From Deltaproteobacteria bacterium (GTDB taxonomy: Bacteria > Desulfobacterota > Desulfobacteria > Desulfobacterales > Desulfosarcinaceae): a stretch of DNA of 64,000 nucleotides. The stretch spans positions 248,001 to 312,000 of the forward strand of contig JAKALP010000003.1 of NCBI GenBank assembly GCA_021824175.1, in the 5' to 3' direction. Positions 1 to 64,000 of the stretch are shown piece after piece. The translations under genes were made by a program, and so were the position numbers. Below the pieces are notes generated by a model. The model was not told the origin of the DNA and did not search any database. It worked only from the letters and a program-made list of their open reading frames with translations. Every line of letters starts with the position of its first letter. Position 1 is the first letter of the stretch.

Positions 1-243
1 GGACTGATCGGATTTCTTCTCTACCAATATGTGCCGCTCTTCATGGGAAGGCCCATGCCGCGACCGGATCTCAATCTGGCCGCCATCGTGCTCTTCCAGT
101 TCGTGGTCATATTCATCATCGTGGGAGTAGTTATGACCTATTTCCACCGCAAAACCGGGCATATCTATGTGGGCGCCTTCATCAGCGCCCTGCTCGTCAC
201 CTGGGCGCTCACGGCGGGCCAGGCGATTCACTATCCTTATTGA
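1..243 (+). CDS. C-terminal end of an unidentified membrane protein (partial)
   Basis: The reading frame is open from the first base of the window and ends with TGA at 241-243, so the N-terminus lies upstream. About 80 residues are visible. Two hydrophobic stretches can be seen, one rich in V/I/F (roughly codons 25-45) and one near the C-terminus (codons 60-73), separated by a short basic loop (YFHRKTGH). This is a typical pair of transmembrane helices ending near the C-terminus. Some membrane-anchored alpha/beta hydrolases end in this way, but nothing here proves that. The function is not assigned. Confidence 0.6.
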   Translation, partial: GLIGFLLYQYVPLFMGRPMPRPDLNLAAIVLFQFVVIFIIVGVVMTYFHRKTGHIYVGAFISALLVTWALTAGQAIHYPY

Positions 244-300
244 TGCATTCCGCCATCTATTTACTACGAACTTTTTTCTAAACGCATTTGAATGAAATAA

Positions 301-371
301 GCTCTCGCAAAGATGCGAAGAACGCCAAGAAACGCTAACCCTCTTGGCGAACTTTGCGCATTTGTGAGAGC
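301..371. repeat. Imperfect inverted repeat, CGCAAAG/CTTTGCG type
   Basis: The arms 301-330 and 342-371 pair with a few mismatches around an 11-nt loop (left arm begins GCTCTCGCAAAG, right arm ends TTTGTGAGAGC). The element lies between genes. It resembles other long intergenic palindromes in this window (16.2, 23.3, 39.6 and 40.7 kb), which share words such as CTCTGCG and CACAGAGG. Short open frames across it are by-products of the repeat. Confidence 0.7.
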
Positions 372-512
372 TATTTTGTTCTGGCGGCCGTGGTTTCCCA
401 AGGCGCCCGGATTAGAGGAGCGCGAAGTTCCTCGCCAAATCATGAATTTAAAGACAGGCCAAATGAAAGATGGCCAGCCGGAGATTCGAAATTGTCAAAC
501 GTTGGGTTTGGT

Positions 513-542
513 TTGACGCTGTCCAGTTCCAAGTGGTATGCA
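513..542 (+). promoter_or_regulatory. Possible sigma70-like promoter for the small ORF and flavoprotein
   Basis: TTGACG at 513-518 and TATGCA at 537-542 are separated by 18 bp. They lie about 40 bp before the small ORF at 582. The -35 box is good and the -10 box is moderate. No experimental support. Confidence 0.35.
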
Positions 543-581
543 GTGAGCCGCTGTTAAGCACACCGTGATAGGGAGGGCATC

Positions 582-680
582 ATGAGCAAAACTACCGTAA
601 CGATCCCCCCCAAAGGTACACAAGGCTCTGGGAATTCTCCCGGTATGGAAGTTAAAGTTGTTAACAATTTGGAGGCATAA
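582..680 (+). CDS. 32-residue peptide coupled to the downstream flavoprotein
   Basis: ATG at 582 follows a purine-rich ribosome-binding site (GGGAGGG, 571-577). The frame runs 32 codons to TAA at 678-680, and the next gene starts at 681 with no gap (TAAATG). The distal gene's own GGAGG lies inside this ORF, which suggests translational coupling. The peptide starts MSKTTVTIPPKG and ends EVKVVNNLEA. It has no cysteine, signal peptide or hydrophobic stretch and its middle is rich in Gly, Ser and Pro. I do not recognise it. It could be a leader peptide, a small partner protein, or chance. Confidence 0.5.
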   Translation: MSKTTVTIPPKGTQGSGNSPGMEVKVVNNLEA

Positions 681-2615
681 ATGACGGAACTTAAGGCGCT
701 GTTGTCCCCCATCCGGATCCGCAAACTTGAAATTCCCAACCGCGCGGTGATGCCGCCCATGGGCACGGCATTGGCCGAGCGCGGCGGTATGGTCAGTCCG
801 GCGTTGCTGGCCTATATGCGGCACATGGCCGCCGGCGGCGCGGGGCTGCTGATCTCCGAGATCACAGCAGTCCATCCCACGGCCGCGGTGACGCCCCACG
901 AGGTGGGCTCCTGGGACGACCGCTTTATTCCCGGCCTGAAGAAGTTGGCCGAGGTCATGCACAGCGCCGGTAGTAAAGCGGCGTTGCAGTTGCACCACAC
1001 GGGCCGCGAAAGTCTTTACCAAATCAAAAAGGGGCAAGCGCTCGGCCCATCGGCCGCGCCCAGCCTGGTATACGGCCAAGCCGCCAAGGAGATGACCCTG
1101 GAGCAGATCCAAGAGATCATCGCTTCCTTTGGCGCGGCGGCCGCCCGGGCCCAGGAGGCGGGCTTTGACGCTGTGGAGATCCACGGGGCCCATGGATATC
1201 TGCTCACCCAGTTCCTTTCGGCCATCTCCAATCATCGCACCGATGAATATGGCGGCAGTTTTGCCAACCGGGCGCGCTTCACCGTGGAAGTGGTGCGCGA
1301 GGTGCGCCGCCGCGTGGGTTCCGATTTCCCCGTGCTGCTGCGCATTTCGGCCGAAGAGTTCATCAAGGGCGGCTACACGGTGGAGGATGTGTTGACCATT
1401 GTGCCGAATCTCATTACGGCGGGCATGGATGTGCTGCACGCTTCCCTGGGCACGCATGGCAGCCCGGCCGGCATCACCAGCGCACCGCCCGAATATGAGC
1501 CGGGCTTTAATGTCTGGCGGGCCGAAAAAATTAAAGAAAACTTCAAGATCCCGGTGATTGCCGTGGGCCGTTTCAATGATCCGCGCCAGGCCGATGCGGT
1601 CATTGCCAAGGGTCAGGCCGATCTGGTCTCCTTTGGCCGCCAGCAGTTGTGCGATCCTGATTATCTTCTCAAGGCCAGGGCCGGCCGCTACGATGAGATC
1701 CGCAAGTGCATCGCCTGCAACCAGGGCTGCATCGAACGCGAGATGTACGAAGGCAAATCGGTGCGCTGCGCCATCAATCCTGAAACCGGCCAGGAGCTTA
1801 TTTATCCGAGAAGTAAAACCAGTACTCCTAAGAAGGTCTGGATCATCGGCGCGGGCCCGGCCGGCTTGATTGCGGCCCAGGAGGCCCAACGCCTGGGCCA
1901 TGAAGTGCGACTGTTCGAGAAAGAAGCAATTGCCGGCGGCAATATTCTCTATGCTTGCAAGGCGCCCCACAAGGAGATCTACCTGGATTGGATTCAATGG
2001 CAAATCCGCCAGGTAGAGAAAGCGGGGGTTGCCATTGAGACCGAGACCATGGTCACACCCGAAATGCTTTCGGTGGGCAAACCCGATGCCGTGCTGCTTT
2101 GCGTGGGCGGGGAAAAGATCGTGCCGCCCATTGCCGGCATCGATTGTGCGCATGTTTTTGACGCCTGGCAAATCCTGGGAGAAGAGATTCCGCCCGGCAA
2201 AAACGCGCTGGTGGTGGGCGGCGGCCTTATCGGCATGGAGACGGCCTGCTTCCTGGCGGCTCGGGACTGCGTCGTGACGCTCATCGAACAACTGCCCTCT
2301 TCGCCAGTGCTCAAAGCCACCTCCCATGGCTACAGCCTGCACAAATATCTGCGCGAAAAGCATTGTGTGCTGCGCTTCGGTTGCGCCCTTAAGGCGATCC
2401 GCCCGGAATCGGTCACGATCGCCGTGGACGGCAAAGAAGAAAAGCTGGAAAGATTTGACCAGGTGGTGATTGCCGTGGGCATGCGGCCCCGCGCTGACTT
2501 AAAAGCATTTCTGGAGCAAAGCAATATCCGCCACGCCGTTGTGGGCGACGCCCTCAAAGTGCGCCGCATCATGGAAGCCGTCGAAGAGGGGGCCAAAGCG
2601 GCCTGGGAGTTGTAG
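681..2615 (+). CDS. NADH:flavin oxidoreductase, Old Yellow Enzyme / 2,4-dienoyl-CoA reductase (FadH) type
   Basis: The 644-residue length and domain order match the FadH family: an FMN-binding TIM barrel (about 1-335), a [4Fe-4S] site, then FAD- and NAD(P)-binding domains. The barrel carries the family stretch HGAHGYLLTQFLS followed by DEYGGS. The cluster cysteines are C343, C346, C350 and C363. A dinucleotide-binding motif, IIGAGPAG, starts near 390, and a second (VVGGGLIGME) lies near 515. The ATG at 681 has GGAGG 5 nt upstream. Family members pass electrons from NAD(P)H through FAD and Fe-S to FMN to reduce an activated C=C bond. The true substrate (dienoyl-CoA, enoate or other) cannot be told from sequence alone. 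It is coupled to the small ORF at 582. Confidence 0.88.
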   Translation: MTELKALLSPIRIRKLEIPNRAVMPPMGTALAERGGMVSPALLAYMRHMAAGGAGLLISEITAVHPTAAVTPHEVGSWDDRFIPGLKKLAEVMHSAGSKAALQLHHTGRESLYQIKKGQALGPSAAPSLVYGQAAKEMTLEQIQEIIASFGAAAARAQEAGFDAVEIHGAHGYLLTQFLSAISNHRTDEYGGSFANRARFTVEVVREVRRRVGSDFPVLLRISAEEFIKGGYTVEDVLTIVPNLITAGMDVLHASLGTHGSPAGITSAPPEYEPGFNVWRAEKIKENFKIPVIAVGRFNDPRQADAVIAKGQADLVSFGRQQLCDPDYLLKARAGRYDEIRKCIACNQGCIEREMYEGKSVRCAINPETGQELIYPRSKTSTPKKVWIIGAGPAGLIAAQEAQRLGHEVRLFEKEAIAGGNILYACKAPHKEIYLDWIQWQIRQVEKAGVAIETETMVTPEMLSVGKPDAVLLCVGGEKIVPPIAGIDCAHVFDAWQILGEEIPPGKNALVVGGGLIGMETACFLAARDCVVTLIEQLPSSPVLKATSHGYSLHKYLREKHCVLRFGCALKAIRPESVTIAVDGKEEKLERFDQVVIAVGMRPRADLKAFLEQSNIRHAVVGDALKVRRIMEAVEEGAKAAWEL

Positions 2616-2980
2616 ACCCATAAAAGGGCCACGGTCCTAATGCGCACCGCGCTCCAAAAGGAGGGCGGTGTTTGCTTTCAGTGACCATTGCAATGAAAAT
2701 CCTTTTCTAATAGGAGTTTTAGCCTCATATCTGGAGCGATCCAAAATCACATTCACATAAAAACCAAATAATATCATATCTTTAAATTTTTTGAACGAGC
2801 GGGAATTCGCTGAGCTGTTGCGCCGCATCTTGAGCCAAAACCGCATTCCGAGGCGGTTTGTAGCCATTGATCCATCCAAACTCTTGATTTTTTCAGTTGT
2901 TTTGGGATGATAGAGACAGATTCCATCATCCGCGGCGGCACCAGGGTATCTGCAATTCCATATTGGAAGGATGTTTCCCC
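2616..2980. other. Intergenic region, no gene seen
   Basis: About 365 bp, more AT-rich than its surroundings. Open frames exist on both strands (for example minus 2879-2637), but they have no good ribosome-binding site and no recognisable protein. The upstream extension of the kinase frame to 2897 lies here and is judged non-coding. Confidence 0.5.
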
Positions 2981-4894
2981 ATGGAACTCGACCTCAACTC
3001 ACCAGACCATGTTGTCTCCATCTCCGAGCGGCGGCGGACGGAAATCGAATATCACCGCAAACTCAATGTACGCATCGCCTTGGCGGGCATCCCGATATTC
3101 CTTTTCTTTTCCGTCTTCTTCTATCTGCGTCACTCCTTTTTCCAAGCCACCCTTCATCTCCTGATGATGCTCAATGCCGCCTCCGTGGTTGCCACCGTGC
3201 CGCGGGTTCATGACTTAATCCACCTCATGCGCCTCAAAAAGATCGGGTCATCGGTGGCCTTTTGGCTGCTGGGGATCAGCATGGTCACGGCACTGTTCGG
3301 ACAGGACCTACATATTCTTTTTCCCTATTTTTTCATTTATCCCATGGCCGTGCTGCTCTTTTTCGGAGAACGGGCCGGCCGGTATTATGCCGTCATTTTT
3401 TGCCTGATCACCATCAGTCTGGTGCTGTTTTTTGACTCTTACCCCTGGAGCCCCAACCATATTAAGCTTTTTAAGCTAAACGCTGCTTTTGCATTGATCA
3501 TTATGGTGATCATCGGGCTGATATCCGAACGGGCCCGGGTCCAGATGCGCGACCAGCTCATCAAGGCCCGCAATCAGGCTGAGGCGGCCGAAGACCGCCA
3601 GCTCCAAACCAATTTTGAGCTGAAAAAGGAGATCGAACGGCGTATTCAGTCGGAAGCAGCACTCTCCCAAAGCGAAAAACACTACCGGGCCCTGTTCGAG
3701 GAATCGGCGGTGTCGTTGTGGGAGGAGGACTGGTCCAAACTGAAAATCTACTTGGATGGCTTGCCCCAGGAGGCGGCCAATGATCTTCAATCGTATGGTC
3801 GCAACACTGCCGGCGAAATCGATCGCTGGTTGCGCCTGATGCGGGTGACGGCCGCTAACCGGGCCGCGCTGGCCTTGTACGAGGCGGATACCCAAGCAGC
3901 GCTCTTTAAAAATATTCGGAGCACGGTGACCCCCGAATTCGATATTCAGAAATTTATTGGGAACCGGGTGGTGGCCCTCTACCACACCGGCAAACATCAA
4001 ACCGATATGCAGGCCCAGACCTTTAGCGGCCGCAAATTGCAGGTCATGGTCAGCACCACCATTCCCACGGGATACGAATTCTCGTGGGAGAAAGTCTACA
4101 CCTCTATTTTTGATATCACCGAAAAGCTCGCCATGGAGGAAGAGAAAAAACGCATCGATCTGCAACTCCAGAACTCGCGCCATTTTCAAGCCTTGGCCAC
4201 CTTGGCCGGCGGCATCGCCCACCAGTTCAACAATGCGTTAGGCGGCATCTACGGCAACCTTGACCTGCTTGAGCTGAAGCTCAGACTGGACCAAAAAAGC
4301 AAACGGTTTATCGATGCCCTGCGCCTGGCGTCCGGCCGCATTGCCCGCTTGACCGAACAGCTGCTGGCCTATGCCCGTGGCGGCAAATTCCAACCCAAAG
4401 CTCTCTCCATCAACGTCTTGATCCAGGAGATGGTGGAAATTGAGATCAACCCCCAATTCCCCCAAGTCCGAACCCTCTTGAACTTAAGCCCTGAGCTAAA
4501 GGAGACCGTTGGCGATCTAACCCAGATCCGCGCCTCCCTGGCCGCTGTTTTAACCAATGCCATGGAAGCCATGAGCCAGGGCGGAGAAGTGGCGGTCAGC
4601 ACCGAAAATCGTCACATGACCAAAGATCTCCTTGGGCCGGACACCGATCTGGCGCCCGGCGATTTTGTGGTGACCACCATCGAGGACCATGGCATGGGCA
4701 TGGACGAGCAAACCCGCCAACATATTTTCGAACCCTTTTTCTCCACCAAATTCTTCGGCCGCGGCCTGGGCATGTCCGCCACCTTCGGTATCATTAAGAA
4801 TCATGACGGTGATATCCGGGTGGCTTCTGAGCCGGGCAAAGGCACCACGGTCACCATCTATTTGCCCGCAGCGCCCCCGACTTCCGCGGCTTGA
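2981..4894 (+). CDS. Membrane-bound PAS sensor histidine kinase
   Basis: Start chosen at ATG 2981 (GGAAGG about 10 nt upstream), giving 637 residues; the frame also extends to 2897. Residues about 28-185 contain roughly five or six hydrophobic helices and little periplasmic loop. A charged helical linker (190-235) follows, then a divergent PAS-like region (about 235-385). The H-box has H414 in GGIAHQFNNALGG. The ATPase domain (about 490-637) shows the N-box (NAMEAM), a G1-type motif (DHGMGMD), FEPFFSTK and GLGMS. It should autophosphorylate in the cytoplasm. No response regulator lies next to it, so it is an orphan or signals to a distant partner. The ligand is unknown. Confidence 0.88.
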   Translation: MELDLNSPDHVVSISERRRTEIEYHRKLNVRIALAGIPIFLFFSVFFYLRHSFFQATLHLLMMLNAASVVATVPRVHDLIHLMRLKKIGSSVAFWLLGISMVTALFGQDLHILFPYFFIYPMAVLLFFGERAGRYYAVIFCLITISLVLFFDSYPWSPNHIKLFKLNAAFALIIMVIIGLISERARVQMRDQLIKARNQAEAAEDRQLQTNFELKKEIERRIQSEAALSQSEKHYRALFEESAVSLWEEDWSKLKIYLDGLPQEAANDLQSYGRNTAGEIDRWLRLMRVTAANRAALALYEADTQAALFKNIRSTVTPEFDIQKFIGNRVVALYHTGKHQTDMQAQTFSGRKLQVMVSTTIPTGYEFSWEKVYTSIFDITEKLAMEEEKKRIDLQLQNSRHFQALATLAGGIAHQFNNALGGIYGNLDLLELKLRLDQKSKRFIDALRLASGRIARLTEQLLAYARGGKFQPKALSINVLIQEMVEIEINPQFPQVRTLLNLSPELKETVGDLTQIRASLAAVLTNAMEAMSQGGEVAVSTENRHMTKDLLGPDTDLAPGDFVVTTIEDHGMGMDEQTRQHIFEPFFSTKFFGRGLGMSATFGIIKNHDGDIRVASEPGKGTTVTIYLPAAPPTSAA

Positions 4895-4947
4895 GGTCGG
4901 GATCAAAAAAATGCTGGGATTTTAACACCAAACGAAACGACGGTGGA

Positions 4948-5247
4948 TCAAGCGGTTTCGGGTGGCTCGGGGGTGGTGGAGGGCTGATCGCAAGCGCGCG
5001 AATGGGAATCATTTTTTAAGAAATCGTAGAGGCGGCCGTTGTAGCGGCATTGAATCATGTCGCGGATTTTGCGCATCAGATAGTCACGGGTGTCGCCTTC
5101 ACCGTCCGTACGCAACCGAAATGCCAGCAGTCGTTGCAAAGCCAGATCTGATTTGTCTTTTTCAGGCACCATGCGCAACATGCTCTGCAGCAGGCTATCC
5201 AGCGGTCCGCCGAGAGTTTCAATGGCAACGATCTTTTTTTCGGACAT
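4948..5247 (-). CDS. Small hypothetical protein
   Basis: Start chosen at ATG 5247 because GGGAG lies 8-9 nt upstream; the frame extends to 5280 without a better site. The product is 99 residues, soluble, with a charged helical middle (MVPEKDKSDLALQRLL, then MRKIRDMIQCRYNGRLYDFL) and a proline-rich tail. It contains two cysteines and no signal peptide or membrane segment. It converges with the kinase gene upstream. I do not recognise the family. Codon use looks like that of its neighbours, which favours a real gene. Confidence 0.55.
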   Translation of the reverse strand: MSEKKIVAIETLGGPLDSLLQSMLRMVPEKDKSDLALQRLLAFRLRTDGEGDTRDYLMRKIRDMIQCRYNGRLYDFLKNDSHSRACDQPSTTPEPPETA

Positions 5248-5484
5248 GTGCTGTGCTCCCTTGTTGAATGAAAAAATCATGTGAAAGGGGGCATTGTCAA
5301 GCGTGATGGCGTCGATAACGCAGCGACTGTCAAGGCTTCATACAACCTGGAGAATAGAAGAGAAGGGCAATAACCAAAATCTTCAAAGCTGTTGCGGATA
5401 CTTGTATTGTGTCTGCTGACTCCTGAATACTTCATCTTTTTCTCCGCCCCAACTGGCGATCCCAAATAAGGGGCGGCTGAGTCG

Positions 5485-6852
5485 TTAGGCCAAACTCTTC
5501 ACCCGCTCCTTACGGCTGACCACCTCAACGATCCGAATGCCGTATTTTTCCTTTTCTACTACTACCTCGCCTTTGGCGATCAAAGTTTCATTCACCAGAA
5601 TATCCACGGGTTCGCCATCCACCTGGGCCAGCTCGACCACCGAACCCTGACCCATTCTGAGCAAATCGGCAATTCGTTTTTGGGACCTCCCGAGCTCCAC
5701 AGTCAGCTCAATGGGGATCTCCATGATCAGGTCCAGATTGCGCAGGTCCGGATCGCCGGTTTCTTCTTCCGAGCCTCCCTGCTTGCCTTTGCCCTCCTCC
5801 GCCGCGGCTTTCTGTCCGCCCAGGGCATTGGCCGCATCGAACTCTTCGCGCTTGATACCGGCATCCACGATAATCGTGCTGCCGCCGCAGGAGAAAAGGA
5901 AGCGCTGGGTCTTGATGATGTTCAATGCTTCCACGCGGAAATCGCGACCATTGGTAATGGCCGGCGTGGAAAGCACGCAGGCCAAACCCACGTCCACGAA
6001 GGCCGATTTGAGGTTGCCGCCGATGATATTGCTCAGCTCGCGCAACACATCGTAAACCTCTTCATCGCTGCCGATCTCCTCTTCCTTCATGCTCAGCATG
6101 GCTGCGGTCATTTTACGGGCAAAATCATCGTTGACCTGAATGTTGAACAATCCCTGGACATCACCGGCAAAGGTAACCGTGCCCACGGTGCGTTTATCTT
6201 CGATAAAGCCTTCCGGGACCTCCGGGATATTCTCGGTCTCCATGGAAAGCATGGTGTAAAACACATCGATGACGCTGTTGATTACGGTGGTGGGGATGTC
6301 CACGGAATTGATCTTGGCCAGGATCTCGGCCGCGCCCAACTGGGAGATGCCGGCGATTTCCGCCTTGGCGCCGATATCCTCCTTCAGGCTGATTTCGATC
6401 AGCAATTCATGTTTTTTATGTCGGAAAATCCATTTGTGCAGATCCCCCATCTTGCTGGCTTCGATCTTGAAATCCGAGCCGCGGGTGATGGAGGGGGTGG
6501 TAATGACGCAGGCCAGATCGTTATCCAGGAATTCGCTTTTAAGCGTGCCGCAGATAATGTTGGCCAGTTCACCCAGAACATCCTTGATCTCCTCCTCGCT
6601 GTCGATCTGGGCCTCCTCGACGCCCAGCATGGAGGTGGTGATCAGGGTGGCGAACTCCTTGCTGACATGCAGGCTCAGTGTGCCCACCACCTCGCCGGCA
6701 TAGTTGACGGCAGCCACCAGGCGCTGGTCATTGAGCCCGGGATCTGTGACCATGCCCACTTTGGTCATGGGCATGGAGAGCATGGTATCGAAGGTCTCGA
6801 TTACACAGTTGTTGATGTTCTTTTCAACGGCTGTGATGCGGATCTTTTCCAT
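5485..6852 (-). CDS. CheX-CheX-SpoA (FliN-like) fusion protein
   Basis: The protein has 455 residues. Two copies of a CheX/CheC-like domain occupy about 1-165 and 185-335. Each carries the E-x2-N signature of that phosphatase family: E95/N98 in ELANIICG and E272/N275 in ELSNIIGG. An acidic, Gly/Glu/Lys-rich linker (about 335-368) leads to a C-terminal SpoA/FliN domain (about 370-450, with VELGRSQKRIADLL and a final GIRIVEVVSRKER). Bacillus FliY joins CheC-like and FliN domains, so a role in CheY-P removal at the flagellar switch, or at another secretion or motility complex, is plausible. No flagellar gene lies nearby. ATG 6852 was taken as the start. Confidence 0.8.
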   Translation of the reverse strand: MEKIRITAVEKNINNCVIETFDTMLSMPMTKVGMVTDPGLNDQRLVAAVNYAGEVVGTLSLHVSKEFATLITTSMLGVEEAQIDSEEEIKDVLGELANIICGTLKSEFLDNDLACVITTPSITRGSDFKIEASKMGDLHKWIFRHKKHELLIEISLKEDIGAKAEIAGISQLGAAEILAKINSVDIPTTVINSVIDVFYTMLSMETENIPEVPEGFIEDKRTVGTVTFAGDVQGLFNIQVNDDFARKMTAAMLSMKEEEIGSDEEVYDVLRELSNIIGGNLKSAFVDVGLACVLSTPAITNGRDFRVEALNIIKTQRFLFSCGGSTIIVDAGIKREEFDAANALGGQKAAAEEGKGKQGGSEEETGDPDLRNLDLIMEIPIELTVELGRSQKRIADLLRMGQGSVVELAQVDGEPVDILVNETLIAKGEVVVEKEKYGIRIVEVVSRKERVKSLA

Positions 6853-7099
6853 GGTGATTTAGACCGACTCCTGCTTCACGGTTGGCACGCAACGAACCAT
6901 TGTCAGATATTTGACGGGGTCCTCGGCTGACTACCCGCCGGTTTCAGGCACGAGGGTCGCGCTATTAAAGGTGCCGCAGTGCCTTGAAATCGACCGAAGG
7001 CAGCTTCCCTGCGCCAAAGATAATCGCCGGGCCCACCAGGAATTATGCAAATGGCTGGCCAACCCTGAAAGCCAGCAGTCGCAATCCAAAAGTTGATCT

Positions 7100-8551
7100 T
7101 TAGGAAGATTTAACTGTGGTTCTTTTTTGGTGGAAATTTCTGGCGCAGGCCACCAACGCCGGTGCCCACTGGGGGGTGCCCAAGGCGTGGATGTGGGTAT
7201 AGGTCGCCAGCACGTTGCGGTAACACAACCCGTCGCGACCATTCACGACACCGCTGCCGCGCTCCACATCAAAGGCCAGGCTCTCGGGATTGGCAGTGCA
7301 GTTTTGCACCGTTGAGTAGTGGAACTCGTGCCCTTTGATGGCTTGTCCCAATTTAAAGAAGGGATTGGGGCGGGCTACGGAAAGCATGGTATAGCCATGG
7401 CCCTGGGGCCGTTTGGCAAAACCAAAGCAGAGGGGCAGCACACCGGCCATGGGGAAAGTGCCCTCTTCCAGGGTTAATTGCTGGCCCAGATACATCAGCC
7501 CGCCGCACTCGGCGTAAATGGGCAGCCCCTGGTCCGCCAGCAGTTTGATTTGCTCCCGATAGGTAATGTTTTTAGCCAACCGGCCAGCGTGGGTTTCGGG
7601 AAACCCACCACCGATGTAAAGTGCATCCACATCGGGCAGATTGTCCTCAAATAAAGGGCTGGTGACTACAAGATCGGCCCCCGCCTGGACCAAGGCGTCC
7701 AAATTTTCAGGATAATAAAATTGAAAGGCTGAGTCACGCAGAACGCCGATCCGGGGTCGGAAATGATCCGGGCTTGATACAGCTTGGACCTGGACCAGGG
7801 TTTCAGCAGGCGATGGGTTAACCGTCGATGTCAGAGTGGGTGACGTTTGGCGCCTGTGGCGGGCAATGGCGCCGAGGGCTGAGAGATCCAAATACTTCTC
7901 GGCCAGCTCCGCAATGGCACCGACTGCCTCCTGGGCCCATTGGTGCTCATAGGTGGGCACCAACCCCATGTGCCTTTCGGGAAACAGCTGCTTGCGCTGC
8001 TTGGGGATGGCCCCTACCACGGGGATGCCGCAATGCTGTTCAATGCTGTCGCGTACGATTTTTTCATGCCGCGCGCCAGCCACATGGTTGAGCACTACTC
8101 CCTCGATGCGCAGGCCGGAGTCAAATTGGGCGCAGCCTGCCACCACGGCCGCCATGGTGCGGGTGGTCTTGGTGACATCCAGACAGAGGATCACCGGTAG
8201 GTCAAGCAATTTGGCCAGTTCCGCCGTAGAGGTCTGGCCTTCGGTGTTGATACAGTCGAAAAGGCCCCGGTTGCCTTCGATGACGGCCACATCGGTGCCC
8301 TGGGTGTGGGCAAAGTAGGAATTTTGAATGATGGGTGTAGCGATCAAGAAGGTGTCGAGATTATAACAAGGCCGGCCGGCAGCCAAGGCCAGCCAGCCGG
8401 CATCGATATAATCAGGACCTTTTTTAAAGGGCGCAACGGTAGAACCCCGGTTTCGCAGCGCTGCGATAATGCCGACGGAGGTGATGGTTTTACCTGATCC
8501 GCCACGCAGGGCCGCAATGACGATACCAGGGCAATTAACGGGTGAGTGCAC
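7100..8551 (-). CDS. dsrN: CbiA-type glutamine-dependent amidase (DsrN, siroheme amidation)
   Basis: The N-terminal P-loop ATPase domain (GGSGKT near residue 18, then FKKGPDYID) is followed by a class I glutamine amidotransferase domain. Its nucleophile is C349 in YAECGGLMYL, with GHEFHYST towards the end. This is the cobyrinate a,c-diamide synthase fold. In dsr clusters this gene (dsrN) is proposed to amidate siroheme into the form bound by DsrAB. It lies 46 bp after dsrD and in the same direction, so that role is more likely here than cobalamin synthesis. A GTG start at 8551 is chosen (AAGG upstream). The open frame extends to 8647, but that would overlap dsrD. Confidence 0.85.
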   Translation of the reverse strand: MHSPVNCPGIVIAALRGGSGKTITSVGIIAALRNRGSTVAPFKKGPDYIDAGWLALAAGRPCYNLDTFLIATPIIQNSYFAHTQGTDVAVIEGNRGLFDCINTEGQTSTAELAKLLDLPVILCLDVTKTTRTMAAVVAGCAQFDSGLRIEGVVLNHVAGARHEKIVRDSIEQHCGIPVVGAIPKQRKQLFPERHMGLVPTYEHQWAQEAVGAIAELAEKYLDLSALGAIARHRRQTSPTLTSTVNPSPAETLVQVQAVSSPDHFRPRIGVLRDSAFQFYYPENLDALVQAGADLVVTSPLFEDNLPDVDALYIGGGFPETHAGRLAKNITYREQIKLLADQGLPIYAECGGLMYLGQQLTLEEGTFPMAGVLPLCFGFAKRPQGHGYTMLSVARPNPFFKLGQAIKGHEFHYSTVQNCTANPESLAFDVERGSGVVNGRDGLCYRNVLATYTHIHALGTPQWAPALVACARNFHQKRTTVKSS

Positions 8552-8597
8552 CAGAGGAACCCTTAAAAGGCAGGCCGTGGTATTGAAGACGACGAGA

Positions 8598-8837
8598 TTA
8601 CTCTTCGCCCTCGGCGCTGGCTTGTTTGCCAGTCCCCGGCAGGCCATACATGGAGGTGCTGCCGCTGGACCAGTACTCCAATATGCCTTCGGTCACCATC
8701 TGGTTAACGATTTTCTTGGCGTCGCGCGGCTTGGTTTCAATGATTTTGGCAAGATCGTTGAAGTAGAACTTGGATTTGGTTTTGAGCTTCTTGGTAAGCT
8801 CCTCAACGATTTTGTCTTTTGCCTCTTGGTATTCCAT
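8598..8837 (-). CDS. dsrD: DsrD, small dissimilatory sulfite reductase partner
   Basis: 79 residues, almost all helix-forming and charged (KDKIVEELTKKLKTKSKFYF), followed by a winged-helix-like region (PRDAKKIVNQMVTEGILEYW) and a short flexible tail. Size, composition and position directly after dsrB match DsrD, which in sulfate reducers has been reported to stimulate DsrAB activity. A consensus ribosome-binding site (AAGGATG) precedes ATG 8837. DsrD is a marker of the reductive (sulfate/sulfite-reducing) rather than the sulfur-oxidising dsr type. Confidence 0.93.
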   Translation of the reverse strand: MEYQEAKDKIVEELTKKLKTKSKFYFNDLAKIIETKPRDAKKIVNQMVTEGILEYWSSGSTSMYGLPGTGKQASAEGEE

Positions 8838-8895
8838 GGAGACATCCTTTCAGAGCATTGCGGGAGGCTTTTGCCCCCCGCAAGCTATCAGTTAT

Positions 8896-10041
8896 TTAGA
8901 ACTTGAATTGTGTGGTCTGGCGCCAAGTGTAGTACGCCGGGTCACGGAAATCATCGATCAAGTGATGGGTGAAGTCAAGTTCGCATTTTTCAAAGAAACG
9001 CTCCCAGCCGATTCTCTCAGCCCAATCGCCCAGGCGTTCGTACTTTTGGGCGTCTTTGGCGTAAGCTTCGATCATGCCTTTGATGACCTTGGCAGTTTGC
9101 GGCCAGCGCGGCGCTTCATTGGGAATAAAAGCCACGACAACCTTGGAGAACTTGGGCGCGCTGATGCGGTTGGAGACCTTGCCGCCAGCCATGATGACAA
9201 TGCCGTCGCCTTCGGTATCGGCCAAGGGCATGGAGGGGCACATGGTGTAGCAGTTGCCGCAGTACATGCAGCGCTCATTATTCACGGCTACCGAGTTCAG
9301 CTTCTCACCTTTGACTTCCACTTTGGCCGGTTTGATGGCGGCGGTGGGGCAGGCCGCGATGGCCAGAGGAATTTCGCACATCTTGTCGAGATATTCATGG
9401 TCCAACATGGGCGGCTTGCGATGGTAGCCCAGGATGGCAATGTCCGAGCAGTGCACGGCGCCGCACATATTCAAGCAGCAGGCCAGAGAGACGCGCACGT
9501 GGGCCGGCATACGGTGCTGCTGGAAATCAGCAAACAGCTCATCCATGACGGCCTTAACCGGACCAGAAGCATCGGTGGCCGGAGTGTGGCAGTGAATCCA
9601 GCCCTGGGTGTGCACGATGTTGGAGACACCGGCGCCAGTGCCGCCCACGGGGAACTTGAAGGAGCCGCCCTTGAACTTGCGGCCAGCCAGGTCGTCCAGC
9701 AACGGCTTTACTTTGGCCTTGCTGTCCAGCAGGAACTCGATGTTATTGCGGGTGGTAAAGCGGAAATATCCGCCGCAGTGCTTATCGGCGATCTCGCAAA
9801 TCTCGCGGATGTGGGTGGTTGTCATCAAACGGGCACCGCCGCAACGCACGGTGTACAATTCGTCGCCCGATTCGGCCACATGGACCAACACGCCCGGTTG
9901 CAGGTATTCATGATAGAGCCATTTGCCTTTGTTTTTGGCGATGACGGGCGGATAAAACTCATCATATTTGCGCGGACCGATGTCGGTGATGCGGTTCTCC
10001 ATCGGTTTTTCGGGATTGTATCCTGAAGAAATAAAAGCCAT
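8896..10041 (-). CDS. dsrB: Dissimilatory sulfite reductase beta subunit
   Basis: The product has 381 residues, the normal size for DsrB. Cysteines for the siroheme-[4Fe-4S] region are seen at C151 and in the group C188, C189, C193, C198 ([14 protein letters not shown]). The inserted ferredoxin domain has C231 and C258, C261, C264, C268 ([12 protein letters not shown]). It pairs with DsrA in an alpha2beta2 enzyme that reduces sulfite in the cytoplasm, passing sulfur to DsrC. dsrC and dsrMKJOP are not in this window. It starts 11 bp after dsrA and is clearly co-transcribed. Confidence 0.97.
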
Positions 10042-10052
10042 GGTGTCGCCTC

Positions 10053-11369
10053 CTATCTCAAGTGATGTTTTCTGAACTCGTTGATGTCGCGCTCAAAACC
10101 GCCGGGAACTTCATCTTCCTTCCAGAAGATGTACGGGTTGGAGCGGGGCTCTTGCACCATGCGCGGATCGGGATCCACACCGAGAACTTCGATCACCTTC
10201 TGCAGACCCTGGCGTTTCATCAATTCGCCCAGGCGTTCACGGTTCTTGCCTTCTTCCATCCACCAATCCCAGATCGGTTCGATGACCGTTTCTTTAATTT
10301 TGGTGTAGGGGGCTTCGGCTTCGATGAAGGGTACGATCAGAGTGCCCATCTGGGCGCCGTCAAGGATCGGAGCTTTGGCGCCGGCCAGAATCGACAGGCC
10401 GCGCTCATTGCCGATGCGCAGAGCGCGCGGCATGACGTTGATGCAGTGCATGCAGCGGGTGCACTCACGGTTATTAATCTTCAGGGTTTTGCCATCCATG
10501 ACCATGCAGCCAGTGGGGCACAGGCCGATGACTTCCTTCTGGATGTCGAACTTGCCCCAGTCGCGGCCGGAGTGGGCGCCGCCATTGGGCACCAGTTCGC
10601 CGCCGATGTACGCCTGCACGGCCTTCTGGTCGATCTTGATATCGTCTTTCCAGGTGCCGATGAAGGACATATCCGCGCGGGCGATGGAGGCCACGCAGCA
10701 GTTGGGGCAGCCGTCGAACTTGAATTTAAACTTGTAGGGGAAGGCCGGACGATGCAGTTCGTCCTGGTATTCGTTGGTCAGGTCGTAGCACAGATCCTGG
10801 GTATCGTAGCAGGCGTATTCGCAGCGCGCCTGGCCAATGCAATCCGCCGGGGTGCGCAGGTTGGAGCCCGAACCGCCCAGGTCCTGATTCATGTTGTGGG
10901 TCAATTCAAAAAAGATCTCCTCCAACTGGGGCGTGGTAGTGCCCAGGAAGATGATGTCGCCGGTGGAGCCGTGCATATTGGTGATGCCGCTGCCGCGTAA
11001 ATCCCAGATATCGCACAGCTGACGCAGGTATTCGCTGGTGTAGAACTTGCCGCCCGGTTGGGCCACGCGCATGGTATGGAAATGGGCCACGCCCGGGAAC
11101 ATCTGGGGCTGGTCGCAGTAACGGCCGATAACGCCGCCGCCGTAACCGAAAACACCGACGATGCCGCCGTGTTTCCAGTGAGTCCGGCCTTGTTTGAAAG
11201 AGAGCTCGAGCAGTCCCAGAAGGTCGTCCACGACATCCACGGGAATCTGAAACTCAATGCCTTCGACATTCTTAGCCCTTTTTTCGGCTTGCTGCTTCAA
11301 GTCAGACACAAAGCTCGGCCACGGTCCGGATTCAAGCTGGTCCAACAACGGGGTTTTGTGTTTTGCCAT
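10053..11369 (-). CDS. dsrA: Dissimilatory sulfite reductase alpha subunit
   Basis: The product has 438 residues. The siroheme-[4Fe-4S] motif is complete: C177-x5-C183 and C221-x3-C225. The ferredoxin domain has C284 and C288 and then C303, C306, C309 (CTRCMHC). GGAGG lies 7 nt before ATG 11369. With DsrB it forms the catalytic core of dissimilatory sulfite reduction. The cluster order dsrA-dsrB-dsrD-dsrN is that of sulfate-reducing Desulfobacterota, which is the main evidence for the host's energy metabolism. Confidence 0.97.
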
Positions 11370-11387
11370 CTTTTTACCTCCATTTAA

Positions 11388-11415
11388 GTATTAAACAGGT
11401 CTTCACACAGTACAA
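11388..11415 (-). promoter_or_regulatory. Possible promoter upstream of dsrA
   Basis: On the minus strand TTGTAC (11415-11410) and TAATAC (11393-11388) are 16 bp apart. A start 6-7 nt after the -10 box would leave a very short leader with GGAGG close to the mRNA 5' end, so another promoter further upstream is quite possible. A perfect anti-Shine-Dalgarno word (GGAGGTGA) also occurs at about 11450-11443 without an obvious gene. Confidence 0.3.
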
Positions 11416-11567
11416 AAAAACGAGCTGGAATCGAAAAACTTTCACCTCCTCTCGGTATATGGGTCGTTTATCATCTATGAAAAAGATCCAAATTGAATCG
11501 TCTGATAAAGGCATTAAAGCATTGATCAAAGAGAGGTCATATAAAGAGATTCACCAGCCTTGTCAAT

Positions 11568-11589
11568 AAAAAAGCCCGGTGGTTCGGGC
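11568..11589 (-). terminator. Rho-independent terminator
   Basis: Read on the minus strand, GCCCG-AACCAC-CGGGC is followed by six Ts. It lies about 80 bp after the stop of the unknown gene 11667-12851 and before the dsr promoter region, so it separates the two units. Confidence 0.7.
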
Positions 11590-11666
11590 GCAATTGGCGC
11601 TCAGAAAAGGTACGGTTGCCCGTGGCATTGAAGCGGCCGAATGCCCATCGGCGTCAGAAGAGATGA

Positions 11667-12851
11667 TCAATACTTCTCGACATGGGCGTGGATGGCCGCG
11701 ACAAGTGATTGGACGTGGGCCGATAGATGCCGGCGGATGAGTTTGGCCTCGGCCAGCTCCGGGTGCATGGTAACCAGGAGGTTGGCTCCGACCTCCAACA
11801 GATCGCTGAAAGAATAAGTTCGAAGATAACGGGCGACCTCGGTGGCGAAATCGTCCGGAAAACCATTGGCGGCGGCCATCTGTCCAATCCCCTGCATAAA
11901 TCCCCGCCACATGGGGGTGGCCACATCGCCTTCCGCCCACGATAGTTCCCCAACGCCATCAATGCGGTCCAGGCGCATCCACAGCGTAGTCTTGAGCAGG
12001 AAGATGGTTAAGGCGTTCAGCAGCATCCGCAGATCTAAGCGGTGTTCCTCGATGGTGAGCAATGGATCATAGCGGCGCACTGTAATCAGGCGTACAGCTA
12101 TATCGTCGCCCTGCTTGCCCACAATGAAGTCTCCGGCCGCATGGTGCCACTCCATAATGGCGCTTAAGGTGTGGGGATCAAAATAGCGGGTCAAGATACA
12201 GACCGCTTGCCGAAAAAAAGTGGCGGTCTGCTTTGGGCTCAGATACCAAGGTGGCCCATCCGTGTCCCACACCGACCATTGTTGGGATTGGGATGATCCT
12301 TGGCGGCTGAGGTGCAATTCATAAAAGCCCTCGAACCACTGGGCCGCGAACATGGGCAAGGAGTCGCCGCCGGCCGCAGATCCAGCACCCGAGCCAAATA
12401 CGCGCGGAACATAACTTTGCGCCCAGCGGCCATGGAGATCATCAAGGAGGACGGCTTCGGCCGCCAACCGCGCGCGACCCGCGGCACTCACCGCCACATT
12501 GAGAATAAAGGCAATCTTGCGGGGACCCATCCATGCGGTCACCAAGGCGGGATGGTAAAAGGCGCCATGTTTAATCAGATGGACCTGGACTCGATCGAGA
12601 GTCCCATTGGCGATGGAAGTACTGCTTTCCAGTTCCGCCACCCTTCTTAACAAGGCCATCTCTTCCTTTGACAGAAAATCCTGCACCGCCATGAAATACT
12701 GCCCGTAGGTCAAGGTCGGCGTGCAAATACTCCCCCCAGCGCCCGCCCGATCCAAGGGCAGCGGCATTGGCCACTGGGGGTCATGACGCGTTACTGCGGT
12801 GGGGGGGTGTCCCACGTACCATGTGAAAATGGAGGAATGGCTTACCGTCAT
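11667..12851 (-). CDS. Hypothetical protein
   Basis: Up to 394 residues from ATG 12851; the first 45 are proline-rich and low in helix, so a later start is possible. The rest is a soluble mixed alpha/beta protein with many Trp and His residues. One stretch (WHHAAGDFIVGKQGDDIAVR) is faintly reminiscent of the catalytic loop of phosphotransferase folds, but the standard kinase motifs cannot be confirmed. It lies 5 bp after the peptidase gene 12857-13801 and so is probably in the same operon with the PA2778/PA2779 pair. It ends at a clear terminator. The function is unknown. Confidence 0.6.
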   Translation of the reverse strand: MTVSHSSIFTWYVGHPPTAVTRHDPQWPMPLPLDRAGAGGSICTPTLTYGQYFMAVQDFLSKEEMALLRRVAELESSTSIANGTLDRVQVHLIKHGAFYHPALVTAWMGPRKIAFILNVAVSAAGRARLAAEAVLLDDLHGRWAQSYVPRVFGSGAGSAAGGDSLPMFAAQWFEGFYELHLSRQGSSQSQQWSVWDTDGPPWYLSPKQTATFFRQAVCILTRYFDPHTLSAIMEWHHAAGDFIVGKQGDDIAVRLITVRRYDPLLTIEEHRLDLRMLLNALTIFLLKTTLWMRLDRIDGVGELSWAEGDVATPMWRGFMQGIGQMAAANGFPDDFATEVARYLRTYSFSDLLEVGANLLVTMHPELAEAKLIRRHLSAHVQSLVAAIHAHVEKY

Positions 12852-12856
12852 AACAA

Positions 12857-13801
12857 TTATTCCATCACCGCTTTCTTTTTCAGCTCAGCATGGATCTCTT
12901 CCAGGGTTTGGCGGTAGATGGCGATGTGGGGGCCGCCCAGCAGAACCGCCTTTTGGGCGGCGGTCTGGGCAGCTTCCAAGGCGCCCTGCTCGGCCAGAAG
13001 GTGGGCCATATTGTTCAGCGGGGCGCCATTGCCCGGATCGAGTTGGGCGGCCCGTTGAAAGGCCGACAATGCCTGCGCCTTATCTTCAACATCGTAAAAT
13101 GCGTTTCCCATGGCCATCCAGACCGCCCCGCTCGCGGGCCAACGCTCAGCCGCTGCCTGCAAGGCGATAATGGCTTCATCCCGCTGCCCGGCCTGGGACA
13201 AACCCTGCACTGCCTGCAGATAAGGATACTCCTGCGCGCTGGCCGGCATTTGTCCAGGGGACAGTACCAGCAAGCCCCATTGATCGGCGCGTTGCCAGGT
13301 CCGCAAAAAGGTTGCTAGCCCAACACTGCGATCCGCGGTTTGCCCTGTATGCAGCCAAATCACTTCCTGATTCAGATCATAGCCCAGCGCCACGGCATAG
13401 TGCCAGCGCGGCAGCCAGCTCAAGCCCAGGTTCTGGAGCACGATCACCGGCTGACCAGCGGCCAGGCAGGCCATCAGATCGTTCCATCCCTGGATCGGAT
13501 AGGCCAACCGTTGGTGCCGGCGGGCACCGGCGATCAACCCGGATTGCAGGCTGCCTTCCCGGCCTGGCGTGTAAACTTCAGGTGTCAGATCTTCAGGCCG
13601 GGCGTGCGCCCCGCTCCATTGGAGCACCATGGCCAACGAAGCTGGACCGCATTGCAGGGCGGCCTGGGCAAAAAAAGGGACGGTGGTCAGGTGAACCTGG
13701 GGGGGCAATTGGGGTGGCAGGGGCTGGTGCAGCAAATGGCGGTAACCGGCGCAGCCGGTCAGCCACCAGAGCACCCAAAAGAGAAGCAGGACCCGTTGCA
13801 G
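12857..13801 (-). CDS. C39-like peptidase lipoprotein with TPR repeats (PA2778-like)
   Basis: A papain-like C39-type domain (about 35-190) has the cysteine motif QCGPASLAMVL and a histidine in RWHYAVALGYD. TPR-like helices follow (about 200-300). The N-terminus is a lipoprotein signal ending LTGC, but it is complete only if translation starts upstream of the GTG at 13774. A CTG at 13801, with GGAG nearby, gives a full basic-hydrophobic signal and is chosen here. It follows the PA2779-like gene by 31 bp. Such pairs are conserved in several bacteria, with no established function. The protein is probably anchored in a membrane facing the periplasm. Confidence 0.72.
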   Translation of the reverse strand: MQRVLLLFWVLWWLTGCAGYRHLLHQPLPPQLPPQVHLTTVPFFAQAALQCGPASLAMVLQWSGAHARPEDLTPEVYTPGREGSLQSGLIAGARRHQRLAYPIQGWNDLMACLAAGQPVIVLQNLGLSWLPRWHYAVALGYDLNQEVIWLHTGQTADRSVGLATFLRTWQRADQWGLLVLSPGQMPASAQEYPYLQAVQGLSQAGQRDEAIIALQAAAERWPASGAVWMAMGNAFYDVEDKAQALSAFQRAAQLDPGNGAPLNNMAHLLAEQGALEAAQTAAQKAVLLGGPHIAIYRQTLEEIHAELKKKAVME

Positions 13802-13832
13802 ACCGCTCCGGGTCCTGTGAAAGCAATGGTCA

Positions 13833-14243
13833 CTACTTCTTTTTGATGAAGGTGAAGACGTCGGTGACTCCCATGATATCGGTGATGACTAGAACAATAA
13901 AGACAACCACGCCGACCAGGAGGATGAATCCCAAGGCGTCGCCGCCGGCCGGCAACTGGTCGATTTTTTTGGACACCATGGCGATCTCGGCATCGGTCAT
14001 GGCGTCGACCCGCAGCTTTGCTTCATCGGGATCCACGCCCAAGGCGTGAAGCTGTTGGACCACCTCCTGGCGCTCCAGGAAAATCTTGACTTTCTGCCGG
14101 GCCAGATCATGGCCTTGGGCCTGAAGCATATCGTCAGTGCCCACCATGGCGGCTTTGGCTGGCGCCACAATCAGGGATAAAAAGCCGAACGCTAAAATCA
14201 GAATACTTGCCACGGATTTCTGCAGAGAACGGGATAACTTCAT
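13833..14243 (-). CDS. PA2779-like small membrane protein
   Basis: 136 residues: a signal-like hydrophobic N-terminus (about 10-32, ending in AKA), a soluble helical part rich in Gln, Arg and Glu (RQKVKIFLERQEVVQQLHAL), then a C-terminal transmembrane helix (about 104-125) and a lysine tail. This pattern, and its position directly before a PA2778-like peptidase gene, match the PA2779 family. ATG 14243 has GGAAGGA upstream. It may be the substrate or membrane partner of the peptidase; that is inference. Confidence 0.75.
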   Translation of the reverse strand: MKLSRSLQKSVASILILAFGFLSLIVAPAKAAMVGTDDMLQAQGHDLARQKVKIFLERQEVVQQLHALGVDPDEAKLRVDAMTDAEIAMVSKKIDQLPAGGDALGFILLVGVVVFIVLVITDIMGVTDVFTFIKKK

Positions 14244-14402
14244 CTTCTTATCCTTCCTTTGGTTGTTGGGGGCGGGAGGCTGACCACTGGGGAGTTTGCA
14301 TATGATTGCGACCTTTTTGCGAACTTTATTATCAATAATCTTTGCGGAGTCAACCTAAAATCATTTAACCATGGTATAGGAACGCCTAAGGAGGCAAACG
14401 CC

Positions 14403-15164
14403 ATGCTATTCTTCCTGAAAAAGAGCATCACGCCCTTTCTGCTGCCACCGGGCATTTTTATCGTGGTCTTTCTGGTGAGCGGTTGGATTCTCGGAGGCAA
14501 AAAAAATAAGGCGGCCTGGCTCTGCCTGGGGATGGCCGGATTCATCTGGATCTTCTCCGTAGGCCCTACGGCCGATTTTCTGATGCGCCGACTGGAAGCT
14601 GGCTTTCCCATCCCCAACAATCCCAAAGCGGATGTCATCATCATGCTGGGCGGGTCTACCTTTGACAAGGCCCCGGATCTCTCCGGCATTGGCGCGCCCG
14701 GCCCGGGCACCATGGAACGTATGGTGACGGCCGCGCGTTTGCAACGCCGCTTGGGCGTGCCCATTCTGGCCTCCGGCGGCAATGTGTTCGCCCATGACGG
14801 GTCCAGCGCTCGCTTGGCCAAACGCTTTTTAGTGGATCTGGGAATCGACGACGAAAAAATCATAGTAGAGGATCGCAGCCGCGACACCTTTGAAAATGCC
14901 CGTTACAGCAAAGCCATCTGCGATCATTACGGGTTTAAGGCCCCCGTGCTGGTAACTTCGGGCTATCACCTGAAACGGGCCATGCATTGCTTCAATCAAG
15001 TCGGTTTGAAAGTCGTCCCCTTCCCTTGCGGCCTCACCACTTGGCCGCACAAGGAACTCACCTGGCGCAGTTTTTTGCCCAATGCAGCCTCACTGGAGAC
15101 CACCGCGGAGGCTCTGCATGAGTGGCTGGGCTTGCTTTTCTACCAAATTGCGCCCTCTTCTTGA
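14403..15164 (+). CDS. YdcF/ElyC-type (DUF218) membrane protein
   Basis: AAGGAGG lies 8 nt before ATG 14403; the frame extends to 14259 but without a good site. The 253-residue product has two N-terminal membrane helices (about 12-30 and 37-57), then a cytoplasmic or periplasmic DUF218 domain. Typical motifs are DVIIMLGGS, LASGG, EDRSRDTFENARYS and VLVTSGYHLKRAM. E. coli ElyC, of the same family, affects envelope and peptidoglycan integrity. The gene diverges from the PA2779-like gene, with about 160 bp between them. Confidence 0.85.
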   Translation: MLFFLKKSITPFLLPPGIFIVVFLVSGWILGGKKNKAAWLCLGMAGFIWIFSVGPTADFLMRRLEAGFPIPNNPKADVIIMLGGSTFDKAPDLSGIGAPGPGTMERMVTAARLQRRLGVPILASGGNVFAHDGSSARLAKRFLVDLGIDDEKIIVEDRSRDTFENARYSKAICDHYGFKAPVLVTSGYHLKRAMHCFNQVGLKVVPFPCGLTTWPHKELTWRSFLPNAASLETTAEALHEWLGLLFYQIAPSS

Positions 15165-15423
15165 CTTATACTCCACATCCAGCGTGTATTTGCTTTTTCA
15201 GGTCCAACCATGCTATAGAACTACATATTCTTCTTGTCATGCCAAGCAATTATCAATTCTGGACGCTATTGGAACTAAACAAAATCCAAAACAGGTCGAT
15301 CTAATCAAAAGTGCGGCTCGTCGATGAGAGGGATTTTCGGCGGGTCCGGCAAAGCGGCGGTTGGTACGAGCATAATTGAGACAAAGGCCAGCGGGATCGC
15401 CCCGCTGGAAAAGGAGCAACCCC

Positions 15424-16179
15424 ATGCGCATGCGCCATATTCTGTTGGTCCATCCCACCCGATCCATTCGTGCCCTGATTAAAAAATTCGTATTTGCGGA
15501 GTTGGGCGATGTGGAGTTTGTGGAGGCGGATAACGGCGAAGGGGCCATCGCCGAGCTCAACATGAATGCCTTTGACACAGTGGTAGCCACCGCGGAACTG
15601 GCCGACATGCGTACCACGGCGCTCAGAGCCAAAATGGCCGAAACCACTCACAATGCCAAAACACCATTTATCGTCCTATCCGAAGACGAAGGCGGCTCTG
15701 ACCGCCAGACCCTGGCCCAGCAGGGATTTGAACACGTGGTGCATATCCGCCTGCGTCCGGCGGAGTTGATTCAACAGATCAACACGGTGTGCAACCCGCG
15801 CCAGTGGCGCAAGGATAAACGCTACTATATCCCCAAAACCAAGGTGATCATCGAATCCGGCACGGCTCAGCTGGATGGCGCTCTGGTCAATATCAGCCGG
15901 GGCGGCCTTCTGATGGAGCTCATCACCTATGAACCCGAAGCGCTCATGCGGGAAGAGATCCAGCTGACCGTGCGCATCCCCGGTCCCACCGACTTTTATG
16001 ACATCGCCATGCTGCCCGCCAAGCTGTCGCGGCTCAATATCACCGAATGGCACCTCAACAGCGCCCCGGCCGCCATGCGCGCCACTTTTATTTTTCGGGA
16101 GCTGCCCCAGGAAAAGGCCGAGCAGCTCGATCAGGTGCTGCAACTGGCCGTGGAAGACAAGCTGGCAGAAGACAACTAA
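15424..16179 (+). CDS. Degenerate receiver domain fused to a PilZ domain
   Basis: Start at ATG 15424 (AAGGAG 8 nt upstream) rather than 15376. Residues 1-120 have the CheY-like pattern, but the acidic pair is replaced (LLVHPTRSIR) and the phospho-acceptor Asp appears to be Thr (DTVVATAELADM). It is therefore a pseudo-receiver. Residues about 130-245 form a PilZ-like domain with GALVNISRGGLLMEL, matching the family's (D/N)xSxxG core; an N-terminal arginine motif (RxxxR) is suggested by RQWRKDKRYY. It may bind cyclic di-GMP and signal through protein contacts rather than phosphorylation. The gene stands alone. Confidence 0.82.
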   Translation: MRMRHILLVHPTRSIRALIKKFVFAELGDVEFVEADNGEGAIAELNMNAFDTVVATAELADMRTTALRAKMAETTHNAKTPFIVLSEDEGGSDRQTLAQQGFEHVVHIRLRPAELIQQINTVCNPRQWRKDKRYYIPKTKVIIESGTAQLDGALVNISRGGLLMELITYEPEALMREEIQLTVRIPGPTDFYDIAMLPAKLSRLNITEWHLNSAPAAMRATFIFRELPQEKAEQLDQVLQLAVEDKLAEDN

Positions 16180-16211
16180 TTTGCGTGTACTTCTCGTTGC
16201 GGTTTTAAAAA

Positions 16212-16297
16212 CAGAGGCGCAACGCCCGCGGAGAGACGCAGAGATTTTTATGATAAATTCTCCTCTGCGTTCCTCCGCGGGCGCTGCGCCTCCGCGT
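16212..16297. repeat. Long imperfect inverted repeat (CTCTGCG family)
   Basis: The left arm (16212-16244, ending GAGACGCAGAG) pairs with the right arm (16262-16297, starting CTCTGCGTTCCTCCGCGG). It lies between the convergent genes 15424-16179 and 16316-16930 and could act as a bidirectional terminator. Confidence 0.75.
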
Positions 16298-16315
16298 TGA
16301 ATAAAAGAATAAAAA

Positions 16316-16930
16316 CTATTCTTCCAGTTCTTTAAGGATCTGGGGCGCTACCTGATATCCCAGTTCGACTGCTCGCCGGGCGTGAATTTTGGCTTGGTCG
16401 CGATCCCCTTTTTCAAGATAGGCAATGGCCAGATTATTGTGGGCCACCGCAAAGTCGGGTTCGGCCTTGAGCGCGTTTTGGCAGGCCTCAATGGCCTCAT
16501 CCACTTGACCATTCATGAGATAGGCGGCGGCCAGGGTAGTAAAGCCTTGGATAAAACGGAAGTTAAAGGCCGTGGCCTTTTTGAGATTCTTGATGGCTTC
16601 CTCGACCTCCCCCTTTTGCATGTGAACAAAACCGATGTTGCCGTAGCCCTCGGAAAAACCGGGACGCGCCTTGACCGCGCGCTTGTTCCAATCCAGGCAG
16701 CCGTCCAGATCGCCGCGCTTGAGGCACAGCCCGCCTAACTGCACATAGGCTTCGGCCAGGGAAGGACTGCACTCGATGGCCGCCATAAAGCATTTTTCCG
16801 CTTCCGCATCCTGGCTTTTGCCCATCAGTGCCACACCCAGATTGAAGTGCGTGGTGCCGCACTCTGGATTGCCGGCCAATGACTGGCGCTGCTGGATAAT
16901 AAAATCGTCTACATTCTTTGCTTTATCCAT
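16316..16930 (-). CDS. Tetratricopeptide repeat protein
   Basis: 204 residues with about five consecutive 34-residue TPR units, recognisable from repeated patterns such as HFNLGVALMGKSQDAEAEKC, EGYGNIGFVHMQKGEVEEAI, YLMNGQVDEAIEACQNAL and HNNLAIAYLEKGDRDQAK. It has no signal peptide or membrane helix, so it is cytoplasmic. GAGG lies 9 nt before ATG 16930. It is a protein-protein contact module; the partner is unknown. Confidence 0.85.
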   Translation of the reverse strand: MDKAKNVDDFIIQQRQSLAGNPECGTTHFNLGVALMGKSQDAEAEKCFMAAIECSPSLAEAYVQLGGLCLKRGDLDGCLDWNKRAVKARPGFSEGYGNIGFVHMQKGEVEEAIKNLKKATAFNFRFIQGFTTLAAAYLMNGQVDEAIEACQNALKAEPDFAVAHNNLAIAYLEKGDRDQAKIHARRAVELGYQVAPQILKELEE

Positions 16931-17115
16931 TTTGTCTGAACCTCACCTCGTATTCGCAGGGTGACGTCCTCGGCCACCCGTCGCAATCTTTCGCGGGCAA
17001 AAAATCTCAAAATCCGCTCAATTTTTTTCGCTTCTCAAAAGCGAATTATGGTTATGTCGCGCTGCCCCCCTTGTCAAGGCATTTCCTCGGGGCTCAGCCT
17101 GTGCCAACGCCGGCC

Positions 17116-18330
17116 CTATCCCAACTCCCCTTCGAGCTCCTTCATGGCGCGCTTAATCTGACGCAGGGCCTGGCGAATGCGATGCTCATTTTCCACCAGG
17201 GCGATACGCAGATAGCCTTCGCCCTCCTCGCCGAAGCCGATACCCGGCGCCAGGGCCACATTGGCGCGCTTCATCATCTGGATGGAGAATTCCATGGAGC
17301 CGATGCGGTCCAGGGGCGGTGGGATCTTGGCCCATACGAACATGCCGGCCTTGGGGCTGGTGATCTCCCAGCCCATGCGCTCCAGTCCTTCGCACATCAC
17401 ATCGCGGCGGTTCTGGTAGATCTGGGCCTGGTGGATCACATCTTCATCGCAATGACGCAAGGCCACGATGCCGGCGATCTGAATGGCGGAGAAGATGCCA
17501 TAATCATAGTAGCCCTTGATGCGGCGCAGGCCGTTGACCATCTCAGCGTTGCCCAGACAATAGCCCAGGCGCCAGCCAGCCATATTGTAAGATTTGGAGA
17601 AGGAGCCGAACTCCACCCCCACCTCCATGGCGCCTGGCACCTGCAAAAAGCTCGGGGCCACGTAGCCGTCAAAAGTGATCTTGTTGTATGCAAAATCGTG
17701 GATCACGAGAAAGCCGTACTTTTTAGCCAGCCACACCACCCGCTCATAGAGCTCCATGCTGCCCAGAGCGCCGGTAGGGTTGTGGGGATAGTTGAGAATC
17801 AGCACCTTGGGCCGGGGATAGACATTGGCGCACATGGCTTCCAGGCGCTGCAGAAAGACCGATTCTTCTGCCAGGGGGATGCGCAATACGCTGCCCCCGG
17901 CAATGATGGCCGCATAGATATGCACAGGAAAGGCCGGGGTGGGCACCAGCACGGTATCGCCGGGGCCGATCATGGCCAGACATAGATGGGAGATGCCCTC
18001 CTTGGAGCCGATGGTGACCAGCACTTCCTTGTCCGGGTCCAGGGTCACGCCATAATCCTTGGCATAGGTCTTGGCCAATTCAATGCGCAGGTTGCGCATG
18101 CCGTAGGCCACGGGATAGCGGTGGGTTTTGGGGTCCGTGGCCACCTCCATGAGTTTGGAGATCACCGGCTGAGGCGTGGGATCCACGGGATTGCCCATGC
18201 CCAGGTCGATGACATCGTCGCCATTCCAGCGCTTTTCCATCTTCATCTGATTGATCATACCGAAGAGATAGGGCGGCAACTGAGACATGCGCTGGGCGTA
18301 TTGAATGGATTGTTTTTTGGGTTCTTCCAT
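17116..18330 (-). CDS. Class I/II PLP-dependent aminotransferase, AlaC/DapL-like
   Basis: 404 residues with the class I/II fold. The PLP lysine is in SFSKSYNMAGWRLGY, the Asn/Pro motif in NYPHNPTGA, and the conserved Asp/Tyr in HDFAYNKI. The closest pattern I know is the glutamate-pyruvate (alanine) aminotransferase AlaC and related LL-DAP-type enzymes; the exact amino acid cannot be fixed from sequence. AAGGAG precedes ATG 18330 by 8 nt. Monocistronic, with the structured region 18.4-18.7 kb upstream. Confidence 0.88.
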   Translation of the reverse strand: MEEPKKQSIQYAQRMSQLPPYLFGMINQMKMEKRWNGDDVIDLGMGNPVDPTPQPVISKLMEVATDPKTHRYPVAYGMRNLRIELAKTYAKDYGVTLDPDKEVLVTIGSKEGISHLCLAMIGPGDTVLVPTPAFPVHIYAAIIAGGSVLRIPLAEESVFLQRLEAMCANVYPRPKVLILNYPHNPTGALGSMELYERVVWLAKKYGFLVIHDFAYNKITFDGYVAPSFLQVPGAMEVGVEFGSFSKSYNMAGWRLGYCLGNAEMVNGLRRIKGYYDYGIFSAIQIAGIVALRHCDEDVIHQAQIYQNRRDVMCEGLERMGWEITSPKAGMFVWAKIPPPLDRIGSMEFSIQMMKRANVALAPGIGFGEEGEGYLRIALVENEHRIRQALRQIKRAMKELEGELG

Positions 18331-18450
18331 GACTTGGCTCCTTTGTTGAATCGGGCATGAAGAAAAAGCTCATATTTTTTCAAGTTCTCCCGCTAAAGAT
18401 CAGGCGGGACGACACATCGATATAACTTTAATATGTGTGTCGAAAGCAGA

Positions 18451-18505
18451 GGTAAAATTTTAACCGCAGCAATACTCGGAGTATTTCGAGGATTAAAATT
18501 TTGCC
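18451..18505. repeat. Inverted repeat with AT-rich arms
   Basis: GGTAAAATTTTAA (18451-18463) pairs with TTAAAATTTTGCC (18493-18505) with one mismatch. The centre holds a near-palindrome, AATACTCGGAGTATT. It lies upstream of the aminotransferase. The open frames across it look like by-products. Confidence 0.65.
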
Positions 18506-18558
18506 CCAACGCGGAAATTGGGAAAATAGGGGCTTTTCCTCCATGCACGAAATACAAA

Positions 18559-18629
18559 CCCCGGATCTTTGGTTCTGATCCGGGGCCTGAACTCAAACGC
18601 CACGGACCGACCGCTACAGCCCGTGGCGT
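18559..18629 (-). terminator. Two successive hairpins after the 23-residue ORF
   Basis: ACGCCACGG/CCGTGGCGT (18597-18629) and CCCCGGATC/GATCCGGGG (18559-18585) are perfect 9-bp stems. Read on the minus strand, the second is followed by a T-rich run (TTTGTATTT), so it may end the transcript carrying the small ORF 18723-18652. Confidence 0.55.
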
Positions 18630-18651
18630 GGTTTATCGACGAAGGTTGATT

Positions 18652-18723
18652 CTATTCGCCGCCTTCCGCCCGAGCTGTGCTGCGCGCGGCGGCCGCGGCG
18701 TTGATCTTGGGTGTCAGTTTCAT
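18652..18723 (-). CDS. Possible 23-residue peptide
   Basis: ATG at 18723 has AAGGCAGG just upstream, and TAG ends it at 18652. The product starts MKLTPKINAAAAARS and ends ARAEGGE: basic and alanine-rich, with no cysteine. It is divergent from the TetR gene and followed by two strong hairpins, so it has the layout of a short independent transcript. The small size makes chance a real possibility. Confidence 0.35.
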   Translation of the reverse strand: MKLTPKINAAAAARSTARAEGGE

Positions 18724-18798
18724 GACCGCCTGCCTTAAAAAGTTGAGGGCAATATAAGGATCGCGGTGCTTTATTGTCAAATGAAATTTCCAGTGCCC

Positions 18799-18841
18799 TT
18801 GACTAATTCAAATATGTATTTTAATTATTCGATTGAATTAG
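18799..18841 (+). promoter_or_regulatory. Promoter and inverted-repeat operator of the TetR gene
   Basis: TTGACT (18799-18804) and TAATTA (18822-18827) are 17 bp apart. A perfect 9-bp inverted repeat, CTAATTCAA (18803-18811) and TTGAATTAG (18833-18841), brackets the -10 region and ends 10 bp before the start codon. This is the expected place for a TetR autoregulatory operator. Binding of the neighbouring regulator is inferred. Confidence 0.6.
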
Positions 18842-18851
18842 AGAGGGGGCC

Positions 18852-19529
18852 ATGAGAAAACCTCGCATCGATGGGCAAGAGACCCGCAAACAACTGCTGC
18901 TGGCCGGTGGCGAAGTATTCGCGGCCCGAGGGTTTTATCATGCCACCCTGGCCGAGATCTGCCGCAAGGCCGGCGCCAACATCGCCGCCGCCAACTACCA
19001 TTTCGGCAACAAAGAAACGCTCTATGTGGAGTGTTGGCGCTTCTCCTTTGATCACTCCCTGAAGACCTATCCGCCCGACGGCGGCGTGGCCGAGGATGCG
19101 CCCGTGGAAGAGCGCCTGCGGGGCCGCATTCTGGCCATCATGCGCCGCATCATCGATCCCCGCAACCATGATCTGGACATTGTCTACAAGGAGACGGCCA
19201 ACCCCACCGGGCTGTTGGCGGAAGCAATCCAAAAATCCCTGGAACCCGTATTTCGCGGGTTGATGCTGGTGATCCGCGAATTGCTGGGGCCCAGGGCCAG
19301 CGACCAGCAGGTGTTGCTCTGTTTGATGAGCATCCGGTCCCAGTGCTTCGGCCCCTTGATGCAGGAGCGCCGCCGCAAATCCGGCTCGCCAGGGCCGCCG
19401 CTGCCCTTGCGGGACTTAATCATGGACGATGTGGAAGCCCTGGCCGAACATGTAACCAGCTTCAGTCTGGCCGGCATTCGAGCCATGCGCGCCCAGATCG
19501 AGAAGCCCAAGTGGACCAGAAGCAATTAG
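18852..19529 (+). CDS. TetR-family regulator, CecR-like
   Basis: 225 residues. The N-terminal helix-turn-helix is clear (FAARGFYHATLAEICRKAGA, then YHFGNKETLYVE). The C-terminal half has the CecR-like ligand domain pattern (ETANPTGLLAEAI, LCLMSIRSQCFGPLM). CecR in E. coli regulates export-related genes. Here the gene lies directly before macAB and RND genes, so it probably controls the efflux cluster and itself through the operator at 18803-18841. The gap to macA is 170 bp. Confidence 0.88.
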   Translation: MRKPRIDGQETRKQLLLAGGEVFAARGFYHATLAEICRKAGANIAAANYHFGNKETLYVECWRFSFDHSLKTYPPDGGVAEDAPVEERLRGRILAIMRRIIDPRNHDLDIVYKETANPTGLLAEAIQKSLEPVFRGLMLVIRELLGPRASDQQVLLCLMSIRSQCFGPLMQERRRKSGSPGPPLPLRDLIMDDVEALAEHVTSFSLAGIRAMRAQIEKPKWTRSN

Positions 19530-19699
19530 ACCATGACTCCAGCTTTTGAGGAATTTTTCAATTTCGTCTTTTGCGGCCATTTACGGTCAACCAAATGACG
19601 GCAAGCCGCGTCTTAATCCATCTTAAATGGATGCACGCCAATCAAGCGGCTGCTCTGAGAACTCAACCATCATCTGGAAATGAGCAATAGAGGCACCCC

Positions 19700-21067
19700 A
19701 TGAAACGACCTGTACCAAAAAGGATCATCGCCATCGCGGCGCTTGCCTTAATCGCAGCGGCTGCGATCTGGCACTTCAGCCGCGGCAAGCAAAATGCCGC
19801 CACCTTTCAAACCGCGGCGGTCACGCGCGGGGATTTGACCATCACCATCAGTGCCACCGGCACGGTGGAACCTGAGGAGGTCATCGATGTGGGTGCCCAG
19901 GTGGCCGGCCAGATTCTCTCCTTTGGCAAAGATGTGGACGGCCGCACCGTGGATTACGGTTCCCATATAGCCGCGGGCACGGTATTGGCCCGCATTGACG
20001 ACTCGCTCTATGTGGCCGAACTGGCCAATGCCCAGGCCCAGGTCAAAGCCGGCCAGGCTGGTTTGCAGCGCGCCCAGGCAGACCTGGAGCAGTACAAGGC
20101 CAAGCTGCTCCAAGCCGAGCTGGATTGGAAGCGGGCCGAGCGGCTCGGTCCTTCCGAGGCTTTGGCCCAATCCAGCTACGATGCCTACCGATCCGGTTAT
20201 GAAACGGCCAAAGCCAATGTGGCCGTGGGCCAGGCCGCTATTCTGCAGGCCCAGGCCGACCTCGCGCAGGCCCAGGCCAACCTGGACCGCGCCAAGCGCA
20301 ACCTCGGCTATTGCACCATCACATCGCCGGTCAAAGGGGTGATCATCGACCGCCGGGTCAACATTGGCCAGACCGTGGTGGCCAGCCTCAATGCGCCCAG
20401 CCTGTTCCTGATCGCCAAGGACCTGACCCGCATGCAGGTGTGGGTGGCGGTCAATGAGGCTGACATCGGCAAGATCAAGCCAGGCCAGGCCGTGACTTTT
20501 ACCGTGGATGCCTTTCCCGGCGAAACCTTTCGCGGCTCGGTGGGCAAGATCCGTCTGAATGCCTCCATGACTCAAAATGTGGTCACCTATACCGTGGAGA
20601 TCATCACCGACAACAAAGACGGCCGGTTGCTGCCCTACCTGACCGCCAATGTGCAGTTCGAGCTGGAGCGCCTGACCGGCGTGTTGCAAGTGCCCAACGC
20701 GGCTTTGCGCTGGACCCCCCAGGCCGATCAGATCGATGCGCGATTCCGGAACAGCGCACTATCAAAGGAGAAAGGGGGGGCCATGGCGGCCCAAAACGCC
20801 GGCTCGAATCAAGGCCCTAAAAATGCGGCCAAAGAGGGTGGGCGACACATGTTGTGGACGCCGGAAGGGTCCTTGGTGAAACCCATTTGGGTCCAAACCG
20901 GCGCCACGGATGGGCTCATGACGGCTGTGTCGGGCGATGACCTGACCGAAGGCTTGCCCATTGTGACCGGCATCAAAACCAGCGGCGAGTCCGGTGACAC
21001 CCGCAGTCCCTTTGCTCCGCAGTTCCCAGGCCGCGGCCGCGGCCAGGGCGGTCAAGGCGGGCGTTGA
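19700..21067 (+). CDS. macA: MacA-like periplasmic adaptor protein
   Basis: 455 residues. A signal anchor (about 8-23) is followed by the HlyD-type order: lipoyl half (SATGTVEPEEVIDVGAQVAG), a long Ala/Gln-rich coiled-coil hairpin (about 105-200), the second lipoyl half (TSPVKGVIIDRRVNIGQTV) and beta-barrel domains. MacA links the MacB transporter to an outer-membrane channel. There is a low-complexity insertion near 350-375 and a Gly/Arg-rich tail. It is followed after 30 bp by the MacB ATPase gene. Confidence 0.9.
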   Translation: MKRPVPKRIIAIAALALIAAAAIWHFSRGKQNAATFQTAAVTRGDLTITISATGTVEPEEVIDVGAQVAGQILSFGKDVDGRTVDYGSHIAAGTVLARIDDSLYVAELANAQAQVKAGQAGLQRAQADLEQYKAKLLQAELDWKRAERLGPSEALAQSSYDAYRSGYETAKANVAVGQAAILQAQADLAQAQANLDRAKRNLGYCTITSPVKGVIIDRRVNIGQTVVASLNAPSLFLIAKDLTRMQVWVAVNEADIGKIKPGQAVTFTVDAFPGETFRGSVGKIRLNASMTQNVVTYTVEIITDNKDGRLLPYLTANVQFELERLTGVLQVPNAALRWTPQADQIDARFRNSALSKEKGGAMAAQNAGSNQGPKNAAKEGGRHMLWTPEGSLVKPIWVQTGATDGLMTAVSGDDLTEGLPIVTGIKTSGESGDTRSPFAPQFPGRGRGQGGQGGR

Positions 21068-21097
21068 TCCGCAGGGGCCGGAAAGAGTGGTTAGATC

Positions 21098-21820
21098 ATG
21101 GACAAAATCATTGAAATTCAAGATATCCACAAAACCTATCGCATGGGCGATATCGCCGTGCCCGTGCTCAAAGGCATTTCCCTGTTCGTGGGACGCGGGG
21201 AGATGGTGGCCCTGATGGGCAGTTCTGGCTCGGGTAAGAGCACCCTGATGAATATCCTGGGGTGCCTGGATCGCCCCACTTCGGGCGTCTATAAGCTTGA
21301 CGGCGAGCTGATGTCCAATCTCTCGGCCGACCAGCGCGCCATGGTACGCAACCGCAAACTGGGCTTCGTGTTTCAAAGCTTCAACCTGCTGCCCCGCACC
21401 AGTGCACTGGATAACGTGGCCATGCCCCTGACCTACACGGCCGGCCACCTGTCTGAAAAAGAGGCCCGGCGCCGCGCGGCCGAGATGCTGGCACGCGTTG
21501 GCCTGGGCGAGCGTCTGGACCATGAGCCCTCCCAGCTGTCGGGTGGCCAGCAGCAACGCGTGGCCATTGCCCGGGCCCTGATCAATCAGCCGCCCCTGAT
21601 TCTGGCGGACGAGCCCACCGGCAACCTCGATTCGCGCACCAGCGAAGAGGTGCTGGCCATGTTCCAGACCCTGCATCAGCAAGAGGGCATCACCATCATC
21701 ATGGTCACCCACGATCCCCAGGTGGCCCGCCACGCCCAGCGGGTGATCTATATTCATGACGGTCTGATCGTGGACCGGCTTCCCGGCCAGGACGACAACC
21801 AAGCGGAGGTGCGGCCATGA
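21098..21820 (+). CDS. macB: MacB-type ABC transporter ATP-binding protein
   Basis: 240 residues: Walker [10 protein letters not shown] (about 41-49), Q-loop, signature [15 protein letters not shown], Walker [13 protein letters not shown] and the switch histidine in VTHDP. It matches the LolD/MacB ATPase group. In E. coli MacB the ATPase and permease are one chain; here the ATPase is separate and its stop overlaps the permease start by 4 bp (ATGA). It should drive the MacA-linked mechanotransmission pump. Confidence 0.92.
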
Positions 21821-23196
21821 GATACGCTCAGAAGAGCTGGCGCACCTTTCGCACGGCCCTCAAGGCCCTGTTGCGCAATCCCATGCGGGCCATGCTGACC
21901 ACCCTGGGCATCGTGATCGGCGTGGCCGCGGTCATCGCCATGATGGAGATCGGCGCAGGATCATCGGCCAGCATTCAAAAGACCATCGCCAAAATGGGCG
22001 CCAATGTGCTGGACGTGCGCCCCGGCGCGGCAGCCAGCGGCGGCGTGACCTTTGGTTCGGGCAGCACCACCACTCTGACTCCGGAAGACGCCGACGCCAT
22101 CATGCGAGAGTGTTCGGCCGTGCGCGCTGTGGCGCCCCTGGTGCACACTCGCGCCCAGGTGGTGTACGGCAACCGCAACTGGGTGCCCACCTTCATTTAT
22201 GGCTCCACCCCTTCCTACCTGGATGTGCAGAACTGGACCATCGGCTCGGGGGTTTCCCTGACCAACCGTGACGTGGCCAACGGAAATAAGGTCTGTTTGC
22301 TGGGTGAGACTCTGGTGCGCGAGCTGTTTCAAGGCGAGAACCCCCTGGGTAAGGAGATCCGCATCAAGAATATCTCCTTTCGCGTGGTGGGCGTACTGGG
22401 CCGCAAAGGCGCCAACATGATGGGCATGGATCAGGACGACGTAATTATCGCGCCCTGGACCACCATCAAATACCGCGTCACCGGCGCCACCCTTAGTGAT
22501 GCCAATCAAAGCGCCAGCAGCAGTTCGAGCAGCTCCGTCAACACCCTGAGCAACCTATATCCCAGCGATCAGCCGTCGCTCTATCCGGAACGCTCCGATG
22601 TCCAGGCGGCCGACAACCCCATGCCGGTGCGCTTTACCAACATCGACCACATCCTGGTTTCGGCCCGCAGCGCAGGCCAGATCCCGGCCGCCATCGACCA
22701 GATCACCAAGGTACTGCGCGAGCGCCATCGCATCCGGCCGGGAGAGGCCGATGACTTCAGCATTCGCGACATGGCCCAGATGACCGAGGCCCTGACCTCC
22801 ACCACCACCCAGATGACCAACTTGCTGCTGGCCGTGGCCATGATCTCGCTGGTGGTGGGCGGCGTGGGCATCATGAACATCATGCTGGTCTCGGTGACCG
22901 AGCGCACGCGCGAAATCGGCCTGCGCATGGCCGTGGGGGCCCGGGCCAAGGATATCCTGCAGCAATTCCTGGTGGAAGCCGTGGTGTTGTGCCTGGTGGG
23001 CGGCTCGCTGGGCATTGGCCTGGGCCATGGCGGCTCGCTGCTGGTGCGCATGCTGCTGCGCTGGCCGGTGGAGACTTCGCCGGCGGCCATTGCCGCGGCC
23101 GTGATCGTCTCGGCCAGCGTGGGCATGATCTTCGGCTTTTATCCGGCCTGGAAAGCGTCGCGGTTGGATCCTATTGAGGCGTTGCGGTATGAGTGA
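21817..23196 (+). CDS. macB: MacB-type ABC transporter permease (FtsX-like)
   Basis: 459 residues with the MacB topology: one N-terminal helix (about 27-47, LTTLGIVIGVAAVIAM), a large periplasmic domain (about 50-330) and three C-terminal helices. The FtsX motif VVGGVGIMNIMLVSVTERTR and the ending PAWKASRLDPIEALRYE are typical. The periplasmic domain has a serine-rich insertion (about 228-240) that I do not associate with E. coli MacB. A G-rich periodic repeat follows the stop codon almost at once. Confidence 0.92.
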   Translation: MRYAQKSWRTFRTALKALLRNPMRAMLTTLGIVIGVAAVIAMMEIGAGSSASIQKTIAKMGANVLDVRPGAAASGGVTFGSGSTTTLTPEDADAIMRECSAVRAVAPLVHTRAQVVYGNRNWVPTFIYGSTPSYLDVQNWTIGSGVSLTNRDVANGNKVCLLGETLVRELFQGENPLGKEIRIKNISFRVVGVLGRKGANMMGMDQDDVIIAPWTTIKYRVTGATLSDANQSASSSSSSSVNTLSNLYPSDQPSLYPERSDVQAADNPMPVRFTNIDHILVSARSAGQIPAAIDQITKVLRERHRIRPGEADDFSIRDMAQMTEALTSTTTQMTNLLLAVAMISLVVGGVGIMNIMLVSVTERTREIGLRMAVGARAKDILQQFLVEAVVLCLVGGSLGIGLGHGGSLLVRMLLRWPVETSPAAIAAAVIVSASVGMIFGFYPAWKASRLDPIEALRYE

Positions 23197-23200
23197 GGTG

Positions 23201-23234
23201 GGGGACTGAGGGACTAAGGGACTAAGGGACTTAG
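23201..23234 (+). repeat. 8-nt periodic G-rich array 3' of macB
   Basis: Four GGGACT-type units start 4 bp after the macB stop: G-tracts of three or more Gs separated by 5 nt, on the coding strand. It fits the G-quadruplex pattern. Related arrays follow four other genes in this window (see 39.9, 41.0, 48.9 and 53.6 kb). Confidence 0.8.
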
Positions 23235-23273
23235 AGTGATGGTCTTGTAAAAAACCGCACAACGGCCGTTAAC

Positions 23274-23300
23274 GTCATCCCCGCGAAGGCGGGGAACCAG
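23274..23300. repeat. Short hairpin repeat GTCATCCCCGC
   Basis: CCCCGC-GAAG-GCGGGG forms a tetraloop hairpin within a word starting GTCATCCCCGC. Words of this kind are dispersed in many bacterial genomes. It lies in the 319-bp gap between macB and the outer-membrane factor gene, which otherwise holds only the neighbouring repeats. Confidence 0.55.
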
Positions 23301-23331
23301 TAAAGAGATTAAGGAAGCATGGCAATCATTC

Positions 23332-23458
23332 AACGCAGAGGCCGCGGAGGGCGCGGAGGTGCGCAGAGATTATTAGAGGAAGAACAATCAGCGGCCACAC
23401 TCCTTTCAGTTCCCATTCTCCTCTGCGTTCCTCAGCGCTCTCTGCGCCTTTGCGTTTT
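23332..23458. repeat. Long imperfect inverted repeat (CTCTGCG family)
   Basis: The left arm (23332-23368, starting AACGCAGAGG) and right arm (23421-23458, ending TTTGCGTTTT) pair imperfectly around about 52 nt. Same family as 16212-16297. Confidence 0.7.
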
Positions 23459-23515
23459 AAAAAATGGCTTGTCTCCTTATCCCGGCAAATCAACTAGAAA
23501 TGAAGGACAATTGCG

Positions 23516-25009
23516 TTGCGAAGTAAAATCTTCACAGGAGTAATTCTGCTGGCCGCGCTGCTATTCATCGGCTGCGCCGTGGGGCCGGATTTCAAGCGAC
23601 CGGAACCTGATGTGCCCGCGAAGTATAGCGGTACCGCGCCGACCGTTCCCGCGGCATCCCCGGCCGCCGCCGATGAGGCTTTGGCGAACTGGTGGCTGGT
23701 CTTCAACGATGCCACCCTGAACAGCTTGATGCAGCAGGCCACGGCAGCCAATCTGAATCTCAAACTGGCCGAAGCCCGCGTGCGCCAGGCCCGCGCGGCG
23801 CGCGGCATTGCGGCCGGCGGCCTGGGGCCTACCCTGGATGCGACCGCCGGCTACCAGCGTAGCGAGGCTAACCTGACCACCACCGCCGGCACCAGCGCCC
23901 AAGTCAGCGCCGATCAGTATCAGGCTGGTTTCGATGCTGGCTGGGAGATCGATATCTTTGGCGGCCAGCGGCGCGCGTTGGAGGCGGCCGATGCTGATTT
24001 GTTGGCGGCCGTGGAATCCCTCCACGATGTGCTGGTGAGCCTGACGGCCGAAGTGGCGCGCAACTACATTCAATTGCGCGCCTATCAGCAGCAGATCCTC
24101 ATCACCCAGAAAAACCTGGCGGCCCAGCAGCACAGCGCCAAACTGACCCGCGAACGCTTCGAGGGCGGGTTCGTCAGCGGCCTGGACGTGGCCAATGCCG
24201 AAGCCCTGACCGCCAACACCTCGGCCCAGCTGCCCTTGCTGGAATCATCGGCCCAGCAGACCATTTACAACCTCAGCATCCTGCTCGGCGAAGCACCGGC
24301 CACCTTGAATGACGAACTTACGCCCACGGCCGCTATTCCCGATGGACCGCCTGAAGTACCCGCCGGCATACCCTCCGATCTGCTGCGCCGGCGGCCCGAT
24401 ATCCGCGTGGCCGAAGCCCGCATCCACGGGGCCACGGCCCGCATCGGCGTGGCCACGGCCGATTTTTTCCCCAAATTCACCATCACCGGGTCCATCGGCT
24501 ACCGCTCCAATGATTTCGGTTCGCTCTTTGACTGGTCCAATCACTTCTGGTCCTTCGGCCCCTCGGCGGTCTGGCATCTTTTCCAGAGCGGCCAGATCCG
24601 GGCCAATGTGGAAGTACAAAAAGCCCTGCAGGAGCAGGAGATGCTCACCTACCGCCAGACCGTGCTGGGCGCGCTGCAAGAGGTGGAAAACAGCCTCGTG
24701 GCCGCCACCAAGGAACAGCAGCACCGCGAAGCCCTGATCACGGCGGTCAATGCCAACCGCAAAGCCGTGGGCCTGGCGGAAAAGCTCTATACCGAAGGTC
24801 TGACCGACTATATCAATGTGCTCCAGACCCAGTTGGCGCTGCTCAACACCGAAAACGCCCTGGTCCAAAGCACGGCCACGGTCTCCACCAATCTGGTGGC
24901 GTTGTACAAGGCCCTGGGCGGCGGCTGGCAGAGCCAGGCCCCGGCAGGCCCAGGCCCCGGCGCGCCCGAACCCGCCCAGGCGGATGCGAGCAGGACGGCA
25001 GAGAAGTAA
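23516..25009 (+). CDS. NodT-family outer-membrane efflux lipoprotein
   Basis: 497 residues from a TTG start at 23516 (AAGGAC upstream; an alternative TTG is at 23511). A lipoprotein signal ends LLFIGCAVGPDF. Two OEP repeats follow (about 60-245 and 265-460), with the family's first-strand word NWWLVFNDATLNSL and the DLLRRRPDIRVAEARIHGA motif. It forms a trimeric channel for tripartite pumps. It sits between macAB and an RND adaptor/pump pair and is the only such channel here. The tail is Pro/Ala-rich. Confidence 0.92.
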   Translation: MRSKIFTGVILLAALLFIGCAVGPDFKRPEPDVPAKYSGTAPTVPAASPAAADEALANWWLVFNDATLNSLMQQATAANLNLKLAEARVRQARAARGIAAGGLGPTLDATAGYQRSEANLTTTAGTSAQVSADQYQAGFDAGWEIDIFGGQRRALEAADADLLAAVESLHDVLVSLTAEVARNYIQLRAYQQQILITQKNLAAQQHSAKLTRERFEGGFVSGLDVANAEALTANTSAQLPLLESSAQQTIYNLSILLGEAPATLNDELTPTAAIPDGPPEVPAGIPSDLLRRRPDIRVAEARIHGATARIGVATADFFPKFTITGSIGYRSNDFGSLFDWSNHFWSFGPSAVWHLFQSGQIRANVEVQKALQEQEMLTYRQTVLGALQEVENSLVAATKEQQHREALITAVNANRKAVGLAEKLYTEGLTDYINVLQTQLALLNTENALVQSTATVSTNLVALYKALGGGWQSQAPAGPGPGAPEPAQADASRTAEK

Positions 25010-25082
25010 AAGCGGCGCGCGGAATTGTTCAAATGATCGGATGGGCTCAACCACCAAACGCAAAAATTGGAATTAACGCAAG

Positions 25083-26255
25083 ATGGTCCAACATTTTGAA
25101 GATATCGAAAGAAGTAAAGTAATTTCCCCGACAACCTGGATCACGGCCTTGGTGATCCTTGTGGCCCTGACCGCCTGTTCGGGCAACGCCGCGGACAAGG
25201 CCCAACGGCCCAAAAGCGCCATGCCGGTCACGGTGGCCACGGCCGTATCCAAAGCCGTGCCCCTTGAACTGCCGGCCGTGGGCACGGTGGAAGCCTACGC
25301 CACCGTGACCGTTAAAGCCCAAGTGGAAGGCGAACTGTCGGCGGTGCTTTTGAAAGAGGGTCAGTGCGTGCAATCCGGCGATCTGCTCTTCAACATCGAT
25401 CCCCGGACCTTCGAAGTACAACTCAAGCAGGCCCAGGCCAACCTGGAAAGGGACAAGGCCCAACTGGCCAATGCCCGGACCGTGCTCGAACGCAACGCCG
25501 CGGTCGTAGAAAAAGGCTATGTCTCCCAGGAGAAGTACGGCCAGGCCGTGGCCGATGCCGCGGCCCTGACCGCCACGGTACGGGCCGATGAAGCGGCCGT
25601 GGAAAAGGCCCAGATCCAGTTGGCCTACTGCGCCATCCGTTCGCCCATCACGGGATGCGCCGGCGAAGTATTTGTGGACCGCGGCAATGTGGTCAAGGCC
25701 AACGATGCCGACCATCCCCTGGCCGTGATCCGCCAGATCCAGCCCATCTATGTCGCCTTTTCCGTGCCGGAACGCTACCTGCCGGAAGTAAAGAAGTATT
25801 CGGCCAAAGCGCCGTTGAAGGCGCTGGCCGCGCCTGCCGGCCAAGGCCAGGCCCCCATGACCGGTGAGTTGACCTTTGTGGACAACAGCGTCAATGCCGC
25901 CACCGGCACTATTTTACTCAAAGCCACCTTTGCCAACCCGGACCAGACCCTGTGGCCGGGCCAGTTCGTCAATGTCACCCTGCAACTGGCCAACGAGCCG
26001 GACGCCGTGGTGGTACCGACCCAGGCCATTCAGACCGGTCAGCAGGGCCAGTATGTCTTTGCCTTGAAACCGGATAACACCGTGGAGGTCCGCAATGTGA
26101 CGGTGGCGCGCACCGCCGGCGGGGAAGCGGTGATCACCTCAGGGATTCAGCCCGGCGATCAGGTGGTCACCGACGGCCAGTTGCGGTTGTTTCCCGGCGC
26201 ATCGGTCAAAATCGTGGCCGGCCTGGAAGAGCAAAAGGGGGCCTCCCAGCCATGA
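25083..26255 (+). CDS. RND-type periplasmic adaptor (MdtA/AcrA-like) lipoprotein
   Basis: 390 residues. The signal VILVALTACSG gives a lipidated Cys. The lipoyl domain (GTVEAYATVTVKAQVEGEL), a short coiled-coil hairpin (about 100-160), the second lipoyl half (IRSPITGCAGEVFVDRGNVV) and beta-barrel (VVPTQAIQTGQQGQYVF) are in the order expected for adaptors of RND pumps. Its stop codon overlaps the pump gene's ATG (ATGA), so the two are translationally coupled. Confidence 0.92.
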   Translation: MVQHFEDIERSKVISPTTWITALVILVALTACSGNAADKAQRPKSAMPVTVATAVSKAVPLELPAVGTVEAYATVTVKAQVEGELSAVLLKEGQCVQSGDLLFNIDPRTFEVQLKQAQANLERDKAQLANARTVLERNAAVVEKGYVSQEKYGQAVADAAALTATVRADEAAVEKAQIQLAYCAIRSPITGCAGEVFVDRGNVVKANDADHPLAVIRQIQPIYVAFSVPERYLPEVKKYSAKAPLKALAAPAGQGQAPMTGELTFVDNSVNAATGTILLKATFANPDQTLWPGQFVNVTLQLANEPDAVVVPTQAIQTGQQGQYVFALKPDNTVEVRNVTVARTAGGEAVITSGIQPGDQVVTDGQLRLFPGASVKIVAGLEEQKGASQP

Positions 26256-29200
26256 ACATTAGTGAACCCTTCATCCGCCGGCCGGTGATGACCACCCTGG
26301 TGATGGCCGGGCTGCTGATCTTCGGGGTGCTGGCCTACCGCATGTTGCCGGTCAGCGAGTTGCCCAATGTGGATTTTCCCACACTGCAGGTGAGCGCTGC
26401 CCTGCCCGGCGCCAGCCCGGAGACCATGGCCTCGTCCGTGGCCACGCCCCTGGAGCGGGAATTCTCCACCATTGCCGGCCTGGACTCCATGACCTCCACC
26501 AGCGCCCAGGGCATTACCCAAATTACCTTGCAGTTTTCCCTGGACCGGGAGCTGGACGGCGCGGCCCAGGATGTCATGGCCGCCATTTCGCGCGCCCAGA
26601 AGCTGCTGCCGCCGGAGATGCCCAACCCGCCTTCCTTCCAGAAGGTCAACCCGGCTGACCAGCCGATTCTTTATGTCGCCCTGAGTTCCAAGCTCCTGCC
26701 CCTTTCGGCGGTGGATGAGTATGCCGAAACCCTCATGGCCCAGCGCATCTCCATGATCAGCGGCGTGGCCCAGGTGCAGGTCTTCGGCTCCCAGAAGTAT
26801 GCGGTGCGGGTGCAGATCAACCCCAACGCCCTCAATGCCCTGGGCATCGGTATTGATACGGTGGAGAAAGCCATTGCCGGCGCCAATGTCAACCTGCCCA
26901 CAGGCACACTTTACGGTCGACACCAATCCTTCACGGTCAAAGCCACCGGTCAGTTGAACGATGCCAAAGACTTTCGTCCCCTGATCATCGCCTATCGCAA
27001 CGGCGCGCCCATCTACCTGGAGCAATTGGGCCGGATCATCGACAGCGTGGAAGACGATAAATCCGTCAGCTGGTACAACAACACCCAGGCCATTGTGCTG
27101 GCCATCCAGCGCCAGCCCGGCACCAACACGGTGCAAGTCGTAGACAACGTCAAGGCCCTGCTGCCTGCCTTCCGGGCCCAGATTCCCGGCTCGGTGGATC
27201 TCAATATTCTCTACGACCGCTCCGAATCGATCCGCGAATCCATCAACGATCTGCAGCTCACCCTGCTGATCAGCATCGCCCTGGTGATCCTGGTGATCTT
27301 TCTCTTCCTGCGCAAGTTGTCGGCCACCATCATTCCCAGTCTGGCCATCCCCCTGTCGCTGATCGGGACCTTCGCGGTGATGCATCTGATGGGCTACAGC
27401 CTAGACAACTTGTCGCTCATGGCCCTGACCCTGTGCGTGGGCTTCGTGGTGGACGACGCCATCGTCATGCTGGAAAACATCGTACGGCACTTGGAGATGG
27501 GCAAGGGTAAACTGCAAGCCGCATTGGACGGGGCCCGGGAGATCGGCTTCACCATTGTCTCCATGACCCTTTCGCTGATGGCGGTCTTCATTCCGCTGCT
27601 CTTCATGGGTGGTATCATGGGGCGGCTGCTGCACGAGTTCGCCGTGACCATCGGTGTGGCCATTCTGGTGTCGGGCATTGTGTCGCTGAGCCTGTCCCCC
27701 ATGCTGTGCAGCCGCTTTCTCAAAGCCCATGGCGAAGAAAAGAGGCAGGGCCGGTTCTATGTGGCGTCGGAGCGGCTCTTTGAAGGCATGCTCAAGTTCT
27801 ACCACAAGAGCCTGACCCGCACCATGCGCCACGGCCGGGCCATGATGGTGCTCTTCTTCCTGCTGCTGGCGGCCACGGTCTATCTCTTTGGCATCATCTC
27901 CAAAGACTTCATTCCAGCCCAGGATACCAGCCGCATCTTTGGCTTTACCGAAGCAGCCCAGGATATCTCCTTTGACAGCATGGTGGCCCATCAGAAGGCC
28001 GTGGCCAAAATCATCGGCGACGAGCCCGCGGTGCAGGAGTTCATGTCCAGCGTGGGCGCCGGCGGACGGCGGGCGGCGGGCGCCAACACCGGCCGGGTCT
28101 TCATGCACTTGAAGCCGCGCTCCCAGCGGCCGGACGTCAACCACATCATTCAGGGCTTGCGGGCCAAGCTGGCGCAGATTCCGGGCATCAATGTCTACTT
28201 GCAAAACCCGCCGGTCATCCGCGTGGGCGGCCAGCTCACCAAGAGCCTCTATCAGTACACCCTCCAGGGGCCGGACATCGATGAACTCTACCGCTGGGCC
28301 CCGAAGGTGGAAGCGACCATGAAAGCCTTGCCCGGCTTGCTGGATGTGACTAGTGATCTGCAGATCGCCAGCCCCCAGGTGAAGATCGCCATTGACCGCA
28401 ATAAAGCCACGGTGCTGGGGGTGACGGCCGATCAGATCGAAAACGCGCTATACAGCGCCTATGGTTCCCGGCAAGTCTCCACCATCTATGCGCCCAATAA
28501 TGAATATCAGGTGATCCTGGAAGTGGAACCGCGATACCAGCGCGATCCCGCGGCCCTGGCCCTGCTGCATGTCCAATCCAGCAGCGGTCGCCTGATCCCC
28601 CTGGACACCGTGGCCCACGTGGTGCCGCAGTTGGGGCCCATGACCGTCAACCATACCGGCCAGCTGCCCTCGGTAACCCTCTCCTTTAACCTGCGGCCCG
28701 ACGTGGCCCTGGGCGATGCCATCAACCGCATCAGCGCGGCCATGATCAATCTCGGCGCGCCGGCCACCCTCACCGGCACCTTCCAGGGCACGGCCCAGGA
28801 GTTCCAGAAATCCCTCACCGGCATGTGGCTGCTGCTGGCCATGGCCATTGTAGTGATCTACATCGTGCTGGGCATTCTCTACGAAAGCTTCATCCACCCG
28901 CTGACCATTCTCTCCGGCCTGCCCTCGGCCGGCGTGGGCGCGTTGCTGACATTGCTGCTTTTTAAAACCGTTTTGAGTATCTACGCCTTCGTGGGGGTCA
29001 TCATGCTCATCGGCATTGTCAAGAAGAATGCCATCATGATGATCGATTTCGCCCTGGCGGCCCAGCGCGAAGCCGGACTAAGCCCGGAAGAAGCCATCTT
29101 CAAGGGATGTATGCTGCGCTTCCGGCCCATCATGATGACCACCATGGCGGCCCTGATGGGCACCCTGCCCATTGCCCTGGGCCTGGGCGCGGGCGCCGAG

Positions 29201-29362
29201 GCGCGCCAACCCCTGGGCCTGGCCGTGGTGGGCGGGCTGGTGGTTTCCCAGTTCCTGACCCTCTACATCACACCTGTGATCTATCTCTACCTGGATTCTT
29301 TTCAGCGTCGGGTTCGACAAATCTTTGCCAAGTCGCAGCCCAAGGACTCCATCCTGAATTAG
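26252..29362 (+). CDS. RND multidrug efflux transporter (HAE1/MdtB-like)
   Basis: 1036 residues, normal for the HAE1 class. It starts SEPFIRRPVMTTLVMAGLL, the first transmembrane helix. Two large periplasmic loops and twelve predicted helices follow. The proton-relay aspartates of TM4 are present (GFVVDDAIVMLENIVRH), as are the PxxLIGTFAVMHLMGYSLDNLS-like region before it and GIVKKNAIMMIDFA in the second half. It should export hydrophobic compounds through the NodT channel encoded upstream. The substrate cannot be predicted. Confidence 0.93.
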   Translation: MNISEPFIRRPVMTTLVMAGLLIFGVLAYRMLPVSELPNVDFPTLQVSAALPGASPETMASSVATPLEREFSTIAGLDSMTSTSAQGITQITLQFSLDRELDGAAQDVMAAISRAQKLLPPEMPNPPSFQKVNPADQPILYVALSSKLLPLSAVDEYAETLMAQRISMISGVAQVQVFGSQKYAVRVQINPNALNALGIGIDTVEKAIAGANVNLPTGTLYGRHQSFTVKATGQLNDAKDFRPLIIAYRNGAPIYLEQLGRIIDSVEDDKSVSWYNNTQAIVLAIQRQPGTNTVQVVDNVKALLPAFRAQIPGSVDLNILYDRSESIRESINDLQLTLLISIALVILVIFLFLRKLSATIIPSLAIPLSLIGTFAVMHLMGYSLDNLSLMALTLCVGFVVDDAIVMLENIVRHLEMGKGKLQAALDGAREIGFTIVSMTLSLMAVFIPLLFMGGIMGRLLHEFAVTIGVAILVSGIVSLSLSPMLCSRFLKAHGEEKRQGRFYVASERLFEGMLKFYHKSLTRTMRHGRAMMVLFFLLLAATVYLFGIISKDFIPAQDTSRIFGFTEAAQDISFDSMVAHQKAVAKIIGDEPAVQEFMSSVGAGGRRAAGANTGRVFMHLKPRSQRPDVNHIIQGLRAKLAQIPGINVYLQNPPVIRVGGQLTKSLYQYTLQGPDIDELYRWAPKVEATMKALPGLLDVTSDLQIASPQVKIAIDRNKATVLGVTADQIENALYSAYGSRQVSTIYAPNNEYQVILEVEPRYQRDPAALALLHVQSSSGRLIPLDTVAHVVPQLGPMTVNHTGQLPSVTLSFNLRPDVALGDAINRISAAMINLGAPATLTGTFQGTAQEFQKSLTGMWLLLAMAIVVIYIVLGILYESFIHPLTILSGLPSAGVGALLTLLLFKTVLSIYAFVGVIMLIGIVKKNAIMMIDFALAAQREAGLSPEEAIFKGCMLRFRPIMMTTMAALMGTLPIALGLGAGAEARQPLGLAVVGGLVVSQFLTLYITPVIYLYLDSFQRRVRQIFAKSQPKDSILN

Positions 29363-29493
29363 GCCGCCTTATTTCCGAATTTGGTTACGCTGGAAGCCGG
29401 GCGGTGCGGTCTTCCAAACCATGGGCAGTTCCGATATAACCAACCCTATCTACCCGCCCAAACAACGGCCCATACATAAAAGGAGGAGATGGT

Positions 29494-31182
29494 ATGAAAG
29501 CAATGAAACAGATCATTGTCGGGGTACTCGTTCTTCTACTGGTTACGCTTGGGGGCTGCGCCACGGCCAAACCCAAAACAGCCCAAGGGGCTGAAGCGGT
29601 GGTGATGGTGGACTCGCAGTACCAGGTCGAACGGCTGGCCGCCGACACCCCCTTTCCCGGCGCCAATGGTGCCACGATTGCCGCTGACGGCAACCTGTAC
29701 GTGACTCACACCGGCAACGGCACTATCACCAAGATCGATCTGACCACCATGAAGCCCTCACTGTTCGTACCGCCTTCCGGGGGCATCTTCATCGTGGACG
29801 ACATTGCCGCCGACGATAAAGGAAATCTCTTTGCCACCGGCACCACCCCGCTGGTGGGAGAAGTATATCGCATCACTGCCAAGGGCGTTAAAACCGTCAT
29901 CGCCAGCGGTCTATCCGCCCCCAACGGGATCGAATTCAACAAACGCACCGGCCGGCTTTTTGTCAGCGACTGCTTCCAGGGCAACCAGGTCTATGAAGTG
30001 GACCCCAACGGCCAGAAGCCGGTCCGAATCCTGGTCGGTAAAGACAAGATCGCCGTGCCCGAGGGGTTTGACTTTGATCCGGATACCAACGACTTGATCA
30101 TTCCGGACCTGGGCACCGGCAAGATTCTGCGGGTCAACCCCGACAGCGGCGCCATCACCACCATTGCTGAAAAATTCGTCGCCCCGGTGGCCCTGACCAT
30201 CGGCGCGGATAAGATGATCTATCTGGTGGAGCTGGCCACCGGAGCGGTTTACAAAGTCCACCTGGATGGCAGCCAGCGCCAGAAGATCGCCCAGATCGCG
30301 CCTGGTCTGGATAATCTGGCCATCACAGCCCAGGGCCGCCTTTTTGTCACCAGCTACTGGAATGCCACCATTTACGAAGTATCCACCGACGGCAGCGGCA
30401 CCTTCAAGCAACTCTTCCCGGACGGGCCCAATCAGCCCCTGGGCATCGTAGTCAAAGGCGATCAGATCCTGGTGGCTGATGCCATCATGGTGCGGGATGT
30501 CAAAGAGGGCAAATACACCTACACCAAACTCAACGCCTGGGCCGCCCATGGCATGCCCCTGCCCCTGAGTCTGGCGGATGGACCGGGCGAGCAACTCTTC
30601 TGGACCGATTGCATCCATGGGGCCGTGGCCATCGGCAATCCGGCCACCGGTGACTTCAAACCCGTGGCCGGCGATCTCAACCTGCCCATGGCCGCGCTCA
30701 TGAGCCCTTCGGCGCCCAAGCTCTTCGTGGCCGAATACGGCGCGGGCCAAATTACTACCGTAAGTTTGAGCGATGGCGCCAAAGCGGTGCTGGCCAAAGG
30801 CCTGGAAGGACCGCTGGCCATGAGCCTGATCGGCAAGACCCTCTATGTGGCTGAAACCAAAATCGGCCGCATCAGCGCGGTGGATGTGGATTCCGGCAGG
30901 AAAGAAGTATTTCTATCGTCGCTGGCCGCCAAACCCGGCGCGCTGGCGGATGATGGCCAGGGCCGCTTGCTGATCCTGGACGGCGCCGGCCAGAAATTGC
31001 TGCGCATCGATCCGGCCACCCGCGCCATTGACATTGTGGCCGGGCATCTGCCGGTGCAATACGCCACGGTGGGCAGTTATCCGCCGGTGGAATTTCCCAT
31101 GACCATGACGGTGGCCAAAAACGGGGATATCTACCTGACCACTGACGGGCGCGGCCTGCTGCGATTGAAAAAGGTCAAATAG
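29494..31182 (+). CDS. Beta-propeller lipoprotein (SMP-30/NHL-like)
   Basis: 562 residues; AAAGGAGGAG precedes ATG 29494. A lipobox ends the signal peptide (LLLVTLGGCATAK). The mature part has repeated blade-like units such as ADGNLYVTHTGNGTITKIDL, GIEFNKRTGRLFVSD and LDNLAITAQGRLFVTSY, typical of SMP-30/NHL six-bladed propellers. No catalytic metal site is obvious, so it may bind a ligand rather than act as a lactonase. It lies 131 bp after the RND pump gene. A strong hairpin follows it. Confidence 0.8.
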   Translation: MKAMKQIIVGVLVLLLVTLGGCATAKPKTAQGAEAVVMVDSQYQVERLAADTPFPGANGATIAADGNLYVTHTGNGTITKIDLTTMKPSLFVPPSGGIFIVDDIAADDKGNLFATGTTPLVGEVYRITAKGVKTVIASGLSAPNGIEFNKRTGRLFVSDCFQGNQVYEVDPNGQKPVRILVGKDKIAVPEGFDFDPDTNDLIIPDLGTGKILRVNPDSGAITTIAEKFVAPVALTIGADKMIYLVELATGAVYKVHLDGSQRQKIAQIAPGLDNLAITAQGRLFVTSYWNATIYEVSTDGSGTFKQLFPDGPNQPLGIVVKGDQILVADAIMVRDVKEGKYTYTKLNAWAAHGMPLPLSLADGPGEQLFWTDCIHGAVAIGNPATGDFKPVAGDLNLPMAALMSPSAPKLFVAEYGAGQITTVSLSDGAKAVLAKGLEGPLAMSLIGKTLYVAETKIGRISAVDVDSGRKEVFLSSLAAKPGALADDGQGRLLILDGAGQKLLRIDPATRAIDIVAGHLPVQYATVGSYPPVEFPMTMTVAKNGDIYLTTDGRGLLRLKKVK

Positions 31183-31201
31183 ATTCGGACGGTGATTCCA
31201 C

Positions 31202-31260
31202 ACTACAAGCCATCTCAATCAGGCTTTTAGTCCAAAGTCCTTTTTGAGATGGCTTGTAGT
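31202..31260. terminator. Perfect 17-bp stem between convergent genes
   Basis: ACTACAAGCCATCTCAA (31202-31218) pairs perfectly with TTGAGATGGCTTGTAGT (31244-31260) around a 25-nt loop. It lies between the ends of the propeller gene and of the gp19-like gene. No run of Ts follows either side, so it may be a stabilising 3' stem rather than a simple intrinsic terminator. Confidence 0.65.
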
Positions 31261-31267
31261 AGAAGTA

Positions 31268-32257
31268 CTATTTCCATCCAATGGCATTTCCAGTGCTGAA
31301 TTTAATCTCTTCGCAGTACATTTCGGCTTTCAAACGGCGAATCTGGTCGCCACCGGCTTCTGCTTTTTCCGGAGCCAATCTAAAAATCCCCAATTTGTTT
31401 AAATTCAGAATGAACAAGACTTCCTTCAGGTCCGGTGTTAAAAATTCAAGGGTGCCATTCTTTTCAGCATTGTTGCCACGAAGAATAAAATCATCTCTCC
31501 ATTTCTCTACCGATTCGCTGTTTGCTTCCGGAAAAGTGACCCCGATATTGGGAATTTCAATGTTTGAGGCTTGTTTGGCCGAATCCCTGGCATCTCCCAC
31601 GGCATTTGCAAACACCTTTTGTTTGATGACGATGGCGTCGACCTTGTTGACCCGGCTCATGGCATCATCCAGGCCGTCAATTTTTAAACGGAAATTGGCG
31701 GGCAGCCATTTTTTCTGCATCTGAGGCACGGCAGCCGCGCCGACGATCGGCTCATTGGTTTTGGTTTTGGTCGAAGACTCAACGGCGATCTTCACCGTCA
31801 GCTTGGCCGGATCCTTGCTGGCCGCATCCAAAGCCGGAAAGCCGACTTCTGAAATCAGGGCATTCTTGAAGTTCAACCGGTAGAGCGCTTTGTAATTAAA
31901 ATCCAAGGCCACAATGGCGCCGTTCTTTCTCGGGCTTTTGCGTTCGAGGGTGGCCTTGATCCACTCGTAAAAAGCCTGAGACATGCCAGGGCCGCAGGTA
32001 ATGGTGATGTCTTCATATTTTACCCCGGCAATATGCTTGTGCTGAATATTGTCCGATCCCACCGGCTCAGCCACCACATCGGCGAAGACCTCGCCACCTT
32101 CGACGGAGCCAAGATACCCCGCCATGACGCCATCCAATTCCAAAGCGAATTTACCGCCGACAGCGGCCCGTTCCTGGGCAATCGGCGCGGCAATAAACGG
32201 CACTGCCAACAATAAAAACACCAGTGATCTTAACTGCCATACGCGGTTTTTACTCAT
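31268..32257 (-). CDS. Secreted protein with two phage tail-tube (gp19)-like domains
   Basis: ATG 32257 is chosen because AAGGAG lies 8 nt upstream; the frame extends to 32470. Of 329 residues, 1-28 form a signal peptide (SLVFLLLAVPFIAAPIAQ). Residues about 36-160 resemble the T4 gp19/phage tail-tube family: FALELDGVMAGYLGSVEGG, HIAGVKYEDITITCGPGMS, FYEWIKATL and LTVKIAVES. Residues about 188-322 repeat the plan in a diverged form (FRLKIDGLDDAMSRVNKVDA, LILNLNKLG-like strands, EMYCEEIKFS). Tail-tube proteins are normally cytoplasmic; a signal peptide and a tandem copy are unusual. No other phage or contractile-injection genes lie nearby. Confidence 0.65.
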   Translation of the reverse strand: MSKNRVWQLRSLVFLLLAVPFIAAPIAQERAAVGGKFALELDGVMAGYLGSVEGGEVFADVVAEPVGSDNIQHKHIAGVKYEDITITCGPGMSQAFYEWIKATLERKSPRKNGAIVALDFNYKALYRLNFKNALISEVGFPALDAASKDPAKLTVKIAVESSTKTKTNEPIVGAAAVPQMQKKWLPANFRLKIDGLDDAMSRVNKVDAIVIKQKVFANAVGDARDSAKQASNIEIPNIGVTFPEANSESVEKWRDDFILRGNNAEKNGTLEFLTPDLKEVLFILNLNKLGIFRLAPEKAEAGGDQIRRLKAEMYCEEIKFSTGNAIGWK

Positions 32258-32584
32258 CGTTTTCTCCTTTAAGAAAAATGTAAAAAATAGAGGTTGGAAG
32301 ATTTTGTCGAAGATCCCGCTTGATCCTGGCTGGGAAACTGGAATCCTTTTTTTAAAATGGCTTGCAATGCTCCTATAAAAGCCCACGTTTATGCCGGCTG
32401 TCAATCTCTTTCCGCTAAGTCCACAAAAACTGGCAGTATGATTCACAATTGCAACTGCAAGCCATTGCAAAAAAATCTATGCGACCAAAATCCGCATTTT
32501 GAAGTGGTCTGTAAAAGGCGGTCAGAGAGAAGTACATTTCATTGACTCATACGAAACGACATTTAGAATGCCCGGCCAAATTAA

Positions 32585-32611
32585 AAAGCCACCCGTGTCA
32601 CGAGTGGCTTT
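32585..32611 (-). terminator. Rho-independent terminator of the OsmC gene
   Basis: Read on the minus strand, AAAGCCAC and GTGGCTTT form a stem with an 11-nt loop, followed by more Ts. It lies 44 bp after the OsmC stop codon. Confidence 0.75.
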
Positions 32612-32654
32612 GCTGGTCGTGATCTTCCGAATCTGCCGGGAGCCTGACCAGCGC

Positions 32655-33083
32655 TCAGCGCTTCAGTTCGGCCTTCAATTGAATGGACGCTCCCGCCAGC
32701 ACCTTTGACACCGGGCAGTTCTTTTTGGTGATCTCAGCCAATTTTTGAAATTCATCGGCGCTGACACCCGGCACCTGTGCCATGGTTGAGAGTAAAATAT
32801 TGGTGATGCTGAAGCCCTCGCCGACCTTCTGGATCTGGACATCGGCGCGCGTCTGGATGTCGGTGGGCGAATAGCCAGCATGTTCGAGGGTTACGGCCAA
32901 CGCCATCGAAAAACAACCGGCGTGGGCCGCGGCGATCAACTCCTCTGGATTGGTCCCTTCGGCATTTTCGAAGCGCGAGCCGGCCGAATAGCGCCCTTCA
33001 TAAGCGCCGTTGCCGAATTTCATGGTACCTGACCCGTTTTTGAACTTTCCTTCCCAGCGTGCCTGGGCTGTGCGTGTGGGCAT
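32655..33083 (-). CDS. OsmC-family peroxiredoxin-like protein
   Basis: 142 residues from ATG 33083 (AAGGAG 7-8 nt upstream); the frame extends to 33122. Both redox cysteines of the family are present: one in LIAAAHAGCFSMALAV and one in TKKNCPVSKVL. The N-terminus (MPTRTAQARWEG) and SRFENAEGTNPEEL are typical of OsmC. Members reduce organic hydroperoxides with thiol reductants in the cytoplasm. It stands alone with its own terminator. Confidence 0.92.
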   Translation of the reverse strand: MPTRTAQARWEGKFKNGSGTMKFGNGAYEGRYSAGSRFENAEGTNPEELIAAAHAGCFSMALAVTLEHAGYSPTDIQTRADVQIQKVGEGFSITNILLSTMAQVPGVSADEFQKLAEITKKNCPVSKVLAGASIQLKAELKR

Positions 33084-33462
33084 GGCCATCTCCTTTTCTG
33101 CGAAAGCTCGCCGGTCGATCAAAGCGCCGGCCGAGGTTGGGGGTGAAAATCAAACCGGCCTGCATAGAGTGCTCGATGGCGCGGAGCCTTGATGGATGGC
33201 TGAGGTCCGATCCATGAGAGGAGCGAATGAGGAGGGTGAGGCTGCACGCGACCAGCATTGCTCTCGGAGCCGATGATTTTTTAACCGTAAGACGCGAACG
33301 CTCTTAATCAAGCCGGAGGCGTGAATTTTCCAGATTGCGCGCGGGCGTGGTTGTCTTCACGCGGTTAGAGGGTCATTGGAAAGTGTGCCCAATCATTGAC
33401 CAAAGGTTCACATCCGCGGCCTCCCTGGGCGCGATCTGTGGCGGCCATCGCCCCATGACCCC
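33084..33462. other. Intergenic region, no gene seen
   Basis: About 380 bp upstream of the OsmC gene and downstream of the metallo-beta-lactamase gene. Open frames on both strands lack ribosome-binding sites and recognisable products. No strong repeat was found. Confidence 0.5.
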
Positions 33463-34065
33463 TCACCTGGCCACAAAATAGCCATACTCTTCGGCATTGA
33501 CATTGTTGCGCTTTTCCCAGCCGAGGGTAGACGAGGGCGTTGGGCCGTAGTCGTGGCCCGGCCACACCACGGTCGCGTCAGGCAACTGCATCAGCCGGCG
33601 GATGGAAACTCCCAGGGTGAGACGGTGGCCGCCGGGCAGATCGGTGCGGCCGCTATCCCCCACAAAAAGGGTATCACCCGTAAAAAGATTGCCGTGGGAG
33701 TAAAGACAGATGCCGCCTGGCGTGTGGCCTGGGGTGTGGATGATCTCAAAAACGACCTCACCCACCTGGAGCGACGTCTCATCTTTGAGAAAATAGTCGG
33801 CAAGGGGATATCGGTCGCCATCCAGGGTATGAATATAGACCGGCGCCCCTGTGAGCCGTTTCAACTCCGCATTGCCAGCCGTGTGATCTCCATGACCGTG
33901 GGTGTTGACGATGATCTCGATTTTCAAGCCGGCCTTATCCGCCTCCAAAAGAATGCGATCGACGGCCGGGGCCGGATCGATGACCAACCCCTTGCGGGTG
34001 GCTTCGCAACCCACCACATAACTGAAATTATCCATATATCCCATCGGGATTTGTTTGATGATCAT
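33463..34065 (-). CDS. Metallo-beta-lactamase-fold hydrolase, glyoxalase II-like
   Basis: 200 residues with the full metal site: THGHGDHTAGN (H-x-H-x-D-H), the histidine of HTPGHTPGG, the aspartate of LFTGDTLFVGDSGRTDL and the histidine of VVWPGHDYGP. This matches the short glyoxalase II/YcbL branch. It probably hydrolyses a thioester or related bond; persulfide dioxygenases share the fold but usually show other sequence around the metal site. ATG 34065 has AAAGGAG upstream. Confidence 0.87.
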   Translation of the reverse strand: MIIKQIPMGYMDNFSYVVGCEATRKGLVIDPAPAVDRILLEADKAGLKIEIIVNTHGHGDHTAGNAELKRLTGAPVYIHTLDGDRYPLADYFLKDETSLQVGEVVFEIIHTPGHTPGGICLYSHGNLFTGDTLFVGDSGRTDLPGGHRLTLGVSIRRLMQLPDATVVWPGHDYGPTPSSTLGWEKRNNVNAEEYGYFVAR

Positions 34066-34207
34066 GGCATTCTCCTTTGCCGGCGCGGTTTTGCGCGGCG
34101 CCCTTACTCAAGTATTACTTTCAACACAAACCAAAATCTAGTGGAAGGTAATAATAGATGAGAAATGTTCAACCGGGCTCGACGCGAGGGCAAGGAGGAA
34201 CCGCTTT

Positions 34208-35437
34208 TCATGTGTTCGGATGGTCCTTTAAGAAATCGAACATATCGGTCTCGCGATCAACGCCTGTAGTCGGGTAATTATTATAGTCACCGTCCGGCCA
34301 GCGCTCATGATTCACCAGGCTGAGACAACCGTCGGTGGGCGGCCAGGTGCACTCGGTGGTTGTACAACCACTGCTGAAATCCGTGCAAGTGACCGCGGCT
34401 TGATCCAAGCCAACTACGGACCCGCTTTCGAGCCCGCCGATCATCAACCCGGTGATATTCAGGCCGGCAGCTACGCTGTCCGCCAGCCACTGCGTTGTGA
34501 TATAGCCGGGTTCGGTTGCAAAACAGGCGGCCTGGACCGTATCGCAAGCCACGGCCGCATCCGCCGTGCGATGGACGATGAAAATGGGCACATTGGAGGC
34601 TGGAATGGAAATCGCGCAGCTCTGATCCGCTGGAAGCGCTGCCTCTTGAAAAGAGTCCCACTCGATATTCTCAAACGGATTGGCCGCCGCAAATACCGCG
34701 GCCGAAGCCACCCGATGCCCACCTGGCGTAGCCGTCCCGTGTCGGGCGATGGCATACAATTGACTAAAAAATCCGCCGTTGGACCAGCCCATCACATAGA
34801 TCCGATTCAGATCCACGCTGCCGCTGGCGACCAGATCGTCGATCAAGGCATCGGCATTGGCGATGTCCGGGTTCGTAGACGGTGAGGCCAGATCTCGGAA
34901 GTAGAAGTCATGATGCAAGCCGTCCCGGTAGGCATTGGTTGGAAAATGGAGGTTTCGGCCCTGCACGGCCGCCAGAATAAACCCGGGCCGGGACGAATCG
35001 CCACTTAAGTCAAAAGAATCGGCCTTTGCGATCAGGCTGGTCTCAGAGCCGGCCAAATCAGCACCGCCGGTGCCGCCTGGATGAAACCACACCACCAGCG
35101 GCCGGGGCGAGCCGGCCGATATGCCCGGGGGCCGATGAATGCAGGCATAGCGCGTAAAGCCAAGCACATCTTTCGTCCACCGATCATCCCATACCGCTGC
35201 ATCGCACTCCGGGACCACCACTGGAGAATCAATCTGGGAAAGCCCCACTTCCGGCGCCACCCGGGTGCAAACTGTGTCCGGCGAGCAGGCCGGAAGCGGT
35301 TCCCTCAAACCGGTCAAGGGGTCGCAAGGGGATTCCGCCACCACGGGCGGATTCTCGGGCGGCCGCGTGTCCCCGCCACCACTGTTGCAACCGGCCAACA
35401 TTAGAATTAAGAAAAGAAGAGTAACCAATCGTCGCAT
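34208..35437 (-). CDS. Secreted esterase/PHB-depolymerase-like lipoprotein
   Basis: 409 residues from ATG 35437 (an upstream ATG at 35455 is also in frame). The signal peptide ends LFLILMLAGCNSGGG, a lipobox. The alpha/beta-hydrolase nucleophile elbow is GWSNGG, with the oxyanion region in VVWFHPGGTGGAD and a likely catalytic Asp/His in the last 130 residues (NVPIFIVHRTADAAV, LVNHERWPDG). Many cysteines suggest disulfides outside the cytoplasm. The closest fold is the feruloyl esterase/PHB depolymerase group. The substrate is unknown. Confidence 0.75.
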   Translation of the reverse strand: MRRLVTLLFLILMLAGCNSGGGDTRPPENPPVVAESPCDPLTGLREPLPACSPDTVCTRVAPEVGLSQIDSPVVVPECDAAVWDDRWTKDVLGFTRYACIHRPPGISAGSPRPLVVWFHPGGTGGADLAGSETSLIAKADSFDLSGDSSRPGFILAAVQGRNLHFPTNAYRDGLHHDFYFRDLASPSTNPDIANADALIDDLVASGSVDLNRIYVMGWSNGGFFSQLYAIARHGTATPGGHRVASAAVFAAANPFENIEWDSFQEAALPADQSCAISIPASNVPIFIVHRTADAAVACDTVQAACFATEPGYITTQWLADSVAAGLNITGLMIGGLESGSVVGLDQAAVTCTDFSSGCTTTECTWPPTDGCLSLVNHERWPDGDYNNYPTTGVDRETDMFDFLKDHPNT

Positions 35438-35595
35438 AAGAGTACCTGCCATCAAAGATCCGTTTTGGGGTAATGGTTAGAGCTAACCTCTTGTGGCCAT
35501 TTTATTGCTTTTGAATAAATTAAGCCCCTTTCTCCCAAATGAAAGAGACGATGGGTTTTAACTTTTTTGAATTTTTCTTTCTCCAGAATACGCCC

Positions 35596-36660
35596 CTATA
35601 GACCATTAATAACATCGATCAACACCCTGAGACGTGGAAAGCTTTTCATGTCAAAATCAATGACCAGCCTGGGAAGGTCCGCGATGTTCATCTCATTGTG
35701 CTCTTCCGGCAGTGCTTTTGATGGGGTCATTGCGCCGCCGGGTAGAAGTATATCCGCGAACTCCCGCTCAAGCATCCGGGCCTGCCCTGGCGTCGGTGTC
35801 CGGGTCAGACGCAGCACTAACCGCTTATCAACAAACCTGAGGCTGTGGTAGTTATTGTAAAAATCGGTGATATGGCCGATGGCCTCGTCAGGGCTGGTGA
35901 AGATCTTGAAAAAACGCAGATCCGTTTCGCCAATATAGCCGTCTTGCAAAAGAACTTCCGAAACAAAGGAAGACCAGCGATGCCAATAGGTCCCGCCGGG
36001 TTCATCCAGGAGCAACATGGGCAAAGGCTTGAGTTTGCCGGTCTGTAGTAAAGTCAATGTCTCCATGGCTTCATCGTGGGTGCCGAAACCGCCGGGGAAG
36101 ACGGCCACGGCATGGGCCTCTTTTAGAAAGGCCAGTTTGCGGTTGAAGAAGTATTTGTAGTTGATGCTTTTCGGGTTTCCTTGGACAACCCGGTTGGGCG
36201 CATCCTCCCACGGCAGTCTGATATTCACACCGAAGGAGTTTTCACGGCCCGCCCCTTCATTGACCGCCTGCATGATACCAGCCCCGCCGCCGGTGATAAC
36301 CATGTGCCCGGCCGCCGCCGCCTTTTGGCCAAACCGGAGGGCCAGTTGATATACCGGGTGGTCGGGTGCGGTTCGGGCGGAGCCGAAAATCGTTATCTTT
36401 TTCCTGTCCGGGTAAGCTGAAAACACCTTGGATGTATAACGCATCTCTTTTAAGGTGGTATTCATTATTTTCAAATCCACGCCTTGGCTATCTTCCCTGC
36501 CGGCCTTGAGCGCCGCTAAAATCATGCTGCGGATCAGACCGGGTCGTTGGATGTCGCCGGACATTTTCAATAGCGCGTCAATGGCGCCGTCAATTGGGCC
36601 ATTGGATTGCCCGAATCGAAGCTGGGGTGCCGCCGCTGCCGTCATTTCTAAGTTTTCCAT
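35596..36660 (-). CDS. LOG-family (lysine decarboxylase-like) protein
   Basis: 354 residues; GGAGG lies 5 nt before ATG 36660. The family motif PGGFGTHDEAMETLTLLQTG is complete, and GGGAGIMQAVNEGA forms the nucleotide-binding loop. LOG proteins hydrolyse nucleoside 5'-monophosphates to the base and ribose phosphate. This one is longer than plant-type LOG proteins, with extra N- and C-terminal regions of about 80 residues. The annotation 'lysine decarboxylase' often given to this family is misleading. Confidence 0.85.
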   Translation of the reverse strand: MENLEMTAAAAPQLRFGQSNGPIDGAIDALLKMSGDIQRPGLIRSMILAALKAGREDSQGVDLKIMNTTLKEMRYTSKVFSAYPDRKKITIFGSARTAPDHPVYQLALRFGQKAAAAGHMVITGGGAGIMQAVNEGAGRENSFGVNIRLPWEDAPNRVVQGNPKSINYKYFFNRKLAFLKEAHAVAVFPGGFGTHDEAMETLTLLQTGKLKPLPMLLLDEPGGTYWHRWSSFVSEVLLQDGYIGETDLRFFKIFTSPDEAIGHITDFYNNYHSLRFVDKRLVLRLTRTPTPGQARMLEREFADILLPGGAMTPSKALPEEHNEMNIADLPRLVIDFDMKSFPRLRVLIDVINGL

Positions 36661-36852
36661 GGAACCTCCATACAGATTTTAAACTTGTGCCTTCCGCCGG
36701 TGCCTCCCACCCGTGCCTCCCAATAGATCATGGGAAAAAGTATCCCGGCACTTAAGTTTTTTGCATGATGAGGTTCGAATATTAGGCGGGTGTGCGATTG
36801 GTGTTAAAAATTGGTGAGTGACCCGGCAATGTCATTAACTTAGCATTTTCGT

Positions 36853-36910
36853 GGTGCGCAAGGCGCACCCTACGCCATATGCGCAGAGCGTAGGGTGCGC
36901 TTTGCGCACC
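36853..36910. repeat. Inverted repeat, GTAGGGTGCGC family
   Basis: 23-bp arms (36853-36875, 36888-36910) start GGTGCGCAAGGCGCACC and pair with one mismatch around 12 nt. Each arm itself contains a smaller palindrome. A second copy is at 52964-53021, inside the nuo operon. Confidence 0.8.
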
Positions 36911-36988
36911 GCATCGTTAGGGAGGAGGGTCAAGTCTGCTCTTGATAACAGGGCGTTGAAAAACGAGAATCAGACCATCAGATCAGGC

Positions 36989-37046
36989 GCGCGGTTTTTG
37001 AAAGCGCAGCATACATGGAGTATGTGAGCATTTTCAAAAACCGCGC
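36989..37046. repeat. Inverted repeat with GCGCGGTTTTTGAAA arms
   Basis: Perfect 15-bp arms (36989-37003 and 37032-37046) surround a centre with ATAC/GTAT symmetry. It lies in the same 428-bp gene-free stretch (36661-37088) as the previous element; nothing else was seen there. Confidence 0.75.
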
Positions 37047-37088
37047 AACACCGCATGACAGCCTCAGATGACGTTTTTAGACTGCTTG

Positions 37089-38222
37089 TTAAGGGACAAT
37101 CCGGATGGTCGTCGGGCCCGATTCCGATACTTCCCAAGGCACTGTGAAGGCCGTCCCGCTAGCCAGGTCGATTACCCCCACGAAGTGTTCACCTGGCACC
37201 GCCACCAGCACGCGCCCGCTGGGATCGGTCACCGCGCCATAGGCGATCTTTTCCACGGCCCCAACAGTGATCGACTGCACCTGCTGGGCGGTAGTGCCGT
37301 TTAGCTTCATTTCAACGAGCGAGAGCGTGCCATTTTTGACTGCGGGTATGGCGACGGTCTTGCGGCTAGGCAGCGGCGTGACAGGATACCAATTCGGCGA
37401 TTGCATGCTCGAAACGTGGTTGGAAGTAGTCGGCGCGCTGACATTGGTCACTTTCACGAGGACATGGCCGCCCGCGTTCAAGGTCAATGGTGTAGGCGAC
37501 TCAACAACATAGGCCACTTTTGTCCCCGGAAAAAACGCAACGCCCGCGGCGTCACCTGAAATACCGGTAGTCTTTCCCAAGGTGGACGGGTTGGCGACCG
37601 AAAAGGTCCGGCAGTTGCCAGAGGTGCCATAGCTTAGAATCCCCACTGTTTCAGTGTCGTCCAATGCGATCTCTTCGTTGTATTGAGCACCTGTCTGTAT
37701 CTTCGTGTAGGTGCGGGCCGCGATATCGACGACCGCGAAGTAGCTCTCGGCATAGTGGCCGACAAAGGCGCGTTTGCCGTCCTTGGTAATGGCGATGCCC
37801 ATCGGACTCTTGCCGGTGAAAAGCTCAGCCACCACCTTGCGGCTGGGGATATCGACAAAGAGCAGCGTTCCGTTTCCAGCGGGAACCGTGGTGAAGGAGC
37901 CCAGCCAGCCGCCTGAAATCGAGACGAGAGCAGTTTTGCCATCCGGGGTGATGGCCAAGTCGAGCGGGCCAGGGGAGTAGTTGCTCAGGTCGACCGTCCC
38001 AACCAGCGCATCGGCGCGGGTGGCGCCCTTGGTGAGTTTGTCAATGTCAACGATTGAGAGCGTCTGGTTTAAGAAGTCGGCTGTTATAGCCAGCCCTTGG
38101 CCGGTCGCAGAAGTGTCATCTGTCCCAGAGGAGTTGTCACTATCATCCGGTTGGCACGACAATAATACGGCAGTAATCAACATCAGCAGTATTGCGCCAG
38201 CAAGCCTACAAACTTTTTTCAT
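37089..38222 (-). CDS. YVTN-type beta-propeller lipoprotein
   Basis: 377 residues. The signal peptide ends LLMLITAVLLSCQPDD, a lipobox. The mature part begins with an Asp/Ser/Thr-rich linker and has repeated blades typical of YVTN/surface-layer propellers: LDLAITPDGKTALVSI, GIAITKDGKRAFVGH and VTDPSGRVLVAVP. It probably sits on the outer membrane or in the periplasm as a binding scaffold. It is unrelated in detail to the propeller at 29494 apart from the fold. Confidence 0.8.
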   Translation of the reverse strand: MKKVCRLAGAILLMLITAVLLSCQPDDSDNSSGTDDTSATGQGLAITADFLNQTLSIVDIDKLTKGATRADALVGTVDLSNYSPGPLDLAITPDGKTALVSISGGWLGSFTTVPAGNGTLLFVDIPSRKVVAELFTGKSPMGIAITKDGKRAFVGHYAESYFAVVDIAARTYTKIQTGAQYNEEIALDDTETVGILSYGTSGNCRTFSVANPSTLGKTTGISGDAAGVAFFPGTKVAYVVESPTPLTLNAGGHVLVKVTNVSAPTTSNHVSSMQSPNWYPVTPLPSRKTVAIPAVKNGTLSLVEMKLNGTTAQQVQSITVGAVEKIAYGAVTDPSGRVLVAVPGEHFVGVIDLASGTAFTVPWEVSESGPTTIRIVP

Positions 38223-38399
38223 GAAATTTCCCTCCCTTTACCTTGTTTTTGTTTTGCGGCCGTCTTTCCGCGCGGCGGATTCGGCCAAACCACGGTTAAG
38301 GTGGGCAGAGCATGATATGTGCCAATTACGGCCGCTGCTGCAGAATCGGAATTGTAATTTATATCGATGCGTAAATGGTTTTAAAAACGAGGGCTGGAG

Positions 38400-38448
38400 G
38401 TGTGCCGTGGCGCACAATGGCAGACCGCAAATATGCGCCACGGCGCAC
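38400..38448. repeat. Inverted repeat with TGGCGCA arms
   Basis: 15-bp arms (38400-38414 and 38434-38448, GTGTGCCGTGGCGCA and its complement) pair with one mismatch. It lies in the 616-bp gene-free stretch 38223-38838, which holds only this hairpin and the next. Confidence 0.7.
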
Positions 38449-38566
38449 TTTTATTAGATATTCGCACGGAAGATTCGTGAGATCATAATGCGATGGGCGA
38501 TTACTACCTCAATTCAAAAAAGGTCTCAAAGGGGTCAAGTTTCTGGTCAACGAGAATTCTCGAACA

Positions 38567-38609
38567 AAGCCACGAAGATACGAATTTTATGGAAGCATCT
38601 TCGTGGTTT
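38567..38609. repeat. Hairpin CCACGAAGAT/ATCTTCGTGG
   Basis: Perfect 10-bp core arms (38570-38579, 38597-38606) with an A/T-flanked 17-nt loop. It resembles dispersed CACGAAG-type intergenic palindromes and could act as a terminator. Confidence 0.6.
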
Positions 38610-38838
38610 TGTGTGAGGATCATTGTAATCAAGGCAGGCAGCGATTATGAGCATCCTTCCAAAATGCTTCAGTAAAGAATAAAACGACGTTTTAAGTAGA
38701 AATTGATCATAGTAAACCATGTCCCATAAAGGTTTGGCAAACAAGTTAATAAGCTTAGGGGGTCCCCATCCCCCCTTAAAGGATTAAATGAGTCAAGAGA
38801 AGACTTGATACCCCTCACTTTACTCCTTTATCTATCCC

Positions 38839-39438
38839 CTATTTGGCTGCCTCGGTGCCAAGAAGCTGTTTGGCCAGGATTTGCATGTTCTTCTCGGTGC
38901 GTTCGCCCAGCCAGATGCCGAAGAGGGCCGTTTTGATGGGCATGCCGGCGATGGTGACAGTGGCGGTTTTGCTGCCGTTCTTGAAGACTTGGACGCCGGT
39001 GCCGGGGGTGTAGACGATGTCAAAGAGGTCGCCGTTGCTGATTTTGTCGGCGAAAGCGCTGGTAAAGGTGTCGATCTCCTTCTGGATGGGCGCGGTGTTG
39101 CCTTTGGTGGATTCCTGGAAGCCTTCCTTGGTGGCTTCGTTGAAGCGCTCGGAAGTAATCAGCGAGCTGACGATCTTGATGCGCAAGGCCATGGGTTCGT
39201 CAGCCTGGATGATTTTCTGGGCATCGCTGCTCTTGGCCTTAAGATAGAGACCCGCCACATACAATTTCTTGTCCACGAAGACGATCTTCTTTGCCCTGAC
39301 GCCGGCGCCATTGAGCACGAGCTGCTCGCCGCCGATAGACAAGGTGTCCGGCAAATCCACGCCATCGACTGTGACCGCCAACGAAGGGGATACGAAAACA
39401 ACTACCGCGAAAATGGCCACCATCAATTGCTTCAACAT
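38839..39438 (-). CDS. Chalcone-isomerase-like secreted protein, copy A
   Basis: 199 residues; a signal peptide (about 1-21, AIFAVVVFVSPSLA) is followed by a chalcone-isomerase-like domain, recognisable from VDLPDTLSIGGEQLVLNGAG, KKLYVAGLYLKAKSS, LRIKIVSSLITSERF and the final FGIWLGERTEKNMQIL. Bacterial members are secreted, and most are not proven flavonoid enzymes; lipid or fatty-acid binding has been suggested for the fold. It is a paralogue of 39930-40529, with about 34 substitutions by eye (about 83% identity). Confidence 0.8.
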   Translation of the reverse strand: MLKQLMVAIFAVVVFVSPSLAVTVDGVDLPDTLSIGGEQLVLNGAGVRAKKIVFVDKKLYVAGLYLKAKSSDAQKIIQADEPMALRIKIVSSLITSERFNEATKEGFQESTKGNTAPIQKEIDTFTSAFADKISNGDLFDIVYTPGTGVQVFKNGSKTATVTIAGMPIKTALFGIWLGERTEKNMQILAKQLLGTEAAK

Positions 39439-39591
39439 TTTTCACCTCTCCTCTCTGATTGATTAACGATTTTGACCCATGTCCAATTATGCATCAATTT
39501 GGCATCTCGTGCGGCGCCGAAAAAATCGGTGTTGACCACAAAAAGGCCCGTAATGCCAAGATCCATATTTTGCTTTCTTTCTAAGGAGCTT

Positions 39592-39667
39592 TCACCACAG
39601 AGGGTACAGAGAGCACAGAGAATGCTGGTGATCTACTTCTCCGTGCTCTCTGTACCCTCTGTGGTGA
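39592..39667. repeat. Perfect 25-bp inverted repeat (CACAGAGG family), copy A
   Basis: Arms 39592-39616 and 39643-39667 (TCACCACAGAGGGTACAGAG and on) pair without mismatch around 26 nt. It lies 154 bp upstream of the copy A start. Confidence 0.8.
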
Positions 39668-39787
39668 TTCTCTTTAATCAAAACAAACAAGAATAACTCC
39701 ATTTGAATGCTTTTATGCTCTATGATACGGCCAAGCCTGCGCTGCGAGAGCCGTAAAGAGTACTTTTAGTGATACGAATCTGATATA

Positions 39788-39822
39788 CCCCTCACCCCAA
39801 CCCTCTCCCCATGGGGAGAGGG
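39788..39822. repeat. CTCACCCC...CTCTCCCC hairpin repeat (1)
   Basis: CCCTCTCCCC-AT-GGGGAGAGGG preceded by CCTCACCCCAA. The same element recurs at 40878-40912 and 48738-48775, each in intergenic DNA. Words of this type are dispersed in many bacterial genomes. Confidence 0.7.
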
Positions 39823-39870
39823 AACTCCTCTACGTACGATTACCGCTACATCCAGAAGATTTGCTTACCT

Positions 39871-39905
39871 CAGTCCCTTAGTCCCTTTGTGCCTTTGTGC
39901 CCCCT
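39871..39905 (-). repeat. 8-nt periodic G-rich array 3' of copy B
   Basis: On the minus (coding) strand, G-rich units including AAGGGACTAAGGGACTGAGG lie 25-60 nt after the stop codon of 39930-40529. Confidence 0.7.
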
Positions 39906-39929
39906 CCCCCTAATCCATTTTTCTATCTT

Positions 39930-40529
39930 CTATTTGGCTGTCTCGGTCCCGAGAAGCTGTTTGGCCAGGATTTGCAAGTTCTTCTCAGTGCGTTCACCCA
40001 GCCAGATGCCGAAGAGGGCGGTTTTGATGGGCAGGCCTTTGATGGCGACGGGTGAGGTTTTGCTGTCGTTTTTGAAAACCTGGATGCCGATGCCGGGAGT
40101 GTAGACGATTTCAAAGAGGTCGCCTTTTTTGATCTCGTCGGAGAAGACCTTTATGAAGGTGTCGATCTCCTTCTGGATGGGCGCGGTGTTGCCTTTGGTG
40201 GATTCCTGGAAGCCTTCCTTGGTGGCTTCGATGAAGCGTTCGGAAGTAATCAGGGAGCTGATGATCTGGATGCGCAGGGCCATGGGTTCATCGGCCTGGA
40301 TGATTTTCTGGGCGTCGCTGCTCTTGGCCTTTAGATAGAGGCCCGCCACGTACACATTTTTGTTCACAAAGGCGATCTTCTTGGCCCTGACCCCAGCGCC
40401 ATTGAGCAAGAGCAGTTCGCTGCCGACGCTCATGGTGTAGGGCAGGTCCACGCCTTCCACTGTGAGCGCCAACGAAGGGGATACGAAAAGAACTACCGCG
40501 AAAATGGCCACCATCAATTGCTTCAACAT
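39930..40529 (-). CDS. Chalcone-isomerase-like secreted protein, copy B
   Basis: 199 residues, same length as copy A with no gaps. The signal peptide is nearly identical and the middle (GLYLKAKSSDAQKIIQADEP, KEGFQESTKGNTAPIQKEID) is unchanged, whereas the region around residues 125-165 differs most. Upstream DNA is also shared with copy A. A G-rich array follows the stop codon in copy B only. Both copies lie downstream of nuoN in the same direction. Confidence 0.8.
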   Translation of the reverse strand: MLKQLMVAIFAVVLFVSPSLALTVEGVDLPYTMSVGSELLLLNGAGVRAKKIAFVNKNVYVAGLYLKAKSSDAQKIIQADEPMALRIQIISSLITSERFIEATKEGFQESTKGNTAPIQKEIDTFIKVFSDEIKKGDLFEIVYTPGIGIQVFKNDSKTSPVAIKGLPIKTALFGIWLGERTEKNLQILAKQLLGTETAK

Positions 40530-40685
40530 TGTTCACCTCTCCTCACTTAATGACTAACGATTTTGACTCCTGTCCAATTATGCATCATTTTGGCACTGCG
40601 TGCGGCGCCGAAAAGATCAGTGTTGGCCGCAACATGGCCTGAAATGCCAAGATCCACGTTTTACTTTCTTTCTAAGAAGCCTTGA

Positions 40686-40754
40686 CACAGAGGTCACAGA
40701 GAGCGCAGAGATAGATGGCGTTCTACTTCTCTATGCTCTCTGTGCCCTCTGTGG
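40686..40754. repeat. Imperfect inverted repeat (CACAGAGG family), copy B
   Basis: The duplicated counterpart of 39592-39667. Arms start ACACAGAGGTCACAGAG and end GCCCTCTGTGGT, with mismatches, so one copy has been corrected or the other has decayed. Confidence 0.75.
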
Positions 40755-40877
40755 TAATATTTATTGATCAACATAAATATTCCCGGCTCGCATGTTTTCA
40801 TTCTCTATCAAACGGCTTTAGCGATTGCGCTGCAAGAGCCGCAAAAAGTACTTTTAGTGATACGAAATCGGATATAC

Positions 40878-40912
40878 TCCTCACCCCGACCCTCTCCCAA
40901 AGGGAGAGGGAG
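40878..40912. repeat. CTCACCCC...CTCTCCC hairpin repeat (2)
   Basis: Duplicated copy of the element at 39788, with CCCTCTCCC-AAA-GGGAGAGGG, 120 bp downstream of nuoN. Confidence 0.7.
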
Positions 40913-40971
40913 CACCTTTGCGGGCGATTGTGGCACATAAGCAAATTCTACCTCCCTCAGCAGCTTCATTT

Positions 40972-41024
40972 CTCCGCCCCTTTGTCCCTCAGTCCCTTTG
41001 TCCCTCAGCCCCTTAGTCCCTTAC
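40972..41024 (-). repeat. 8-nt periodic G-rich array 3' of nuoN
   Basis: On the coding strand of nuoN at least six G-tracts of three or four Gs, spaced 4-5 nt apart, begin 8 nt after the stop codon. It matches the four-tract G-quadruplex pattern more than once. Confidence 0.8.
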
Positions 41025-41031
41025 CACCCCA

Positions 41032-42462
41032 TCAAGGCGCCATATTCTGCAACAGCCGCACCAGCGGCTCAGGCGCCGTGCCCAACCAAATCAGCAAAAC
41101 CGTGCTGATGGTCAACACCAGGGCCCCGGAAAAGACTACTGGACGGGGCGTCAGATCCACAGGTACCGAAGTGCTGAACATGGTCACCACCACCCGCAGG
41201 TAGTAAAACAGGCCGACGCCGCTGGTCAGTACCAGGGTGATGATCAGCCACCAGAGGTGGTTTTGGGCGCCGGCGCTGATGACGTAGAATTTGCCCACAA
41301 AGCCAGCGGTCAGGGGAATGCCGGCGAGCGACAGCAGCATGGCGGTAAATACGGTGGCCAGCCAAGGCTGGCGGAAGAAGAGCCCGCTGAAACTCTCCAG
41401 GGCATCGGCCTCGGTCAGCCGGGAGGAGCGCACGGCGATCACGCCGAAACTGCCCAACTGGGCCAGAGTGTAAGCCGCCATATAGAACATTACGGCCGGC
41501 ACGGCGGCCGGGCCCGCGGCCAGAACCGCCACCAGCACATACCCCAGGTGGGCGATGGAAGAGTAGGCCAGCAGGCGCTTGACGCTTTGCTGGCGCAGGG
41601 CCAGCAGGTTGCCGCCCACCATGGAGGCCGCGGCCAGAACCGCCAGGATTTGGCTGAATGCCGCCCCGCTCTGTGCTCCCATAGGTGCCAGCAGGCGCAG
41701 CAGCAAAGCCACCACGGCGGTTTTGGAGACCGTGGCCACGAAGGCCGTTACCGGCGCGGGCGCGCCCTGGTATACGTCTGCGGTCCACATGTGAAAGGGC
41801 ACCAGGGCCAGCTTAAAGCCCACGCCCACGAGAAGCAGAGAGAGGCCCGTCAGCAACATAACCTGGGACTGCAGTGTCGCCGGCACGCCACCCGCGGCGG
41901 CCAAAGCAGTAAAATCCAGGGTGCCGCGCTCAGCATAAATCAGGGCCATGCCGAAAAGCAGAAATCCAGCCGAACCCGCGGCCAACACCAGGTATTTGAT
42001 GCCCGCCTCCAGGCTTTCGGCCCGGTGGCGCGGGTAGGCGATCAGGGCGTAAAGGGCGATGCTGAGAATTTCCAGGCCCACGAAGAAAGCCGTAAAATGG
42101 CTGCTCACCACCAGCACGCAGGCCCCCAGGGCCGCGCACAGCAGCAGTAAATAGAACTCTTCGCGATGCCCGCTCCAGGAGCGAAAATAGGCGTAACCCA
42201 GCAGAGCCACGGCGGCCGTGGCCAGCAAGACCAAGGCCATGAAGAAAAGACCATAACCATCGATGGTCAGCAGGGCCGTGACCCGGATGGGGGCGCGCGC
42301 AGCGGCCACGGGCAGCGCGGCCACGGCCGCGGCCAGGCCGGCCAGCGTCAAGAGGGCGGTCAAGCCGTGGTGGCGGCCGATGGCGATAAGCAACATCACG
42401 GCACCCAAGGCTCCGGACAGGACCAGCAGCGGCAACAAGGCCATATAATCAGCGGATTGCAT
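41032..42462 (-). CDS. nuoN: NADH-quinone oxidoreductase subunit N
   Basis: 476 residues from ATG 42462, which overlaps the end of nuoM by 14 bp (AAGGAG 7 nt upstream). An antiporter-like membrane subunit with about 14 helices. Conserved features are the lysine and histidine positions in LEAGIKYLVL, FKLALVPFHMWTADVYQGAP and KRLLAYSSIAHLGY. It forms part of the proton-pumping arm. Last gene of the nuo cluster. Confidence 0.94.
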   Translation of the reverse strand: MQSADYMALLPLLVLSGALGAVMLLIAIGRHHGLTALLTLAGLAAAVAALPVAAARAPIRVTALLTIDGYGLFFMALVLLATAAVALLGYAYFRSWSGHREEFYLLLLCAALGACVLVVSSHFTAFFVGLEILSIALYALIAYPRHRAESLEAGIKYLVLAAGSAGFLLFGMALIYAERGTLDFTALAAAGGVPATLQSQVMLLTGLSLLLVGVGFKLALVPFHMWTADVYQGAPAPVTAFVATVSKTAVVALLLRLLAPMGAQSGAAFSQILAVLAAASMVGGNLLALRQQSVKRLLAYSSIAHLGYVLVAVLAAGPAAVPAVMFYMAAYTLAQLGSFGVIAVRSSRLTEADALESFSGLFFRQPWLATVFTAMLLSLAGIPLTAGFVGKFYVISAGAQNHLWWLIITLVLTSGVGLFYYLRVVVTMFSTSVPVDLTPRPVVFSGALVLTISTVLLIWLGTAPEPLVRLLQNMAP

Positions 42463-44011
42463 GCATTTCTCCTTGGGGATCGGCCGGTGCGGCCGGCAGG
42501 CTGGCGGTGCTTTCCGGCGCCGGAAAGCTGTGCGGTACTTGAATTTGACGCATATGGGCCAACGCGGGTCGGGCCATCTGAATGACGGGTTGTGGATAAA
42601 GGCCCAGCCAGAGCAGGGCCGCGGCCAGCACTCCCAAGGTGACTGCTTCACGGCCGTTCAGATCTGAAATGCGCCAGGTCTCGCGGGCTTGGCCATGGAA
42701 GGCTTGCTGCACGATCCACAGCGAGTAAATCGAAGCCGCCACCAGACCGCCGGCCGCGACCACGGTCAACAGCGGGGCCTGGGGAAAGACGCCGATGAGG
42801 ATCAAGAACTCGCCCACGAAATTGCCCAGGCCGGGCAGCCCAAGCGAAGCCAGGGCAAAAAACATGGCAAAGCCGCCCAGGCGCGGAACCTCTTTCCACA
42901 GACCGCCCATGCGGCGCAGATCGCGCGTGTGCATGCGCTCCTGAAGCATGCCCACGATCACGAACAGCGCGCCGGTGCTCAGGCCGTGGCAGATGATCTG
43001 GATCAAGGCGCCCTGCAGGGCCATCTCGTTCCAGGCGAAAACCGCCAGCATGACGAATCCCATGTGACTGACGCTGGTGTAGGCCACCAGGCGTTTGAGA
43101 TCGGTTTGGGAAAAGGCCAGCACCGCGCCGTAGATAATGCCGGCCACGGCCAGGGCCATGGCCCAGGGCGCAAAGGCGCGGGCCGCTTCGGGGAAGAGCG
43201 GCACCACAAAACGCAACAGGCCGTAAGCGCCGGTCTTGAGGAGCAATCCGGCCAGCACCACGCTGCCGGCCGTGGGCGCTTCAGTGTGGGCATCGGGCAG
43301 CCAGACATGCACGGGAAAAGCCGGCAGTTTGACGGCAAAGGCCGCGAAGAAGCCCAGCATCAGGAACATCCCCGTGCCGGCCGCCAGGGGCGTGCCCAGC
43401 AAGGCGGAGTAATCAAAGGAGTAGTTGCCGCTGATTTGGCCGTGGATGAAGTAAAGGCCGATGATGGCCGCCAGCATGAGCAGACCGGCGATCTGCGTGA
43501 AGAGGAAGAATTTGATGGCGGCGTAAACGCGGTTTTCATGGCCCCAGAGAATGATGAGGAAGAACATGGGCACCATCATCAATTCCCAGAAGAAATAGAA
43601 GAGGAAAAGATCCAGGGCCGTAAAGACGCCCAGGATACCGGCCAGCACCCACATCAGGTTAAAGAAGAAAAAGCCGGTGCGCTCGTGGATTTCGCTCCAC
43701 GAGCAGGCCACGGCCGCCAGACCCAGAAGCAGAGTGAGCAGAATCAACACCACGCTCAAGCCGTCGGCCGCCAGATGAAAGCTGATGCCCAGGGTGGAAA
43801 TCCACGGCAGGCGCAGCTCCACCAGCCAGGGGCCGGCGGTTGGCGCCAGCGGCCGGGTGGCCACGGGCAGCAGCCAGACCAGGGCCAAAATCAAATCGAG
43901 CAGTAATGCGGCCAGGGAGATCCAGCGGGCCGCGCCGGCATTCCGGCGGCCCAAGATCCCGGCCAATATGCCGCCGGCCAGCGGCACGGCGATCAAGATG
44001 ATCAGCATCAT
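42449..44011 (-). CDS. nuoM: NADH-quinone oxidoreductase subunit M
   Basis: The start is put at ATG 44011 (520 residues), because the upstream part of the open frame (to 44221) is the nuoL gene in another frame. It overlaps the nuoL stop by 4 bp. Antiporter-like signatures include VKLPAFPVHVWLPDAHTEAP, DLKRLVAYTSVSHMGFV and LPGLGNFVGEFLILIGVF. The C-terminal 40 residues are an Ala/Pro-rich extension. Proton-pumping subunit. Confidence 0.94.
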   Translation of the reverse strand: MMLIILIAVPLAGGILAGILGRRNAGAARWISLAALLLDLILALVWLLPVATRPLAPTAGPWLVELRLPWISTLGISFHLAADGLSVVLILLTLLLGLAAVACSWSEIHERTGFFFFNLMWVLAGILGVFTALDLFLFYFFWELMMVPMFFLIILWGHENRVYAAIKFFLFTQIAGLLMLAAIIGLYFIHGQISGNYSFDYSALLGTPLAAGTGMFLMLGFFAAFAVKLPAFPVHVWLPDAHTEAPTAGSVVLAGLLLKTGAYGLLRFVVPLFPEAARAFAPWAMALAVAGIIYGAVLAFSQTDLKRLVAYTSVSHMGFVMLAVFAWNEMALQGALIQIICHGLSTGALFVIVGMLQERMHTRDLRRMGGLWKEVPRLGGFAMFFALASLGLPGLGNFVGEFLILIGVFPQAPLLTVVAAGGLVAASIYSLWIVQQAFHGQARETWRISDLNGREAVTLGVLAAALLWLGLYPQPVIQMARPALAHMRQIQVPHSFPAPESTASLPAAPADPQGEMHAIR

Positions 44012-45903
44012 AACCACACCACCCAGGCGATGATCGCGGCCGCGCCCACGGTGAGGCCCGCCGCATAGGTCCGCACCCGTCCGGTCTGAGCGGCGCCGGC
44101 CAATGCATTGAGCGCCAGGCCAAACCGGGCCAGGAGAGTAAAGCAGCCATCCACGATGTCGGCGCGATTGATCTGCGCCAGGAAGATATACGGCCGCTCG
44201 AAGAGCAACCCGTAAAGCCAATCAAAACCCCAGCCGTTCAGCCAGAAACGGCTCAGTTTCATCGCCAGGGGCTGGCGGGTCAGGGCCGCGCCGGCTTGGG
44301 GCGAACGCAGCATGAGCCACCAGACCAACCCAAGGCCCCCAAGGGCCGCCGCGGCTGAAGCCAGTTGGCAAAGGATTTCATTGGATTCGCGGGCAGGCAG
44401 CAATTGCGTGGCCGGCAAGGCACTCTGAATGAAATGGGAGAAGATCTGCACCCCGCCGCCAAAGGAATGGGGTATCTCCAAGAAGCCGGCCACCAGGGAA
44501 AGCACCGCCAGCACGGCCAGGGGCAAAGACATGTTCCAACCGGGCTTGTGCGCCACCGGAGTGCGCAAGGGGCCCTCGAAGCAGAGGAAAAACATGCGGA
44601 AGGTATAGATGGAGGTCAGCAACGCGCCGGCCAGGGCCGCGGCCCACAACAGCGTGCCGCCGCGATTGGAAGCAAATACTTCCCAGATGATCATGTCCTT
44701 GCTGTAAAATCCGGCCGTGACCAGCGGAATAGCCGACAAGGACGCGGCCCCGGCCAGAAAGACCAGGTAGACCAGGGGCAATTCTCGGCGCAGGCCGCCC
44801 ATTTTGAAGAGATCCTGTTCTCCGCTCAAAGCGTGGATCACGGCGCCTGCGGCCAGGAAGAGCAGGGCTTTGAAAAAGGCGTGAATCATGAAGTGAAAGG
44901 TGGCCGCGGCCCAGGCGCCCACGCCCAAGGCCAGGAACATGTAGCCGATCTGGCTGACCGTGGAATAGGCCAGCACGCGCTTGATGTCCGTCTGACACAG
45001 GCCGCTGAAGCCGGCCAGAAGTAAAGTGGCGGCGCCCACTATGGCCACAATGCTCATGGCCAGGGGCGACAGCTCAAAGATCAGATGGGTGCGGGCAATG
45101 AGATAAAACCCGGCCGTCACCATGGTGGCAGCATGGATCAGGGCGCTGACCGGCGTGGGACCGGCCATGGCGTCGGGCAACCAGGTTTGCAGGGGCAGTT
45201 GGGCCGATTTGCCCACGGCGCCGCCCAGCAGCAGTAAAGCGACCACGGTGGGCAGAATGGTGCCCACACCCCACTGCGCGCCGGCGCGCTGCATCAGCTC
45301 CTGGATCTGCAGGCTGCCCAGGCGGTCAAAGAGCAGAAACAGGGCCACGGCCATGGCGGTATCGCCCACGCGGGTCACCACAAAGGCTTTGCGGGCCGCG
45401 TAGCCATTGGCCGGATCACGGTACCAGAAGCCGATCAGCAGATAGGAGCAGGCGCCCACCCCTTCCCAGCCCAGGTAGAGCAGCATCAGATTGTCGGCCA
45501 TCACCAGGATCAGCATAGCGCCAACGAAGAGATTCATGTAGGCGAAGAAGCGGCTGAAGCCATCGTCGTGGGCCATGTAGCCCACGGAGTAGAGATGGAT
45601 CAGAAAGCCCACGCCGGTGATCACGGCCATCATGGTCAGGGCCAAGGCGTCTAAATAAAAGGAGACGCCGATGTTGAGACCCGCCACGTCGAACCAGGTC
45701 CAGACCTGGCGGATGTGAGCCGGAATCGCGGGCAGGCCGCGCAAGAAGGCCACGGCCAAAGCCAGGGTCAGCAGGGCCGAAATGCCCACGCTGCCCACAC
45801 CGATCCAGGCCGCGGCCCGGCGGGACAAACGGGCGCCGCCCAGGGCCAGAATCACGAATCCGGCCAGGGGCAAGGCCGGTATCAGCCAAAGCAGTTGTAT
45901 CAT
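44008..45903 (-). CDS. nuoL: NADH-quinone oxidoreductase subunit L
   Basis: 631 residues, about 16 helices. Key words are GVGFLIHLYSVGYMAHDDGF, GWEGVGACSYLLIGFWY, KSAQLPLQTWLPDAMAGPTP and the lysine/His helices HAATMVTAGFYLIARTH. The C-terminal region includes the long lateral helix. Proton-pumping subunit at the distal end of the membrane arm. Starts 1 nt after the nuoK stop. Confidence 0.95.
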   Translation of the reverse strand: MIQLLWLIPALPLAGFVILALGGARLSRRAAAWIGVGSVGISALLTLALAVAFLRGLPAIPAHIRQVWTWFDVAGLNIGVSFYLDALALTMMAVITGVGFLIHLYSVGYMAHDDGFSRFFAYMNLFVGAMLILVMADNLMLLYLGWEGVGACSYLLIGFWYRDPANGYAARKAFVVTRVGDTAMAVALFLLFDRLGSLQIQELMQRAGAQWGVGTILPTVVALLLLGGAVGKSAQLPLQTWLPDAMAGPTPVSALIHAATMVTAGFYLIARTHLIFELSPLAMSIVAIVGAATLLLAGFSGLCQTDIKRVLAYSTVSQIGYMFLALGVGAWAAATFHFMIHAFFKALLFLAAGAVIHALSGEQDLFKMGGLRRELPLVYLVFLAGAASLSAIPLVTAGFYSKDMIIWEVFASNRGGTLLWAAALAGALLTSIYTFRMFFLCFEGPLRTPVAHKPGWNMSLPLAVLAVLSLVAGFLEIPHSFGGGVQIFSHFIQSALPATQLLPARESNEILCQLASAAAALGGLGLVWWLMLRSPQAGAALTRQPLAMKLSRFWLNGWGFDWLYGLLFERPYIFLAQINRADIVDGCFTLLARFGLALNALAGAAQTGRVRTYAAGLTVGAAAIIAWVVWL

Positions 45904-45904
45904 A

Positions 45905-46213
45905 TCAACCTCGCAACCTGCTGGCCTGGTCCACGTCCAGGGAGTGCATGCGGTGATACCATTCCAGCACCAGGGCCAGGCCCACCGACACTTCGGCCGC
46001 GGCCATGGCCAGCACGATCAGAAACATAATCTGGCCGTCGGGCTGCCCCCAGCGCGCGCCGGCAACCACAAAGGCCAGACCCGCGGCATTGAGCATAATC
46101 TCCAGGCCGAGCAGCATGAAGATGATGTTGCGCCGGGTCAGCACGCAAATCACGCCCAGCAGAAAAAGAGCGGCGGCGAGCAGTAATCCATGGGAGAAGG
46201 GAATCGTCACCAT
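45905..46213 (-). CDS. nuoK: NADH-quinone oxidoreductase subunit K
   Basis: 102 residues with three helices. The conserved glutamate in [17 protein letters not shown] and the second in [13 protein letters not shown] are both present. It starts at 46213, directly after the nuoJ stop codon (no gap). Confidence 0.94.
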
Positions 46214-46723
46214 TTATGCTTCTCCTTCTGCTTCTTTTTGGGGTCGGGCCAGATGATAGGCGCCCACTAATCCGGCCAGCAGCATGACCGAGGCCAACTC
46301 AACGGCCAGCACGTAGGGCCCGAAGAGGGCCAGGCCGACCTCACGGGGGCCTATGGCGGCAGGCGTTGTCGCCGGTGCACTCCAACCTCCCAATACGTAG
46401 ACCAGCTCGGCCAGCAACACGGCCGCCAGCAGGCCGGGACCGACCCAGGCAGCGGGCCGCAGCCACTGGCGCTCGCCCCGGACCGAATGGGTCCCCAGGT
46501 TGAGCATCATGACCACGAAGACAAAGAGTACCATGATGGCGCCGGCATAGACAATTACTTCCAGGGCCGCGGCGAACGGCGCGCCCAGGAGAAAGAAGGC
46601 CAGGGCTGCGGCCAGCAGCGACACGATCAGGTAGAGCAAAGCGTGCACGGCGTGGGCGCGCGTGATCACCAGGAGGGTGGCGAGGATGGCCACGGCGGCG
46701 GCGAGGTAGAATAGAGTATTCAT
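46214..46723 (-). CDS. nuoJ: NADH-quinone oxidoreductase subunit J
   Basis: 169 residues, five helices. The conserved region VIVYAGAIMVLFVFVVMMLN is clear. The last residues are a charged tail. It is separated from nuoI by 111 bp that carry an inverted repeat (46758-46816). Confidence 0.93.
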   Translation of the reverse strand: MNTLFYLAAAVAILATLLVITRAHAVHALLYLIVSLLAAALAFFLLGAPFAAALEVIVYAGAIMVLFVFVVMMLNLGTHSVRGERQWLRPAAWVGPGLLAAVLLAELVYVLGGWSAPATTPAAIGPREVGLALFGPYVLAVELASVMLLAGLVGAYHLARPQKEAEGEA

Positions 46724-46757
46724 TGTTGGACCTTTGTTGATTCGTTATTCGTTAATT

Positions 46758-46816
46758 CGTTATTCGTTGATTGGTAGGGTTGGCGAGGACACGAATCAAC
46801 CAATCAACGAATAACG
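46758..46816. repeat. Inverted repeat between nuoI and nuoJ
   Basis: Perfect 18-bp arms CGTTATTCGTTGATTGGT (46758-46775) and complement (46799-46816). A part-copy (CAATTCGTTATTCGTTGATT) lies at 52922-52941 just before nuoF, so the element has a preference for nuo spacers here. Confidence 0.75.
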
Positions 46817-46834
46817 ACTCAACGAACAAACGGG

Positions 46835-47350
46835 CTACGGCATTAGACTCCTGACATCCACCGGCGGCGACTCGTTCTCGGCCTGGCCTTTATCTTTGCC
46901 CTCAATGGCCAATCCGGCCACATTATAGAAATTGTAGCCGGGATACTTGCCTGGCCCGCTGATGAGAAGATCTTCTTTTTCGTACACCAGTTTGCTGCGG
47001 TCGTATTCGCACATCTCATAGTCGGGCGTGAGCTGGATGGCCAACGTGGGACAGGCCTCTTCGCAGAACCCGCACAAAATGCAGCGCGAAAAATTGATGC
47101 GGAAAAAGGCCGGGTAGCGCCGCCCGTCTTCACCCTGGGCGGCCTGCAACGCGATGCAATCCACCGGACAGGCGGCCGAACACAGGTAGCAGGCCACGCA
47201 GCGCTCCCTGCCGTCCGGATCGCGCGCCAAAATGATCCGGCCCCGGAAGCGCGGCGCCAGATAAGGCTTCTCTTCCGGGTACTGGATGGTTTCGCGCGGC
47301 GCCAGCGTATGGCGTAGTACTTCGCCTATGGTGCGTAGAATGCTGAACAA
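46835..47350 (-). CDS. nuoI: NADH-quinone oxidoreductase subunit I
   Basis: 171 residues with two [4Fe-4S] motifs: [15 protein letters not shown] and [12 protein letters not shown]. These are the N6a/N6b clusters that carry electrons to N2. It starts 15 nt after the higA-like gene's stop, so it is probably read through from nuoH and higA. Confidence 0.95.
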
Positions 47351-47365
47351 ATCACCTTCTCCTTG

Positions 47366-47665
47366 TTAAGCCGCAATCTGTGACCACGGCTTGATTTTCT
47401 TCAACTCCGGTCCGAGGGTGCGCTCCGCGACTTCAGTATCGTGAGCTGCCTGAGCTCTCAGCCAATAGCCGCTGGAAAGGCCGAAGAACCGACACAACCG
47501 TAAATCCGTATCCGCGGTGATTGACCGCTTGCCCGCAATAATTTCGCTGATGCGCTGCGCGGGGACCCCAATTTCTTTGGCCAAACGATATTGACTAAGC
47601 CCCATGGGAAGTAAAAATTCCTCCAAGAGAATCTCTCCTGGCGTAATAGGTGAAAGTTTGCTCAT
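47366..47665 (-). CDS. higA: HigA-type antitoxin (XRE family) inside the nuo operon
   Basis: 99 residues from ATG 47665 (GGGAG 7 nt upstream); the frame extends to 47692. It begins ITPGEILLEEFLLPMGLS, the classic HigA opening, followed by a helix-turn-helix (QYRLAKEIGVPAQRISEIIA, then GKRSITADTDLRL) and YWLRAQAAHDTEVA. Normally it neutralises a HigB ribonuclease encoded just upstream and represses the operon. Here HigB is reduced to its last codons. The gene sits between nuoH and nuoI, in the same direction. Confidence 0.9.
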   Translation of the reverse strand: MSKLSPITPGEILLEEFLLPMGLSQYRLAKEIGVPAQRISEIIAGKRSITADTDLRLCRFFGLSSGYWLRAQAAHDTEVAERTLGPELKKIKPWSQIAA

Positions 47666-47678
47666 ACATGATCTCCCT

Positions 47679-47705
47679 TCAGTGGTAATCAACGATTTCC
47701 ACTCT
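47679..47705 (-). pseudogene. higB: Remnant of the HigB toxin C-terminus
   Basis: On the minus strand the codons read R-V-E-I-V-D-Y-H-stop (47705-47679). VEIVDYH-stop is a typical end of HigB toxins, and it ends 13 nt before the HigA start, the normal spacing of a higBA pair. The rest of higB is absent: the remnant abuts the nuoH stop codon (47706-47704). It is short, so chance cannot be excluded, but position, frame and sequence all agree. Confidence 0.65.
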
Positions 47706-48660
47706 ATACCCCCTTAGCCAGCATCACCGCCCCGGTCACCAGCAGATTGACCAGCGCCACGGGCAGCAGCACTTTCCAGCCAAAGGCCATCAGCTGGTCG
47801 TAGCGCGGCCGGGGCAGGGAGGCCCGCACCAGAATGAACCCGCTGATGAAGATTAACGTCTTGAGCAAAAACCATACAATGGGTGGCAGCAGAGGGCCGT
47901 GCCAGCCGCCGAAGAACAGGGTGACGATCATGGCCGATATCATGGTCACGCCCAGATACTCTCCCACGAAGAAGAGTCCGAACTTGATGCCCGAGTATTC
48001 GGTGTGAAAACCGGCGATCAGCTCGCTCTCGGCTTCGGGCAGGTCAAAGGGCATGCGGTGGGTTTCGGCAAAGCCCGCGATGATAAAGACCACCATGGCC
48101 GGGAACTGACTGATGCAGAACCACATCTTCTCCTGAGCGACCACGATCCGGCCCAGGTTGAACGAGCCTGAAATCATGACGACGCCCATGAGGGCCAGGC
48201 CCATGAACACTTCGTAGCTCAACATCTGGGCCGTGGCGCGGATGGCGCCCAGCAGGGCGTACTTGTTGTTGGAGGCCCAGCCGCCCAGGGCAATGCCGTA
48301 GACGCCAAGGGAAGACATGCCCAGGAAGAAAAGTAAACCCACGTTGAGATCGGAGACCGCGATGCCCGGCATCACGGGCAGCACCGCGAAGGACATCAGC
48401 ACGCTGACCACCAGCATGGCCGGCGCGACCACGAAGACCATGCGATCGGCAAAGGGTGGAATCCAATCTTCCTTGAAGAAGATCTTGATCATATCAGCCA
48501 CCACCTGCATCAGGCCGAAGGGGCCGACCCGGTTGGGGCCGTAGCGGTCCTGCCAGAGGCTGAGCAGCCGCCGCTCCAGCCAGATCAGGCCGGCGCTGGC
48601 GCTCATGGCGCCGCCGAAGATGACGACAATGATCAGCAATTGCTTTACTATGGGGTTCAT
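47704..48660 (-). CDS. nuoH: NADH-quinone oxidoreductase subunit H
   Basis: 318 residues, eight helices. Landmarks are [34 protein letters not shown] and [20 protein letters not shown] with its conserved acidic loop. It lies at the quinone-binding interface of the membrane and peripheral arms. The protein is full length, so the higB remnant next to it has not damaged it. Confidence 0.95.
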
Positions 48661-48737
48661 ACACCTGCCTTAAAATAGACTTTCACTTACCCAATAATGC
48701 TTCCTTGCTCTCGCACGAAGCCACAAATCCGCGGTTG

Positions 48738-48775
48738 CCCCTCACCCTGATCCTCTCCCCATCGGGGAGAGGGAG
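48738..48775. repeat. CTCACCC...CTCTCCCC hairpin repeat (3)
   Basis: CCTCTCCCC-ATC-GGGGAGAGG preceded by CCTCACCCTGA, in the 283-bp nuoG-nuoH spacer. Confidence 0.7.
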
Positions 48776-48820
48776 TTCTTCTCCGAACAACCTGCTCTCC
48801 CAAGCATGAAAAATACTTCT

Positions 48821-48925
48821 CAGTCCCTCAGTCCCTTCGTCCCTTTGTGTCTCTGTGCCTTTGTCCCTTAGTCCCTCAGTCCCTTTGTGCCTTTGTGCCT
48901 CTGTCCCTCAGTCCCTTTGGCCCTC
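48821..48925 (-). repeat. 8-nt periodic G-rich array 3' of nuoG
   Basis: About 13 octamers of the type TCCCTCAG / TCCCTTTG / TGCCTTTG on the plus strand. On the nuoG coding strand they are GGGAC-type tracts that begin about 19 nt after the stop codon, with further G-tracts between. The longest array in the window. Confidence 0.85.
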
Positions 48926-48943
48926 CCCTTAATCCCTCATCCC

Positions 48944-51637
48944 CTACTGCTCCACTTTCGCCACCGCCGGCAGCGTGATGGTCGGCATACCCGGCAGGCC
49001 CACTGGCCAGGCCAGCAGACCCGGCGCCAGGCCCGGAACAATGCGCACGATCTGCTCGGTGAGCAGATCGCCGATGCGCAGCCAGACGGCCTGACCTTCC
49101 ACGGCGAACCCGTTGTCCGGACCCAACCCCACATGGGGTCCGGGCGCCCGCTGGGCCACGGCGGGCGCGACTATGCTCAGTTCTTCGCTGCCGAAGATAA
49201 TCGTCATGGGCACCACTTGAAACTCTGCGTCAGCCAGGGATTTTACCGGCGCTGCAGAAGAAATGGGTGCTGGCCCCGCACTGGCCGCAGGTGTAATCAA
49301 GCGCCGGCCCGAATCGGCGTTTTGCAGGGGACCGCTGATTTCCCCCTGAAATTTGTGCAGGGCCTGCTCGGAATTCCAACCAGGTGCCCATTCCCGCATA
49401 GTCAGGGCCGGCGGTTGGGGACCGTCAAAGCCTTCCATGCTGTAGGCCAACGGCGCGTCGGGATCAGCCGGCGGCTTGGGTTCGTGCACGCTCAAATGGG
49501 CCCGCATGGCCGTGCGGCCAGAATAACGATGGGATTGACGCGGCAGCTTGCCGTCCAAAGTGGGCACGCTCACGGTCGGAGACAGCTCTGTTATCGGCTT
49601 GAATACCGGCAGAGCCTTGGCCAGATCCACGGCCACATCGTCGATACTCTTCCAATTCTCCAAGCCCTTGCGGTCCATGGCTTGGGCCATGGCTTGCAGC
49701 CAGCGCCAGGAAGCGCGCGCAGTACCCGAAGGCGGCATCACGGCATAGGCGCGCTGGGCCCGGCCTTCATTGTTGACCAGCGTGCCGGCCGCTTCAGCCA
49801 AAGGGGCAGCGGGAAAAACCAAGTCAGCCTTGACCGTGGTGGCGGTGGTCAAGTGATCGAGCGCGACTACTTGGCGCGCCTTGGCCAGCAATGCTTCCAC
49901 GGTCGCGGGTTGGGCCCGGCGGAAGAGATCGTTTTCCAGGATGATCACGGTCTCGGCCGTGCCCTGGGCCACGGCTGCCAAGGCTTTTTCAAGGCTGTGG
50001 GGCTGCATGAGGGCCAAGCCCATACTGTTAGCTTCGGGCAGACAGAAGAAAAGCTGGGCGTCGCGGCCCTTGGCTTTAAGATGCGCCGCAATGGCTGCGG
50101 CCGCTTGCAGCAGGCCCGGCTCACATAGCGAAAACCCTGTGGCGACCAAGGGGCGCTGGGCCTTGAGCAGGGCCTGGGCCGTTTCCCAGGCCATGGCGGT
50201 GACGGCGTCGACATCCTCGGCGGGTGGTGCCGTTGCTTCCAGGGCCGCCAGCACCGCTGAACCAAAACGGACCAGTTCCTGGGGCGATGCCTGCAAGGTG
50301 CGCCAGGCTTCATCATCCAGGCGCGTGGCATGGGTGGCGGCAATGAACAGGTTGGGTAAATTCAGTTGGGCCAGTTCGCGCACACCGGAGTCATTCCAGG
50401 CCGGCAATTGAAATCCCGCGGCCATCACGGCCGCCTTGCGAAAGCGCATGCGGCGCAGATTCAGGGCCAGCAGGGGCGCGCTCTGGGTCACATCTTCGCC
50501 CAGCACCAGGGCCGCATCACTTAAGCCCGCGCCTTGCAGGGTGGTTGCCGGCACTGAGCCATCGGCCAGGATGGCCCGTACAATCTCCAAACCGCGTTGA
50601 TCGTCGGCCGATACGCCGGCATAGAAGTTATCAGGTCCCACCAGGGCGCGCAGGGCAAAGTTGGTTTCCGAAGAGGCGCGGGGCGAGCCGATGCCGATCA
50701 CTTTTCCTTTGGCGGCCATGGCGGTCCACTTGGACAGAGCTGCCTCGACCGTCAGCGGTACTGCCGGAGCTTGACCGCGCTGGAAGTGCAATGGCTGGCG
50801 GATGCGCCGCTCGCTGTTAACGTAATCATAGCCATAGCGGCCCCGGTCGCACAAAAAATAGCCGTTGATCTGGTGATGGTAGCGATTGCGCACCCGCCGC
50901 AGCTCGCCGTAGCGCTCGCCCAGAATAGTGTTGCAGCCCAGGCTGCAGTGGGGGCAGATGGAAGGCGCGGTTTGCAGATCCCATTTGCGCGTGTGATTGC
51001 GCTTGAAGGGGCGGTCCGTGTAGACGCCCGTGGGGCAGATCTCCACCAAATTGCCGCTGAATTCACTCTCCAGGGCACCGTCCTCGAAGCGGCCGAAGTA
51101 AAGACGGTCATGGCAGGCAAAGACATTGAGGTCCGTACCGCCCGCATAATCATGGTAGAAACGTACGCAGCGATAGCACTGGATGCAGCGATTCATTTCG
51201 TGATTGATGAAAGGCCCCAGGTCCTGATTGCGATGGGTGCGTTTGGGAAAGCGGTTGCGGCGGTAATTGTGGCCGCTCATCACGGTCATGTCCTGCAGAT
51301 GGCACTCGCCGCCTTCGTCGCACACCGGGCAGTCATGGGGATGGTTGAGCATCAGCCACTCGATGATGCTGGCCCGGAACTGCACGGCTTCGGGATCATC
51401 GATGGCAATGCGCGTGCCTTGGTCGGCCGGGGTCAGGCAGGCCATGACCAATTCGCCGCGCGTATCTTTTTCGTCCTTGAAGCGTTTGACCGCGCACTGG
51501 CGGCAGGCGCCCACCGAACCCAGGGCCGGATGCCAGCAGAAATAGGGCAGATCAAAACCCAGCTCCAGGCAGGCTTGCAGCAGGTTGAGGCCCGGGGCGA
51601 CGGTGTACGGTTGATTATCAATATAGATGGTCGGCAT
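48944..51637 (-). CDS. nuoG: NADH-quinone oxidoreductase subunit G
   Basis: 897 residues from ATG 51637, which shares bases with the nuoF stop (TGATG); the longer open frame to 51886 overlaps nuoF. The N-terminal [2Fe-2S] site uses C34, C45 and C48. His/Cys motif HPHDCPVCDEGGEC, then CIQCYRCVRFYHDY for [4Fe-4S] clusters, and CPHCSLGC at the start of the molybdopterin-type domain (an N7-like cluster). The rest is a shortened molybdopterin fold without the cofactor. It is the large subunit of the NADH-oxidising arm. Confidence 0.94.
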   Translation of the reverse strand: MPTIYIDNQPYTVAPGLNLLQACLELGFDLPYFCWHPALGSVGACRQCAVKRFKDEKDTRGELVMACLTPADQGTRIAIDDPEAVQFRASIIEWLMLNHPHDCPVCDEGGECHLQDMTVMSGHNYRRNRFPKRTHRNQDLGPFINHEMNRCIQCYRCVRFYHDYAGGTDLNVFACHDRLYFGRFEDGALESEFSGNLVEICPTGVYTDRPFKRNHTRKWDLQTAPSICPHCSLGCNTILGERYGELRRVRNRYHHQINGYFLCDRGRYGYDYVNSERRIRQPLHFQRGQAPAVPLTVEAALSKWTAMAAKGKVIGIGSPRASSETNFALRALVGPDNFYAGVSADDQRGLEIVRAILADGSVPATTLQGAGLSDAALVLGEDVTQSAPLLALNLRRMRFRKAAVMAAGFQLPAWNDSGVRELAQLNLPNLFIAATHATRLDDEAWRTLQASPQELVRFGSAVLAALEATAPPAEDVDAVTAMAWETAQALLKAQRPLVATGFSLCEPGLLQAAAAIAAHLKAKGRDAQLFFCLPEANSMGLALMQPHSLEKALAAVAQGTAETVIILENDLFRRAQPATVEALLAKARQVVALDHLTTATTVKADLVFPAAPLAEAAGTLVNNEGRAQRAYAVMPPSGTARASWRWLQAMAQAMDRKGLENWKSIDDVAVDLAKALPVFKPITELSPTVSVPTLDGKLPRQSHRYSGRTAMRAHLSVHEPKPPADPDAPLAYSMEGFDGPQPPALTMREWAPGWNSEQALHKFQGEISGPLQNADSGRRLITPAASAGPAPISSAAPVKSLADAEFQVVPMTIIFGSEELSIVAPAVAQRAPGPHVGLGPDNGFAVEGQAVWLRIGDLLTEQIVRIVPGLAPGLLAWPVGLPGMPTITLPAVAKVEQ

Positions 51638-52914
51638 CAACTTCTCCACGGGCAGCGCTTTTCGCGGATGTGGCGCTGAAAATCTTCTTCGAAGTACTTC
51701 AAGGCGCTTTGTAGCGGTTCCATGGCGCCGGGCGCCAGGGCGCAGTAGGTGCGGCCCGGCCCCAGCAGCCGGGTGTGTTCCTTGAGTATGGCGATATCTT
51801 CGGGCGCGCCCTGACCCTGCTCGATGGCGGTCAGGATCTTGGCCAGCCAGGGCAGCCCTTCCCGGCACGGCGTGCACCAGCCGCACGACTCCTGGGCGAA
51901 AAAGCGCATCAGGTTGGCCACCAGACCCACGATGCAGGTTTTGTCATCCACCACCACCATGGTGCCAGTGCCCAGGCGGCTGCCGGCGGCCGCCACGCCG
52001 TTGAAATCCATGACCACATCCAGATGGTCGGCCGTGAGCAAATCCGTGGAGGCGCCGCCGGGTAGAATGGCCCGCAAAGCCAGACCTGGGCGCAATCCGC
52101 CGGCATGTTCTTCCAGCAGTTCCCGGATCGTGACCCCCAGAGGCAGCTCCCAGGCGCCGGGGCGTTTTACTTTGCCGCTCACGCCGTAGATCTTGGTGCC
52201 GCCGTCGGCCACGCGGCTCAAGCCCCGGAACCAGGCCGCGCCATGGTTGATGATGTGGGGCACGTTGCAGATGGTCTCCACATTGTTGGCCACCGTGGGT
52301 TTGCCCCACAAGCCGATGACCGGCGGAAAGGGCGGCTTGGCGCGCGGGTTGGCGCGTTTGCCTTCCAGGGCATTGAGCAGAGCGGTCTCTTCGCCGCAGA
52401 TATAGCGGCCGGCGCTGGCGTGCAGGTGCAGCTCCACGCTGAAGGGTGAGCCCAGAATGTTATGCCCCAGATAGCCTTGGGCCTGGGCTTCGGCAATAGC
52501 CTTATCTATGCGGCGGAATGCTTCGGTGTAAGTGGTCCGCAAGAAGATATAAGCAACAGGCGCCTGGATGGCGTAGGCCCCGATGATGATGCCTTCAATG
52601 AGCTGATGGGGATCGCCCTCCAGCAGCACGCGGTCCTTGAAAGTGGCCGGCTCCATCTCGTCGGCATTGATCACCAAATACTTCAATCGGGGCGCGTCGT
52701 CGCCCATGGGCACGAAGCTCCATTTGCGGCCCGTGGGAAATCCGGCGCCGCCGCGGCCGCGCAGATTGGCTTCCAACACTGCCGTCGTCACCTGCTGGGG
52801 CGTCATGCTGGAAAGCACTTTGCGCAGGGCCTGGTACCCGCCGGCTTTTTCATACTCGGCCAGGCTCAGGGGCGGCTGGTTGGGGCGGATATTTTGGGTG
52901 AGAGGACGTTGCAT
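51637..52914 (-). CDS. nuoF: NADH-quinone oxidoreductase subunit F
   Basis: 425 residues. The NADH/FMN site GRGGAGFPTGRKW, the RAEMEPATFKDR-like stretch (NADEMEPATFKDRVLLEGDP) and the [4Fe-4S] motif SCGWCTPCREG are present. It oxidises NADH via FMN. A 122-bp spacer with a GTAGGGTGCGC repeat separates it from nuoE. Confidence 0.95.
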   Translation of the reverse strand: MQRPLTQNIRPNQPPLSLAEYEKAGGYQALRKVLSSMTPQQVTTAVLEANLRGRGGAGFPTGRKWSFVPMGDDAPRLKYLVINADEMEPATFKDRVLLEGDPHQLIEGIIIGAYAIQAPVAYIFLRTTYTEAFRRIDKAIAEAQAQGYLGHNILGSPFSVELHLHASAGRYICGEETALLNALEGKRANPRAKPPFPPVIGLWGKPTVANNVETICNVPHIINHGAAWFRGLSRVADGGTKIYGVSGKVKRPGAWELPLGVTIRELLEEHAGGLRPGLALRAILPGGASTDLLTADHLDVVMDFNGVAAAGSRLGTGTMVVVDDKTCIVGLVANLMRFFAQESCGWCTPCREGLPWLAKILTAIEQGQGAPEDIAILKEHTRLLGPGRTYCALAPGAMEPLQSALKYFEEDFQRHIREKRCPWRS

Positions 52915-52963
52915 GGTTTGTCAATTCGTTATTCGTTGATTGGCTGAATCGCTATTCTTCAAT

Positions 52964-53021
52964 GGTGCGCAAAGCGCACCCTACGGTATACGCTCGGTTC
53001 GTAGGGTGCGCTTTGCGCGCC
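52964..53021. repeat. Inverted repeat, GTAGGGTGCGC family (second copy)
   Basis: 22-bp arms (52964-52985, 53000-53021), one mismatch; same element as 36853-36910, placed in the nuoE-nuoF spacer. Confidence 0.8.
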
Positions 53022-53036
53022 AACGGCCTTGACTAT

Positions 53037-53501
53037 TCATTTGTAACTCTCCAGGATCGCGTCGATCTTCTCCGCGTCCAGACAGCCATAGAGCTCGTCA
53101 TCGATCATCATGGCCGGCGCCTTGTCGCAGGCGCCTAGGCAGACATGGGGCAGTAAAGTAAACCGGCCGTCGCGAGTGGTCTGGCCCATACCAATGCCCA
53201 GCCGGCGCTGCAAATGCTCCAGCAGATTTTCGTAGCCCATGACCCAGCAGCTCACGCTGTCGCAGATCAGGATCACGTGACGGCCCACGGGCTGGCGGAA
53301 GATGAGATTATAAAAGGTGGCCACCGAATCCAGCTCGGCCGGGTCCATGGCCAGGGCCGCGGCCACGTCGCGCAGGGTATCGTCCGACACCCAGCCGCGG
53401 TGGCGCTGTACGATGCGCAGGGCGTCGATGCCGGCCGCCTTCTTAAGATCGTAATGGGCCATGGCAGCGACGATTTCTTCTTTTTCCGTGGGGCTTAACA
53501 T
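53037..53501 (-). CDS. nuoE: NADH-quinone oxidoreductase subunit E
   Basis: 154 residues with the thioredoxin-like [2Fe-2S] domain. Cluster cysteines are in CDSVSCWVMG and in HVCLGACDKAP. The N-terminal helices (AAGIDALRIVQRHRGWVSDD) are typical. It works with NuoF and NuoG in the NADH dehydrogenase module. Confidence 0.94.
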   Translation of the reverse strand: MLSPTEKEEIVAAMAHYDLKKAAGIDALRIVQRHRGWVSDDTLRDVAAALAMDPAELDSVATFYNLIFRQPVGRHVILICDSVSCWVMGYENLLEHLQRRLGIGMGQTTRDGRFTLLPHVCLGACDKAPAMMIDDELYGCLDAEKIDAILESYK

Positions 53502-53577
53502 ATTACTTCGATCCTGATTCTGTTTTATATGGCTAAAAGAAAAGCTTCTGAGATTTCGTTCACCCCTGCTTCATCCT

Positions 53578-53604
53578 CAGTCCCTTAGCCCCTTTGTCCC
53601 TCAT
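53578..53604 (-). repeat. G-rich array at the nuoCD stop codon
   Basis: On the coding strand the stop codon is itself part of the array (TGAGGGACAAAGGGGC, then AAGGGACTGAGG). Three tracts of three or more Gs and one of two. Confidence 0.7.
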
Positions 53605-55364
53605 CGATCCACATCCGCCATCACATAATCCAGATTGCCGATGATGGCCAGCAGGTCCGGCACCATCAATCCCCGGCACAGTTCGGGCAACTGCTGCAAA
53701 TGGGCAAACGAAGGCGTGCGGATGCGCGTGCGGTAGGAATGGATGCCGCCGTCGCTGATCAAATAGTAGCTGGTGTTGCCCTTGGTGGCTTCAATGCCCA
53801 CGCTGACTTCTCCCGGCGGCAACACCGGTCCCCAGGTCACGCCCAGGAAGTGGTTGATCAAGGTTTCGATATCTTTCAGGGTGCGCTCCTTGCGCGGCGG
53901 CGTAGTCAGGGGATGATCCGCCTTGTAGGGTCCGGCCGGCATATTCTTCCAGCACTGCTCGATGATACGCAGGCTCTGGCGAATCTCTTCGATACGCACC
54001 AGGGAGCGATCATAACAGTCGCCGCACTGGGCCGTGGGGATCTCAAATTCGAATTGCTCGTAGCCGCTGTAGGGCCGCTTCTTGCGCCAATCCCACTCCA
54101 GTCCGCAGGCGCGCAGATTGGGACCGGTCACGCCCCAGTCAATGGCCTCGTCCAGGCTCATGCGGCCGATGCCCTGGGTGCGCGCCTTGAGAATGCTGTT
54201 CTCCATCATGGCCTTGTTATAACTCTGGAGGTGTTCCGGCATGGGGCGCAGAAAATCTTCCACCAGTTTCTCCCACCCCTGGGGAAGATCCTGGGCCACG
54301 CCGCCGATGCGAAACCAGCTGGGATGCATGCGGCCACCGGTGATGGCCGTAATGATGTCAAAGATGCGCTCGCGGTCGTTGAACATGTAGAAGACCGGCG
54401 ACATGGCGCCCACATCCTGCACAAAGGTGCCGTACCACACCAGATGGCTGGCAATGCGGAAGAGTTCCACCAGCATGACGCGGATCACCTTGGCGCGGTC
54501 GGGCACCGTGATGCCGGCCAATTTCTCCACGGCCAGCACATAGGGCAGGTTGTTCATCACGCCGCCCAGGTAGTCGATGCGGTCGGTGTAGGGGATGTAG
54601 GTGTGCCAAGTCTGGCGTTCGGCCATCTTCTCCGCGCCGCGGTGGTGAAAGCCGATCTCGGGCACGGTCTGCACAATCTCTTCGCCGTCGAGAAGTAAAG
54701 CGATGCGGAAGACGCCATGGGTGCCCGGATGCTGGGGACCCAGGTTGAGCAACATCAAATCAGTGTTGCCGCCTTTGGCATCGAGGCCCCACTCCTGGGG
54801 ATTGAGGCGCAAGGCATCTTCTTCGCGGATCTGCTTCTCTTCGGGCAACTGAAAAGGCCCCATCTCCGTGGCCCGGGCCGGATGCTCCTTGCGCAGGGGA
54901 TGGCCCTGCCAGGTGGCCGGCAGTAAAATACGCCGCAGGCCGGGGTGGCCATCGAAGGTGATACCGAACATGTCCCACACTTCGCGCTCGTACCAGTTGG
55001 CCGCGGACCAGATGCCGGTGGCCGTGGGCAGGCGGGGAAACTCGCCGGTCAGCGGCACTTTGATGCGCAGGTCGGCGTTGCGCTCATGGGAGAGCAGATG
55101 GTAGACCACGGTGAAATCCGCGGCCGGCTGGCCGTCGCGGTGGGTGCGCCAGCGCTCGTCAATGGCGGTCAGATCGTAGAGCTGGCGAAAGGGTTGGGCC
55201 ACGCCGGTCTTGGCATATCGCAGCAGTTCGCCAATGCGCTCGGGGCGACACCACAGGGTGGGAATATTGTCTTTGGTTTGCTGCTGGGCGAGGATTGCGT
55301 CGGCAAACCGTGCGCGCAACTGGTCGATGATGGGTTCCTGGATGGCCTCGGGCTGGTCGGTCAT
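53601..55364 (-). CDS. nuoCD: NADH-quinone oxidoreductase subunit C/D fusion
   Basis: 587 residues joining NuoC (about 1-185, with [20 protein letters not shown]) and NuoD (about 200-587, with [20 protein letters not shown] and the quinone-site region [14 protein letters not shown]). Fused nuoCD is common in some lineages. It binds quinone with NuoB and NuoH. The final residues (YVMADVDR) are typical. Confidence 0.96.
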
Positions 55365-55482
55365 ATCGCTTCGGTCTGCCTTTAGGTTGCTTATCTTCTC
55401 AATTGAACATTCGCGCTATCAGCATTCATCCACAACTGATGAAACAGAGACATGGATAAACGCAATTGGACCTCCTGTGGAA

Positions 55483-56112
55483 TCAAATGGTGTCCGGGGT
55501 GCGAAGAGTAGTTACCTTGCGCCGCTCTTCGCGCCGGGTGTCGCGGGTGGAGGGCGGCACGTAGCGCTCCACGCCCTGGGGGCCCACCACCCAGCTTAAT
55601 GGTCTTTTTTCGCGGCCCACGGCCTCCTGGAGTAATGTCAGGCCGTGCATGAACGCCATGGGGCTGGGCGGGCAGCCCGGCACATAGACATCCACGGGTA
55701 GAATTTTATCCACTCCTTGCACCACGCTGTAGATATCGTACATGCCGCCGGAGTTGGCGCACGAGCCCATGGAGATCACCCAGCGCGGCTCCATCATCTG
55801 CTCGTACAGCCGCACGATGATGGGCGCCATCTTCACAAAGGGCGTGCCGGCAATGATCATCAGATCCGCTTCGCGTGGCGTGCCGCGGATGACTTCGGCG
55901 CCAAAGCGCGCGATGTCATAGCGGCTGGTGATGCTGGTGGCCATCTCCACATAGCAGCACGACAAGCCGAAGTTAAAAGGCCAGATGGAATTCTTGCGCC
56001 CCCAGGCCACCAGGGATTGCAGTTTGGAGAAGAAGAGATTGCGTCCCACGGCCTCTTCGATGGGATCGGCTTGGGGACCGCCCGTCTTAGGGCGGCTCAG
56101 AGACCACTGCAT
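55483..56112 (-). CDS. nuoB: NADH-quinone oxidoreductase subunit B
   Basis: 209 residues. The four N2 ligands are visible: the CC pair in [10 protein letters not shown], the Cys in [13 protein letters not shown] and that in VPGCPPSP. N2 is the last cluster before quinone. The C-terminal 25 residues are an Arg-rich tail ([15 protein letters not shown]) not seen in all homologues. Confidence 0.95.
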
Positions 56113-56130
56113 GACTGGACTACTCCTTTC

Positions 56131-56565
56131 CTACCGATGCCCTTTAATATACTTTTCCAATTGCTGGATCGTCTCTTCCTTGTGTTCAATAATGGTTTTG
56201 ACGATATCACCGATGGAGATCAGACCAATGAGGCGTTCGTTCTCAAACACCGGCAAGTGGCGGATGTGCTTGTGGGTCATCAGGGTCATGCACCCCTCCA
56301 CATCCTCCTCGGGACCGATGCGCACGATCTCGCTGCTCATGATTTCCTGGACGGGCACATCCCTGGAGAAGCGGCCCTTGAGGACCACCTTGCGAGCGTA
56401 ATCGCGCTCCGAAATCAGGCCAACGACTTTGCTGCCCGTCAGGACCATCAACGCGCCGACGTTCTTGTCAGCCATGAGCTGAAGGGCTTGATAAACGCTG
56501 GCCTCGGGCGTGATGGCAAACACTTCAGACCCTTTTTCGTTCAAAATATCACGGACGGTACGCAT
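56131..56565 (-). CDS. CBS-pair protein within the nuo operon
   Basis: 144 residues: two CBS domains (about 8-65, with KVVGLISERDYARKVV; about 75-130, with HIRHLPVFENERLIGLISIG) and a C-terminal helix. CBS pairs bind adenosine nucleotides or NAD(P)-type ligands. The gene lies 18 bp before nuoB and 70 bp after nuoA, same strand. The position suggests a nucleotide-sensing regulator of Complex I or of an interacting protein, which is inference. Confidence 0.88.
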   Translation of the reverse strand: MRTVRDILNEKGSEVFAITPEASVYQALQLMADKNVGALMVLTGSKVVGLISERDYARKVVLKGRFSRDVPVQEIMSSEIVRIGPEEDVEGCMTLMTHKHIRHLPVFENERLIGLISIGDIVKTIIEHKEETIQQLEKYIKGHR

Positions 56566-56635
56566 GGTTGGACCTCGCTGTTAGGGGGATAACGTGCACC
56601 GCGGCCGCCGGAGCAAAAATGTTGGCGACCACCGG

Positions 56636-57052
56636 CTATAACCGGCATTCCATCCGGTGCTTGGCGGTGCCCCACTCCAGGGCCTTGACCCGCCATAAGT
56701 AAAACAATGCCAAAACCAGAAAGCCAATAAATGTGGCCATGGCTGCATATCCGGTCCATCCCAACTGGCGCGCGCTGACGGCCCAGGCAAAGATAAAAAC
56801 CGTTTCCAGATCGAAAATCACAAAGAACATGGCCATAAGGTAGAACTTCACATCAAAGCGGATGCGGGCCGAGCCGGTGGGGATGATGCCCGATTCGTAA
56901 GGGGTGTCGGTGGCGCGCTCCTTGTGGCGCTGGCCCAGCAGGGCGGACAGGCCGATCATTACCACAACCAGCCCCACGGCGGCCCCGAAGAAGACCAGCA
57001 GCGGCCATAAGGTCAGATCAGTGGCTGCGGGTTCGTGCATTGGCGCTCTCAT
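56636..57052 (-). CDS. nuoA: NADH-quinone oxidoreductase subunit A
   Basis: 138 residues, three helices. The conserved loop DTPYESGIIPTGSARIRFDV and KFYLMAMFFVIFDLETVFIF are diagnostic. The N-terminus extends a few residues beyond the first helix. First gene of the nuo cluster. Confidence 0.95.
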   Translation of the reverse strand: MRAPMHEPAATDLTLWPLLVFFGAAVGLVVVMIGLSALLGQRHKERATDTPYESGIIPTGSARIRFDVKFYLMAMFFVIFDLETVFIFAWAVSARQLGWTGYAAMATFIGFLVLALFYLWRVKALEWGTAKHRMECRL

Positions 57053-57612
57053 CGAAGTTTGTTAAGGGTTTGGAAGCCATCCAACATCAAATGCCGACTC
57101 GCCCGCGCGGTAAGGTGGGGTGAGCAGTGATGACCGCCCGGTACGATTGCCTAAATATATTAGAGCAAATGCGTCATTGTAAATAGTGGGGAGTGATTTT
57201 TTTGGATCAAATTTCAATCCTGCATGAAGCCACCCACAACCGCTTCGGCCAGGGCGGTATCCATTCAACCCTCTGGATATGGGCCTGCTGGCGGTTTGTG
57301 CCACGATACACGGATGTAACAGGACAAATTGTAACAACAGCATTGGGGCTGGGCCGGCTCGCCTGGGCTGGGTGTTGATGTCCGTAGTCGCGCGATCAAA
57401 CTGATTTTGCACATGGAGCCGCGAATCGACTACCTATCGCCCCCCCTGATCATCCCCTGGCCGCAGCCAGTCATTTTAATGGCATATGATTTGCTCTTCG
57501 TTTGAAGAATCAACGGACGAAGGAATTAAGCCCCCCACCGATCGCGGTCGTGCTACCAGGCTCGCAAGTATTCAACTTTTAATCCATAACTTCTTTAAAA
57601 AAGGAACTGCCA
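57053..57612. other. Intergenic region between nuoA and the DUF3237-type gene
   Basis: About 560 bp. The proximal part carries a possible nuoA promoter (57154-57183). A 116-codon frame on the minus strand (57412-57062) ends 10 bp before nuoA but has no recognisable product, and its composition is unlike a membrane or enzyme protein; it is not annotated as a gene. Confidence 0.5.
57154..57183 (-). promoter_or_regulatory. Possible nuo operon promoter
   Basis: TTTACA (57183-57178) and TATATT (57159-57154) are 18 bp apart on the minus strand. The start of nuoA would be about 95 nt downstream of the transcription start. Confidence 0.35.
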
Positions 57613-58818
57613 ATGATGAAAACCACCCAATCTCCCTTCTCCAAATGGCCGCTGATCATGTGCGCGTTGATGTTTTGCGCGCTCTGCGGTTTCGTGATCG
57701 ATAGCAATATCACGGATGCCAGCGCAGCCACGGTGCCAGACACCCAGACCATGATCCCCCATGCCTCCTGGGACTGTGGCCGACCCCAGGGAATCCCCGC
57801 CCCGGCCAACGGGACGCTGGTCTTCGAGGCCACCATGAGCGTCGGAAAAATTTATGACCTGGGCCAAACCCAATATGGGCAGCGCCTGCTGGTTGAAATC
57901 ACGGGCGGCAGCGTGAGCGGGCCGCGCATCACGGCCCAAATCATGACCGGCGGCCTGGATTACCAGTTGACCCTGTCCAACGGCACCTTGGAAATCGAGC
58001 AGATCTTGGTGTTTAAAACCAATGACGGGAAGTATATCAATGTGCGCATTCCCGGAACGGCCACCAGCCAGAGCGAAGTCCGCATCGTACCTGATTTCGA
58101 AGCTGCCAGCTCCGGTTCCTATGCCTGGCTCAACACGGGCCAATTCGCCGGCATCCGTCAATTCAACGCCAGCGCCAAGACGCTCAAAATCACGGTCTAC
58201 GATGTCGCCAACATCACCCTTCAACCCAATGCGGCCAACGTAATCCGGGTGACCGAGCCGGCCGGCGTGCCTGATCAAAGCTACCAGTGTCGCGCCGCTT
58301 CGTCTTCGGAAACACGCGGTGCAACGCTGTACCAGGAGACCGTCAACATTGGCTCCAGCCAGGCCGTGGGTTCGAGCAAACGCGGGTATCGCAACATCAT
58401 CCCCATCACGGGCGGCACGGCCACCGGCAAGATCGCCGGCAAAGTATTGGCCGGCGGCGCTGATTTTCAGATTCTTTCTTCTTCCATGACCATTGATGCG
58501 CGCTATACCCTTCAAACCAGTGACGGCGAGCTGATCATCGTGCGCAACTGCGGTCCGGCCAGCGCGCCGGTGCCGGTGTTTGAAGCACGCGCGGCCGGCA
58601 AGTACGGCTATCTCAACAATCAGCTCTGGCTGAGCTCCGCGCCTTCCACGGGCGTGGGCAATGTCAGCCTGACCATCTATGAAAGCAGCGGCGGCAGTAC
58701 GTCGAGTTCGAGCAGCGGCGCCTCCAGCAGCGGCGGCTGCAATACCGGCTCAAGCAGCAGCACAAGCAGTACTTCCAGCGGTTCTACTTCCAGCAGTAGC
58801 AGCAGCGGCTGCAATTAA
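57613..58818 (+). CDS. Secreted protein with two DUF3237-like domains and a Ser/Cys tail
   Basis: 401 residues; AAAAAGGA lies upstream, and ATG 57613 or 57616 may be used. Residues about 1-38 form a signal peptide. Two diverged copies of a DUF3237-like domain follow (about 45-205 and 220-360): each has an ITGG word (VEITGGSVSGPRITAQIMTG, IPITGGTATGKIAGKVLAGG), a GLDYQ/GADFQ word and the YAWLN/YGYLN word. The tail (about 362-401) is almost only Ser, Gly and Thr with two GC-N endings, giving a flexible, glycosylation-like or wall/sheath-anchored look. Function unknown. A strong terminator follows. Confidence 0.75.
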   Translation: MMKTTQSPFSKWPLIMCALMFCALCGFVIDSNITDASAATVPDTQTMIPHASWDCGRPQGIPAPANGTLVFEATMSVGKIYDLGQTQYGQRLLVEITGGSVSGPRITAQIMTGGLDYQLTLSNGTLEIEQILVFKTNDGKYINVRIPGTATSQSEVRIVPDFEAASSGSYAWLNTGQFAGIRQFNASAKTLKITVYDVANITLQPNAANVIRVTEPAGVPDQSYQCRAASSSETRGATLYQETVNIGSSQAVGSSKRGYRNIIPITGGTATGKIAGKVLAGGADFQILSSSMTIDARYTLQTSDGELIIVRNCGPASAPVPVFEARAAGKYGYLNNQLWLSSAPSTGVGNVSLTIYESSGGSTSSSSSGASSSGGCNTGSSSSTSSTSSGSTSSSSSSGCN

Positions 58819-58840
58819 GGCAGGCCGTTTCAAAAAAGAA

Positions 58841-58884
58841 GGCGGTTCATGAACAGTACTCCTTCATGAACCGCCGTTGTTTTT
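58841..58884. terminator. Bidirectional terminator
   Basis: A perfect 13-bp stem, GGCGGTTCATGAA and complement (58841-58853, 58863-58875), with Ts on the plus side and As on the other. It serves the genes ending at 58818 (plus) and 58904 (minus). Confidence 0.9.
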
Positions 58885-58903
58885 TTATTCGAGGTTACGA
58901 ATC

Positions 58904-60223
58904 CTATTTCGCCGCCGGAGCGCTGGTGGCCGCTTCGGCCGGGTTGGCTGGCGCTTCGATGGTGCGATTGGCTTCTAGGGACTTTTTGTGAGGCGCATGG
59001 GGATTCCAACCCACAATGCCCCACATGATAAAGAAGCTCAACACGTAAGCCAAGGTGACATGCCAGCCGTGTTTCAGATATTTGAAGGTATCCTTGGCTT
59101 CGGGGAATTTATTGGAGAGGGCCACGCCGGCTGATGAGCCAAACCAGATCATGGAGCCGCCGAATCCCACGGTATAGGCCAAGATCCCCCAATCATAGCC
59201 ACCCTGGTCCAGGCAGAGCTTGGTTAGAGGGATATTGTCAAACACGGCCGAGACAAAACCCAAACCAAAAGCGGTCCAGGGGGTGGCGGGCGGCAACTCC
59301 TCCACCGGCATCAGGGATGCACTGGCGATCAGGGCCATCAGAAATACCGTGCCGCGCCAGGCATTTTTAAGCTCTCCCCACGGGGTTTTGGAAAACGAGG
59401 CGCCGATCAGGATGGCCGCCCAAACCCCCAGGGCCGGAAAATCAAACAGGTAGTTGGTGGCAATGGCGCTCACCAGGATTAAAAACACGATCCCAAGGCG
59501 GCGCCACTCCACTTTTACTTCCACCCGGCCTTGTACAATGGGCTGATAGGCGTGCTGCTGCCGGGCGCCTAATATACCCACGATGAGCAGGGAGGACACC
59601 GCCGCCACGGCGGCGTGCGTGACATCCAACGGGTTGACGCCGTCGATCCACATGAGAGTGGTGGTGGTGTCGCCCACCACGCTGGGCGCACCGCCCGCAT
59701 TGCTGGCCGCCACTATGGCCGCCAGAAAGCCGAGATGGACTTTTCCTTTGAAAACGGCCAGGGCAATGGTGCCGCCGATCATGGCCGCGGCAATATTGTC
59801 TAAAAATGAGGACATGATGCAGATCAGGGCCAGGAGCACTAAGCCGCCTTTCCAGTCGTCCGGCAGGAAGTTGGGCATCAGGTCAGGCAGCTTGGACTCC
59901 TCGAAGTGTTTGGCCAGAATAGCAAAGCCAAACAGCAATCCCAGCAGGTTCAACAGCACGCGCCACTCGCCCTCGGCGCCATTGCCGCCAATGATGTGGT
60001 GCAGTAGTGAAAAATCACCGACAAATATGTATTTAATCGAGACGATGGCGACAAATCCCGTCAAGGCCACATACATGGTCTGTTTATGGAAGGTGGCCAC
60101 GCCGACCAGCGTCAACGCGAATAAAATAAACTCCAGGCGCACCGGCCCGATGGACGGCATTCCGGAACTGGCCAGGGCTACGCCGGGAAACAAGGAAAAA
60201 AGAACCGTAAGAACCCATTTCAT
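58904..60223 (-). CDS. NhaD-like Na+/H+ antiporter
   Basis: 439 residues from ATG 60223 (GAGG about 8 nt upstream); the frame extends to 60349. The start is followed by a signal-like helix (KWVLTVLFSLFPGVALA) and about 11-12 further helices. The two halves carry related motifs, CIMSSFLDNIAAAMIGGTIA and SAVFDNIPLTKLCL, the pattern of the NhaD/ion-transporter superfamily. SNAGGAPSVVGDTTTTLMW lies in the conserved substrate region. The last 40 residues are an Ala/Pro-rich tail. It probably exchanges Na+ for H+, useful for a marine or alkaline sulfate reducer. Confidence 0.85.
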   Translation of the reverse strand: MKWVLTVLFSLFPGVALASSGMPSIGPVRLEFILFALTLVGVATFHKQTMYVALTGFVAIVSIKYIFVGDFSLLHHIIGGNGAEGEWRVLLNLLGLLFGFAILAKHFEESKLPDLMPNFLPDDWKGGLVLLALICIMSSFLDNIAAAMIGGTIALAVFKGKVHLGFLAAIVAASNAGGAPSVVGDTTTTLMWIDGVNPLDVTHAAVAAVSSLLIVGILGARQQHAYQPIVQGRVEVKVEWRRLGIVFLILVSAIATNYLFDFPALGVWAAILIGASFSKTPWGELKNAWRGTVFLMALIASASLMPVEELPPATPWTAFGLGFVSAVFDNIPLTKLCLDQGGYDWGILAYTVGFGGSMIWFGSSAGVALSNKFPEAKDTFKYLKHGWHVTLAYVLSFFIMWGIVGWNPHAPHKKSLEANRTIEAPANPAEAATSAPAAK

Positions 60224-60479
60224 AAGTAAACCTCGATCTGTTGGATGGCCGCGGCCCACCAACTTGAGTAATTGTGGCCATTCATACAGGAACGACCGAT
60301 TGAAATATGAAATCGTCCCGCCCAGGACGGCGCGGAAATATGCCCTCAAAAACAGCGGGAGTCAATAGTAATATCGCCTCGCTTAGGCCTCCGCTTAATA
60401 CCCGAAAGACACGCAAAAAGAGCTCCCTGGCGCATCCCGACTCCAGGCTAGGTAGAACAACCAATTGACCTGGCTATTG

Positions 60480-60612
60480 GGTGTGTGAGTCCAGAGTGTT
60501 GCACCCCGGTGTTTTCCAAAATCGTACGCGTACTCGTACTCGAATGATTTTAAAAGTTTTTCGAGTAAGAGTACGAATACCTGTGCGATGCAACAATCGT
60601 GACTCACACACC
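60480..60612. repeat. Long nested inverted repeat
   Basis: Outer arms GGTGTGTGAGTC (60480-60491) and GACTCACACACC (60601-60612) are perfect. Inside, GTTGCA pairs with TGCAAC and the TACGCGTACTCGTACTCG run pairs imperfectly with CGAGTAAGAGTACG. The 538-bp gene-free stretch 60224-60761 holds little else. Confidence 0.75.
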
Positions 60613-60761
60613 GGCCATTTGAATAGCTTGTATTTCCCAACGATTCTGATAATAGCGGGGCCACAATTTTAAAGGATTGATTCATTGCACCGCGGCAGCC
60701 CTGATTTATAGCGAAGAACGCACGGCGGGGTGCAGATGATCGCAAGCCAAAGGGAGGGTCC

Positions 60762-61391
60762 ATGCCTTTCCGTCTATTACCCAAATCGTCGAAATTTTTC
60801 GACTATTTTCGAGAGCAAAATCGCATTATCACGGAAGCGGCCTCGGCCCTGGGAGCCATCGCCCAGGGTTCGGCGGAGCGTGAAGCCCAATATCACCTGA
60901 TCAACCGGTTGGAGTCCGAGGGCGACGCCATCAATCGCGCCATTTCCCACGAACTCTCCAGCACTTTCATCACACCCATTGACCGCGAAGACATTCACGA
61001 TATCAATGTGGCCCAGGAGATGATCCTTAACCATATCCAGGCGATTACTTCGCGCGTCGGAGTTTACGAATTCCCCCATATCCGCTTTCCAGCTAAACGC
61101 ATGATCTCCAATTTGAAGGCTATGGTGACCGAAATCGGCTCTATGCTGGCCAACATGAGCGGGAAAAAAGAGGTGTCGCAAAACATCAAGCAGGTCAAGG
61201 ATCTAAAGAATGAGTGCGAGATGCTGCTGCTCAGCGGCCTGGCCGAGCTCTATGATAACCAGGAACCGGATAATGCCGCCATTTTGGAAGCGATGAAGTG
61301 GACACATGTGTACGACCGCATCGACAAGGCGGTCATGCGTACCTGGGGCTTGGCCAAGTCCATCGAAGGAATTGTGATAAAAAATGCCTGA
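60762..61391 (+). CDS. PhoU-like DUF47 phosphate transport regulator
   Basis: 209 residues, all helical. The motifs FFDYFREQN, LESEGDAINRAISHEL and TPIDREDIHDI are those of the DUF47/TIGR00153 family. Family members are usually encoded next to a PiT-type phosphate transporter; none is present here. GGGAGG precedes ATG 60762. The next gene, 61568, is 176 bp downstream. Confidence 0.87.
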   Translation: MPFRLLPKSSKFFDYFREQNRIITEAASALGAIAQGSAEREAQYHLINRLESEGDAINRAISHELSSTFITPIDREDIHDINVAQEMILNHIQAITSRVGVYEFPHIRFPAKRMISNLKAMVTEIGSMLANMSGKKEVSQNIKQVKDLKNECEMLLLSGLAELYDNQEPDNAAILEAMKWTHVYDRIDKAVMRTWGLAKSIEGIVIKNA

Positions 61392-61567
61392 TTCGCCGCT
61401 TTTCCTCTGATTGCCAGAAAACCCATGACTTCAAGCGATCGGCGTGTAACCTCTTTCATCCGGCCGGCTCCATAATACTGCGCCAGGTTCGAAATGCTGC
61501 CATGGAACCTGCGGCAGCCCATGGGGGTTTGCTTTCATGGCAAAATGAAAGAGAGGGAGGTGAAGCC

Positions 61568-61759
61568 ATGCCCTGCTGCGATGAACATGATAAGGATGCC
61601 GTGCTTTACGATTGTTTAAAACATCAGACCAAAGTGTGCGCGGCCTGTGCCGAATGCAAAGATCCGGAACTCTATTGCAAGTTCCGCCCCTCCTGTATGA
61701 TTCACTTCACCGCCAAGGAACGCGCCAGGGAGAAAAAAGGGCAAGGGCCGGCACAATAA
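61568..61759 (+). CDS. Small eight-cysteine protein
   Basis: 63 residues from ATG 61568 (GGGAGG 8 nt upstream); the frame extends upstream to 61298 but there it overlaps non-coding DNA. It holds eight cysteines in the first 43 residues (C3, C4, C16, C24, C27, C30, C37, C43), including CAACAEC, and a basic tail. This spacing suggests binding of two metal ions or an Fe-S cluster. It has no signal peptide. I recall similar small cysteine-rich proteins in sulfate reducers, but cannot name a family. Confidence 0.7.
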   Translation: MPCCDEHDKDAVLYDCLKHQTKVCAACAECKDPELYCKFRPSCMIHFTAKERAREKKGQGPAQ

Positions 61760-62004
61760 CGCGTGCATCTTGGCCCGTTCAGTGGTAGTAAAGTTTTATT
61801 CTGGCCTTCATCTCAATGCATGCAAAATAACTTGGAAATCACGTTCGCCGGAATTTGGCTCTCTGTGATGTTCAAAGAGCTGGCAACGGTCGGTGTTGGT
61901 CTTCATTCTGACGCTTGATCAGGGTAAACGTCGAAATGGGGACCCGGCCGGTCGCTGAGCCATTTTGATTTTATGGGATTGAATCTTCAACTCCTGAGGT
62001 TCAG

Positions 62005-63954
62005 GTGTTAAACAACGCGCCCAACAGCAACCATGGAACTCCGCCTGAGTCGGGCGTCGGGCCCAACCAATCCCAAATATTGATTGCCGATGATGATCCC
62101 GGTGCTTGCAAAGCCTACCAGCGGATGCTGGAGCTGGAAGGCCACCGCGTGCTGGCGGCCAGTGATTTTGCCGCTGCGGCCGCACAGCTCCAATCTCAAA
62201 CCTTTGATGTGGTCCTATGCGATATTGTCCTGGGCGATGATGACGGCATCTCCTTGCTGGCCCACATCCAGCAACAGAACACCGGCACCCCGGTCATCCT
62301 CATCACCGGCCAGCCCACCGTGGAAACCGCCACCGCTGCGGTACGCATGGGCGCCTATGATTACCTCTCCAAGCCCATTCCCAGGGATCGCCTGTGTCAC
62401 ACGGTGTCCAAGGCCATTGAGTTCAACCACCTTACGGCCGCCAAAAAGCGCATCGAAGCCGAAAACCTCAGATACCAGCGCAACCTGGAAGCCCTGGTGA
62501 CGGCCCGCACCGAAAAGCTGGTCCAGAGCAAGCACCGTTTCCAGCTCCTGTTTGAGAACTCCATGGATGCCATCTTCATCGCCTCACGGGAGGGGCGTTT
62601 CGTGGAGCTTAACCGTGCCGCCGTCCAGTTGTTTGGCTACCGCCGGGATGAACTGGAGCAGATGGACCCGGCCGCCTTGTGCACGGACAAACATGTCTTT
62701 GAACGCTTCCAGCGTGAAATGCGCACCAAAGGCTTTATCAAAGATTTCGCCATCAAATTTGTAAGACAGGACAGGTCGATTATCGATGCCCTGCTTTCCG
62801 CCAACCTATTGGACCCCATCGAAGGCGACGTTGCTGGGTATCAAGGCATTGTGCGCGACATTACCCCCCAGAAGCAGGCCGAAGAAAAAATCCGGGCACA
62901 GAACACCTTTCTCACCAACGTGATTGAGTCCTTGGCCCATCCCTTTATGGTGATCGATGCCGCCGACTATTCGGTTAAAATCGCCAATGCAGCGGCCCGG
63001 CGCAAGCAGCGCGGCCAGGGTGAGACCTGCTACGCCCTCAATCAGGGTTTGGCGCAGCCGTGCGGCCAGACCGGGCGCCGATGCGCCGTGGATGAGGTGG
63101 TGCGCACCCACCGGCCGGCCCACATGGAGTATCAATATGTGGATGAGGACGGCATCGAAACCGAGTACGAAGATGTGCACGCCTTTCCGCTTTTCAGCGA
63201 TGACGGCCATGTGCGCCAGGTGATCCAATACCGGCTGGATATCACTCACCGCAAACGGCTGGAAGCCGTCGCCGAAGCAGCCAACCTCATGGAGAACCTG
63301 GGCTTTATCTTCTCCGGCATTCGCCATGAAATCGGCAACCCCATCAACTCCATCAAAATGGCGCTCACGATCCTCGCCAAGCATCTGCACAGCTATCCGC
63401 CGGAGACCGTCAAAGAGTTCGTGGACCGGGCCATGGGCGAAATCGGCCGGGTGGAGTATTTGCTCAAAGCCCTGAAGAATTTCAGCATGTATGACCGGCC
63501 TGAAATCGAACCCGTGGACATGGAGAAATTCATGACCCATTTCCTGGCCCTGGTGGAGAACGATTTCATGCAGAAGGGTATCCGGATCGAACTGCGGGCC
63601 GCCAAAAAGCGCTTGGCCGCCCTGGCCGACCAGCGCATCCTGCATCAAGTCATGCTCAATCTGCTGACCAATGCCGCCGATGCCCTGGACAAACAGGAAG
63701 CCCCGCGTATCGAGATCGCCCTCAATGCCCTGGGCGCCTATGTTCAGGTTCAGATCATGGATAACGGCCACGGCATGTCGGGCGAGGAGCTGCGCAACCT
63801 CTTCCGGCCGTTTTATACTTCCAAGGCCCACGGCACGGGTCTGGGCCTGGTCATCGTCAAAAAAATGTTGGCCCAGATGAATGGTTCTATCGCGGTTAAA
63901 TCCCAACGCGACCTTGGCACCACGATCACGATGATGCTGCCCCATGAAAAATAA
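62005..63954 (+). CDS. Hybrid receiver-PAS-PAS histidine kinase
   Basis: 649 residues from a GTG start at 62005 (GAGG upstream). A receiver domain (about 24-140) has the acidic pair D29/D30, phospho-acceptor D73 and LSKPI. A first PAS (about 175-295) contains FENSMDAIFIASREGRFVEL. A second PAS (about 300-420) has a cysteine set (ETCYALNQGLAQPCGQ and RRCAVDEV) found in PAS domains of anaerobic sulfate reducers; it may bind metal or act as a redox switch. The kinase part has H441 in GIRHEIGNPINSI and the ATPase boxes (NLLTNAADALD, DNGHGMSG, GTGLGLVIVKKML). It overlaps the next receiver gene by 11 bp. Confidence 0.9.
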   Translation: MLNNAPNSNHGTPPESGVGPNQSQILIADDDPGACKAYQRMLELEGHRVLAASDFAAAAAQLQSQTFDVVLCDIVLGDDDGISLLAHIQQQNTGTPVILITGQPTVETATAAVRMGAYDYLSKPIPRDRLCHTVSKAIEFNHLTAAKKRIEAENLRYQRNLEALVTARTEKLVQSKHRFQLLFENSMDAIFIASREGRFVELNRAAVQLFGYRRDELEQMDPAALCTDKHVFERFQREMRTKGFIKDFAIKFVRQDRSIIDALLSANLLDPIEGDVAGYQGIVRDITPQKQAEEKIRAQNTFLTNVIESLAHPFMVIDAADYSVKIANAAARRKQRGQGETCYALNQGLAQPCGQTGRRCAVDEVVRTHRPAHMEYQYVDEDGIETEYEDVHAFPLFSDDGHVRQVIQYRLDITHRKRLEAVAEAANLMENLGFIFSGIRHEIGNPINSIKMALTILAKHLHSYPPETVKEFVDRAMGEIGRVEYLLKALKNFSMYDRPEIEPVDMEKFMTHFLALVENDFMQKGIRIELRAAKKRLAALADQRILHQVMLNLLTNAADALDKQEAPRIEIALNALGAYVQVQIMDNGHGMSGEELRNLFRPFYTSKAHGTGLGLVIVKKMLAQMNGSIAVKSQRDLGTTITMMLPHEK

Positions 63955-64000
63955 GACCACGCCATCCACCCACGCCCGCACCCTGCTGATCATCGACGAT
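63944..64000 (+). CDS. Response regulator (partial, N-terminus only)
   Basis: ATG 63944 overlaps the kinase stop by 11 bp. The visible 19 codons read MKNKTTPSTHARTLLIIDD, ending in the hydrophobic strand and acidic pair that open a receiver domain. The remainder is beyond the window. It is likely the cognate regulator of the kinase upstream. Confidence 0.75.
   Translation, partial: MKNKTTPSTHARTLLIIDD

What the first reader, a model, noticed from the sequence alone, without database searches (positions are those of the whole stretch)
23201..53604. Oriented G-rich 8-nt arrays just 3' of five stop codons
Arrays at 23201-23234 (macB), 39871-39905 (chalcone-like copy B), 40972-41024 (nuoN), 48821-48925 (nuoG) and 53578-53604 (nuoCD) all start within about 60 nt of a stop codon, and all are G-rich on the coding strand, on both chromosome strands. 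The GGG tracts are spaced 5 nt apart, matching the G3-N1-7 rule for G-quadruplexes. The repeated orientation suggests a role in the mRNA 3' region (termination, stability or downstream coupling).
Basis: partly seen in the sequence, partly recalled or inferred. Interest (0 to 1): 0.72.

Follow-up and report, generated by a model that had tools for sequence, protein, structure and literature searches.

The report
Repeat-ended elements carrying ribosomal-intron-protein genes
The repeat arrays just after these genes look like the leftover ends of a little-known kind of selfish DNA element that, in its complete form, carries a small protein gene of unknown function (the "23S rRNA intervening sequence protein") between two mirror-image arrays of short repeats.

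Summary
The arrays are real, oriented as described and far above chance. The genome-wide rule is wider than "3' of stop codons": the G-rich strand starts at the edge of an ORF, stop or start, in 39 of 40 arrays sampled; families without GGG tracts (GTTGATTC 27 of 28, AAGTTTA 17 of 17) do the same. In two congeners the nuoG-H and nuoD-E gaps are 5-26 nt without arrays, so those arrays are one end of intergenic insertions. Elsewhere the space between two mirror-image arrays holds a gene of Pfam PF05635 (23S rRNA intervening sequence protein, IVP). 72 of 102 IVP loci have mirror-image flanks above the 95% level of mismatched pairs, against 14 of 362 host small genes; short tandem repeats flank 68 of 103, against 8 of 91 stretches farther out. 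The host has an IVP gene bracketed by these very octamers, absent from a close congener. The published, unexplained GGGAATC arrays also bracket an IVP gene in the one genome found. The window's arrays are best read as solo ends of IVP-type elements. A G-quadruplex 3'-UTR role is not needed. How the elements move is unknown.

The parts
23202..23233 (+). solo octamer array, 4 units, 5 nt after the macB-like stop
39870..39901 (-). solo octamer array, 4 units (two GGCACAAA, then GGGACTAA, GGGACTGA), 28 nt after chalcone-like copy B stop
40981..41020 (-). solo octamer array, 5 units, 11 nt after nuoN stop
48820..48923 (-). solo octamer array, 13 units, 20 nt after nuoG stop (G-rich degenerate sequence runs up to the stop codon, by eye)
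53577..53600 (-). solo octamer array, 3 units, abutting the nuoCD stop codon
48661..48943 (-). nuoG-nuoH gap: 283 nt carrying the array; the gap is 5-8 nt in congeners G006 and G008
53502..53600 (-). nuoCD-nuoE gap: 99 nt with array; 19-26 nt without array in G006 and G008
46740..46826 (-). nuoI-nuoJ gap: mirror-image pair of another array family (GTTGATTC-type; arms 46740-46768 and 46791-46826), folds as one long RNA hairpin (z -8.5)
48740..48772 (-). CTCCCTCTCCC-type palindrome 3' of the nuoG array
40879..40909 (-). same palindrome type 3' of the nuoN array
39790..39821 (-). same palindrome type 3' of the chalcone-like B array

Best explanation
The arrays are arms of a class of small intergenic selfish elements. 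A complete element is [short-tandem-repeat array] - [one ~120-codon gene of family PF05635, 23S rRNA IVP, relative of DGR Avd] - [the same array in mirror image]. Both arrays point inward and their outer ends abut the neighbouring ORFs. The repeat unit (6-9 nt, mostly 7) differs between element lineages. In the host genome the GGGAC-octamer lineage has one gene-bearing copy (locus L221) and many gene-less pairs and solo arms; the five window arrays are solo arms. Transcribed, paired arms form one long hairpin, which would let RNase III cut the insertion out of mRNA as it does the IVS in 23S rRNA (inferred). Shown: geometry, presence/absence against congeners at some sites, IVP between arms, arms that go with IVP relatedness at unrelated sites. 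Inferred: transposition, role of the IVP protein, descent of solo arms from complete elements, RNA excision.
For: Edge rule 39 of 40, inward pairs 9 and outward 0; same in three more families. nuoG-H and nuoD-E gaps short and array-free in two congeners. 3-unit octamer pattern in 0 of 59 other genomes, 10 of them congeners. PF05635 between inverted octamer arrays in two Phycisphaerae and one unclassified bacterium. Host IVP gene L221 (141 bits) bracketed by the same octamers; congener G008 aligns on both sides (88% over 1393 nt, 73% over 237 nt) with 46 nt in place of 528 nt. Mirror-image flanks in 72 of 102 IVP loci against 14 of 362 host control genes. Tandem repeats in at least one flank in 68 of 103 IVP loci, against 8 of 91 windows 740-900 nt farther out and 37 of 362 host genes; period 7 in 51 of the 68. 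35 of 40 named genomes with the octamer pattern have PF05635 (40 of the 80 loci were given), against 161 of 297 in the host's phylum and 76 of 369 in one class. Three GGGAATC units in a row: 1 of 369 genomes, and its one IVP gene lies between GGGAATC arms. IVPs at least 60% identical at sites with no shared flank share arm 8-mers in 59% of 56 pairs against 13-19% for less related ones, 16% in the wrong orientation. Octamer label clusters on the IVP tree: 5 changes, minimum of 500 shuffles 10. Array length differs between near-identical elements in G002 and G007.
Against: None of the five window arrays has an IVP gene or a detected mirror partner in its gap; their link to IVP rests on the shared repeat unit and geometry. 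30 of 102 IVP loci do not pass the mirror test; only 27 of the 72 that pass have a strong period (at least 0.6) in the aligned stretch, and both flanks reach the tandem threshold in only 20 of 103 (1 of 91 and 3 of 362 in controls). Direct (same-direction) flank similarity is also raised, 17 of 73 against 5 of 150. The GTTGATTC and TCGTAC families have no IVP of that unit among the three host IVPs, and TCGTAC breaks the edge rule (30 of 42). No excision product, target duplication or transposase was found. L289 and L293 share octamers though their IVPs are only 22% identical. Octamer-bearing IVPs may group simply by host phylum, which was not tested. The 56 close pairs come from a few clusters. 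In G758 only 64 of the 106 PF05635 positions match. CCCGTTGG gave 12 matches in the reversed control.
Confidence: 0.66

Rival explanations
1. RNA or DNA G-quadruplex elements selected at gene 3' ends (first reader; the same kind of bias was reported for GGGAATC).
For: Three of five arrays meet the G3N1-7 rule; partnerless arrays in tandem gaps are 13 stop-side to 1 start-side; Rehm et al. showed G4 folding of GGGAATC-type oligonucleotides by CD (PMC4692102; abstract, sections 13, 14, 16 and passages read).
Against: Families without GGG tracts obey the same edge rule; 11 of 40 arrays lie 5' of a start codon on the other strand; two of five fail the rule; the congeners read have none at the same nuo genes.
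Confidence: 0.12
2. Ordinary replication slippage of short repeats in neutral intergenic DNA, kept out of ORFs by selection.
For: Arrays vary in unit number and avoid ORFs (0 of 41 mostly inside a called ORF).
Against: Slippage gives neither mirror-image pairs (26 inward, 0 outward over four families), nor the edge rule, nor IVP cargo, nor the same octamers in several phyla.
Confidence: 0.05
3. Arrays are binding sites of the IVP protein or another host factor (regulatory or chromosome-organising) and IVP genes merely carry their own sites.
For: Arm sequence correlates with IVP relatedness; solved relatives have five chains per entry (2GSC, 2RLD), and 2GSC is titled as five four-helix bundles (reference list), which could suit repeated sites.
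Against: Presence/absence against congeners, species restriction and unrelated neighbours look selfish rather than regulatory.
Confidence: 0.12
4. Arrays are written by a reverse transcriptase from a repeat-bearing RNA, as telomerase does, with IVP acting like Avd.
For: PF05635 is homologous to DGR Avd (PMC10053308, passages; the host IVP also hits Pfam bAvd); the G>C strand points inward in both arms in 64 of 105 IVP loci against 69 of 288 control genes.
Against: RVT_1 is absent from 34 of 60 IVP-bearing genomes searched, including the GGGAATC one.
Confidence: 0.05

Closest known systems
Intervening sequence (IVS) of 23S rRNA with the S23/IVP reading frame (Coxiella and others)
   Same: Same protein family; terminal inverted repeats forming a long stem; tandem heptamers (GACAGAT) of strain-variable number 5' of the ORF in Coxiella; called selfish (PMC4990558, passages read).
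   Different: Here the elements lie between protein genes, the arms themselves are tandem arrays, the unit differs by lineage, and gene-less copies abound.
GGGAATC / GGGGA(C/T)T heptamer arrays of Xanthomonas and Nostoc (Rehm et al. 2015, PMC4692102)
   Same: Intergenic; almost always nearer to the 5' neighbouring ORF than to the 3' one whatever its direction; convergent pairs, 70 cases in one X. campestris genome; length varies between relatives.
   Different: Read there as quadruplex-forming SSRs, generally not associated with mobile elements; no link to IVP genes is made in the text (terms 'intervening', 'four helix', '23S' absent).
TAACTGA repeats of Beggiatoaceae, Cyanobacteria and Bacteroidetes (PMC4679880, abstract and passages)
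   Same: 7-nt intergenic arrays scattered over phyla.
   Different: In the Beggiatoaceae genome mostly just upstream of start codons and nearly all direct; the terms 'intervening', 'four helix', 'S23' are absent.
MITEs and REP/RAYT elements
   Same: Small, intergenic, hairpin-forming, non-coding copies with a coding relative (recalled).
   Different: Ends are variable tandem arrays, not a fixed terminal sequence; the gene is IVP, not a transposase.
Avd of diversity-generating retroelements
   Same: Homologous small helical-bundle protein (PMC10053308, passages; Pfam bAvd hit).
   Different: I did not search the IVP loci for template and variable repeats; the G716 matches read as DGR-type and were left out.

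Membership tests
IVP-type element (defined here) | mirror-image, inward-pointing short-repeat arms | tested here: not met
   The five window arrays are solo: no partner of at least 2 units in the same gap. The nuoI-J pair in the window does have both arms.
IVP-type element (defined here) | PF05635 gene between the arms | tested here: not met
   No PF05635 match in the window; the three host matches lie on contigs C48 (two) and C10. One of them, L221, has the same octamers as arms.
IVP-type element (defined here) | outer end of an arm abuts an ORF edge, strand pointing away from it | tested here: met
   All five: 0-28 nt on the 5' side against 75-451 nt on the 3' side.
IVP-type element (defined here) | inserted relative to close relatives | tested here: met
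   nuoG-H and nuoD-E compared with G006 and G008; the nuoN gap has different neighbours there; the macB and chalcone-like B gaps were not compared.
23S rRNA IVS | located inside a 23S rRNA gene | tested here: not met
   Window arrays lie between protein genes; no Rfam family reached its threshold in the window.
G-quadruplex motif | four G3 tracts with loops of 1-7 nt | tested here: inconclusive
   Met by 3 of 5 arrays, not by 2.
G-quadruplex motif | folds in vitro or in vivo | not testable with these tools
   Needs CD or rG4-seq.
Mobile element | observed transposition, target duplication or excision | tested here: inconclusive
   Presence/absence at orthologous gaps shown; no target duplication seen by eye at nuoG-H; no event observed.

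The most novel reading that the evidence does not exclude
PF05635 (IVP) proteins define a pan-bacterial class of mobile elements whose ends are not a fixed sequence but lineage-specific arrays of 6-9-nt repeats in mirror image; the classical 23S rRNA IVS is a special case, and several published, unexplained heptamer and octamer families of bacterial intergenic DNA are its gene-less offspring.
Probability: 0.45. Interest if true: 0.9.

Novelty: new variant of a known kind. Interest (0 to 1): 0.76.

Why it matters
PF05635 proteins have been known since 1993 (Ralph and McClelland, seen only as a reference), have solved structures (2GSC, 2RLD) under the name 'uncharacterized protein', and were found in 161 of 297 genomes of one phylum. 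Unexplained G-rich heptamer arrays have been described separately. If they are parts of one element, both puzzles become testable together: does IVP bind its own arms, and does an IVP gene with arms jump while one without does not? It would also give a non-regulatory reason for a published bias (G-rich repeats near stop codons) that has been discussed as possible G-quadruplex regulation. My ten paper searches showed no paper that links the two; the library lacks most subscription journals.

Tried and rejected
G-quadruplex 3'-UTR function: rejected as the general cause. Reverse-transcriptase-written arrays: RVT_1 missing in 34 of the 60 IVP-bearing genomes that I gave of the 76 found; the host has one partial RVT_1 match. 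Many near-identical IVP copies in G716 as proof of jumping: the copies read as DGR-type units (by eye), so they were dropped. Copies in G270 look like duplications beside a CRISPR array (by eye). My simple gene caller missed the host IVP gene at C10:167144, so 'intergenic' can include an IVP gene. No match to any Rfam family in the window. Fold of the solo nuoG-H insert is no better than shuffles (z -0.7), so a hairpin role for solo arrays is not supported. The literal search for octamers in papers gave nothing relevant among the 15 of 2,317 papers listed. Mirror test by exact 9-mers was weaker (20 of 43 loci against 14 of 288 host genes) and was replaced by alignment. The seven repeat families were picked; besides the five reported, GAAGGTA gave 4 of 4 (reversed control also 4) and CATCCGTG 3 of 3, too few to use.
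Full report
CHECK. The five arrays exist as described: 23202-23233 (+), 39870-39901, 40981-41020, 48820-48923 and 53577-53600 (-), 3 to 13 octamers each, 0-28 nt after a stop codon, G-rich on the coding strand; the gene names agree with Pfam. Units are GG[GC][AG]C[TA][AG]A. Three of the five meet the G3N1-7 rule; chalcone-like B and nuoCD do not. The window lies in an unnamed 6.07-Mb genome (contig C22:248001-312000) with 253 GGGACNNAGGGAC sites against 1 for the backward pattern. A three-unit pattern occurs 145 times in the host and in 0 of 59 relatives, 10 of them congeners, some incomplete.

GEOMETRY. In 1.197 Mb of the host (and the window) I found 41 octamer arrays of at least 3 units (reversed sequence: 0); 40 have called ORFs on both sides, 1 does not. 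In 39 of 40 the 5' end of the G-rich strand is nearer to an ORF than the 3' end. The near ORF ends there (stop, same strand) in 29 and starts there (opposite strand) in 11. Nine neighbouring pairs point inward, none outward. Arrays without a detected partner between co-oriented genes are 13 stop-side and 1 start-side. A general tandem-repeat scan gave 224 intergenic and 35 intragenic arrays of period 5-10, with 18% of the sample intergenic. Families picked from that scan were tested in the same way: CCCGTTGG 24 of 25, GTTGATTC 27 of 28, AAGTTTA 17 of 17, with 17 inward and 0 outward pairs and no stop bias (stop:start 12:13, 13:15, 8:9); TCGTAC is weaker (30 of 42; 15 inward, 0 outward). CCCGTTGG also gave 12 matches in the reversed control. 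So the rule is 'arrays point into the gap from its edges', not 'arrays follow stop codons', and it does not need G tracts.

INSERTIONS. Two congeners (G006, G008) have a contiguous nuo operon. Gap lengths host / G006 / G008: nuoG-H 283 / 5 / 8; nuoD-E 99 / 26 / 19; E-F 122 / 15 / 18; C-D 118 / 9 / 9; I-J 111 / 62 / 28; H-I 353 / 31 / 679; A-B 70 / 67 / 67; B-C 18 / 40 / 40 (congener figures are distances between alignment ends and can be off by a few nt). By eye none of the relatives read has an octamer array there: four genomes after nuoG, five after nuoN, two in the other gaps. In the host the nuoG array lies at the stop-codon end of the extra stretch. The nuoI-J gap has a mirror-image pair of the GTTGATTC type. 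The macB and chalcone-like gaps were not compared.

OTHER PHYLA. Of the 103 arrays of at least 3 units in these loci, 61 could be placed between two called ORFs: 47 of 61 obey the edge rule and 38 of 61 have a stop on the near side; 32 lay too near a locus end and 10 inside called ORFs. Mirror pairs occur in several phyla.

THE GENE BETWEEN THE ARMS. In L095, L100 (Phycisphaerae) and L118 the DNA between inverted octamer arrays encodes PF05635 proteins (109, 86, 85 bits; cut-off 33.8). PF05635 then turned up in the host three times and in 7 of 11 genomes of the genus, in 161 of 297 of the phylum, in 76 of 369 of the class of the gammaproteobacterium Sinimarinibacterium (a few of these are DGR-type), in 35 of 40 named genomes that hold the octamer pattern (40 of the 80 loci were given; the five without are three Streptomyces, Cupriavidus and Sinimarinibacterium), and in none of 14 control genomes. 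Reading the flanks by eye, most IVP genes sit between mirror-image arrays whose unit differs by locus: the window's octamers (host L221), CCCGTTGG (host L228), AAGTTTAA (host L233 and congeners), GAGTAC, GCGGAATG, TTCAGTG, GGGAATAGGGAGTA and so on. Measured: 46 of 73 loci exceed the 95% level of mismatched flank pairs, against 17 of 73 for direct similarity, and 2 of 150 (direct 5 of 150) for host genes. On the larger set, 72 of 102 usable loci of 105; the best-fitting period of the aligned arm is 7 in 52, 8 in 14 and 6 in 3 of the 72, but only 27 of 72 have a period strength of at least 0.6 over the whole stretch. Host genes of 240-800 nt: 14 of 362 (direct 17 of 362). A separate test for tandem repeats in the 160 nt next to the gene: at least one flank in 68 of 103 IVP loci, both in 20; the same loci 740-900 nt farther out 8 and 1 of 91; host genes 37 and 3 of 362; the period is 7 in 51 of the 68. 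Thirty of these loci come from genomes chosen for having the octamer pattern; 16 are from the genus; the others were the best-scoring IVP genes of the groups searched.

THE HOST'S OWN COMPLETE ELEMENT. L221 (C48) has an intact 119-codon IVP (141 bits) between GGGACTAA...GGCACAGA and the mirror image. Congener G008 aligns on both sides (88% over 1393 nt, 73% over 237 nt) with 46 nt where the host has 528. At queA-tgt, four congeners (G002, G003, G007, G009) carry an IVP element with AAGTTTAA-type arms that reaches from near the stop to near the start codon, three (G006, G008, G010) have the two genes side by side without it, and the copies in G002 and G007, whose tgt stretch is identical over 951 nt, differ in the length of one array.

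A PUBLISHED PUZZLE FITS. Rehm et al. (PMC4692102; abstract, sections 13, 14, 16 and passages read) described GGGAATC arrays in Xanthomonas with the same edge rule and 70 convergent pairs in one X. campestris genome, linked them to G-quadruplexes and generally found no association with mobile elements. Of 369 genomes in the class, one (G758) has three GGGAATC units in a row. Its single PF05635 match (78 bits, first 64 of 106 positions) lies between a biotin carboxyl carrier-type gene and a biotin carboxylase gene and is bracketed by GGGAATC units and their mirror image. The closest solved structure to the host IVP is XCC0516 of X. campestris (2GSC, E 1.7e-22). The Coxiella rRNA IVS has strain-variable heptamers 5' of its IVP frame (PMC4990558, passages).

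ARMS GO WITH THE PROTEIN. Among 5172 pairs of 103 IVP loci with no shared flanking protein (81 pairs dropped), pairs at least 60% identical share four or more inward arm 8-mers in 59% (56 pairs, from a few clusters), against 13-19% in the less related bins; in the wrong orientation the figure is 16%. Mantel r 0.106, maximum of 300 permutations 0.068. On a tree of 107 IVPs the octamer label (14 tips, 5 with both arms and 9 with one; L095 and L293 are one locus) needs 5 changes; 500 shuffles gave at least 10. Against this, L289 and L293 share octamers with only 22% protein identity, and grouping by host phylum was not tested.

HOW IT MAY WORK. Paired arms fold into long RNA hairpins: z -5.4 for L221, -5.1 for L347, -5.0 and -6.7 for two gene-less pairs, -8.5 for nuoI-J (the five paired cases tried). 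The solo nuoG-H insert does not (z -0.7). Inferred: RNase III trimming, as for the rRNA IVS, lets such elements sit inside operons; the IVP helps to mobilise copies with matching arms. Reverse transcription is not required today: RVT_1 is found in 26 of the 60 IVP-bearing genomes given, and not in G758. Not explained: how both arms keep one unit, and why solo GGGAC arms persist on the stop side.

VERDICT. Observation confirmed; the mRNA 3'-end and quadruplex reading is not needed; best read as solo arms of IVP-type elements. The strongest result, the link between IVP genes and mirror-image short-repeat arrays, lies outside the window.

Noticed in passing
window 47366-47692 (nuoH-nuoI gap): A 108-codon HTH_3 protein (HigA-antitoxin-like by eye) sits inside the nuo operon without a visible toxin gene; in congener G008 the gap is about 680 nt and seems to hold a toxin-antitoxin pair, in G006 it is about 31 nt.
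   Followed up: partly
window 52915-53036 (nuoE-nuoF gap): GTAGGGTGCGCTTTGCGCACC palindrome in a gap that is 15-18 nt in congeners; similar palindromes fill other host gaps (C10:178.8k, C14:171.7k).
   Followed up: no
   Followed up: no
host C22:35.6-36.1k, 209.9-210.3k; C14:39.3-39.8k, 349.7k; C10:179.0k: A MITE-like element of about 350 nt with terminal inverted repeats (AGTACACACGGTAGTAATTACGATGACGTATTG...) that encloses octamer arms and a shared core, whole or in part at each place (by eye).
   Followed up: partly
host sample, many places: Hexamer TCGTAC/CGAGTA inverted arrays about 25 nt apart and CATCCGTGN/CACGGATGA inverted arrays about 15 nt apart: compact palindromes; the hexamers do not follow the gap-edge rule strictly.
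   Followed up: partly
L343 and L344 (G270): An IVP gene with its arms duplicated several times beside what looks like a CRISPR array; this may bear on a report of IVP genes in cas loci (PMC3936711, passage read).
   Followed up: partly
L333-L342 (G716): About ten near-identical units that read as diversity-generating retroelements with Avd in a 1.5-Mb genome.
   Followed up: no
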